From: Gammaproteobacteria bacterium
Lineage (GTDB): Bacteria > Pseudomonadota > Gammaproteobacteria > GCA-001735895
Direction of reading: 5' to 3'
Assembly: GCA_024232855.1 (NCBI GenBank)
Contig: JAAEPH010000038.1
Coordinates: 1-32,767, forward strand
DNA: 32,767 nucleotides
Shown here: positions 1 to 32,767 of the stretch, in pieces
Numbering within the stretch: position 1 is the first letter of the stretch
How the letters are laid out: each line of letters opens with the position of its first letter
Program-made: the position numbers and the translations under genes
The notes under the pieces: model-generated
The model's database searches: none
The model's input: the letters and a program-made list of their open reading frames with translations, nothing else
Told to the model about the DNA's origin: nothing

Positions 1-140
1 AAACAGCCAAGGCGAACAATCTGAACCCATACGATTATCTGGTGAATGTACTACAGAATATTGCGGCTGCCGACACGCTCGATAAGATAGAGGCGTTACT
101 GCCCTGGAATGTCAAGTAGGGTCGATTTAAGGGCGCTTAC
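1..140 (+). mobile_element. Right end of an IS66-family insertion sequence
   Basis: The transposase tail is followed by a 21-bp non-coding stretch ending in GGGCGCTTAC at 131-140. Known IS66-family elements begin GTAAGCG..., so a right end would read ...CGCTTAC, as seen here. Immediately after position 140 an mttB-family reading frame starts in mid-gene, so 140/141 is the probable junction. The left end and the 8-bp target duplication lie outside the window. If the junction is right, GAAGTAAC (141-148) should also flank the left end. Confidence 0.65.
3..119 (+). CDS. tnpC: IS66-family transposase, C-terminal fragment (cut by window edge)
   Basis: Reading frame 3 is open from the window edge to a TAG at 117-119. 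It gives 38 residues that include NPYDYL and end in IEALLPWNVK. The pairing of an NPY/EPY-type motif with a terminal 'DIEALLPWN' is the characteristic C-terminus of IS66-family TnpC (DDE) transposases. The ORF track missed it because the start codon lies outside the window. Only the end is visible, so catalytic residues and the accompanying tnpA/tnpB genes cannot be judged. The stop is 21 bp from a GGGCGCTTAC end-like sequence, the normal layout for the right end of such an element. Family assignment is from memory of the conserved tail, not from a search. Confidence 0.75.
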   Translation, partial: TAKANNLNPYDYLVNVLQNIAAADTLDKIEALLPWNVK

Positions 141-359
141 GAAGTAACGCCTGAAACCATCGCCGTCGAAGTGATTAAGCGCGCCGCCCCGGACAACAGC
201 TTTCTGACAGATCCGCATACCCTCGCCAGATATGAAACCGAGATGTGGATACCTGGTTTGTTTCAGCGCGAATCGCTGGAGGAATGGCAACTCGACGGGA
301 AACCATCGCTACGAGCCCGACTCAAGGACAAGACCCTGTCCCTGTTGAGCAGCGCTTAG
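141..359 (+). pseudogene. mttB-family (trimethylamine methyltransferase-like) C-terminal remnant, interrupted by the IS66 element
   Basis: In the frame starting at 141 the DNA is open to TAG at 357-359 and encodes 72 residues. These include FLTDPHTLARY, EMWIPGLFQRES and LEEWQ. They match the final segment of the COG5598 MttB superfamily (HT-x-R/Y, E-F/W-x-P-x-L, E-x-W) and align with the tail of the intact MttB encoded at 5186-6643 (HTRKWFREEFFMPEL). The track's GTG start at 171 is not a real start, because the homology begins upstream of it, at the IS junction. The gene ran left to right, in the same direction as the transposase, and its N-terminal part should lie left of the element. It is therefore a second methyltransferase next to the catabolic operon, now almost certainly inactive. 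Confidence 0.75.
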
Positions 360-441
360 AAGTGACCGACATTACACTATTCCAGATGACCTGCAATCCG
401 CCGATGATCGGCTTCACCGTTTGCTTTTCTATTACTTCTCT

Positions 442-466
442 GTGCCAGGCTATATTAACCTGGCAC
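442..466. terminator. Hairpin between convergent transcripts
   Basis: GTGCCAGG (442-449) and CCTGGCAC (459-466) form a perfect 8-bp stem with a 9-nt loop. The hairpin lies in the 229-bp gap between the mttB remnant (plus strand) and the end of the xdhC operon (minus strand). A short T run (GTTTT) follows on the plus strand. On the minus strand the downstream flank is A-rich, so a termination role is clearer for the plus strand. No gene is supported elsewhere in 360-588. Confidence 0.45.
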
Positions 467-588
467 CGCAGTTTTCAATACGGGAACCGAATTTGACTGA
501 GGTAATATCATCCCGACAACTGAAAAACCGGGCTGAGAACAAGCAGGAATTCGCCTGTACCGATTTAATCGATTGAACGAGTCATTGC

Positions 589-1629
589 CTATGATTTCAG
601 GCGCTTGCCATTTCCGACGGCGATGATTTCGGCCAGAATGGAGACCGCGATTTCGCCCGCCGAGCGCCCGCCGATGTCCAGGCCCACCGGCGCATGCAGG
701 CGCTCCAGGACCTCTTCGCCAAAACCCGCTTCGCGCAGTCGATCCAGGCGCGCGGCGTGCGTTCGGCGACTGCCCAGGCAACCGATGTAAAAGGCAGGTG
801 ACCCAAGGGCGGAATGCAGCGCGGGGTCGTCCAGGATCGGGTCATGGGCGAGAATCGCCAGTGCCGTGCGGGAATCGATAGTCAGCTCCTGCATGGCCTG
901 CTCACTTCGCTGGTGGATGATGGTAACGCCCGGCAATCGTTCGGGTCTGGCAAAGGCGGGGCGTGAATCGATCACGGTGACCTCGAAGCCGATGGCCGCC
1001 GCCATCGGCGCCAGTATCTGGGCAATGTGCACTGCGCCGACGATGATCAGTTTGCGTGGCCGGGAGTGCGTCATCACGAACAATTCGGTATCTGCTTGTT
1101 GAATAACGGTACCGCCGGATCCCTGGTTGTGCAGGCAGTGGATCTGGTTCAAGACGTCCTCGCTGAGCTGCAGCTCACCGGTGACGCTTGCGTCGTCCAC
1201 CATCAGCGTGGCGCCATTTGCCAGGTCGATCACCCGCGTAACCGGTGGATCGCCCATCATCTTTTCGAGTTCGTCCCGGGATTGTGCGCGTAAAACAAAA
1301 ACCCGGATGCGGCCGCCGCAGGTAAGGCGAACTTCCCGGGCTTTCTCGTCGCTGACACCATACTCCAGGTTCTGAGGCTCCCCGTCGGCGATAATATCGA
1401 TCGCTTCGGAGATAACAAAGGGCTCGATGCAACCACCGGAAACGGAGCCGACAAACGCACCACTGTCATTGATGGCAAGCATACTGCCCACCGGGCAAGG
1501 TGATGAGCCCCAGGTGTCGACCACTACCGCCAGCGCGACGCCCTGCCCCTCATCCATCCAGGCTATGGCCTGTTTAAGAACCTTGTCATTTCTTGGCGGT
1601 GTGTTATCTGCTGTTGACACGGGCAACAT
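589..1629 (-). CDS. xdhC: XdhC/CoxI-family molybdenum hydroxylase maturation protein
   Basis: The 346-aa protein has two parts. The N-terminal XdhC_CoxI domain carries SSPCPVGSML and the GSVSGGCIEP motif near residues 41-70. The C-terminal Rossmann-like domain carries KLIIVGAVHIAQILAP and ends with the family-typical GCLGSRRTHAARL and GLDIGGRSAGEIAVSILAE. XdhC proteins bind molybdenum cofactor, promote its sulfuration and deliver it to apo-xanthine-dehydrogenase-type enzymes in the cytoplasm. The client is evidently the three-subunit Mo hydroxylase encoded upstream in the same operon. The start ATG at 1629 is supported by CAGGAG eight bases upstream. It is the last gene of the operon, 15 bp after cobT. 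The length is typical of full two-domain members. Confidence 0.9.
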   Translation of the reverse strand: MLPVSTADNTPPRNDKVLKQAIAWMDEGQGVALAVVVDTWGSSPCPVGSMLAINDSGAFVGSVSGGCIEPFVISEAIDIIADGEPQNLEYGVSDEKAREVRLTCGGRIRVFVLRAQSRDELEKMMGDPPVTRVIDLANGATLMVDDASVTGELQLSEDVLNQIHCLHNQGSGGTVIQQADTELFVMTHSRPRKLIIVGAVHIAQILAPMAAAIGFEVTVIDSRPAFARPERLPGVTIIHQRSEQAMQELTIDSRTALAILAHDPILDDPALHSALGSPAFYIGCLGSRRTHAARLDRLREAGFGEEVLERLHAPVGLDIGGRSAGEIAVSILAEIIAVGNGKRLKS

Positions 1630-1644
1630 CTAGTACTCCTGCAT

Positions 1645-3447
1645 TTACCTGTAGCGAGCGGGGGTCGGATCGAGCAGTTCGACCAGTTCGTCCGTGACCG
1701 CACCGCTGAGTTGGTCGGCGTCGATCAGGGTCAGCGCACGCCTATAATAGCGGGTGACGTCGTGGCCGATGCCGATTGCGGAAAGTTCTACCTGACCCGA
1801 ACCCTCTATCTCGGCGATGACCTGGCGCAGGTGCTGTTCGAGGAAGGAACCATTATTGGCGGATAAGGTGGCGTCATCGACCGGTGCACCGTCGCTGATT
1901 ACGATTAGAATCCTGCGCCGCTCGGGCCTGGCCCTCAGGCGCGCATACGCCCATGCCAGTGCTTCGCCGTCGATGTTCTCCCTGAGCAATCCTTCGCGAA
2001 GCATCAGACCGAGACCCAGCCGCGCACGCCGCCACGGCACATCCGCGGATTTGTAAATAATGTGGCGTAAATCGTTGAGGCGGCCCGGCTGAGACGGTCG
2101 CCCGGCTGCCAGCCACCGACTGCGGCTGCAGCCGCCTTTCCAGGCGCGGGTGGTAAAACCGAGAATCTCGATCTTGACACCGCAGCGCTCCAGGGTGCGC
2201 GCCATCATATCGGCGGTAATCGCAGCCAACAGAATCGGCCGGCCGCGCATCGATCCGGAATTATCGATCAGACAGGTAACAACGGTATCGCGCAGCTCGA
2301 TTTCCTTTTCGCGTTTGAACGACAGCGTATTTAGCGGATTGATAACAATCCGTGATAAACGTGAGGTATCCAGCTCGCCTTCATCCAGATCGAATTCCCA
2401 GCCCCGGCTTTGCTTTGACAACAAACGGCGTTGCAGCCGGCTCGACAGGCGTCCGACAATATTACCCAGCTTGCCGATGCGGTCGTCAAGCTGGTTACGC
2501 AGGCGGAGCAGTTCCTCGCGTTCATACAGATGGCTGGCATCTACAATTTCGTCAAACTCGTCGGTGAAGACCCTGTAGTCCGGGAATTGAGCAGGGCTCC
2601 CGGCGGGAGCCTTGTATTGAATTTCCTCAGTTCCATGGTCGACGTGCTGTTCGGCATCTTCCCCGGGTGACGGAATACCGGGCAGACCTTCACGCGGCGC
2701 GCCCTGCGGCGCCATGGTAACGGCATCATCACCGCTTTCCCCGGTTGTACCCGAGCTCTCGCTCAGCGAGTTGCTCTGCACTTCCGCCAGTGAGAATTCC
2801 GGTTTGGTTTCGACCGTGTCGGATTCTGTTCCCTGGAAGCCAAGTTTCGTCAGCAACTCCCGCGCATGCCTGGCGAAATCCGCCTGCTCGCGCAGGGATT
2901 CGGCCATCGCCTGGAAATGCTCGAGCTGCGCAGTGAACACTTTCCGCCAGCCGCTAAACGCGTCCGCGGCCTCGGGCGGCGGCGCCAGATCGCCCAGAAG
3001 TTCACGCGCGAACATGACAAGCGCAATCGGAAGTTGCTCCGGCTGCAAGCCGGGCGCGCCTGACAGGGGGTTACGTGCGTATTGGTGGTGAAAATGGGCT
3101 TCAAGATTCTTCGCGACGCCATCGAATGCGCGCGCTCCCAGGCATTCGCATCGCGTCTTTTCCAGCGCCTCGAGCAAGGCCTGCGTTTCCGCCTCCGCCG
3201 CTTCGCTCGAGACAGCCAGCTCGTCATCGTGGTAGCGTAACCACGACACGGCCGCGTCCGCCTGCCCGCGGATTCGATCGATATCCGCGTCCATATCCAG
3301 GTTCGATGGCCTGTTGATGAAAACCGTGTGATCCGCTCGTCCCAGGTCGCCGGGTTTGAAACGGACCATCAGTTCCGGATCCTCGGACAGCACCCGGGCC
3401 GTGGCCGCGGTGACGTCCTGGAAATCTGTTATCTGTTCCGACTCCAC
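1645..3447 (-). CDS. cobT: Cobaltochelatase CobT-like subunit with VWA domain
   Basis: This 600-aa protein has an N-terminal helical region, an acidic, low-complexity middle (about 205-285) and a C-terminal von Willebrand A domain. The VWA MIDAS motif is DNSGSM at 395-400, followed by the CobT-typical [13 protein letters not shown] and [10 protein letters not shown]. CobT and the AAA+ protein CobS form the chaperone-like part of aerobic CobNST cobaltochelatase, which inserts Co2+ into hydrogenobyrinate diamide. The start is GTG, three bases after the cobS stop, so translation is probably coupled. The large subunit CobN is not in this window. An alternative is that the CobST pair serves metal or corrinoid handling for the neighbouring methyltransferase. 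It differs from the shorter CoxE VWA proteins of CO dehydrogenase clusters. Confidence 0.88.
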
Positions 3448-3450
3448 GAT

Positions 3451-4437
3451 TCAATGGGTTTCAGGTTGATTGTTCACCACGCTCTCCGGAAGATCCCGGC
3501 CAAAACAGCGCTGGTAGTACTCGGCAACCGTGGCGCGTTCCAGAATGTCACATTTATTGAGGAATGTTATGCGAAACGCAAAATCGATGTCCTTGAAAAT
3601 TTGCGCATTCTGCGCCCAACTGATCACCGTCCTCGGACTCATTACGGTGCTGAGATCGCCGTTTTGAAACCCCGTGCGGGATAAATTCGCCAGCTTGACC
3701 ATCGCCGGGATGGTACCGGGTTCCGTATCCCACTCCGGCACTTTGGCCCCGACAATGTCGATCTCGGTATCGGGCGGCGGATAATTCAGGGTGGTGATGA
3801 TATTCCATCGGTCAATCTGGCCCTGGTTTAGCGGCTGGGTACCGTGATAGAGCCCGGTGGTATCGCCGAGTCCCACGGTATTGGCGGTTGCGAACAGCCG
3901 GAATGACGGATGCGGGTGCAGCACACGGGACTGGTCGAGCAGGGTCAAACGGCCATCCGCCTCGAGCACGCGCTGGATAATGAACATCACGTCGGGCCTG
4001 CCGGCATCGTACTCATCGAACACCAGTGCAATCGGATGCTGATACGCCCATGGCAGAATGCCTTCCCTGAATTCGGTTATCTGCTTGCCGTTGTCCAGCA
4101 CGATGGCATCTTTTCCGATCAGGTCGAGCCGGCTGATGTGGCTGTCCAGGTTGATGCGCACGCAGGGCCAGTTCAAGCGTGCGGCGATCTGCTCGATGTG
4201 CGTGGACTTACCGGTACCGTGAAATCCGCTCACCAGTACACGGCGGTTGTGAGCGAACCCGGCAAGTATGGATAGCGTCGTATCGTGATTGAAACAATAG
4301 CCAGGGTCGACATCGGGCACGTGTTCGCTGGGGCGGCTGAAGGCGGGGACTTCCATGTCCACATCCAGTCCAAAGGTCTGCCGTACCGATACCGTCAGGT
4401 CCGGCACAATCGGTACATCCCCTTCGAAACTGATCAA
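3451..4437 (-). CDS. cobS: Cobaltochelatase CobS, AAA+ ATPase subunit
   Basis: The protein is 328 aa, close to the usual CobS length. Walker A is GFHGTGKST (71-79), Walker B is LVFDEYD (138-144), and a sensor-like [14 protein letters not shown] follows. The stretch [21 protein letters not shown] is strongly CobS-like, so this is a canonical CobS rather than a generic MoxR/CoxD ATPase. With CobT it hydrolyses ATP to drive cobalt insertion during aerobic cobalamin synthesis. The start is TTG at 4437: GGGAGG lies six bases upstream, while the nearby ATG in the same leader hits TGA two codons later. It sits directly after the corrinoid protein gene (33-bp gap), which suggests cobamide supply to that protein. 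Confidence 0.9.
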
Positions 4438-4470
4438 ATCATCCTCCCGGTAATCCAGGCTATTCTACCC

Positions 4471-5157
4471 TCAAGCTTGCGCCGTGGCACGTGACCGGTT
4501 GACGCCCATCAGGCCATCGAGCTTGAATACCGCGTCCTGCGCATCGAAGCCAACCGCATCGGCGCCGATTTCATCGGCAAATTCCTGGGTTACGGGGCAG
4601 CCGCCGACGATAACCTTGATATCGTCGCGCATACCGATTTCCTTCAATCGAATGATGACTTTTTCCATTTCCATCAGCGGCAGCGTCAACAGGGTCGACA
4701 TACCGAGCACATCGGCATCGTGCTCCTTCAGCGCATCGATGAATGCGTCAACATCGATATCGATACCGATATCGACCACATCGTAACCATTGGCCTGCAT
4801 CACGGCGGCGACAACGGATTTTCCAATGTCATGGATATCACCCTTGATGGTGCCGATGACGACCTTACCATGGGATGCGCGTTTTTCGCCGCTTGCCTTG
4901 ATCCTTTCATCGAGTATGGTGGTGCCCTGCTTCATCACATCCGCGGCCATTGCCAGTTCGGGCAGGAAGATGATGCCGGCGCCAAAGTCTTCACCAACCT
5001 TGTCGATACCCCGGGCCAGACCTTTTTCCACCGCGTCGAGCGGGTCGACACCAGCGTCCAGCCCTTCGTTGACCAATTTGACGCATTCTTCATCTTCACC
5101 ATCGATAACCGTCAGCGCCAGTTTTTCAAAATACTCTTCATTAATTTCGATACTCAT
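4471..5157 (-). CDS. Corrinoid protein (MttC/MtbC-type, B12-binding) for methyl transfer
   Basis: The product is 228 aa. Residues 1-90 form the helical cap domain (B12-binding 2). Residues 97 onward form the Rossmann-like cobalamin domain, with the lower-ligand motif DIHDIGK (His109), the MSTLLT loop and the VGGCP motif. Such proteins carry a corrinoid whose Co(I) accepts a methyl group from the partner MttB-type methyltransferase and hands it to a second methyltransferase. I chose ATG 5157 instead of the track's 5325. It has GGAGG eight bases upstream, the homology begins there, and the upstream 56 codons overlap the mttB 3' end. It lies 28 bp downstream of mttB. No RamA-type activator or methylcorrinoid:THF methyltransferase gene is visible. 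Confidence 0.93.
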   Translation of the reverse strand: MSIEINEEYFEKLALTVIDGEDEECVKLVNEGLDAGVDPLDAVEKGLARGIDKVGEDFGAGIIFLPELAMAADVMKQGTTILDERIKASGEKRASHGKVVIGTIKGDIHDIGKSVVAAVMQANGYDVVDIGIDIDVDAFIDALKEHDADVLGMSTLLTLPLMEMEKVIIRLKEIGMRDDIKVIVGGCPVTQEFADEIGADAVGFDAQDAVFKLDGLMGVNRSRATAQA

Positions 5158-5185
5158 GAGGATTTCCTCCACTATCTGTTTATTG

Positions 5186-6643
5186 TTAACCGAGGTCACG
5201 CTGCATGCAGAAATCAAGGTAGGAATCGAGTTCCTGCTGAATTTCAGCCGCCACGGGTGATTGGTGGTTGTCCAGGATCGAGAGCGCCTTCTGTTTGGCT
5301 TTTTCCTGCAGCTCGACATGTCCACGTTGCCAGGATTCGAAGAACTCCTTGTTGTTCAGTTCGGGCATGAAAAATTCTTCGCGGAACCATTTGCGGGTGT
5401 GCTTTTCCTTCATGTAGCTGCCCGGTAGAGGACCGACTTTCAGGATCGTATCGACGGAGAGCCGTTCTTCATCGATCTGGATACCCTTCAGGTACTCACC
5501 GATGTAGGCTACCATCTCGTTTTCCAACACCATTTCCGGCCAGGACACCAGGTTAAATCCTGCCGTCCCGCCAAGATCAATAATCCAGCTCAGGCCGGCA
5601 AGGGCGTAGTTATAGTTTTTCAGCGCCTTTTCATGGGCGGTCTGCTGATCAAACTCGCAAGAGTCACTCATGCCAAAGCCGACCACGGGTATATTGTGAT
5701 ATTTCGCCATGGCCGCAATACCACCGCCATTGATACCGTATTCCGGTGTGCCGGTTGCCCACAAACCGGTACGCATATCCATGGCGGGGTTGAACGAACA
5801 AAATGCCAGCGGATGCCCGGGTTTATAGCTCTGCGACTGAACCACAAGCGAATAAATTTCGACCATGCACTGCACCAGCATGCCGGCGCGGGTGGCCGGG
5901 CCGGTGGCGCCGCCCATCAGGGCACTCTCGATGGAAAGCGGTGTGCCGCTGTCGCAGAAGCCTATCAACCAGTCCGTGTAATGTACGTCAATGACCCGCG
6001 GCGGGTTGACCACGACATGGCCCAGCATATGCGGTTTCTGCCGCATTTCCTCTTCGCCGCCGACTGCTATCTGCCACATCTTGATCAAATCGGATACTTC
6101 GTGCTCGGCACCGGTGTTGTAAACCCAGGTACCGGGCTTGTTGGTGTGTTTCATCCATTCCGTAGTCAGGATCTGGGAGTTGCAGATCATTTCTTCGTCA
6201 AAAAGCCACATCACCGGTTTGTAGAGACCGTGCACGTTTTCGAGGGCATCGGCCATCAAGGTGCCGTCGATGGCATCCTGACGCGTGACCTTGCGGCGCT
6301 CACCGGTACGGATGTCGTCGATATATCGCCCGGTTACCGTGCAGAAGTGGACTTCCCCGGTGCCGATAGAACAATCTTTGGTCGGATCATTACGGCCGTG
6401 CAGGGTGAAGCTACCGGGGCATTTAGCCAGGGCATCCATGACGGCCTTTTCCGGAATCTTGACCAGTTCGCGGTTGTTTTCAAGCGTGCACCCGGCGTCT
6501 TCGAACATTTTGGCCGCGCGCTCATCGTCGCAGCGCACACCCCCCTGTTCGAGAACACGAATGGCGGCATCGTGTACCATTTTGCACTCATCCCGGGTAA
6601 TGGGATGAACGCTGCCAACCAGTTTTCCATCGAAACCCTTCAT
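5186..6643 (-). CDS. mttB: MttB-superfamily quaternary/tertiary amine:corrinoid methyltransferase (non-pyrrolysine)
   Basis: The 485-aa protein belongs to the trimethylamine methyltransferase superfamily (COG5598). Supporting signs are the N-terminal HDAAIRVLEQGGV, the central GATGPATRAGML, the PGHPLAFCSFNPAMDMRTG region and the C-terminal HTRKWFREEFFMPEL. The frame is complete and needs no amber read-through, so this is a non-pyrrolysine member. Characterised members of this group demethylate betaines (glycine betaine, proline betaine, carnitine), passing the methyl group to a cognate corrinoid protein. That partner is encoded immediately downstream. The ATG is preceded by GAGGGG. An 80-bp leader with an 18-bp-period direct repeat separates it from the DMGDH-like gene. 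The substrate cannot be read from sequence. Confidence 0.93.
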   Translation of the reverse strand: MKGFDGKLVGSVHPITRDECKMVHDAAIRVLEQGGVRCDDERAAKMFEDAGCTLENNRELVKIPEKAVMDALAKCPGSFTLHGRNDPTKDCSIGTGEVHFCTVTGRYIDDIRTGERRKVTRQDAIDGTLMADALENVHGLYKPVMWLFDEEMICNSQILTTEWMKHTNKPGTWVYNTGAEHEVSDLIKMWQIAVGGEEEMRQKPHMLGHVVVNPPRVIDVHYTDWLIGFCDSGTPLSIESALMGGATGPATRAGMLVQCMVEIYSLVVQSQSYKPGHPLAFCSFNPAMDMRTGLWATGTPEYGINGGGIAAMAKYHNIPVVGFGMSDSCEFDQQTAHEKALKNYNYALAGLSWIIDLGGTAGFNLVSWPEMVLENEMVAYIGEYLKGIQIDEERLSVDTILKVGPLPGSYMKEKHTRKWFREEFFMPELNNKEFFESWQRGHVELQEKAKQKALSILDNHQSPVAAEIQQELDSYLDFCMQRDLG

Positions 6644-6656
6644 TATCTGACCCCTC

Positions 6657-6690
6657 TTGTATTGGGTACCTTGTTTGTATTGAGTACCTT
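6657..6690. repeat. Two-copy 16-bp direct repeat (18-bp period) upstream of mttB
   Basis: TTGTATTGGGTACCTT (6657-6672) and TTGTATTGAGTACCTT (6675-6690) differ at one base and are spaced by 18 bp. A weaker third unit may start near 6694. They lie in the 80-bp gap between the DMGDH-like gene and mttB, just upstream of the mttB Shine-Dalgarno. This is the longest intergenic gap inside the operon. It could be a regulator or RNA-processing site, or simple slippage. Confidence 0.6.
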
Positions 6691-6723
6691 AGTTTGTCTT
6701 AAATCCCGGAATTTTCCCGGACA

Positions 6724-9171
6724 TTACATCTTCACCCTGGTGCCGGCCGGATCGTAAAAAGGCTTCATTGATGCCTCGGCAGGCCAGGTTTCACCAGCGA
6801 TTTCAATCTCGAAGTTCGCATTATCGATCTGCTCGGCGGTAACGCCGTCGGGGTGGCTGACATAGCCCATTCCGACCGCGCTGCCGAGCGAGAAACCATA
6901 GGCGCCCGAGCTCAGGTAGCCGACGATCTCGCCATTCATGCGGATCAATTCGTCGTGAAACAGCGCGGGTCCCGGATCTTTCAGTTTGAACAGAACCATT
7001 TTTCGATTCAGCACCTGCCCGGCCTGGGGCAGCAGGGCTTCGCGGCCATTGAACCCGCCGGGCTTGTCCATTTTCACGATAAAGCCGAGACCGGCCTCGA
7101 ACGGCGTGTCGTCGGGAGCCAGATCGAGCACGAACTCCCGATAGCCGCGTTCGCAGCGCAGGTGCTCCAGGGCGTGATAACCGGCCTGCTTCAAACCGAA
7201 CGGCTTGCCTGCTTCGATAATAATGTCATAGACATCCTGGACGAATTCCGACGGGATTTGCAGCTCCCAGCCCAACTCGCCGATGAAGGTCTGACGTTTG
7301 GCCAGCACGCGGGCATAACCGATATCGATCTCCTGCGCGGTGAGAAATGGAAAAGCCGAATTGGAAAGATCGGCATCGGTAATGGATTGCAGCAGGTCAC
7401 GCGATATCGGACCCTGAACATTAAGCACCGAGTAGGCGGCGGTGACATCGGTAATGGTGACATGCCGGTCGGGCCCGATGTGCATGGCGATCCAGTTCAT
7501 GTCACGGCAATGCACCCCGGCCGACGAGTATATGATGAAGCAATCCGGTGCGCGACGATCGATGGTGATGTCGCATTCGATACCGCCCATCGAGTTGAGC
7601 ATATGGGTGTAGACCAGTTTGCCAACGGCAACGTCAACGTCGCTCACGCACATCCACTGCAGATACCGGCAGGCATCGCGGCCCTGGATCAGGGTCTTGC
7701 CGAAGGAACTGACGTCCATGATGACCACGCCTTCACGCGCGGCGCGGCACTCCTCGGCGGTGTGTTCATACCAGTTGGGCCGGAAGTAGGAGTATTCGTT
7801 TTTCGGCGCCGTGCCCACGGGGGCAAACCACATGGGACGTTCCCATCCGGCGGTCTCCCCGAAACAGGCGCCGCTGGCGGCGAGCCTGTCGTGCAGGTGG
7901 CTTTTACGCGCCGGGCGCGATGTTTCATGATCCTTGAAAGGCCAGCCCATTTCAAAAGTGCTGCCAAGCGACTCGGCGGCGCGTTCACGCAGGTACTTTT
8001 TGTTGACCTGGAAGGGGTGGAAACGCGCCACATCGTAATCGAGCAGGTCCATGTCCGGTTCGCCGTTGATGATCCAGTGGGCCAGTGCGCGCGCGATGCC
8101 CGGGCTGATTTCAAAGCCTTCGGAATTGAGCCCGGCGGCAATGAAACAGTTGCGCAGGCCGGGTGCCTCCCCCAGGCACGGCAGGTTATCCGGGGTAAAA
8201 CTTTCCGGCCCGTTCATGAACCGGTTGATGCCGATGTCCGCAAGCTGCGGGATCATTTCCATGGCCCTGGTATAAGGCAGCTCGAAGTGATCCCAGTCTT
8301 CCTGCAGCTCGATGAACTGTTGCTCGCGGGGCAGGTCCTCGAGCGGCAAGGGCTTGCCGCGTGGCTCGAAGGAACCAATCAGCAGCTTACCGGCTTCCTC
8401 TTTCATGTAGGTATAGCCGTCCGTGTCGCGCAGCACCGGCAGGGTCGGCACGATGAAGTCCATGGGCTCCGTCACGACATACATGTGTTCACAGGCGTGC
8501 AGCGGTACCCGCGCGCCGAGCTGAGCCGCAAAATCCCGCGTCCACAGGCCACAGGCCAGCACCAGGGTTTCGCATTCAATGTCGCCGCTTGTTGTTTCGA
8601 GCCAATACTCGCCCGAGGGCAGGTGCTGCATTTTGGCCACGGTCGTGTCTTCAAAAATTCTGGCGCCGCGTTTTTTTGCACCGGCGATCAGGGCGTTGAT
8701 GGTATCGACCGGGCTCAACTGTCCGTCTTTGGGAATGAACAGGCCGCCGGCGACAACGCGTTCATCGAGCGCGGGGTACATGTCCTTGACTTCCCACGGT
8801 GAAATAACATGGGCATCGATGCCGAAACTCCTGGCGAGGCTGGCGCGCCGGCTCATTTCGTGAACGCGGTCGCTGTTGCGGCCGATGGCAAGGGTGCCAT
8901 TTTGCTTGAAGCCCGTTGCCATGCCGGTATCGACTTCGAGTTCGGGATAAAACTGCGCATTGTATCTGGCAACATCCGTCGTCGCATGGCTGCCGCGGAG
9001 CTGCATGATCAATCCCGCCGCATGCCAGGATGTCCCGCAGGCAAGGGCGCCGCGCTCCAGCAATACGACATCCGCTACTCCGGCCCTGGTGAGTTGATAG
9101 GCAATTGAACTTCCGACGACACCGCCACCCACGACGACGATGCGAGCGTGACTGGGCAGGTCCTTACTCAT
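6724..9171 (-). CDS. Dimethylglycine/sarcosine dehydrogenase-like flavoprotein with GcvT domain
   Basis: The 815-aa protein has the DMGDH architecture. An N-terminal DAO/FAD domain carries VVGGGVVGSS at 13-22 and GTSWHAAGL, with His50 at the covalent flavin position. An FAO_M linker domain lies around 370-430. C-terminal GcvT aminomethyltransferase domains (about 440-810) include the family-typical ECDITIDR and GELGWELQIP. Family members oxidatively remove N-methyl groups from dimethylglycine, sarcosine or similar secondary and tertiary amines, and transfer the one-carbon unit to tetrahydrofolate. It follows the Mo subunit by 34 bp and precedes mttB, so it plausibly takes the methyls that MttB does not. 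The length is near that of DMGDH. Substrate identity (DMG, sarcosine or another N-methyl amino acid) is not resolved. Confidence 0.9.
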   Translation of the reverse strand: MSKDLPSHARIVVVGGGVVGSSIAYQLTRAGVADVVLLERGALACGTSWHAAGLIMQLRGSHATTDVARYNAQFYPELEVDTGMATGFKQNGTLAIGRNSDRVHEMSRRASLARSFGIDAHVISPWEVKDMYPALDERVVAGGLFIPKDGQLSPVDTINALIAGAKKRGARIFEDTTVAKMQHLPSGEYWLETTSGDIECETLVLACGLWTRDFAAQLGARVPLHACEHMYVVTEPMDFIVPTLPVLRDTDGYTYMKEEAGKLLIGSFEPRGKPLPLEDLPREQQFIELQEDWDHFELPYTRAMEMIPQLADIGINRFMNGPESFTPDNLPCLGEAPGLRNCFIAAGLNSEGFEISPGIARALAHWIINGEPDMDLLDYDVARFHPFQVNKKYLRERAAESLGSTFEMGWPFKDHETSRPARKSHLHDRLAASGACFGETAGWERPMWFAPVGTAPKNEYSYFRPNWYEHTAEECRAAREGVVIMDVSSFGKTLIQGRDACRYLQWMCVSDVDVAVGKLVYTHMLNSMGGIECDITIDRRAPDCFIIYSSAGVHCRDMNWIAMHIGPDRHVTITDVTAAYSVLNVQGPISRDLLQSITDADLSNSAFPFLTAQEIDIGYARVLAKRQTFIGELGWELQIPSEFVQDVYDIIIEAGKPFGLKQAGYHALEHLRCERGYREFVLDLAPDDTPFEAGLGFIVKMDKPGGFNGREALLPQAGQVLNRKMVLFKLKDPGPALFHDELIRMNGEIVGYLSSGAYGFSLGSAVGMGYVSHPDGVTAEQIDNANFEIEIAGETWPAEASMKPFYDPAGTRVKM

Positions 9172-9205
9172 GGGGTGTATATTTTCTGCAAGAGTTTACC
9201 GCCTC

Positions 9206-11533
9206 TCAGCGGCTTGCCTTGTTTTCATTGATCGCCCTCAGCACTTTTTCCGGCGTCAATGGCAGATCATGAATACGGGTTCCGATGGCGTCGGCAACCG
9301 CGTTGGCAATGGATGCGGCAACCGGGGCAAACACCGGCTCGCCGATGCCCTTCGATCCGAAGGGGCCAAGGCCGCTGCGGGATTCGAGCACGATGGACTG
9401 GATCTCCGGCACGTCTTCGGAGGTGGGTATCAGGTATTCGCTAAAGGATCCGTTTTTCAACACGCCCTTTTCCAGGATCAACTCTTCGCTGAGCGCAAAA
9501 CCCTGCCCCATCAGGGCACTGCCCTCGATCTGGCCTTCCACGGCGCGCAGGTTGATCGCCTGCCCAACGTCATGGGCGCCGACGCTTTTGATCACGGTGA
9601 CTTCGCCGGTATCGATATCGACGCTGACCTGGGCCGCATGCGCGCCATAGGTGAAGTCCGGAAAAACCTCGCCCTGCCCGGTTTCCGGATCGAGTCCTTC
9701 GCTCGGCGGCGCCTTGAAGATGGACAGGTTGTGACGGTGCACCCCTTCGGCGGCACAGAGCTTGACCATGTCCTTGATCGACATGCGGCGCTCCGGATTA
9801 TCCAGAACAAAGACCGTTGAATCCGCCAGATCGAGTTCATCGGGGGATACCTCGAAGTGCCTCGCCATGCATTGCAGCAAGTTATCGCGCACCGCGCGGG
9901 CGGCCAGTTCGGTGGCCTTGCCGCTCATGTAAAGCGCGCGGCTGGCGGTGGATGTGCCGGCCAGCGGGTTGACGTGGCCGTCGCCGAAGTAGACGGTAAT
10001 CTCGTCCATGGGCACACCGAGGATCTCACCGGTGATCTGGGCCAGTGCCGACATTTGCCCGGCGCCGATATCGGTTACCGCGCATCGCACGATAGCCGTG
10101 CCGTCCATCTCCAGGCCTACCCAGGATTCAGAAGTATCCTTCATCCAGCGGATCCGGCCGTAACTCTGCTGGTAGCAGGCAATGCCATGACCATAGACCA
10201 GGTGTTCGGAATTGCTCGGCTGCTCACCCAGGGCGGCGAGCGCCTGAGTGGCGCACTGATCGCACCAGACCGAACTGCGGATGATCTGGCCGGTGGTATT
10301 GGGATCGCCGGGCTGAATAAAATTCTTGCGGCGCAATTCCAGTGAATCCATGCCAATCAGTTTGGCAATCTCTTCCATCTGTGCTTCGCAGGCGGTATTG
10401 GCCTGCATCGTCCCAAATCCGCGAAAAGCACAGGCCGGCAGGTTGTTGGTTGCCGCCGAGGTGGCATCCACCCATAGATTGTCGACGCGATAGGGTCCGG
10501 TCGCTCCGACCGTTGCATAGAGCAGGATATAGGGGCTCAGTTTGGCATAGGCGCCGGCATCCGATGTGAGCTTGATTTTCATCGCGGTGACCTTGCCGTC
10601 TTTGGTTACACCGGTCTTATGGGTAATGGTAAACGGGTGGCGCGGGCCGTGGGACAAAAACGAATTCTCGCGGGTCTGGATCAGCTTCACCGGTCGCTTC
10701 GTGTCCATGGCCAGCAATGCCAGCCAGACCTCGATGGTCATGACCTCCTTGCCACCGAAACCACCGCCGATGTAGGGTGCCTGCAGGTGAACCCGGTTGT
10801 GCGGAATGCCAAGCGCATTGGCCACGGCGCGAAAGTGTTCGACCACCTGCGTGCTGGATCGGATATTGAGGATTTCATGTTCGTCGACCCAGGCGACGGC
10901 GGCCTCCGGTTCCATAAACGCCTGTTCCTGATATTGCGAGGTAAAGGTGTTTTGCAGAACATAATCGGCTTCGTCAAAGCCCTTCTCGATATCGCCCTTG
11001 CGTATCTTGTAGTCGGCGACGATGTTGTCATCGCTGTAAACGATTGCCGCACCGGGTTTTTGCGAATCAAAAGGATCGTAGACGCCCTCGGTGTCTTCAT
11101 AGTCCACGACGATCAAATCCAGTGCCTGCTGGGCAAGTTCATAGGATTCCGCGGCGATAAGCGCGATGGGCTCACCGTGGAAACGTACCCGGTCCGCCGC
11201 CAGGATAGGTTGCGTGGTGTCCTTGGTGCCGCCGCCGGTCTGGCCGGGCAGATCGGTCATCACGGCATTACAGGCGGTAAGATCAGCGGCCGTCAGCACG
11301 CTGTGCACACCGCGCAGTGCCCTGGCGGCCGATATGTCGACATTCCTGATGTTGGCGCTGGCGCGATCACTGTGCAGCACCTTGGCGAACAGCATGTCTT
11401 CCATGTAAAAGTCACCGGCGTAGATTGCCTTGCCGTGAACTTTCGTGGGCGCATCGTTACGTGGCTTGTTCTTGCCGACCTGTCGCAGGTTTACATTGGC
11501 AATCGAGCCGGGAAAAGCTTCGGTCTGATTCAT
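9206..11533 (-). CDS. Xanthine dehydrogenase-family hydroxylase, molybdopterin-binding large subunit
   Basis: The product is 775 aa and contains the aldehyde oxidase/xanthine dehydrogenase a/b hammerhead and Mo-binding domains. Visible motifs are GGGFGGKE, which contacts the cofactor, ACAFRGFG, and the C-terminal GSKGIGEP, whose Glu is the catalytic base. Enzymes of this family hydroxylate carbon next to nitrogen in N-heterocycles, or oxidise aldehydes, using water. The gene overlaps the 2Fe-2S gene by 4 bp (ATGA). With the FAD subunit it makes a CoxSML/NdhFSL-type heterotrimer. The hyuAB genes upstream make a heterocycle-to-lactam reaction the most sensible role, but this is inference. XdhC for cofactor loading is in the same operon. 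Confidence 0.93.
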   Translation of the reverse strand: MNQTEAFPGSIANVNLRQVGKNKPRNDAPTKVHGKAIYAGDFYMEDMLFAKVLHSDRASANIRNVDISAARALRGVHSVLTAADLTACNAVMTDLPGQTGGGTKDTTQPILAADRVRFHGEPIALIAAESYELAQQALDLIVVDYEDTEGVYDPFDSQKPGAAIVYSDDNIVADYKIRKGDIEKGFDEADYVLQNTFTSQYQEQAFMEPEAAVAWVDEHEILNIRSSTQVVEHFRAVANALGIPHNRVHLQAPYIGGGFGGKEVMTIEVWLALLAMDTKRPVKLIQTRENSFLSHGPRHPFTITHKTGVTKDGKVTAMKIKLTSDAGAYAKLSPYILLYATVGATGPYRVDNLWVDATSAATNNLPACAFRGFGTMQANTACEAQMEEIAKLIGMDSLELRRKNFIQPGDPNTTGQIIRSSVWCDQCATQALAALGEQPSNSEHLVYGHGIACYQQSYGRIRWMKDTSESWVGLEMDGTAIVRCAVTDIGAGQMSALAQITGEILGVPMDEITVYFGDGHVNPLAGTSTASRALYMSGKATELAARAVRDNLLQCMARHFEVSPDELDLADSTVFVLDNPERRMSIKDMVKLCAAEGVHRHNLSIFKAPPSEGLDPETGQGEVFPDFTYGAHAAQVSVDIDTGEVTVIKSVGAHDVGQAINLRAVEGQIEGSALMGQGFALSEELILEKGVLKNGSFSEYLIPTSEDVPEIQSIVLESRSGLGPFGSKGIGEPVFAPVAASIANAVADAIGTRIHDLPLTPEKVLRAINENKASR

Positions 11534-12018
11534 GCTGCTTCTCCCTCCCCGCGCAACTCCCTGGCGGCAAGCTGCACGGCTTCAAAGATTCGGGTGTATC
11601 CGGTACAGCGGCACAGGTTACCGCTCAAACCGCGTTTGACGTCGGCAAGCGACGGATCCGGATTGTCTTTCAGCAAGGATCTTGCCGCGATAATCATGCC
11701 CGGCGTACAGTACCCGCACTGCGCGGCGCCGGTTTCGATGAAGGCCTTTTGCAGTGGATCGGCATTGCCCGGCTGACCAATGCCCTTGATGGTGGTTACT
11801 TCGCGACCATCGGCATGCCAGGCAAGGGTCAGGCAACTGTCGACGGGTTCTCCGTCGAGTAATACCGCGCAGGCGCCGCAGTCGCCCTTTTCACAGCCGC
11901 ATTTGATTTCCACGAAGCCTTCATGGCGCAGGGCTTCGAGCAGCGTGCGATGCGCCGGTGTGGCAAGTTTTACCGTGCTTCCGTTTACCGTGACGGTGAC
12001 GACTTTTTCATTGCTCAT
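11530..12018 (-). CDS. Xanthine dehydrogenase-family 2Fe-2S small subunit
   Basis: The 162-aa protein has two [2Fe-2S] sites. The plant-ferredoxin-like N-terminal domain has CGCEKGDCGAC with a later partner Cys (DSCL). The helical C-terminal domain has CGYCTPGM and CRCTGY. It relays electrons from the Mo site of the large subunit to the FAD subunit. The length and motif spacing match CoxS/NdhS-type subunits. The start ATG at 12018 has GAGG upstream. Its stop overlaps the start of the large subunit gene by 4 bp, and the FAD subunit gene ends 15 bp upstream. The three genes therefore form one translational block. Confidence 0.95.
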   Translation of the reverse strand: MSNEKVVTVTVNGSTVKLATPAHRTLLEALRHEGFVEIKCGCEKGDCGACAVLLDGEPVDSCLTLAWHADGREVTTIKGIGQPGNADPLQKAFIETGAAQCGYCTPGMIIAARSLLKDNPDPSLADVKRGLSGNLCRCTGYTRIFEAVQLAARELRGEGEAA

Positions 12019-12033
12019 AATCTAATCCTCTTA

Positions 12034-12894
12034 TCAGGAAACCTGTTTCCAGGCTTGGGTCAGCAGGCGGCGGGTCAGCGAAAATGCCGTCTGCAACCGG
12101 TAATCGGCGCTGGCGCGTATATCATCGATGGGTGCGCACTGGTCGGCCGCGGCCCTGGCGGCCTGCTCGATGATGGCTTCGTCGAGCGCCTTGCCCGCCA
12201 ACAGGTCTTCGGCGGCGCTGGCGCGGAAAACAGTCGGAGCGACCGAGCCCAGGGCAATGCGCGCGCGGGTACAAACCCCGTCCTCGGCGGCGATCATCAC
12301 CGCTACCCCGGTCACGGTGATGGCATCGCCCTTGCGTCGGGCGAGCTTGTAGAAAAGGTTGGCGCTGTTTTGCGGTGGAACATTCCACGACACGGATGTC
12401 AGTAGTTCATCGGAACGCAAAACGGATTTCTTGTAATCGATATAAAACTCGTCAAGTGCAACCGTGCGTTGTCCGCTAACGCTGCTCAGGGTGACCTCCG
12501 CGTCGACGGTCAGCAACGCCGGCACCGTGTCGGCCGATGGAGACCCGCAACAAACGTTGCCGCCAATCGTTGCTGCCGTGCGCACCATGCGGCCGGCAAA
12601 TATTTCCGCCGCGGCATACAGCGCGGGAGCATCCGTCCTGATGCCGCTGTCGTCGAGAATGTCCGCCATGGTGGTACGCGCACCCAGCGTCACGCGATCG
12701 CCATCGCGTTTGATGTAACGCAGTTCATTCACGCCATCCAGCGATACGAAATCTCTGCAGGTTTCGCGCTTGCCACGCAGATCCGGGACCAGGTTGGTGG
12801 CGCCGGCAAGCGGCCGGGTATCGCCCTTTCCGGCAAGCGCCTGCAGGGCATCGGCCAGCGATTGTGGCTGTGAAAGATCAAAGGGAGGTAACAT
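12034..12894 (-). CDS. Xanthine dehydrogenase-family FAD-binding medium subunit
   Basis: The protein is 286 aa, typical of CoxM/NdhF-type subunits. FAD-binding motifs are AGATNLVPDLR near residues 30-40 and TAATIGGNVCCGSPSADT around 105-125. A C-terminal CO_deh_flav_C domain follows. It accepts electrons from the 2Fe-2S subunit and passes them to NAD+ or a respiratory acceptor. The start is supported by GGAGA ten bases upstream. It is preceded by the SDR gene with a 23-bp gap. The gene order FAD, FeS, Mo is that of the medium-small-large arrangement common for bacterial heterotrimers. Confidence 0.93.
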   Translation of the reverse strand: MLPPFDLSQPQSLADALQALAGKGDTRPLAGATNLVPDLRGKRETCRDFVSLDGVNELRYIKRDGDRVTLGARTTMADILDDSGIRTDAPALYAAAEIFAGRMVRTAATIGGNVCCGSPSADTVPALLTVDAEVTLSSVSGQRTVALDEFYIDYKKSVLRSDELLTSVSWNVPPQNSANLFYKLARRKGDAITVTGVAVMIAAEDGVCTRARIALGSVAPTVFRASAAEDLLAGKALDEAIIEQAARAAADQCAPIDDIRASADYRLQTAFSLTRRLLTQAWKQVS

Positions 12895-12917
12895 GGAATT
12901 TCTCCTGCTCTAACAAA

Positions 12918-13700
12918 TTAGACGGCCCAACCGCCACAGATAACCATTTCCTGGCCGGTAATGTTCTTCGAGTCATCGCAGGCCAGGAAGACGACGGCGT
13001 TGGCGATATCCTGCGGGGTGGTTACGCGGCGCAGCGCCATTTCCGACACGTAGTCCGCGTATTCCTCTTCATAGGTGGTACCTTTGACCCGGGCTTTTTC
13101 CTGGCACAGTTTTTCCATGCGCGGGGTTTCGACAATTCCGGGCATGATGGCATTGACGTTGATATTATATTCGCCGCAATCGAGCGCCGCGGTACGGGTC
13201 AAGCCTCGAACGCCCCACTTCGAGGAGCTGTATCCGGCCCGATAGCGGTACCCCTTCAGGCCGGACGCGCCACCGATGTTGACGATCTTTCCAGACCTGC
13301 GCTCGATCATGGCGGGGATGGCATATTTCATCGGCAGGAAGGTTCCGATGATGTTCTTTTGTAGCAGGGATTCGAAATCCTCCCTGGAAATATCCCATAC
13401 CGGGGTTTCGATGGGACCGGTGGCGCCGGCGGCATTGACCAGAACGTCGATGCGTCCATCAAAAAACCGGCTGGCCTCGGCGACCATGTTTTTGACCCTT
13501 TCGTCATCGGTAACGTCGCAGGATATCGCGGTTGCCCTGGTGCCGGACGCCTTCAACTCCTCGGCCAGTTCCTCGATTGGACCCGGGGTGCGGGCAACCA
13601 GCGCGAGATTAGCCCCTTCCCTGGCGAGCTGTCGGGTTATCGTGCCACCCATGCCCTGGGCTGCGCCGGTGATGATTATGTTTTTCTGTTCGAGTCTCAT
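12918..13700 (-). CDS. SDR-family NAD(P)-dependent oxidoreductase
   Basis: The 260-aa protein is a classical short-chain dehydrogenase. It has the cofactor motif TGAAQGMGG at 11-19, NAAG near residue 88, a catalytic Ser in the IGGASG region, and YSSSKWG supplying Tyr and Lys. The C-terminal GGWAV end is usual. It would oxidise or reduce an alcohol/ketone in the pathway, with the substrate unknown. It overlaps hyuB by 4 bp (ATGA), so its translation is coupled to the hydantoinase genes. A role after ring opening or on a hydroxylated intermediate is an inference from position only. Confidence 0.9.
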   Translation of the reverse strand: MRLEQKNIIITGAAQGMGGTITRQLAREGANLALVARTPGPIEELAEELKASGTRATAISCDVTDDERVKNMVAEASRFFDGRIDVLVNAAGATGPIETPVWDISREDFESLLQKNIIGTFLPMKYAIPAMIERRSGKIVNIGGASGLKGYRYRAGYSSSKWGVRGLTRTAALDCGEYNINVNAIMPGIVETPRMEKLCQEKARVKGTTYEEEYADYVSEMALRRVTTPQDIANAVVFLACDDSKNITGQEMVICGGWAV

Positions 13701-15325
13701 GGCTGCGCGTTCTCCTGTGAGTTGCGTGTTGCAGGCGCGGCATAACCCCCGCCGCCACTGGTTTTCATGATAATCCGGTCGCCCTGCTGCAGGCGCAGGT
13801 GGGTTTTGCCGGGAACATTGGTGGTTTCACCCGAAGCACGCTGCAGGGTGATTTCGAAGGTTTTGCCCGCTTCGCCGCCCCGCAGGCCATAGGGTGGAAC
13901 GATGCAACGCTCCACCATGGAAGTCATAACCACTTCCGGGCCGTTTATATAATAAATTCGAACCTGGCCATCGCCGCCGCGGTGGGCACCCTCGCCGCCA
14001 GAGCCGCGGCGCAGCGCCTGTTGCTCGATAATAATGGGATAGTTGGCTTCGATCACTTCGGCCGGGGTGTTCATTACGTTAGACATGTGCGGGCGCACCA
14101 CGCTCATGCCGTCGCGATCATGGCGCGCGCCTTCGCCACCGCCGTGAACCTCGTAGAGTGTGGTCCACTGCCCGGTGCGTGGATTGCGGCCGCTGAACAG
14201 CAACAACCCGGATGTGGTAGAGCTGCCCGCGCTGAGGCGTTCCGGCACGACATTTTCAAAGGCGTTGAATATGGCATCGACGATTCGTTGCGATGTTTCG
14301 TGATTGCCACCGACCACCGGCTTCTCCACGGAAGGGTGCAGTAGCGATCCCTCGCGGATAATAATCTCGAGCGGCCGCGCGCATCCCGCGTTGGGCTGGA
14401 TATCGGGTCCGGCGATGACCTTCATGGCGTAAAAAACGCTGGCTGATGCGGTGAACGGGGTCGCATTGAGCGGTCCCGCCGCGGCATCGCCGGTCTCTGA
14501 AAAATCGAAAGTCGCGTGTTCGTCGAAAATCTCGATACGCACGCGTACCGCAATGGGCTCGCCGCCGAGGCCATCGTCATCGAGCCAGTCCTCGCCCTGG
14601 TAGACACCGTTGGGTAAGGTTCGAATCGCGGCCCGCATTTCCGCTTCCGACTGATCGTGCAAATCGGCAATGGCGGTACGCACGGTGGCGGCGTCATAGC
14701 GTGAGAAAACTTCCTGCATGCGTTCGTCGGCGGAATAGGTCGATGCCATTTGCGCCAGAATATCGCCCTCACGCTCTTCCGCGCCGCGCACGTTGGCGAG
14801 AATCATGTCGAGCTTTTCGCGATCCGCGCCGTCTTTGTTAAACACGCGCAAGGGCGGAATGCGCAAGCCCTCCTGCCATGCATCACGGGCGTCGGGAACG
14901 TAGCTTCCCGGTCTGGCGCCGCCGATGTCGGCCCAGTGGGCGAGACTGACGGCGTAGGCCTGTATCCTGTTTTCAGCAAAGATCGGGCGAATGGCCTTGA
15001 CGTCCGGCAGATGGTTGCCGCCGGCTTCCGGCAGGTTCAAAAACCAGACATCACCGGGCTGCAGTTTTTCTGCCGGGACACGCTTGAGAAATTCCTGCAC
15101 CGTGGAACCCATGACGCCCAGGTGTGCCGGAATGTCGCGGCCCTGGGCAATCAGGTTGCCCGCGCTGTCGGTCAGCGCCGAAGACAGGTCGCCGGCTTCA
15201 CGCAGCAGCGGCGAGCGCGCCGAACGCATGACAATCAACGACATTTCTTCGGCGATGGCGGTCAGCGCATTGCGGATCACTTCGACGGTGAAAGGATCAG
15301 GCCGTTGACTGGATTTTGCACTCAT
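13697..15325 (-). CDS. hyuB: Hydantoinase B/oxoprolinase-family subunit (HyuB)
   Basis: The protein is 542 aa. It starts with DPFTVEVIRNALTAIAEEM, the typical HyuB beginning, and carries GDLSSALTD, PGDVWFLN and the late GSGGEGAHRGGDG and TSGGGGYA glycine-rich motifs. HyuB pairs with HyuA in ATP-dependent opening of cyclic amides: N-methylhydantoin, 5-oxoproline and N-methylpyrrolidone are known substrates of family members. Start ATG 15325 overlaps the hyuA stop by 4 bp, and its own stop overlaps the SDR gene by 4 bp. Related carboxylases (acetone, acetophenone) also belong to the superfamily. The Mo hydroxylase and N-demethylation genes here favour a cyclic amide substrate. Confidence 0.92.
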   Translation of the reverse strand: MSAKSSQRPDPFTVEVIRNALTAIAEEMSLIVMRSARSPLLREAGDLSSALTDSAGNLIAQGRDIPAHLGVMGSTVQEFLKRVPAEKLQPGDVWFLNLPEAGGNHLPDVKAIRPIFAENRIQAYAVSLAHWADIGGARPGSYVPDARDAWQEGLRIPPLRVFNKDGADREKLDMILANVRGAEEREGDILAQMASTYSADERMQEVFSRYDAATVRTAIADLHDQSEAEMRAAIRTLPNGVYQGEDWLDDDGLGGEPIAVRVRIEIFDEHATFDFSETGDAAAGPLNATPFTASASVFYAMKVIAGPDIQPNAGCARPLEIIIREGSLLHPSVEKPVVGGNHETSQRIVDAIFNAFENVVPERLSAGSSTTSGLLLFSGRNPRTGQWTTLYEVHGGGEGARHDRDGMSVVRPHMSNVMNTPAEVIEANYPIIIEQQALRRGSGGEGAHRGGDGQVRIYYINGPEVVMTSMVERCIVPPYGLRGGEAGKTFEITLQRASGETTNVPGKTHLRLQQGDRIIMKTSGGGGYAAPATRNSQENAQP

Positions 15326-17352
15326 GCGTCTGTCCCCGCGGTAATGATCAGGTGACCCGTGGAATCGATCCAGGCGGTTGCCCCCGGCGGCAGGACAATG
15401 GTCGACCAGTCATCTTCTATGATGGCCGGACCCCTGACTTCCCAGTCAACCGGCAGGGCGCCGCGTTCATAGCGATCGGTTGAGACCGGCCCAGCGGTAT
15501 CGAACCAGCAGTCATCCACCGAGATCGGCGCCGTGGATTTTTCCCGCCCGGCTTCCCTGAGATCGGCAAAGCTGCTTTGTGATGGTGCGCTAACGGTGAT
15601 CCGCAACGATTCGAATTGCCAGGCTTCCTCGGTGGCGAAACCATACAGTTTACGGTGCCGCGCCATGAAATCCGCCCCCAGCGTTGCGGGATCACAGGGC
15701 AACACAAAGGGTACCTCCACCGTATCGCTCTGCCCGGCATATCGGATCAGGCCGATAAAAAGGGCCTTGATGGCGTCGGCCTGATGACCGGCGGCGACGA
15801 TGGGGGCGCTCAAACGATCCTGCATTGACTGGCAAAGCGCATTCAGGCGTTCGCTATCCCAGTCGGTGCTGGGCATGCGCACGGTATGTTGCTCTGCATA
15901 GCTGAGTTCGGCCGTCAGGCAGCCAAGGGCGGAAAATACGCTGGAGAATTTTGGCACCACCACCCGGGCAATACCGAATTCCCGGGCGAGCGCCACGGCA
16001 TGCATGGGGCCGGCGCCACCAAAGGCGATCAACGAACAGGATCGGGCATCGACGCCGCGCTTCACCGTAACCCGGCGCAAGGCGCGCGCCATGGAAGCAT
16101 TGGCCACCCGATATACGCCGAGGGCGGTTTCTTGAACCGATGTGCCGAAGCTATCGGCGAGGGGCTTGATGGCGGCCGCGGCGGAATCCAGGCTAAGACG
16201 GATGTCGCCACCGAGTAATCGTTCGCGGTTGAGATAACCCAGCACCAGGTTGGCATCGGTTACCGTCGGCACCACGCCGCCCAACCCGTAACAGGCCGGG
16301 CCGGGCCGGGAACCGGCGCTGTCGGGCCCGACGCGTACGGCAGAACCTTCCGCGCGCGCAATGGAACCGCCACCGGCGCCGATGGATTCAACCGCAACCA
16401 TGAGCTGGCGCACCGGGCGGCCGGCAAGATGCTGGTCACTGCCTACCTGGACCTTGCCATCGATCACTACGCAGGTATCGGTGGTAGTGCCCCCCATATC
16501 GAAACCAATAGCGTTGTCGAGCCCAAGTTCGACGCTTATCTTGCCTGCCGCGGCCACGCCGGCGGCGGGGCCCGACAGGGCAAGCGTCAGAGGGCGGTCC
16601 CTGACCGCCTCCACCGATGCCATGCCGCCGGCGGAGTGAAACAGGTGGATATTGGTGTCATCGCCGGCCCCGGCTTTGAGTTTGGCCAGGTAGCCTGCCG
16701 TCAGCGGCATCAGGGCGGCACTTAATATGGTGGTGTTGGTGCGTTCGAACTCGCGCGGTTCAGGGCTCATTCGATGGGAGAGGGCAATATGTTTGACCGT
16801 GCCGGATAGCTGCTCAGCCAGCCTGTTTTCGTGGTCGGCATTGACGAAACAGTGCTGCAGCGCGATGGCTACGGTATCGACGTTCAAATTATCGATGACC
16901 CCGGCCACGCGACGCGCTTCGTCTTCAGTCAGGGGCTTGAGGACCTGGCCCTCGGGTCCGATCCGCTCGATCGCCTCGATGCGGTGGTTTTCCGGAACCA
17001 GGGGCGGCAGCTTCGGCGTAACCTGCAGGCGATAAAGCTCGCGCCGATTCTGGCGTCCGATTTCGATCGTGTCGCGAAAACCCTCCGTCGCCACCAGCAC
17101 AACCGGTGCAAGATTGCCCTCGACGATGGCGTTGGTGGCCATGGTGGTGCCGTGCATCAAGTCGGAAACCGTGGCCCAGCCGACATCTATGGCTTCATAA
17201 GCCGAGACAATGCTGGCAATCGGATCATCGGTCTGGCTGCTGACCTTGGCGGTCCTGATTTCACCATCGACAATATTGATGGCCAGCACGTCGGTAAACG
17301 TGCCGCCGATATCGATGCCGACTTTCCAGGTACTTTTATTGTTGCCACTCAT
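15322..17352 (-). CDS. hyuA: Hydantoinase A/oxoprolinase-family ATPase subunit (HyuA)
   Basis: From ATG 17352 the product is 676 aa with the ASKHA-type phosphate-binding motif GIDIGGTFTDV near residue 12. It continues with LMHGTTMATNAIVEG, GPAAGV, GFDMGGTTTD and FGGAGPMHA, all typical of the Hydantoinase_A family. It supplies the ATP-dependent activation step for cyclic amide hydrolysis with HyuB. I shortened the track ORF (GTG 17418). The extra 22 residues have no family match, lie within the presumed promoter leader, and homology starts right after MSGNNKSTWKV. It is the first gene of the operon, divergent from the LysR gene, with a 200-bp gap between starts. Confidence 0.92.
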   Translation of the reverse strand: MSGNNKSTWKVGIDIGGTFTDVLAINIVDGEIRTAKVSSQTDDPIASIVSAYEAIDVGWATVSDLMHGTTMATNAIVEGNLAPVVLVATEGFRDTIEIGRQNRRELYRLQVTPKLPPLVPENHRIEAIERIGPEGQVLKPLTEDEARRVAGVIDNLNVDTVAIALQHCFVNADHENRLAEQLSGTVKHIALSHRMSPEPREFERTNTTILSAALMPLTAGYLAKLKAGAGDDTNIHLFHSAGGMASVEAVRDRPLTLALSGPAAGVAAAGKISVELGLDNAIGFDMGGTTTDTCVVIDGKVQVGSDQHLAGRPVRQLMVAVESIGAGGGSIARAEGSAVRVGPDSAGSRPGPACYGLGGVVPTVTDANLVLGYLNRERLLGGDIRLSLDSAAAAIKPLADSFGTSVQETALGVYRVANASMARALRRVTVKRGVDARSCSLIAFGGAGPMHAVALAREFGIARVVVPKFSSVFSALGCLTAELSYAEQHTVRMPSTDWDSERLNALCQSMQDRLSAPIVAAGHQADAIKALFIGLIRYAGQSDTVEVPFVLPCDPATLGADFMARHRKLYGFATEEAWQFESLRITVSAPSQSSFADLREAGREKSTAPISVDDCWFDTAGPVSTDRYERGALPVDWEVRGPAIIEDDWSTIVLPPGATAWIDSTGHLIITAGTDA

Positions 17353-17425
17353 GCGATTCGCTCTTGAAAACTGGCGGAACTTCGTGATCGGTAGAAAACC
17401 ACGATGGAATTTCACCACAGAGCAT

Positions 17426-17465
17426 TTTATATCCGAAATATTGATAAACTAAATTTCAATTTATC
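17426..17465. promoter_or_regulatory. Candidate LysR operator and operon -10 in the divergent promoter region
   Basis: GATAAA (17443-17448) and TTTATC (17460-17465) form a perfect 6-bp dyad spaced by 11 bp. This matches the T-N11-A geometry of LysR-type sites. On the minus strand a TATAAA (17426-17431) lies 11 bp downstream, a plausible -10 for the hyuA operon with no good -35, as expected for an activator-dependent promoter. The site is in the gap shared by hyuA and the LysR gene, so it could serve both activation and autoregulation. Confidence 0.5.
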
Positions 17466-17489
17466 TGTCTAGGAGTTAGTTTTTAGCTA

Positions 17490-17518
17490 TACAAGAAAAG
17501 CAAAAAAACCTATATTAG
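17490..17518 (+). promoter_or_regulatory. Candidate sigma70 promoter of the LysR gene
   Basis: A TATACA-like -35 and TATATT -10 separated by 17 bp lie in an A-rich stretch about 35 bp before the LysR ATG. The -35 matches the consensus at four of six positions. A strong GAGGAGG ribosome site follows at about 17539. The match is modest and position-based. Confidence 0.35.
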
Positions 17519-17552
17519 TCGGGCTCAGCCCGGATGCAGAGGAGGAATCGTT

Positions 17553-18548
17553 ATGTTGCACTATTCGCTACGCCAACTGGAGTATTTTGTCACCACAGCG
17601 GAATGCCATTCCGTTGCCAATGCTGCGCGCAAGCTGAACGTGTCCCAGCCTTCGGTTTCAAAAGCCCTGACCAACCTGGAAGGCCAGTTTTCAACTCAAT
17701 TGTTTGTTCGTCACCACGCCAAGGGGGTTTCGCTGACCCGGGCCGGTGAGCGCCTTCTGGTCGATGCGCGGAGTTTGTTGCGATATGCCAAAGATTTAGA
17801 GCAAAGCGTCCTCGATTCCGGCGAGTTGGTTACCGGACAGGTTGAAGTGGCGTGTTTTATGAACGTTGCCCCGATTTTCATGCCGGCCCTGTTGGCCGAC
17901 TTTCAGAAAATTTACGAGGGTATTTCGATTCGGTTGCATGAAGGGAACCAGGACAAGCTGACTTCGGGCCTGATTTCCGGTCGTTACGAACTGGGGTTGA
18001 TGTTCGACCTGGCGTTGCCGGAGGAAATCACCATAAGAAAAATGGCGGGATTTGACCACTATGTTCTTTTACCGAAAGACCACCCCCGGGCTTCAAAAAA
18101 GAAGATTTTCCTGCGCGATATGATGGATGACAACCTGGTGTTGCTGGATATCCCGCCAAGCCGGGAGTATTTTCTCGGCATCTTCCGGTCGCTCGGGCTG
18201 GAGCCCGAGGTTTCTTTCAGTTCGCCTTCGCTTGAAATGGTGCGCGGCATGGTCGGCCAGGGACGGGGTTACTCCCTGCTGGTGACCCATCCGCATCTGG
18301 ATTATACCTATGACGGGCAAAAGATAGTCACGCTGCCGCTGGCCGACGAGGTAGCGCGCGCCGAGTTGGGAATGGCCCAACATGCGCAAATTCGTCCGAC
18401 GCGCGCGATGAAGTTGTTTTTTGACTTTTGCTCGGACTGGTTCAGAAAGTACTACCCGCGGGGGGGATCCTGCCGCGCCGAACCGCCGCTTTATGATCAA
18501 TCCGCCGGTTCTCTGAGTGAAGCCAGGAAACTCCCGTACCCGCCATAA
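17553..18548 (+). CDS. LysR-family transcriptional regulator
   Basis: The 331-aa protein has an N-terminal winged HTH (residues 4-64, with SVANAARKLNVSQPSVSKAL and LEGQFSTQLFVR). A LysR substrate-binding domain spans about 90-300. The C-terminal tail after residue 310 is probably disordered. It is divergent from the twelve-gene operon and is its most likely regulator, sensing a pathway metabolite. A dyad suited to LysR binding lies between the two starts. ATG 17553 is backed by GAGGAGG. It resembles regulators with an ordinary effector pocket, and the inducer cannot be deduced. Confidence 0.93.
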   Translation: MLHYSLRQLEYFVTTAECHSVANAARKLNVSQPSVSKALTNLEGQFSTQLFVRHHAKGVSLTRAGERLLVDARSLLRYAKDLEQSVLDSGELVTGQVEVACFMNVAPIFMPALLADFQKIYEGISIRLHEGNQDKLTSGLISGRYELGLMFDLALPEEITIRKMAGFDHYVLLPKDHPRASKKKIFLRDMMDDNLVLLDIPPSREYFLGIFRSLGLEPEVSFSSPSLEMVRGMVGQGRGYSLLVTHPHLDYTYDGQKIVTLPLADEVARAELGMAQHAQIRPTRAMKLFFDFCSDWFRKYYPRGGSCRAEPPLYDQSAGSLSEARKLPYPP

Positions 18549-18607
18549 CCACTGTGACGAATTTCAGATAATTGACCAATCCCTTCCCGCCTCACGAAAA
18601 CTATCGC

Positions 18608-18637
18608 TTGATCTGAAAAACGGTGCATCTGTATCTT
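18608..18637 (+). promoter_or_regulatory. Weak candidate promoter of the SAM methyltransferase gene
   Basis: TTGATC (18608-18613) and TATCTT (18632-18637) are separated by 18 bp, each matching its consensus at four of six bases. They lie 41 bp before the methyltransferase ATG, in the 130-bp gap after the LysR gene. The gene could equally be read through from the LysR promoter. Confidence 0.3.
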
Positions 18638-18678
18638 ATATAGTCACGACCGGATTCGTCACCGTAGGAGGAACAGCG

Positions 18679-19470
18679 ATGTCCAGTGGATCACATCAAA
18701 GTCAATACAATGACGCTGTAATCGCGAGCGTCGAAATGGTCTGTGGCGAAGGGTTTATGTCTCCCGGTGGCGAACAGTGCGTTGCCCGTATTGTCGAGGG
18801 ACTGGATATTTCCGGAAAGAAAGTACTGGAAGTCGGCTGCGGTCTGGGTGGCGTTCTGGTCGCCCTGGTACGTAACCATCATGCCGGGGCTGCCCATGGT
18901 ATGGATCTGGAGGCGAGCGTTCTGGCACGCGCGAAGAAGCGCGTTCTCGCCGCGGGGCTGGAAAACACAATTCAACTTCAGCAAGTTATGCCTGGCCCCT
19001 TTCCAGTCGATGACGATAGCTTCGATTTCGTAGTGTGCAAGGAAATGCTGTGCCACATCGAAGACAAAAAGCCATTTTATGAAGAGCTGGTTCGAACCAT
19101 CAAACCCGGTGGCTGGTTGATTGGCAGCGATTGGCTAATCAGCAACGAGGCGCCGGGAACGCCGGCTTATGAAAACTGGCGAGCCCACCTCAAGGACGCC
19201 GGAATGATTTTTCATTTTGCCTCCTTTGATGAAACCATCGCCGGTTTTCACAATGCCGGTCTGAAAAATATCGAGGTAAGCGATAATTTCGACTGGATCA
19301 CAGGCATCCATGACGAACACCATAAGCGTGTTCATGGCTCGGCAAAGCAGGGTTTGCTGAATGCGCTTGGGAGCGATGGTTATGAAGCCCTGGTTCTACG
19401 CACACAAGACCGTATCGAAGCAGTTGAAAACGGCACACTGTTGCACTGTAATTTCAGGGCGCAAAAATAA
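18679..19470 (+). CDS. Class I SAM-dependent methyltransferase, PMT-like
   Basis: From ATG 18679 the product is 263 aa. The SAM-binding motif I is VLEVGCGLGG, motif II acidic residue follows in GMDLEASV, and DDSFDFVVCKEMLCHIEDK forms motif IV/post. IKPGGWLIGSDW is next. The order GEGFMSPGGEQ just before motif I, and DW/LKDAGM later, resembles phosphoethanolamine N-methyltransferases and related small-molecule N-methyltransferases. That assignment is tentative. I rejected the track start 18517 because it overlaps the LysR end, while 18679 has GTAGGAGG seven bases upstream. It shares orientation with the LysR gene, not with the operon. A link to methylamine metabolism is only suggested by proximity. 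Confidence 0.85.
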   Translation: MSSGSHQSQYNDAVIASVEMVCGEGFMSPGGEQCVARIVEGLDISGKKVLEVGCGLGGVLVALVRNHHAGAAHGMDLEASVLARAKKRVLAAGLENTIQLQQVMPGPFPVDDDSFDFVVCKEMLCHIEDKKPFYEELVRTIKPGGWLIGSDWLISNEAPGTPAYENWRAHLKDAGMIFHFASFDETIAGFHNAGLKNIEVSDNFDWITGIHDEHHKRVHGSAKQGLLNALGSDGYEALVLRTQDRIEAVENGTLLHCNFRAQK

Positions 19471-19491
19471 ATTCAGCACAAAGGCCCATAA

Positions 19492-19611
19492 ATGCGAATT
19501 GTAACGATGGATCCCCGAAAATGTGTGGCCTGCGGCCATTGCGAAAACGCGTGTTCGTTTCGGCGGAGCCAGACGATTCGGGGTCGGGGTCGGACCACGG
19601 TAAGCCGTTGA
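19492..19611 (+). pseudogene. Truncated ferredoxin-type 4Fe-4S protein fragment
   Basis: A 39-codon frame begins MRIVTMDPRKCVACGHCENACSF, the N-terminus of 4Fe-4S dicluster electron-transfer subunits (CxxCxxC...C). After about residue 26 the similarity stops and the frame runs through a G-rich stretch (GGGGTCGGGGTCGG) to TGA. Real family members need further cluster motifs, so this is a remnant or a broken gene. It lies 21 bp after the methyltransferase stop, so it may once have been co-transcribed. It is too short for the ORF track. Confidence 0.55.
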
Positions 19612-20020
19612 AGCAATTGCAACTATTCAGTGAGCCAGGCGCATTTTTATCCTTAAATCGCAGCTTCCAATGGTGAAATAGGGGTTTTAATAAAAGACTA
19701 CCAGTAACCACCATCTTGACTGGATGGCTTGGTGTTAGAGGTGTTTTTTCTCAGGCAAAAAGTAGGATATAAGTCCTTTACAGAAGCGAAAATCACGTGG
19801 AAATTTTTGTTTTTCAGGTGGTTGGTGTGGTCCCAGCTACTAACTGTCTTACTGATAGCTTTAAAAAATTATTTGCCGGTTACATAATCATTAGGCCGCG
19901 ATCTGAAAAATGGGCCCATTTATTTGATTCATGCGTTTACCGAATGCCCGTAAAGTGCCGTTTTTTTCCCTATATTCCTCTGATCGGAAATGACTGCTAC
20001 CTGGAAAAAAACATTCAGTG
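19612..20020. other. Gene-poor gap between the ferredoxin fragment and the GFA gene
   Basis: This 409-bp AT-richer stretch has only short, unconvincing ORFs (the 81-codon frame at 19797 has no recognisable motif). It starts directly after a G-rich repeat-like sequence and contains several T runs. It may be a decayed mobile or gene remnant. I see no tRNA, riboswitch or clear terminator in it. Confidence 0.5.
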
Positions 20021-20488
20021 TTACAGTGGTTCTCCATCATGAGTCAATCCAGCTTTCGCCCACAACGCCACTAACTCGTGATTATCTTCAGACCGTTGGC
20101 GAGGAAGATCATCGGCAGGCTTGTACCAGGGTAATTGGCTTTCCACACAATAATGTTCACTTGGTACTACGTGCTCTGGGTGATCGAGACTTCCTACCAT
20201 TACACAGGTCCAGTCGTCTTTCTCAGTGGGAATGAATACGAGACGAGAACCACAATGCTGGCAAAATCCGCTTTTTGCAAAATGAGAAGTTTGAAAATAT
20301 TTGGGCTCTTCCTTCGTAAAGTACAATGTTCCAGGTTTAACGTATATATCAACCTGCGCCGGTGTTCCTGATAGTTTGTGGCAGGCTCGACAGTGGCAAT
20401 AAAACGCTTCATGTAAGTTCACTTCTGCTTCATAACGTACGGCACCGCAAAAACAGCCACCGGTTACTGGTGTGTATTTCTCAGTCAT
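20021..20488 (-). CDS. GFA/CENP-V domain protein
   Basis: The 155-aa protein has the glutathione-dependent formaldehyde-activating enzyme fold. GGCFCGAVRYE opens the domain, CHCRACHK supplies the central zinc cysteines, and FCQHCGSRL forms the second zinc site. Founding members speed up S-hydroxymethylglutathione formation from formaldehyde, but most family members have no proven activity. Formaldehyde handling would fit the N-demethylation operon, yet the gene is 2.7 kb away and separately transcribed. ATG 20488 is preceded by GGAGGAGG. Base composition is lower in GC than the flanking genes. Confidence 0.9.
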   Translation of the reverse strand: MTEKYTPVTGGCFCGAVRYEAEVNLHEAFYCHCRACHKLSGTPAQVDIYVKPGTLYFTKEEPKYFQTSHFAKSGFCQHCGSRLVFIPTEKDDWTCVMVGSLDHPEHVVPSEHYCVESQLPWYKPADDLPRQRSEDNHELVALWAKAGLTHDGEPL

Positions 20489-20582
20489 TTTGATCCTCCT
20501 CCCCTTCTTTGAAAATGATTGTACGCTTCATTCTCCCATTTTTTCTATTTGGCTGCTTAGTGCCCATAACGGTCATACCGGG

Positions 20583-20657
20583 TCATTGCGAGCGCAGCGA
20601 AGCAATCTCCAGGTAATGGCGCGATATTGAGGGATTGCTTCGCTGCGCTCGCAATGA
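20583..20657. repeat. Palindromic dispersed-type repeat, 25-bp perfect arms
   Basis: TCATTGCGAGCGCAGCGAAGCAATC (20583-20607) is repeated as its exact reverse complement at 20633-20657, with a 25-bp spacer. The arm sequence belongs to a widely seen bacterial repeat type (CATTGCGAGCG...GAAGCAATC) scattered in many copies through intergenic DNA. Its copies are commonly mistranslated as small proteins. It could fold as a strong hairpin in either transcript. Copy number here cannot be checked in one window. Confidence 0.85.
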
Positions 20658-20881
20658 CGGCAACGTGCCGTAAGTTGCCAGCAACTGCTCAACCTCGAAC
20701 GGCCGCTATGGTGCGATTGCAGACTAAGAGAAATAAATCCTGAATGACCGCTTTTGGTAAAAGCAGTCACCCGGTTCCGATCAAATCCGACGCTGTTTGT
20801 AAGATCTGATACCAACTATTACCTATTATTTATGGCGGCCATGTCATCAGGTATGACCATTAACCAATAAAATCAGGGCCA

Positions 20882-20911
20882 TTGCAAACAGGCATTAATT
20901 CTTCCTATACT
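20882..20911 (+). promoter_or_regulatory. Sigma70-type promoter upstream of the ChaN-PDZ gene
   Basis: TTGCAA (20882-20887) and TATACT (20906-20911) are separated by 18 bp. Both are good matches to the -35 and -10 consensus. They lie 105 bp before the ATG at 21017, and AGGAG sits about 10 bases before that start. The intervening leader is GC-rich. Confidence 0.5.
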
Positions 20912-21016
20912 CTGCTGACCCGTGCCGGATGTCGAAGCTTGCCGTTTTAATCCGGGCGCACCGGGTATCCGTATCATGGTCGAGCGCCCAATCGAAACCC
21001 CAGGAGTTTTTACCCG

Positions 21017-22240
21017 ATGACTAGCTGCGCAAGGATATGCCTGATTTCCCTGTTCCTGTTATTGCCCCGCTTTGGTAATGCCCTGGCAGACGATGCCGAC
21101 CATAGCTGCGCACCCCATGTTGCACGCTGGCTCGACCCGGCCAGCGGTGAAGTGCTCGAAAACCGGCAACTCTTCGAGCGCCTGGCGGCTAGCCGCATTA
21201 TTTTGCTGGGGGAGGCGCATACCGCGGCGGCCCATCACCGCTGGCAGCACTATATGCTGGCGGCCCTGCATTCGCGCAATGCCAATATGAAGGTCGGCTT
21301 CGAAATGCTGCCGCGCCGGGCGCAACCGGTGCTCGACGCCTGGAGCGCAGGGGAATTGAGCGAGCAGGAATTTCTCGAGCAGTCGAAGTGGCGCGAAGTG
21401 TGGGGCTACGATGCCGGGCTTTATATGCCGTTGCTCCATTTTACGCGCCTCAATCGACTGCCGACGATTGCGCTCAACGTGGATCGCAACCTGGTGTCCA
21501 GGGTGGCCGAAGTGGGATGGCAGGCGCTTGGCGAGGAGGAGCGCCAGGGGCTATCGGATCCGTCTCCCGCCAGCGATGCTTACCGCGATTCGCTGGCGCG
21601 GCTTTATGCCTACAAGCAGTTGCTGAGTACCGAAGGCGGGGTTGATGCCAGCGATATCGGCGAGCCCGACCTTGATGAAATAAAAAGCAGCACCGGATTC
21701 GCCAACTTCGTCGCGGCGCAGTTGACCTGGGACCGCGGCATAGCCGAGGCATTGGCGGCGGAACACCGGCGCGACCCGCGGGCCCTCGTGGTCGGTATCG
21801 TCGGGCGCGGCCACCTTGAATACGACTATGGCATTCCGCATCAACTCGCCGACATGGGTATCGACGATGTCGACGTTTTGCTGCCGCTGAATGCCGACGA
21901 TACCTGTAGCCCCTTGCCGGTTGACCTGGCCTCCGCGGTATTCGTGGTCGATGCCGAAGGCGGGGAATCGGCCGCGCCGCGCCCGCGCCTCGGGATTATC
22001 ATCGAAGGCGGCGATAGCGGCGTGCGCGTCATGCAGGTACTCGATGACAGTGTCGCCAGCATCACCGGAATCCGGGAAGGCGACGTCATCCAGAGCGCGG
22101 CCGGATTCGAAACCAGAACGACTTCCGACCTGATCGAAATCGTCCAGCGCCAGGCGCCAGGCACCTGGCTACCGCTGAAATTGATGCGCGGCGACGAAAT
22201 TCTCGAGCTGACCGCCAGGTTTCCCCAGCGCTTTGAATAG
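21017..22240 (+). CDS. Exported ChaN-family (Tiki/ChaN superfamily) protein with C-terminal PDZ domain
   Basis: The 407-aa protein has a signal peptide (residues 1-24, cut after GNALA). The ChaN/DUF399 domain follows (about 35-300), with RIILLGEAHTAAAHH carrying the GExH motif, then VGFEMLPR and GRGHLEYDYG. A PDZ domain occupies about 320-405 (LGIIIEGGDSGVRV, GIREGDVIQSA). ChaN of Campylobacter binds heme at the outer membrane, and related Tiki-type proteins are metal-dependent proteases, so either heme binding or proteolysis is possible. There is no lipobox cysteine at the cleavage site, so it is periplasmic rather than a lipoprotein. The downstream M1 peptidase overlaps it by 8 bp, so the pair probably acts together. 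Confidence 0.85.
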   Translation: MTSCARICLISLFLLLPRFGNALADDADHSCAPHVARWLDPASGEVLENRQLFERLAASRIILLGEAHTAAAHHRWQHYMLAALHSRNANMKVGFEMLPRRAQPVLDAWSAGELSEQEFLEQSKWREVWGYDAGLYMPLLHFTRLNRLPTIALNVDRNLVSRVAEVGWQALGEEERQGLSDPSPASDAYRDSLARLYAYKQLLSTEGGVDASDIGEPDLDEIKSSTGFANFVAAQLTWDRGIAEALAAEHRRDPRALVVGIVGRGHLEYDYGIPHQLADMGIDDVDVLLPLNADDTCSPLPVDLASAVFVVDAEGGESAAPRPRLGIIIEGGDSGVRVMQVLDDSVASITGIREGDVIQSAAGFETRTTSDLIEIVQRQAPGTWLPLKLMRGDEILELTARFPQRFE

Positions 22241-24227
22241 AACCGTCGCAGGGGTAATTCTGGCGCTGTTGTGCAGCGCGAGTACGAGCCTGTTCGCGCA
22301 AATCCCCACCGCGCCGCCCTGGCATGACATCGAGGTAACGCTGACGTCGGGGAATGGCGAAATCCGCGTCAGCGACCGGATCACGCTTGACGGGCGCGAG
22401 CGGTTTCGTTTCGGCCTTGCGCACTGGCTCGAGATAGAGGCGCTATCGGTCGATGGGGTTGGGGCGAGCGTAACCAGGCAGGACGGCGGGTACCTGGTGG
22501 AACTGCCCGATAGCGGTCGACACCAGCTCGATTTCAAGCTGCGCGGCACGGTGCCGCCGCGCGACGCCGGGCAAGGGCGTGATGCGGGCATGCTCGCCAG
22601 CAGCGGCGACGACGGCGTGTACCTGCCGGCCTACGATGCCTGGATTCCCGACGAGGGCGGCGCTTCGATCCGCTATCGTTTGAAGGTCGGCATAGCGGCA
22701 ACGCGGCGCGCCGTCGCGACCGCGAAACTCATCGACGAAAAGGTGGATGGCGGGCGCTACCAGGCGAGCTTCGAGCAGTCTCATGCGGGAGAAGCGCCGT
22801 CGCTGTTCACCGGACCATACCAGGTGCGCGAGCGACTTGTCGATGGGCTGCGTTTACGCACTTACTTTCACGCCGAGCTAGCCGAACTGTCCGATATTTA
22901 TCTCGATGCCGCGAACGCCTATATCCAGCGCTATCGACGGCAGATAGGCGACTATCCCTACGCTGACTTCCACGTTATCTCGGCGCCGTTACCGGTGGGG
23001 CTCGGCTTCCCTAATCTGACCTATGTCGGGCGCCGGGTGATCCCGCTGCCATTCATGCGCGGGCGCTCGCTGGCCCACGAGGTACTGCACAACTGGTGGG
23101 GTAACGGGGTCGCGGTCGATTACGCCAGCGGCAACTGGGCCGAGGGGCTGACCACCTTCATGGCCGATTACGCGCTGGAACGGGACAAGAGCGCGGCCGC
23201 GGCGCGCAGCATGCGCATCAAGTGGTTGCGCGATTACGCGGCGCTGCCCCCGGGGCGTGACCTGCCGGTGCGCGCATTCAGGTCCAGGCGCCACCAGGCA
23301 TCGCAGGTAATCGGTTACGACAAGGTCGCATTTATTTTTCACATGCTGACCCGGGAAATCGGTCGGCCCGCCTTCGACGCCGGATTGCGGCGCTTCTGGA
23401 ATTGGCACAAGTACCGCGGCGCCGGGTGGCGGGATTTGCAGGCTGCGTTCGAAGCCGCCGCGGGACGCGATCTCGGCTGGTTCTTCAGGCAGTGGCTGGA
23501 CCGCCCCGGCGCGCCGCGCATCAGTATCGGCGCGCACAGCCTGACGCGGGTCGACGAGGGTTTTCGGCTCGACGTCGAAATAATCCAGCCCATCGCCGGC
23601 TATCGTTTCGGCTTGCCCGTGTTGCTGACCACCGATGACGGCTTCGAGCGTCACGAAATACGCGTAAGCGAAACCCTGACCCGGGTGGAATGGATCACTA
23701 GCGCGCGGCCCCGGTCGATTCATTTCGATCCGGATAACGACGTATTTCGCTTGTTGCGGAAAAGCGAGACGCCGCCGATATTGCGCGACATCACCCTCGA
23801 CCCGGCCGCCACGGCGATGATCGGCGCCGGGAACGAGGAATTCGCCGGCGTCGCGCGCGCCCTGGCCGCGGGTCTGATGGATGTCGAGGCGCGATTCGCG
23901 GAGCTGGCGCTCGACAGGACGATCGAGCGGCCGCTACTGCTCATTACCACGACAGACAGGCTCCACCAACAGCTCGCTCAACTGGGCCTGCAGCAGCCGG
24001 CGGGGTTACCCGCTGCCGAATATTCGGCAGCGGCCTGGACAGCACGCCTGGCAAACGGCGTCCCGATACTCGTGGTCAGCGCAGACAACGTAGCCGAACT
24101 GCGGGCGCTGCTGCGGCCACTGCCGCATTACGGTGGTCAGAGTTACGTATTGTTCGAAACCGGACGCGCCCGCGATCGCGGCATCTGGCCGGTTAAACGC
24201 GGCGCCCTGTTCCTCGAATTTGACTAG
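22233..24227 (+). CDS. Exported M1-family zinc metallopeptidase
   Basis: The 664-aa protein has a signal peptide (about residues 1-22, SASTSLFA). An M1-like N-terminal beta domain precedes the catalytic domain with HEVLH at 282-286 and the downstream NWAEGL giving Glu304. The spacing is HEXXH-X17-E, one residue shorter than in classic aminopeptidase N. No GAMEN exopeptidase motif is visible in the expected strand, where PLPVGLGFPNL stands instead. It is probably a periplasmic peptidase. The start is TTG, chosen because it gives a clean signal peptide and overlaps the ChaN gene stop by 8 bp. No alternative ATG is nearby. The C-terminal 150 residues are not recognised. Confidence 0.85.
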   Translation: MNRTVAGVILALLCSASTSLFAQIPTAPPWHDIEVTLTSGNGEIRVSDRITLDGRERFRFGLAHWLEIEALSVDGVGASVTRQDGGYLVELPDSGRHQLDFKLRGTVPPRDAGQGRDAGMLASSGDDGVYLPAYDAWIPDEGGASIRYRLKVGIAATRRAVATAKLIDEKVDGGRYQASFEQSHAGEAPSLFTGPYQVRERLVDGLRLRTYFHAELAELSDIYLDAANAYIQRYRRQIGDYPYADFHVISAPLPVGLGFPNLTYVGRRVIPLPFMRGRSLAHEVLHNWWGNGVAVDYASGNWAEGLTTFMADYALERDKSAAAARSMRIKWLRDYAALPPGRDLPVRAFRSRRHQASQVIGYDKVAFIFHMLTREIGRPAFDAGLRRFWNWHKYRGAGWRDLQAAFEAAAGRDLGWFFRQWLDRPGAPRISIGAHSLTRVDEGFRLDVEIIQPIAGYRFGLPVLLTTDDGFERHEIRVSETLTRVEWITSARPRSIHFDPDNDVFRLLRKSETPPILRDITLDPAATAMIGAGNEEFAGVARALAAGLMDVEARFAELALDRTIERPLLLITTTDRLHQQLAQLGLQQPAGLPAAEYSAAAWTARLANGVPILVVSADNVAELRALLRPLPHYGGQSYVLFETGRARDRGIWPVKRGALFLEFD

Positions 24228-24241
24228 CCGGCGGGCCTGGT

Positions 24242-24676
24242 TCACAAAAACCTGATTTCCCTGGCTTCTCTTCCGTCGAGTTCGCACTCGAATGGTTTGG
24301 TGATCAACTCTTCGCTGCCATTCTTACTGAAACGAACCGCGCCCAAGAGCACTTGATCGGTGGATGGCTTGGGGTTGCTAAAACCAATGGTGATATATTG
24401 AGGAAATTGCCCGGATTCCAGGATCAGCTTCTTGCAGTGCAACTTCGGACAACTGCCAATCGCATAGGTGGGTAGGGGTGGCTCGCAGTTTGCAACCGAT
24501 ATTTCCCCATCGATCACGGTAATTTTGGGCAGGCTCTGGACCCACAATACCCCCATTCCGGCAACTGAAACAATAAAAGCGATCAGCAGGCTGACAAAGA
24601 TTCGCCGTTTCAAATCGCCATTGTTTGCAGGGTGGTTCATTCCAGGCTCGGTTTGCGGATCAGTTTGCAAGAACAT
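24242..24676 (-). CDS. Small membrane-anchored protein of unknown function in the cox operon
   Basis: The 144-aa ORF has one transmembrane segment (about residues 27-47, FVSLLIAFIVSVAGMGVLWV). An outward domain of about 95 residues follows, with a few cysteines (NCEPP, SCPKLHC). I do not recognise the family. It is last in the oxidase operon, convergent with the M1 peptidase gene and only 14 bp from it. The start may be ATG 24640 (MNHPANNGD), which removes the overlap with the SCO gene, because neither candidate has a clear ribosome site. Its location suggests a role in oxidase assembly, but this is context only. Confidence 0.65.
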   Translation of the reverse strand: MFLQTDPQTEPGMNHPANNGDLKRRIFVSLLIAFIVSVAGMGVLWVQSLPKITVIDGEISVANCEPPLPTYAIGSCPKLHCKKLILESGQFPQYITIGFSNPKPSTDQVLLGAVRFSKNGSEELITKPFECELDGREAREIRFL

Positions 24677-25313
24677 AATGATAGTCTTTGGCGATAGTAT
24701 TGGCGTTGTGGGGTGCTGAGGTCAAACTGCGCACGCGCGCCTGCGGGTCAACCAGCAGTATCGCGGTGGTATGGTTGATTGAATAGTTACCCTCATTGTC
24801 AGGGCTATTTTTCTCGTAAAATATGCCTAACGGTTTAGTCATTTTTTTCAACTGGTTCTCGGGGCCGGTTACACCAAGAAAGTCCTGATGGAAATAGGTC
24901 ATGTATTCGGCAAGATTCTCGGGGCTATCCCGGTCGGAGTCGATCGAGACAAATATGTACCTGGGCTTTGCCAGCTCGGTTTTCTGCTGTAGCGTTTTAT
25001 CTACCTCCATTAACACATTAATGGTGGTGGGACATACGTCCGGACAACTGGTGTAGCCAAAAAATAGAAACGACCACTGCTCCTTCAAACTATCCCGGGT
25101 AAAGCGGTCCCCGTTCTGATCAATAAGCTCGAACTCCGGCATGCCGAGCGGCTCGTGCAGCACGGTTGCCCGGGTATTTGCCGGTACCAGGCTCAGCTTT
25201 TCGGGAGATTTCAGGAACTCACCGACGATCCAGGCCGCGCCGAGCACAGCCGCGGCCATACCGAGGCCAAACAGCATTTCAGCAAGACGAATCCTGGTGA
25301 CAATATGATTCAA
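24660..25313 (-). CDS. SCO1/SenC-family copper chaperone (second copy)
   Basis: The protein has an N-terminal membrane anchor (LFGLGMAAAVLGAAWIV) and a thioredoxin-fold SCO domain with the copper-binding CPDVC motif. The distal His is in SINHTTAILLVD. SCO proteins deliver copper to, and reduce the cysteines of, the CuA site of oxidase subunit II at the outer face of the inner membrane. The track ORF (to 25493) overlaps ctaD by 155 bp, so it is too long. TTG 25313 gives 217 aa with positive charges before the membrane segment; ATG 25277 (205 aa) is the alternative. It follows ctaD in the operon. Confidence 0.85.
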   Translation of the reverse strand: MNHIVTRIRLAEMLFGLGMAAAVLGAAWIVGEFLKSPEKLSLVPANTRATVLHEPLGMPEFELIDQNGDRFTRDSLKEQWSFLFFGYTSCPDVCPTTINVLMEVDKTLQQKTELAKPRYIFVSIDSDRDSPENLAEYMTYFHQDFLGVTGPENQLKKMTKPLGIFYEKNSPDNEGNYSINHTTAILLVDPQARVRSLTSAPHNANTIAKDYHYVLAN

Positions 25314-25338
25314 AACAGGGGCTGCCGGGCTGCTTTCG

Positions 25339-26922
25339 TCAACGCTTCCCTTTGTAGTTGTATGGATGCCAATCCGGATCGATGGTCGGAAGCACGGGCC
25401 AGTTACCATGCGGGGGCGGTGTCGCTGTCGTCCATTCCAGCGAATTGGATCCCCAGGGATTATCGGGAGCTTTCTCGCCATAGATCGCCCCATGGATCCA
25501 GTTGCCCAAGGCGAGCACGAATCCTATCCCGATCAGTACCGATCCAACAGTCATGACCATCTGATCGCTTTCGAACTGCGGAAGATGGGCATAGTCATAA
25601 TATCGCCTGGGCATGCCGGCAAGTCCCATTTCCATCTGTGTCCAGAAGGCGACGTTGGTGCCGACAAAGGAAAGCCAGAAACCTATCTTGCCTACGGTTT
25701 CGTTGTACATTCGACCGGTCATTTTCGGAAAAATGTAATAAACGCCCGCAAAGATGGCAAAGGTGCCAGCCACCGCCATGACGTAATGGAAATGACCAAC
25801 GATGAAATAGGTGTCGGAGATATGCAAATCCAGCGAGGCGATAGCATTGGGAATGCCGGTCAGGCCGCCGATAAGGAACAGGAATATGAATCCCATGGCG
25901 TATTGCATCGGCGTTCTGCTCAGGTCGATCGATCCCTTGTACAGGGTACCCACCAGGCCGATCAGCATCAGGCCGACCGGAACCGAAATCAGCAGGGTGG
26001 TGACCATTTGCCCGACCCGAATCCAGTCGGGCATGCCGGTAACGAACAGGTGGTGAACCCAGACCTCCCCGGAAACCAGCACGATGCCACCGATCCCGCC
26101 GTATACCACCACTTTGTAATTGAACACCATGTTCTTACAGAATGTGGCGACAATTTCCATGATGATCGCGAAGAATGGCAGAAAAATTACATACACCGCC
26201 GGGTGGGAATAAAACCAGAACAGATTCTGATAAGTGAGCACGTCGCCACCCGTGGTGGTGTCGAAGAAATTCGTGCCCAGGTATTTATCGAAGGCGATTA
26301 ATAGAACGGCGGTGCCCAGTACCGGGACGAAAATCAGCTGAATCACAAATGCAGCGATGGTGGCCCAGACGAAAACATTCAACTGGTTCCAGCCCATACC
26401 CTTGGCCCGCATGAATGATACGGTAGTCAGAAAATTGATCCCGGCAATAATGGAGGCGAAGCCGATTAATAACACGGTGAAGGTATACAGTGCCGTATTG
26501 CCCGTGGTAATCACCGAATACGGTGGATAACCGGTCCACATTATATCCGGCGGATCGGGTACCACAAAGGTCAGCAGCGCCAGAACGACGCCCATGAAGA
26601 ACAACCAGACGCTGAATGCATTCAGGCGGGGAAAAGCAACGTCTTTCGCGCCTATCATGAGCGGTATGAAATAGTTGGCCATGAACCCGGTGAGGGCCGG
26701 GATCTGAAAGCCGAGAATCATCGCGGCCCCGTGGAAGTATAGCCAGACGTTATAGGTAGTAGGGTCGTCGGTAATGGTCGGGCCTATGTAAGTCAGCTCG
26801 GCGCGGATCAGCAGAGCCATGATTCCCGCAATACAAAAGGCTGCAATGGACCCGATAAGATATAAGATCCCTACGCGTTTATGGTCGGTGGTAAATATCC
26901 ACTCACTAAGAACTTTACCCAT
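25339..26922 (-). CDS. ctaD: Cytochrome c oxidase subunit I, A2-type heme-copper oxidase
   Basis: The product is 527 aa from ATG 26922, which has GGGGAG about ten bases upstream; the extra 36 codons of the track ORF overlap the ctaC 3' end. Heme and copper ligands are visible: His64 (low-spin heme), His240 and Tyr244 in WFYSHPAVY, His290-His291 in VHHLF, and His377 and His379 in VGHFHYVM. The YSHP motif, with Ala242 at the A1-family Glu position (HPEVY), is the mark of A2-type oxidases, where Tyr and Ser replace the D-channel glutamate. It reduces O2 to water and pumps protons. No C-terminal fusion to subunit III is present. Confidence 0.95.
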   Translation of the reverse strand: MGKVLSEWIFTTDHKRVGILYLIGSIAAFCIAGIMALLIRAELTYIGPTITDDPTTYNVWLYFHGAAMILGFQIPALTGFMANYFIPLMIGAKDVAFPRLNAFSVWLFFMGVVLALLTFVVPDPPDIMWTGYPPYSVITTGNTALYTFTVLLIGFASIIAGINFLTTVSFMRAKGMGWNQLNVFVWATIAAFVIQLIFVPVLGTAVLLIAFDKYLGTNFFDTTTGGDVLTYQNLFWFYSHPAVYVIFLPFFAIIMEIVATFCKNMVFNYKVVVYGGIGGIVLVSGEVWVHHLFVTGMPDWIRVGQMVTTLLISVPVGLMLIGLVGTLYKGSIDLSRTPMQYAMGFIFLFLIGGLTGIPNAIASLDLHISDTYFIVGHFHYVMAVAGTFAIFAGVYYIFPKMTGRMYNETVGKIGFWLSFVGTNVAFWTQMEMGLAGMPRRYYDYAHLPQFESDQMVMTVGSVLIGIGFVLALGNWIHGAIYGEKAPDNPWGSNSLEWTTATPPPHGNWPVLPTIDPDWHPYNYKGKR

Positions 26923-26927
26923 AGCCG

Positions 26928-27752
26928 TTAACTCCCCTGCTCGATATTTTTCTTGGTTACTGTCACCATGGATTCTCCAGTGGCGTTGCTCTTTTTCCGG
27001 GATAGCCTGCTTTCTTCCTCGGAGTACCATTGGTCGAATTCAGCAGGTACCATGACTTCAATGCGCCCGATCATATACGAGTGCATGACGCCGCAAAATT
27101 CCGTACAGGTGACCAGGTTATCCTTGTCGCCTATGTCTTCTTCTTTCGGGTAGAACCACAGATAGGTTACGCGCCCGGGCATGGAGTCCTCTTTCACCCG
27201 GTATCGCGCCAGGAAGTGGCTGTGAATCGTATCCCGGCTTGTCATTCTCAGCATAATGGGTTTACCCGCCGGGACCCGCAACAGGTTCTGCGTCTGAATC
27301 CCATTCGGGTAGGTATAGTCCCAGCTGTACATGCCGCTTTCCAGCTTGACCTCCATTCGGTCTGCCGGCACGTCGCGATACTTGTTCCACAACTGCCAGC
27401 CCTTTGCAGCCAGATAGAAATCGTCGGCCATGAATATGAAGGCCGGAATCAATGCCCAGCCCACCGCCTGCACCGCGCTGAACCGGGGTCCGTCGCCCAC
27501 CTGATCGGGATGCTTTCGACGATACCTGAACATGAACCACAGGGTTAACGCGGCAAATGCCACTCCCATTATGGTGATGTCCAACATGACCGTATCCCAG
27601 AGTTCGTCAAAACCCGGTGCCGGATCGTTTATGGTGTCGGAAAGGCTGGTTTCAAATGCGTACACGCCACTCGAGTGCAACAGGAACAACAGACTGAAGC
27701 AGAGGAGTGCCGGGTACAGGTCCTTTCTTTTTTTAACGTCGTTTTTACACAT
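26928..27752 (-). CDS. ctaC: Cytochrome c oxidase subunit II with CuA site
   Basis: The 274-aa protein has an N-terminal hydrophobic segment (probably a signal, SGVYA) and two transmembrane helices (about 52-76 and 92-112). A cupredoxin domain follows. The CuA ligands are complete: His177 in TIHSH, and Cys216, Glu218, Cys220, His224 and Met227 in CTEFCGVMHSYM. It takes electrons from a soluble cytochrome c and passes them to subunit I. No cytochrome c domain is fused at the C-terminus, so the oxidase is not of caa3 type and needs a separate donor. Such a donor is encoded divergently at 29663. The start overlaps the preceding SCO stop by one base (TGATG). Confidence 0.95.
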   Translation of the reverse strand: MCKNDVKKRKDLYPALLCFSLLFLLHSSGVYAFETSLSDTINDPAPGFDELWDTVMLDITIMGVAFAALTLWFMFRYRRKHPDQVGDGPRFSAVQAVGWALIPAFIFMADDFYLAAKGWQLWNKYRDVPADRMEVKLESGMYSWDYTYPNGIQTQNLLRVPAGKPIMLRMTSRDTIHSHFLARYRVKEDSMPGRVTYLWFYPKEEDIGDKDNLVTCTEFCGVMHSYMIGRIEVMVPAEFDQWYSEEESRLSRKKSNATGESMVTVTKKNIEQGS

Positions 27753-28675
27753 CAGGTAACCTCTTTGTTCAGTCGGACTTTATGTCTGTAAATCAGGGTC
27801 GAGAGACCAATTAGCGACAGGCCGAAGACCAGTGCCGCCAGACCTGCAACCAGTGATAGGTTTAAGGTGTATTTGCCTTCCTTGAAATTGTAGCTATAGC
27901 AAACGCCGGTCAGGATATCGATGACGTTGGACGAGTTCGAAATCCTGCCCCAATCGGCATCGATAAGCGCCTTTTCGATAGTATCCGGCTCCATGGAAGT
28001 ACCGTAGAGATAGCGCGCCACCCGCCCCTGAGGGGTCAGGAATACCACCGCATTGGGATGCAGGAATACTTCATCCGCCCGGGACCAGAAGAATTTGTAA
28101 CCGACACTGGATGTCAAAACCTCCAGATCGGTTTGCCTGTTTTGCAATACGGCGTGGCGCCAGCCACTGGAATTGAGGGGCGACAGCTCGTTTTCATCGA
28201 CAAAGGTTTGCATGCTCTCGGCAGTATCGTGCCGGTCAAATGAAACCGTGAGCACGCTGAAGTCCTTCCCCAGTTCAAATCGATCGATTTTCTCCAGGGC
28301 CTGCTTCAGTAAGGTATTCATGATCGGGCAACTGCCGCCACACCCGTAATACGAGAACAACAATATTACCGGATTGCCCAGCATCTCGCCCAGAACGAAG
28401 CGGTTTCCTTCGCTATCCACCATTGCGAGATCCCGGGGTATCGGTGCCCCGAGATAACTCGGTTCATCGATTTGCATTACTCCCGGGTCGATGTTCGATT
28501 CCCCGGTGAAGCTTCCGTATGGCGCGACGGCCAATGCGGCCTGAGACCAGAACATTGCAAGAAAGCCCACTCCGGCAAACCGACCGGAAAAGCGCCGCAA
28601 TCTATGTGCTAAAAATGGACCACCCACTAACATCAGCTGTGTATAACTACCAGAAATAAACCTGGGAAACGACAA
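27752..28675 (-). CDS. SCO1/SenC-family protein with C-terminal membrane segment
   Basis: The track protein is 307 aa. After an N-terminal signal-like segment (about 30-50) comes a thioredoxin-fold SCO domain with CGGSC (Cys112, Cys116) and His206 in FLHPNAVVF, the copper ligands. A C-terminal transmembrane helix (about 272-295, LVAGLAALVFGLSLIGLSTLIY) makes it differ from ordinary single-anchor SCO proteins. It resembles the SCO-like proteins found beside A2-type oxidases. It is presumably used for CuA assembly. GTG/ATG choices are unclear: 28675 overlaps the subunit III end by 29 bp, and ATG 28633 (MLVGGPFL) avoids the overlap. Confidence 0.85.
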   Translation of the reverse strand: MSFPRFISGSYTQLMLVGGPFLAHRLRRFSGRFAGVGFLAMFWSQAALAVAPYGSFTGESNIDPGVMQIDEPSYLGAPIPRDLAMVDSEGNRFVLGEMLGNPVILLFSYYGCGGSCPIMNTLLKQALEKIDRFELGKDFSVLTVSFDRHDTAESMQTFVDENELSPLNSSGWRHAVLQNRQTDLEVLTSSVGYKFFWSRADEVFLHPNAVVFLTPQGRVARYLYGTSMEPDTIEKALIDADWGRISNSSNVIDILTGVCYSYNFKEGKYTLNLSLVAGLAALVFGLSLIGLSTLIYRHKVRLNKEVT

Positions 28676-29399
28676 AGAACCATATGATATCGACGAAATG
28701 CCAGTAGAGAGCCCCGGCTTTTACCAGGCCGGTATTTATCCTGTTTTTCAATGCCGGCAAAAGCATGGTGAGAAAAATACAGAGGCCAACCAGAACGTGG
28801 GAGGCGTGAAAGCCGGTAACACTGAAAAAGGAGGTGCTATAAACGTTGGTCGATACGGTGAATCCCTGCCCTATTAAATCACCCCACTCGTACAGGGATA
28901 AACCGAGGAAAGCGGCGCCGAGCAGCATGGTTATTTTCAACCACTTGACAAAGCCGGCCTTATCGTCGTTTTCAAGCCGGGCTTCACCGGCATGAATGGT
29001 GAAGCTGGAGGCAACCAGAAACACGGTCATTATCATGGGTATCACCACCGGCATTGCTGCTGGAGTTCCAGCGGGAGGCCAGTCGGGAGTTAACAGCCGT
29101 TGCAGCCAGTAATTGGCGAACAGCGACAGGAAGATCATCGCTTCCGCGAGGATGAACCAACCCATTGACGGGACGCTGAGACCTTCGCTTTCACCATCGA
29201 TTGTCTCGTTTACCCAGATGACAATACCGCCAATTATCAGTGGCGTACCAAGGCCCAGACTGATAATCGCAGCCAAACCGCTGTCATAAACGAAATAAAA
29301 AATAAACGCCAGGCACAGGAACAGAATGCCCACACTAATTATCAAAGGCGCGGTACTGGTATCCCAATGATCGTCATGCGTCGTTGCGTTTTCAGCCAT
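28647..29399 (-). CDS. ctaE: Cytochrome c oxidase subunit III
   Basis: The 250-aa protein has seven predicted membrane helices. Family motifs are LAEAMIFLSLFANYW in the third helix, VTGFHASHVLVGL in the sixth, and YWHFVDIIWFF in the last. Subunit III stabilises the oxidase core and lies in the inner membrane. It is the first gene of the operon, with a GGGGGA ribosome site. The order III-SCO-II-I-SCO is not the common II-I-assembly-III order. No heme A synthase or farnesyltransferase genes (ctaA, ctaB) are in the window. Confidence 0.93.
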   Translation of the reverse strand: MAENATTHDDHWDTSTAPLIISVGILFLCLAFIFYFVYDSGLAAIISLGLGTPLIIGGIVIWVNETIDGESEGLSVPSMGWFILAEAMIFLSLFANYWLQRLLTPDWPPAGTPAAMPVVIPMIMTVFLVASSFTIHAGEARLENDDKAGFVKWLKITMLLGAAFLGLSLYEWGDLIGQGFTVSTNVYSTSFFSVTGFHASHVLVGLCIFLTMLLPALKNRINTGLVKAGALYWHFVDIIWFFVVSQVYFW

Positions 29400-29537
29400 G
29401 CTTCATCCCCCGTTTTGGAAGGCAACCTTAGTTGTTGCGCGCCTTAGTGGTGCCAGGCAGGCACACCCTCTTTAGTTCGTCCGTGCACCATCATATCGTC
29501 CGAGAAGCGAAAAAACGATAATAGGCAAAAACGAAAA

Positions 29538-29577
29538 AATTTATTGGCGCAATTTCAGTAATAGGTTCAAATAAATT
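29538..29577. promoter_or_regulatory. AT-rich dyad in the cox/cytochrome c divergent region
   Basis: AATTTATT (29538-29545) and AATAAATT (29570-29577) are exact reverse complements with a 24-bp spacer. They lie in the 263-bp gap between subunit III and the cytochrome c gene. A second weaker dyad, GTGCC-N5-GGCAC, is at 29450-29464. No FNR box (TTGAT-N4-ATCAA) is visible in this gap. The role is unknown. Confidence 0.3.
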
Positions 29578-29662
29578 GCCAAATGATTGTAAGGGAGACT
29601 CTTGCTGTTATCAACTCTTACCGTTATCCTGCAGCGATATTTAGCGGAGGGTACTTAGCAAG

Positions 29663-30304
29663 ATGAAAAGAGTCGTTTTTCAAATACTGGTCTACTCGAT
29701 AGCCTGCGGTATATCCGGTAGCGCGATGGCTGCCGGTAATCCCGAGGCCGGCCAGGCCAAATCCGCGGCCTGTGCTGCCTGCCATATGCCAGATGGGAAC
29801 AGTGTCATGCCTGAATGGCCAAAGATTGCCGGACAGATACCAGACTACCTGGTCAGCCAGTTGATGGCCTTTAAGAATGGGGATCGCAAAAATGCCATCA
29901 TGGACCCAATTGTCAAGCCATTGAGTGAGCAGGATATTGAAGATATCGCGGCGTATTACAGCGGGCAGAAAATCCAGCTCGGCGTTGCCAAACCGGAACA
30001 ACTGGCCGTCGGCGAGAAATTGTACAAAAAAGGAGTATTCTATACACCATTGACTGCCTGTACCGGTTGTCATGGTATGGATGGCCAGGGCAATCGAACC
30101 TGGCAAGAAGTGCTGACAGTCCCGCCTACCATATTGACCCCCGCCATTGGCGGCCAACATGCGGCCTACGTGGTAAATCAGCTCAAGGCATTCAGGTCGG
30201 GCGAACGAAGCACCGATGTTGCTGCTGTAATGCGGAAAATAGCCCAGCAAATGAGTGATGAGCAGATCGAAGCGGTGGCGGAATACGTAACCCAGTTACA
30301 GTGA
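29663..30304 (+). CDS. Diheme cytochrome c, cytochrome c4-like
   Basis: The 213-aa protein has a signal peptide (residues 1-24, SGSAMAA) and two similar class I cytochrome domains with CAACH at 37-41 and CTGCH at 133-137. Distal Met residues are likely in NAIMDPIV and in the equivalent place of the second half. This layout is that of periplasmic cytochrome c4, an electron donor to oxidases. It is divergent from the oxidase operon, whose subunit II lacks a heme domain, so it is a natural donor. GGAGG precedes the ATG by about 14 bases, slightly far. Confidence 0.9.
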   Translation: MKRVVFQILVYSIACGISGSAMAAGNPEAGQAKSAACAACHMPDGNSVMPEWPKIAGQIPDYLVSQLMAFKNGDRKNAIMDPIVKPLSEQDIEDIAAYYSGQKIQLGVAKPEQLAVGEKLYKKGVFYTPLTACTGCHGMDGQGNRTWQEVLTVPPTILTPAIGGQHAAYVVNQLKAFRSGERSTDVAAVMRKIAQQMSDEQIEAVAEYVTQLQ

Positions 30305-30319
30305 ACTTTTGATCGTCGG

Positions 30320-30348
30320 GCAGGTGGCTTGCTCCGGTAAGCACCTGC
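30320..30348. terminator. Hairpin downstream of the cytochrome c gene
   Basis: GCAGGTGGCTT pairs with AAGCACCTGC, with a one-base bulge and an 8-nt loop. The stem is 10 bp and begins 16 bp after the cytochrome c stop. No T run follows on the plus strand, so it may be a Rho-dependent or mRNA-stabilising hairpin rather than an intrinsic terminator. Confidence 0.4.
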
Positions 30349-30444
30349 TGCGTCGACTCACTCCCTGTCAAATGCCGCCTGACGGCAGTGCGCGCGAAAA
30401 CCGGATGCCATGATGTTCCGGGTAAACGCCCGCAAACGCATTTG

Positions 30445-31173
30445 TCATAATAAGTTGAGAGGGAGGGAGGCAACCTTTTTCAGCTTTACAATATCCTTTA
30501 TCTCGAAATACTTTCCACTGGAGACAATCAATCCCTGTTGATGGAACCGTGCCAGGACGCGGCTTACGGTGCATTTAGCCAGTCCCAGGTAACTGGCAAT
30601 ATCATCACGCGCCATACTCAAGCGAAACTCTCTTGCCGAAAAACCGTGCTCCTGGAAACGAATGGAAACCCCCGCCAGAAAGGCGGCCAGGCGCTCATCC
30701 GCTTTTCGGCGGCCGGTTAACAGGGTCATTAATCGGTTCACATGAAAAAGCTGCTCGCTCATCAAACTGATAAGGCGGCCCTGAAAATCAGGTATTTGAT
30801 GACTGATATCTTCAACTGACTCCTGGTCGATTGCACAGACATACGAATTCTCAAGCGCCACGGCATTGTAGCAATGCTTTCCTGTATACCTGGCGCCTGC
30901 ATCCAGCATCTCTCCGGCAAAACTAAATCCTGCTACTTTGCCCGGATTGCCCGAAACCACCAGCTTGAATGAACCCGCAGAGACACATTCAAATGATTTA
31001 AAGGGGTCGCAGGCGGAAAACAGTATTTCATCCTTTTTGATCAGTTTCCGCCGATGCAAAACTCCTCCAACCAGGTCAAGACTTTTACCGGCCACCTCAA
31101 ATGGCATGCACAGGGCATGCATTTCGCAGCTGGCGCAGGATACGTAGTCGTTGTCTGATTTTTTCTTGGCCAT
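30445..31173 (-). CDS. FNR-type Crp/Fnr-family regulator with cluster-binding cysteines
   Basis: The 242-aa protein has CASCEMHALC at 13-22, exactly the C-X2-C-X5-C spacing of FNR, and a fourth cysteine at 113 (YVCAI). It therefore probably holds an oxygen-labile [4Fe-4S] cluster. The sensor domain is followed by a long dimerisation helix and a winged HTH (RDDIASYLGLAKCTVSRVLARF). The FNR recognition helix has E-x-x-S-R; here Ser204 and Arg205 are kept but the Glu position is Cys201, so the target site may differ from TTGAT-N4-ATCAA. It lies between the respiratory genes and a transporter, and oxygen-linked control of these is plausible but not shown. Confidence 0.9.
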   Translation of the reverse strand: MAKKKSDNDYVSCASCEMHALCMPFEVAGKSLDLVGGVLHRRKLIKKDEILFSACDPFKSFECVSAGSFKLVVSGNPGKVAGFSFAGEMLDAGARYTGKHCYNAVALENSYVCAIDQESVEDISHQIPDFQGRLISLMSEQLFHVNRLMTLLTGRRKADERLAAFLAGVSIRFQEHGFSAREFRLSMARDDIASYLGLAKCTVSRVLARFHQQGLIVSSGKYFEIKDIVKLKKVASLPLNLL

Positions 31174-31222
31174 AGGTCGATTTTCAATAACTCGTGATGG
31201 GGCAGCTCCCGATACGGCACCT

Positions 31223-31242
31223 TCATGGAGCAGTATCCATGA
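31223..31242. promoter_or_regulatory. 20-bp dyad upstream of the FNR-like gene
   Basis: TCATGGA-N6-TCCATGA is a perfect 7-bp dyad in the 159-bp gap between the FNR-like gene and the MFS gene, about 50 bp before the FNR-like ATG. The central ATGGA-N6-TCCAT has the half-site spacing of CRP-type operators (TGTGA-N6-TCACA). It could be an autoregulatory site. Confidence 0.45.
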
Positions 31243-31258
31243 CTTATACCATAACGAA

Positions 31259-31301
31259 AATCGAAGGGGTCAGTTTCGATTGACTAATTTTTGAATCGAA
31301 A
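31259..31301. promoter_or_regulatory. Three alternating AATCGAAA motifs, alternative hairpins
   Basis: AATCGAA (31259-31265), TTTCGATT (31274-31281) and AATCGAAA (31294-31301) allow two mutually exclusive hairpins, left-middle or middle-right (8-bp stem, 12-nt loop). They lie 32 bp after the MFS stop and upstream of the FNR-like gene. A terminator for the transporter mRNA or a repeated operator are both possible. Confidence 0.4.
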
Positions 31302-31332
31302 AATCCGGAGCGACGACTATCCGCCGCAATTG

Positions 31333-32556
31333 TCAGGAGGCTTCTGCCTGGTTCAGTCTCATTCGGGCTACGGGGCGTTCGTCTATAAAGACATGAATGA
31401 TTGCGGTGATAGTCGCGATAATTGCGGTCGCCCACCAGACCACATTATAGGATCCCGTGGTATCAAATAAGTATCCCCCCAGCCAGACACCGATAAAAGA
31501 GCCTATCTGATGACTCAGAAATACGATGCCATAAAGAGTGCCCATGTATCGCAGTCCAAACATCTGGGCCACCAGGCCCGAAGTGGGCGGAACGGTAGCC
31601 AGCCAGAGTAATCCCGTGGTAATGGAAAAGGCGTAGATGGAAAAGGTTGAAATGGGAAAAACCAGAAACAGCACCAGAATTAATGCGCGACCGGCATAGT
31701 TATAAACCAGCAACCATTTCATGGAATGGATTCCCGAAAGATAACCGGAACCCAGCGATCCGATAATATTGAACAATCCGATTAACGCGAGACTGGTGGC
31801 CGCAACTGAAGAATCAAAGCCCTGGTCTGATAAATAGGCCGGCATATGTACCGTTATAAATGCCAGCTGAAAACCACACACAAAAAAACCTGCCACCAGC
31901 AACCAGTAGTGAATATGACTTGAAGCCTCTTTCAATGCTTCCTTCAGAGTCTGTGCTGGTCCATGGTCCAGATTGCGTTTGCCGGCGGCATCGCCGGCAA
32001 ACGGTATCGCCAGCAGGATCATAAGCAAGGCGCCCGCGGCCATAATAATCAACGCTACATGCCAACCGTAGGATTCAATGAAACTCCTGGCCACGGGAAT
32101 CAACAGGAACTGGCCCGCGGAACCGGCCGCGGTACCCAATCCCAATGCGAAAGCCCGTTTCTCGGGGGCAACCATGCGCGCCATGGCAGGCAACACAACC
32201 CCGAAACCGGTGCCCGCGATGCCCATGCCCAGCAAAATACCGGCACCGGTATGCAGCTCCCAGATACTGCCCGCATTAGCCGTAACATACAGACCCGCTG
32301 AATAGAGCAGCGCGCCCCCCACGATTGCCTTGACCGATCCATATCGGTCAGCGACAGCGCCCGCTATGGGTTGAGACAAGCCCCAGAACAGATTTTGCAA
32401 GGCCAGCGAAAAAGCGAAGATCTCCCGTCCATAACCAAATGCTTCCGAGACGGGTTTCATGAAAAAGCCCATCGATGATCTCAGGCCAAAATTAATCGCC
32501 AGCAATACGCAGGCAAGAATAATGGCCAGGCTAAACAAGCGCTTGGGTTGGGTCAC
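31333..32556 (-). CDS. MFS transporter (12 membrane helices)
   Basis: From GTG 32556 the protein is 407 aa with about twelve helices and the MFS loop motif GAVADRYGSVKAIVGG after helix 2. The N-terminal GLRSSMGFFMKPVSEAFG is typical of MFS_1 carriers related to the oxalate/formate and monocarboxylate groups. The central cytoplasmic loop is about 220-245. The substrate is unknown; an organic anion is the family's usual cargo. The track start (GTG 32682) lies inside an inverted repeat and adds 42 residues unlike a transporter N-terminus, so I moved it. It is adjacent to the FNR-like gene in the same orientation and may be co-regulated. Confidence 0.85.
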   Translation of the reverse strand: MTQPKRLFSLAIILACVLLAINFGLRSSMGFFMKPVSEAFGYGREIFAFSLALQNLFWGLSQPIAGAVADRYGSVKAIVGGALLYSAGLYVTANAGSIWELHTGAGILLGMGIAGTGFGVVLPAMARMVAPEKRAFALGLGTAAGSAGQFLLIPVARSFIESYGWHVALIIMAAGALLMILLAIPFAGDAAGKRNLDHGPAQTLKEALKEASSHIHYWLLVAGFFVCGFQLAFITVHMPAYLSDQGFDSSVAATSLALIGLFNIIGSLGSGYLSGIHSMKWLLVYNYAGRALILVLFLVFPISTFSIYAFSITTGLLWLATVPPTSGLVAQMFGLRYMGTLYGIVFLSHQIGSFIGVWLGGYLFDTTGSYNVVWWATAIIATITAIIHVFIDERPVARMRLNQAEAS

Positions 32557-32667
32557 GGGGTTCTCATAACCGATGTACGTCGAGACGCGACTATACCGAT
32601 TTAAATGCTGGCATGGTATGAATTCATCTAGCCCGGAGAATTCATAAATATGCGCAAAAATCGCGCA

Positions 32668-32757
32668 GTATATTGATTTCACAAGGAAATATCCGAAGAA
32701 GTCTCGTATCGGTGATTACGAGCGACTGAGGATATATTTCTTGTGGAATCAATAGAC
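32668..32757. repeat. Long imperfect inverted repeat upstream of the MFS gene
   Basis: TTGATTTCACAAGGAAATATCC (32673-32694) is mirrored by GGATATATTTCTTGTGGAATCAA (32730-32752). Pairing extends outwards to 32668 and 32757. The 35-bp loop holds its own small stem, CTCGTA-N8-TACGAG. It lies about 110 bp before the MFS start. It could be a small mobile repeat, or a hairpin in the 5' leader of the transporter mRNA. The right edge is only 10 bp from the window end. Confidence 0.7.
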
Positions 32758-32767
32758 AAGCGAGATT

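Follow-up and report, generated by a model that had tools for sequence, protein, structure and literature searches.

In the N-methyl-2-pyrrolidone pathway, ring opening by the HyuAB-type enzyme NmpAB turns an N-methyl lactam into an N-methyl omega-amino acid, the reaction proposed here; that pathway begins at the lactam and has no MttB, Mo or DMGDH module. In the indoleacetate pathway, the lactam is produced by a Mo hydroxylase, as it would be in the present cluster. The lactamase of the latter pathway, IaaCE, likewise drives lactam opening on an N-heterocycle with ATP (PMC5214803; table in PMC8453981), but the substrate is an aromatic indole, CoA chemistry is used and no methyl group is removed. 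Caprolactam catabolism, in which CapAB, an omega-aminotransferase and a dehydrogenase form a described lactam route (PMC6061476), shares with our locus an ATP-dependent lactamase that has two subunits and conserved metal ligands, together with a class III aminotransferase and aldehyde oxidation (PMC6061476, PMC8453981); however, it lacks corrinoid demethylation, a Mo hydroxylase and an N-demethylase. The glycine betaine system MtgBCD with RamA and DUF1638 resembles ours in its MttB-family methyltransferase, small corrinoid protein, pterin-binding MeTr, RACo/RamA and DUF1638, in passing the methyl group to tetrahydrofolate (THF), and in its marine alpha- and gammaproteobacterial hosts; in this system, demonstrated in aerobic marine bacteria, the accessory set consists of MeTr, RACo and DUF1638 (PMC12478193). 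For anaerobic MttB clusters, one paper draws a hydantoinase gene (PMC9768040). A literature search of partial coverage found no paper uniting MttB with both a Mo hydroxylase and a hydantoinase, an absence that is weak evidence.

The window, the whole 32,767-nt stretch of gammaproteobacterial DNA that we analyzed (genome G000), contains a close-packed run of twelve minus-strand genes at positions 589-17352, as revealed by ORF calls and Pfam profile searches (Table 1). Three overlaps of 4 bp (hyuA/hyuB, hyuB/SDR and FeS/Mo-large) and intergenic gaps of otherwise 3-80 bp, the widest between the DMGDH-like gene and mttB, agree with the first-pass annotation, which had described several 4-bp overlaps and gaps of at most 80 bp. 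All operon genes had unambiguous Pfam matches except the SDR gene, which matched the general SDR family, and the catalytic motifs were intact across the operon proteins, including YxxxK of the SDR and DxHxxG of the corrinoid protein. The start of the latter was placed at the ATG at 5157, which has a ggagg site, since the ORF at 4471-5325 begins too early. The SAM methyltransferase encoded beyond the LysR-type regulator showed weak similarity to the corrinoid-associated CpaM (NF043040, 47 bits versus a cutoff of 180).

Table 1. Features of the operon and its promoter region
Feature	Position	Strand	Evidence
xdhC, Mo-enzyme maturation factor	589-1629	-	PF13478, PF02625
cobT, VWA partner of CobS	1645-3447	-	PF11775, PF06213; TIGR01651 610 versus cutoff 759
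cobS, MoxR-type AAA+ ATPase, alphaproteobacterial type	3451-4437	-	TIGR01650 563 bits, above cutoff
Corrinoid protein cognate to MttB	4471-5157	-	PF02310+PF02607; DIHDIG motif
mttB, non-pyrrolysine MttB-superfamily methyltransferase	5186-6643	-	PF06253 264 bits
DMGDH-like flavoprotein with THF-binding GcvT domain (predicted oxidative N-demethylase)	6724-9171	-	PF01266+PF16350+PF01571+PF08669
Mo-cofactor subunit, XDH-family hydroxylase	9206-11533	-	PF02738, PF20256
Mo hydroxylase 2Fe-2S subunit	11530-12018	-	PF01799, PF00111
Mo hydroxylase FAD subunit	12034-12894	-	PF00941, PF03450
SDR-family NAD(P) dehydrogenase	12918-13700	-	PF13561/PF00106; YxxxK, TGxxxGxG motifs
hyuB, metal-binding hydrolase subunit	13697-15325	-	PF02538 E=1e-175; CapB-type residues identical
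hyuA, ATP-binding subunit of ATP-dependent cyclic amidase (lactamase/hydantoinase)	15322-17352	-	PF01968/PF05378; ATG at 17352
25-bp LysR-type box AGATAAATTGAAATTTAGTTTATCA, putative regulon site in hyuA promoter	17442-17466	-	conserved in 8/8 genomes
Divergent LysR-type regulator	17553-18548	+	PF00126+PF03466; orthologue at every locus
Class I SAM methyltransferase	18517-19470	+	PF08241; also conserved near cluster in G386, G371

Seven further marine genomes, from Alpha- and Gammaproteobacteria, carried orthologous clusters. In the resulting eight genomes mttB, the corrinoid protein, hyuAB, an SDR, the Mo hydroxylase, the DMGDH-like flavoprotein and the LysR gene were kept despite rearrangement, a count that includes two loci truncated at contig ends and one (in G370) where an unrelated Mo trio stands in for the operon-type hydroxylase, so that the Mo step may not be the proposed one. 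Because the same set recurs in rearranged form in seven other genomes, the grouping is not due to chance. The co-occurrence of all twelve families, which the first-pass annotation had proposed as a check, held for this core set but not for cobS-cobT, which lay inside the operon in only two genomes, or for xdhC, which three genomes have close to the cluster; all three genes are additions confined to particular lineages. The conserved unit thus differs from the exact twelve genes. The twelve-gene pathway is also incomplete: MeTr, RACo and DUF1638 are needed as well, and an ALDH, an aminotransferase and another SDR, all encoded outside the window, probably take part. The earlier reading as a whole is partly supported.

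An mttB orthologue was present only in the window's own genome among 369 sampled across the class, and a hyuA orthologue was present in one of approximately 27 other genomes of the same genus or family; this rarity among relatives indicates an accessory island rather than the lineage core. The gene set is horizontally shared among uncultured marine bacteria. Plasmid-borne MttB relatives were only about 30% identical, and the plasmid DMGDH-like gene most similar to ours (61%, Mesorhizobium) was flanked by betaine transport genes and ectoine genes, with no mttB or Mo genes; neither these relatives nor those of HyuAB in Tistrella point to a substrate.

MttB matched PF06253 over its full length (cutoff 25 bits), and its 485-codon ORF has no internal stop and therefore no in-frame TAG for pyrrolysine. 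Its score of 306 against TIGR02369, the pyrrolysine trimethylamine methyltransferase model, was below the equivalog cutoff of 525. The best solved relatives were the glycine betaine methyltransferase structures 2qne and 9yce, although the protein is distant from these enzymes. The MttB-system components missing from the window lay on another contig (G000:C91; MeTr 79%, RACo 79% and DUF1638 62%), so that the gene set of an Mtg-type THF-linked system (MttB, corrinoid protein, MeTr, RACo/RamA and DUF1638) is complete in the window's genome. Unlike the MtgBCD system, the module is joined to a Mo hydroxylase, an SDR and HyuAB, with its own LysR box.

The 21-bp core of the box had exactly two exact matches in the whole G000 genome, in the hyuA promoter and upstream of the MeTr-RACo-DUF1638 cluster, and a reversed-pattern control gave 0 matches in that genome. 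In G386, the box was also found upstream of an aminotransferase-SDR-ALDH cluster. The shared box points to a single predicted regulon comprising the hyuA operon, MeTr-RACo-DUF1638 and, in a relative, aminotransferase-SDR-ALDH; the absence of the box before the aminotransferase-SDR2-ALDH genes of G000 counts against the reading favoured below. The earlier proposal that the genes serve a single pathway for an N-methylated ring compound finds good support in the co-occurrence in eight genomes and in the box before the unlinked MeTr-RACo-DUF1638 genes, and the hyuAB/Mo and mttB/corrinoid blocks were not routinely separate or independently regulated. The cluster might instead be a mobile assembly of two separate pathways, one for general quaternary-amine demethylation and another, unrelated, for lactam or ketone degradation, given that a related HyuAB in Tistrella (50-63%) has a class III aminotransferase as neighbour but no mttB and that the window's genome holds about 17 further MttB paralogues in other contexts. 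We consider this quite improbable, as both modules are preceded by the same LysR box and their linkage has outlasted rearrangement across two classes, in eight genomes.

The best solved relatives of HyuA were the N-methylhydantoinase 7hk5 and 6yra chain A. In an alignment of HyuB to 6yra chain B, the residues corresponding to the caprolactamase CapB metal ligands Asp41, His99, Asp102 and His124 were identical, as was Tyr136 (PMC8453981). HyuAB consists of two subunits in the order A-B with no third gamma gene, as expected of an ATP-dependent cyclic amidase with the hydantoinase-type layout (PMC5214803); this layout, together with the much higher scores of lactamase/hydantoinase structures, makes it very improbable that HyuAB is an ATP-dependent ketone carboxylase acting after the SDR makes a ketone, despite remote homology to acetone and acetophenone carboxylases. 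HyuAB nevertheless differs from CapA/CapB, scoring 418 and 262 against the caprolactamase equivalogs NF050156/NF050157, far under the cutoff of 1000. The co-conserved class III aminotransferase was closest to 5ghf and 6g4b, the latter presumably the aminotransferase of the P. jessenii caprolactam pathway; this similarity and the caprolactamase ligands kept by HyuB favour a lactam route.

The Mo hydroxylase has the large, FAD and 2Fe-2S subunits of the XDH family with the catalytic Glu in GxGEP, and its FRG motif (AFRGFG) is also intact; the best solved relatives of the large subunit were 4-hydroxybenzoyl-CoA reductase and nicotinate dehydrogenase. The DMGDH-like protein scored 451 bits against human DMGDH (5l46) and has the DAO, FAO_M, GCV_T and GCV_T_C domains of the DMGDH/DMGO family with a conserved WHAAG FAD site. 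Since Mo hydroxylases normally act on sp2 carbons, a saturated ring would need a prior iminium, with no gene clearly supplying one. The motifs noted above, and the fact that XDH-family enzymes usually prefer sp2 carbons, would suit a possible but doubtful class of substrates, N-methylated heteroaromatics or betaines of histidine type (homarine, trigonelline, zooanemonin/norzooanemonin, hercynine or a different methylated histidine). MttB would take the N-methyl, the aminotransferase, TPP enzyme and ALDH (where present) would shorten the side chain, the Mo enzyme would hydroxylate the aromatic ring beside N, and HyuAB would open a hydantoin or lactam. This agrees with the N-methylhydantoinase match of HyuA, with a TPP-dependent decarboxylase co-clustering at two alphaproteobacterial loci, and with the use of a hydantoinase-family gamma-lactamase on an oxo-heterocycle in indoleacetate metabolism (PMC5214803); however, no TPP enzyme was found at most loci, the conserved set contains no ring reductase, carbamoylase or Hut-type gene, and the omega-aminotransferase and ALDH pair better matches the lactam route.

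A proline-type betaine is among the weaker fits, and we regard it as unlikely. Stachydrine would be converted via N-methylproline to N-methyl-5-oxoproline, which HyuAB would open to N-methylglutamate for demethylation to glutamate by the DMGDH-like enzyme. HyuAB falls within the 5-oxoprolinase/hydantoinase family, and MttB members demethylate proline betaine according to work on MtpB cited in PMC12478193, but direct demethylation of N-methylproline is possible and would leave the Mo and Hyu enzymes with nothing to do. Nor does this route account for the co-conserved aminotransferase, ALDH and SDRs.

The motifs of CobS (Walker A/B) and CobT (DxSxS) were intact, and the operon CobS was closer to alphaproteobacterial CobS (67-71%) than to native gamma copies (61-64%). 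The pair resembles the MoxR-VWA activases CoxDE, NorQD and CbbQO, in which an AAA+ MoxR-type ATPase and a VWA partner are encoded alongside XdhC in the operon of a metalloenzyme, but is CobS/CobT by sequence. Neither CobN (PF02514) nor the corrin-ring enzyme CbiC/CobH (PF02570) had a match in G000 (97% complete), G386/G369, G361, G265 or G154; CbiC/CobH was found in the four alphaproteobacterial genomes. A cobaltochelatase function was ruled out by the lack of CobN and CbiC in the genome. A role as a RACo substitute, suggested by alphaproteobacterial loci with RACo at the cobST position, was ruled out by the RACo orthologues behind the same promoter box in the window's genome. By analogy with CoxDE/NorQD, CobST may tentatively be viewed, at somewhat less than even probability, as using ATP to activate the Mo hydroxylase or the corrinoid protein or to insert its cofactor, the alphaproteobacterial-type pair having been recruited by gammaproteobacteria without CobN or corrin synthesis. 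In Pandoraea, a CobST pair lies beside ureG within a urease cluster, which hints at a general metalloenzyme role.

Our favoured reading, which we hold at roughly even odds, is that the genes form a catabolic regulon, controlled by the LysR-type protein and spread by horizontal transfer, for a ring-shaped quaternary amine with N-methyl groups. We favour it because the set is conserved in two classes despite rearrangement, because one promoter box unites hyuA, MeTr-RACo-DUF1638 and, in G386, aminotransferase-SDR-ALDH, and because MobA-like Mo-cofactor genes adjoin the aminotransferase clusters in G000, G371 and G386. As to substrate type and step order, we infer that a cyclic N,N-dimethyl quaternary amine is converted to an N-methyl lactam, an omega-amino acid and finally a diacid. 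Judged by homology of the module, MttB would transfer one methyl to the corrinoid protein, from which MeTr would hand it to THF, with RACo and DUF1638 re-reducing the cobalt. The Mo hydroxylase and SDR would then oxidise the ring carbon adjoining N to give the N-methyl lactam, and HyuAB, whose enzyme class is clear, would use ATP to open this presumed substrate to an N-methyl omega-amino acid. The DMGDH-like flavoprotein would remove the second methyl as methylene-THF, and the class III aminotransferase and ALDH would convert the omega-amino acid to a dicarboxylate. XdhC would serve the Mo enzyme, and CobST, as a lineage-specific add-on, would probably be an ATP-driven activator of either metalloenzyme.

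If correct, this reading would provide a full aerobic route for a marine quaternary N-heterocycle and would extend the corrinoid demethylation recently shown for oceanic glycine betaine by oxidation of the ring and its ATP-dependent opening. The presence of CobST in genomes without CobN would make a second function of this "cobalamin" ATPase directly testable, and the box and gene set would serve as a marker for locating cultured carriers and the substrate.

All twelve genes of the operon described in the first-pass annotation were found at that place on the minus strand, with three 4-bp overlaps and otherwise gaps of 3-80 bp; the start of the corrinoid protein was revised from 5325 to 5157. 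Intact catalytic motifs were present in every operon enzyme examined for them. Divergent genes upstream encode a LysR regulator and a class I methyltransferase, and no gene with an obvious tie to the operon was found in the remainder of the window beyond this pair. About 17 further full or near-full MttB genes are dispersed across the same genome (G000), besides a remnant near the contig start.

Features in the window and at loci on other contigs
Location	Strand	Feature
Window, 3-119	+	Apparent transposase tail at contig start, presumably IS66-type
Window, 120-356	+	Remnant of MttB C-terminus, pointing toward operon end
Window, 589-17352	-	Twelve-gene operon
Window, 17442-17466	-	25-bp LysR-type box in hyuA promoter
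Window, 20021-32682		GFA-family protein, ChaN/Tiki-PDZ protein, M1-peptidase-like protein, then cytochrome c oxidase/SCO1 cluster, MFS transporter
L056 (G386), 7457-11072		Third, distinct XDH-type Mo trio adjoining box-controlled aminotransferase cluster and MobA-like gene
L059 (G000, contig C91), 8911-10104		Kynureninase-like gene divergent from box-bearing MeTr-RACo cluster
L104 (Pandoraea oxalativorans plasmid pPO70-1), 7002-9839		cobS-cobT immediately after ureG in urease gene cluster

A search for close MttB relatives, one genome per species, returned seven loci; flanks were added and genes annotated by similarity. Of the seven other genomes in which the cluster was present, one belongs to Rhodospirillales, two to Rhodobacteraceae and one to Hyphomicrobiales, and three bear the label Gammaproteobacteria or Proteobacteria; G369 and G386 are one genome under two handles. 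All seven keep mttB-corrinoid protein, hyuA-hyuB-SDR and LysR. DMGDH was found at every locus assembled across that region (in G375, where it was not seen, the contig stops inside SDR), and an XDH-type Mo trio at every locus whose contig extends that far. In G370 (L016/L058), an unrelated trio (~29% identity) with CoxG replaces the window-type Mo enzyme; mttB is still 91% identical. Gene order differs between loci. Cross-class identity was very high, at 84-93% for mttB and, outside G370, 83-90% for hyuB; LysR of the alpha and gamma types shared 58-61%. Since hyuA occurred in only G000 and G386 among the sampled same-genus and same-family genomes, the cluster is a horizontally moving island.

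The core thus recurs, but the twelve genes do not do so as a unit: cobST and xdhC lie outside the conserved part, and a cobS-cobT pair comes after the corrinoid gene in G000 and G386 alone. In G374, no cobS was found in the stretch after the corrinoid gene, and a same-type CobT fragment lies on a different contig. The operon CobS matches CobS of Alphaproteobacteria (67-71%) better than it matches the native copy of its own lineage (61-64%), so it was acquired by transfer, together with the island or onto it. The native CobS-CobT pair (G000 contig C202, L004/L005; same-genus loci L040-L047) adjoins a PhoH/PIN gene, with no cobalamin genes alongside, and belongs to a lineage that has neither CobN nor CbiC. 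CobN and CbiC were both present in 4/4 alphaproteobacterial cluster carriers and were not found in the G000, G386/G369, G361, G265 and G154 assemblies, which, as far as these assemblies show, rules out CobST as a cobaltochelatase here. Nor is CobST a simple substitute for RACo, because RACo is present in the same genome. Two readings remain, namely Mo enzyme activation and corrinoid protein handling. In line with the first, the cobS-cobT-xdhC arrangement resembles coxD-coxE-coxF, and G370, with its different Mo trio, has no CobT anywhere in the genome. The Pandoraea pairing with ureG hints at, and fits, a general metalloenzyme role.

Other loci encode MeTr (a methyl-THF:corrinoid methyltransferase, PF00809), the reductive activator RACo (PF14574) and DUF1638 adjoining mttB or close to the cluster. 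G000 has orthologues of these three (79%, 79% and 62%) on contig C91. On contig C527, a MobA-like Mo-cofactor gene adjoins genes for a class III aminotransferase (77%), another SDR (61%) and an aldehyde dehydrogenase (78%). Both modules form a single cluster in G386, ~8 kb past the divergent LysR gene. Between hyuA and LysR, the loci have in common a 25-bp imperfect inverted repeat, AGATAAATTGAAATTTAGCTTATCA; ahead of it lies another conserved element, ATAGCT. A weight matrix placed strong copies of the box before MeTr-RACo in G000, the aminotransferase in G386 and MeTr in G370, and weaker copies upstream of DMGDH in G370 and of mttB at three loci from Alphaproteobacteria. When the same 441 kb were shuffled base by base, 0-2 matches exceeded the lowest threshold and none the next. 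Across the whole G000 genome, the 21-bp core had two zero-mismatch sites, at the hyuA and MeTr promoters, and its reversed pattern had no matches; therefore, within the limits of a shared putative operator, the unlinked hyuA operon and MeTr-RACo cluster would constitute one regulon. The interpretation first proposed is partly supported, and extended: the recurring gene set and the common box favour a single pathway, but the twelve genes are too few for it, with partner genes lying outside the window.

MttB, corrinoid protein, MeTr, RACo and DUF1638 correspond part for part to the system with which aerobic marine bacteria demethylate glycine betaine (PMC12478193). HyuAB is a two-subunit ATP-dependent cyclic amidase, because the HyuB residues aligned with CapB Asp41, His99, Asp102, His124 and Tyr136 are identical (5/5) and the third subunit that carboxylases have is missing (PMC5214803). 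The operon flavoprotein resembles DMGDH and carries a folate domain. The aminotransferase lies nearest to 5ghf and 6g4b, the latter being the caprolactam-pathway enzyme. The caprolactam pathway runs from lactamase to omega-aminotransferase to dehydrogenase (PMC6061476).

These module identities, like the common box, are shown by the sequences. The step order, lactam intermediate and substrate that we infer are as follows: a quaternary N-methyl ring compound would be demethylated by MttB, its ring oxidised to an N-methyl lactam and opened by HyuAB, with flavin N-demethylation after ring opening and transamination last, giving a diacid. This is the most economical reading. The Mo step is its weak point; XDH-type Mo hydroxylases favour sp2 carbons, so an aromatic N-methyl substrate of the homarine, imidazolium or histidine type, which suits that preference, stays the main rival to the quaternary-ring route.

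Follow-up and report, generated by a model that had tools for sequence, protein, structure and literature searches.

An FNR-type regulator lacking the recognition-helix glutamate is linked to cytochrome c oxidase genes in a gammaproteobacterium

Regulators of the FNR/ANR type have been studied in E. coli, A. fischeri and P. putida, and departures from the standard form have been described. P. putida has extra FNR paralogues, PP_3233 and PP_3287, in which residues flanking the cluster are changed, and in PP_3287 a residue of the recognition helix is changed as well (Ser to Cys); binding to the standard FNR site was seen in preliminary assays for each of the three P. putida proteins (PMC4505428). 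A precedent for changed specificity after loss of the residue equivalent to CRP Glu181 is HcpR2, which has Pro, Ser or Gln at this position and changed operators, found by comparison (PMC1274295). FixK2 of B. diazoefficiens is a protein of the CRP/FNR type that regulates an oxidase operon and has a single cysteine, C183, and hence no cluster ligands; this functionally important residue lies near the DNA, and its oxidation inactivates the protein (PMC9104804). Both FNR paralogues with altered recognition or cluster-flanking residues and operator change following glutamate loss are thus already known. A small search of the open-access literature returned no cluster-bearing FNR whose glutamate is lost and drifting within an oxidase-linked clade.

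Here we describe an FNR-type regulator, FNRx, encoded in a 32,767-nucleotide stretch of a gammaproteobacterial genome (contig JAAEPH010000038.1, positions 1 to 32,767; hereafter the window). The features discussed are collected in Table 1.

Table 1 Features of the FNRx locus in the window.
Feature	Position	Strand	Basis and remarks
Cytochrome c oxidase subunit I	25339..27030	minus	Pfam COX1; start codon uncertain
Cytochrome c oxidase subunit II	26928..27752	minus	Pfam COX2
SCO1/SenC-like copper protein	27752..28675	minus	Pfam SCO1-SenC; start codon uncertain
Cytochrome c oxidase subunit III	28647..29399	minus	Pfam COX3
Di-heme cytochrome c gene (c4-like)	29663..30304	plus	Pfam; convergent with FNRx; syntenic in L070, L069, L110
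FNR-type regulator gene (FNRx)	30445..31173	minus	242 aa; ORF, Pfam, FNR structures by sequence and fold
Codon 201, TGC (Cys) for FNR Glu209	30571..30573	minus	Alignment; Gly and Asp in two orthologues
Fourth cluster cysteine, codon 113	30835..30837	minus	Alignment with FNR C122
Cluster cysteines C13, C16, C22 (codons 13-22)	31108..31137	minus	Alignment with FNR C20, C23, C29
Dyad TCATGGA-N6-TCCATGA in leader	31223..31242	.	Exact match; probably not operator

FNRx is an FNR-type protein by its four cysteines, its sensor domain and Crp-type helix-turn-helix (HTH), and its fold. The reading frame is intact from the ATG at 31173, and there is no in-frame ATG, GTG or TTG upstream of it. The product has Pfam matches to HTH_Crp_2, Crp and cNMP_binding and matches the A. 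fischeri FNR structures by sequence (E 2.6e-42); its AlphaFold model has a mean pLDDT of 81.9, and the best 11 Foldseek matches of this model are all A. fischeri FNR. Residues C13, C16, C22 and C113 align with the cluster ligands of FNR (C20, C23, C29 and C122), in agreement with the preliminary description of this DNA, which had reported the cluster cysteines as kept. The score against the NCBIfam Fnr subfamily model NF008365 is 184.3 bits and lies below the cut-off of 228 bits, but the canonical FNR of the same genome also falls short of it (189 bits), so this model does not discriminate. Two further cysteines which are not part of the cluster set, C63 (30984-30986) and C101 (30871-30873), are conserved in all three orthologues.

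While FNRx shares with FNR and ANR the four cysteines, the fold and two residues of the E-x-x-S-R motif (Ser and Arg), it differs from them in several places: Glu209 is lost, Val208 is replaced by Lys and Asp154 by Val, the AR3 loop is two residues shorter, the dimer helix is one residue longer, and the neighbours of Cys23 are changed. The DNA helix reads K200-C201-T-V-S204-R205, within the stretch LGLAKCTVSR, compared with V208-E209-T-I-S212-R213 in FNR, and residues 200-212 form one confident helix in the AlphaFold model. The alignment places Cys201 at FNR Glu209 (CRP Glu181) and Lys200 at FNR Val208 (CRP Arg180), and so bears out the C-x-x-S-R that had been noted in place of E-x-x-S-R. The substitution in PP_3287 lies at another position of the helix. 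The HcpR2 proteins resemble FNRx in having lost the glutamate, but they are devoid of the FNR cysteines, and FNRx is therefore not a member of that group.

Three orthologues are known, including the window protein. The other two are 87% identical (L032/L003, with KGTVSR) and 73% identical (L033/L004, with KDTVSR), so that Gly and Asp take the place of the motif glutamate in them. The codons for residue 201 are TGC in the window, GGT in the 87% orthologue and GAT in the 73% orthologue, which is consistent with a drift from Glu to Asp to Gly to Cys. We compared this position across a set of 131 distinct FNR-type proteins drawn from the searched genomes: it is Glu in 127, unreadable in one fragment, and Cys, Gly or Asp in FNRx and its two orthologues, to which loss of the glutamate is restricted within this sample. 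A sequencing error at Cys201 was considered and is unlikely to matter, as both orthologues are in-frame and intact and also have no Glu.

The cysteine is thus not the conserved specificity residue that the preliminary description took it for. The same variation bears on a reading in which Cys201 is a thiol switch whose oxidation blocks DNA binding, in the manner of FixK2 Cys183 (PMC9104804): a conserved cysteine next to the DNA is absent from this family, since the orthologues have Gly or Asp there, and the position differs from that of FixK2 C183. In spite of the FixK2 precedent, we find such a switch hardly credible.

FNRx is under purifying selection, with dN/dS of 0.19 and 0.15 in the comparisons with the two orthologues and an overall range of 0.13-0.19. 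Across HTH residues 186-226, the exchange of C201 for Gly is the sole amino-acid difference between the window protein and its nearest orthologue, and residue 201 therefore looks unconstrained, not tuned. S204 and R205 are invariant in the FNRx clade. From these alignments, the Glu contact looks to have been lost in the clade, with position 201 varying freely and the rest of the helix held.

The gene lies beside the cytochrome c gene and the coxIII-SCO-coxII-coxI oxidase genes in three genomes of the genus (the window, L032/L070 and L033/L069), and the genes on its other side differ among the three: regulator and oxidase stay together while their surroundings change. In G009, a fourth member of the genus, the oxidase and cytochrome c are the same, but the place of FNRx is taken by a transporter-like gene. 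The only match to the FNRx query in G009 is a canonical-type FNR, so the regulator is dispensable there. It could be argued from this genome, and from the variability of an otherwise invariant residue, that FNRx is a decaying paralogue with no function. The dN/dS values, the strict retention of the cluster cysteines and of the rest of the HTH, and the conserved synteny speak against decay and make it very unlikely.

The intergenic region upstream of the cytochrome c gene contains about 40 bases (29590-29631) which are almost identical in four genus genomes, the rest of the region having diverged. This putative regulatory element, which includes two copies of GTTATC in the window, is also present in G009, where there is no linked regulator. 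The oxidase itself (24660-29399; L066, L103-L110) has a patchy distribution, occurring in 4 of the 41 genomes of the family and in 8 more among 369 sampled class-wide, which suggests horizontal transfer.

The tree places FNRx in a clade of FNR paralogues that are linked to oxidases, a relationship unremarked in the preliminary description. An FNR-like protein of another family adjoins the same oxidase in genome G107 (36% identical, LAKETVSR), and a more distant one is next to it in G298 and G393. The tree joins the FNRx clade with the cox-linked L041/L066 (G107) and with L067 (G138), which is linked to ccoNOP, at an SH-aLRT of 99, although these are long branches meeting. The hallmarks of the clade are Lys at FNR position 208 and a dimer helix lengthened by one residue, both found in FNRx and in the L041/L066 and L067/f99 relatives; an oxidase neighbourhood is seen for L066 and L067. 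These relatives differ from FNRx in having kept Glu209. The shortened AR3 loop is common to the FNRx clade and the family f99 group. The FNR-like proteins of family f99 (L152 and L154-L166, as well as L067 in G138 beside ccoNOP) combine Lys208 and a retained Glu with Ile in place of Ser212, another difference from FNRx.

The same genome encodes a second, canonical FNR (LAVETVSR) and contains 16 perfect TTGAT-N4-ATCAA sites, compared with 0 for the control. In another genome of the genus, two canonical FNR genes stand in tandem (L019, genome G005). No TTGAT-N4-ATCAA with up to one mismatch was found in the Glu-less loci, an absence which does not show non-binding, and none with up to two mismatches was found in the FNRx leader. 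The cox-linked paralogues that keep Glu (L105 and L106; G298 and G393) have a perfect FNR box upstream of their own gene, and in G252, a genome without a linked regulator, there is one in the coxIII/cytochrome c intergenic region; perfect boxes near the same oxidase are located at L103:8870, L105:4093 and L106:5721. This pattern, with a box where the glutamate is kept or the regulator is missing and no box where the glutamate is lost, would fit a change of specificity, though the numbers are small.

A different account of the protein is that it is an oxygen sensor whose binding to ordinary FNR boxes is intact, with Ser204 and Arg205 sufficient and Glu dispensable, so that it shares part of the FNR regulon, perhaps over another oxygen range. 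In its favour, neither Ser nor Arg of the motif varies in the clade, and the genome contains the 16 perfect boxes; the changes beside the FNRx cluster resemble those that alter the oxygen response, and preliminary shift assays showed binding to the standard FF site by PP_3287, in which a different residue of the recognition helix is changed (PMC4505428), a result that counts against a shifted specificity in FNRx. However, neither the FNRx gene nor the linked oxidase has an FNR box, a canonical FNR is already present in the genome, and the glutamate is otherwise invariant in the 131-protein sample. On balance we regard this account as rather unlikely.

The preliminary description had instead proposed an oxygen sensor with an operator of its own, TCATGGA-N6-TCCATGA; such an operator would serve at least for autoregulation. 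The sequence supports an FNR-type Fe-S protein with respiratory neighbours and an unusual helix, but the dyad as operator does not hold up. The dyad is present as described: the plus strand has a single exact match, TCATGGA-GCAGTA-TCCATGA, with CRP-type spacing and with 49 bases from its near end to the ATG. With up to two mismatches allowed, the expected number of matches in the window is 0.05, a figure that applies to a pattern chosen after seeing it. The window contains 7 perfect 7+7 dyads with a 6-base gap, compared with 2.2 in shuffles, and the chance of such a dyad within 250 bp upstream is 1.4%, or 5.3% for any gap of 4-8. The dyad is therefore real but weak evidence of function.

Comparison with the orthologues points the same way. 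The L032 counterpart, TCGTGGA-TACTAC-TCCATGG, is identical to the window at 17/20 positions and keeps the core TGGA-N6-TCCA, but the 40 bases before it are identical at the same rate (34/40) and two of its three changes break the symmetry. The dyad is absent at L033, whose gene begins 24 bases after another gene, and from the cytochrome c/coxIII intergenic region in 4/4 genomes. Absence upstream of orthologues, which the preliminary description had named as telling against its proposal, is thus seen in full at L033 and by half at L032, where the core is kept in an asymmetric form. In pattern searches across the genome, ATGGA-N6-TCCAT occurs in 2 places, compared with 5 for the reversed control pattern, and the sole other exact site lies inside a gene resembling pdxH; the search for copies at other promoters accordingly gave no second intergenic one. 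Of the exact sites in seven related genomes, almost all are within long open reading frames. From the genome counts and the site positions in the eight genomes, we rejected the dyad as a regulon motif. Two other explanations were also discarded: a conserved RNA hairpin, because the window leader does not fold so (z -0.42), although G-U pairs are retained at the two changed arm positions of L032, and a position within the gene by way of an upstream start codon, because there is no such start. The fnr and cox/cytochrome c leaders of the three genomes were found to have no other shared N6 or FNR-like dyad. The L032 leader has a different near-perfect N6 dyad, missing from the window, which indicates that such dyads arise easily.

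A published correlation between CRP-type residues and operators associates Arg180 with G3 and Glu181 with A6 (PMC1274295). It lends general support to a changed operator for FNRx but tells against this dyad, which has T3 and keeps A6 where a change at A6 would be predicted. The exactness and spacing of the dyad, and its core in the nearest orthologue, favour the operator; its conservation at the rate of the flank, its absence at L033 and at the oxidase genes, the genome counts and the chance figures suggest that it is probably incidental, and we consider the proposed operator unlikely.

We favour a reading in which FNRx is a dedicated Fe-S oxygen sensor with a linked oxidase and a loosened or shifted DNA specificity, operating beside a canonical FNR, and put its probability at roughly 0.55. 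From cluster chemistry and DNA binding to the regulated genes and the direction of control, we infer the following course. At low oxygen a [4Fe-4S] cluster would form in FNRx and activate the dimer. Having retained Ser204 and Arg205 but lost the Glu contact, the HTH would read a looser or shifted half-site, and the protein would in this way most likely control the neighbouring cytochrome c and coxIII-SCO-coxII-coxI oxidase, to which its linkage points.

The oxygen range of this sensor could differ from that of FNR. Beside the Cys23 position, FNRx has Ser for Asp22 and Glu for Ser24, and since E. coli FNR gained aerobic activity through the substitutions D22G and S24R (PMC4505428), a different range is plausible. 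Nothing firm follows from the replacement of Asp154 by Val, as apo-ANR of P. putida is dimeric though its Asp154 is kept (PMC4505428).

A more specific version of events, which we put forward tentatively as possible but not probable, is that the clade dropped the glutamate and gained the adjacent Lys, which gave it an operator of its own, insulated from the canonical FNR, with residue 201 turning neutral once the switch had occurred. If FNRx does read its own sequence, it would show a duplicated FNR escaping crosstalk with the resident FNR, and the possible intermediates, Glu in the relatives and then Asp, Gly and Cys, are found in living lineages, which would make a stepwise change of specificity directly testable. 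If FNRx still binds FNR boxes, the textbook Glu contact would be dispensable.
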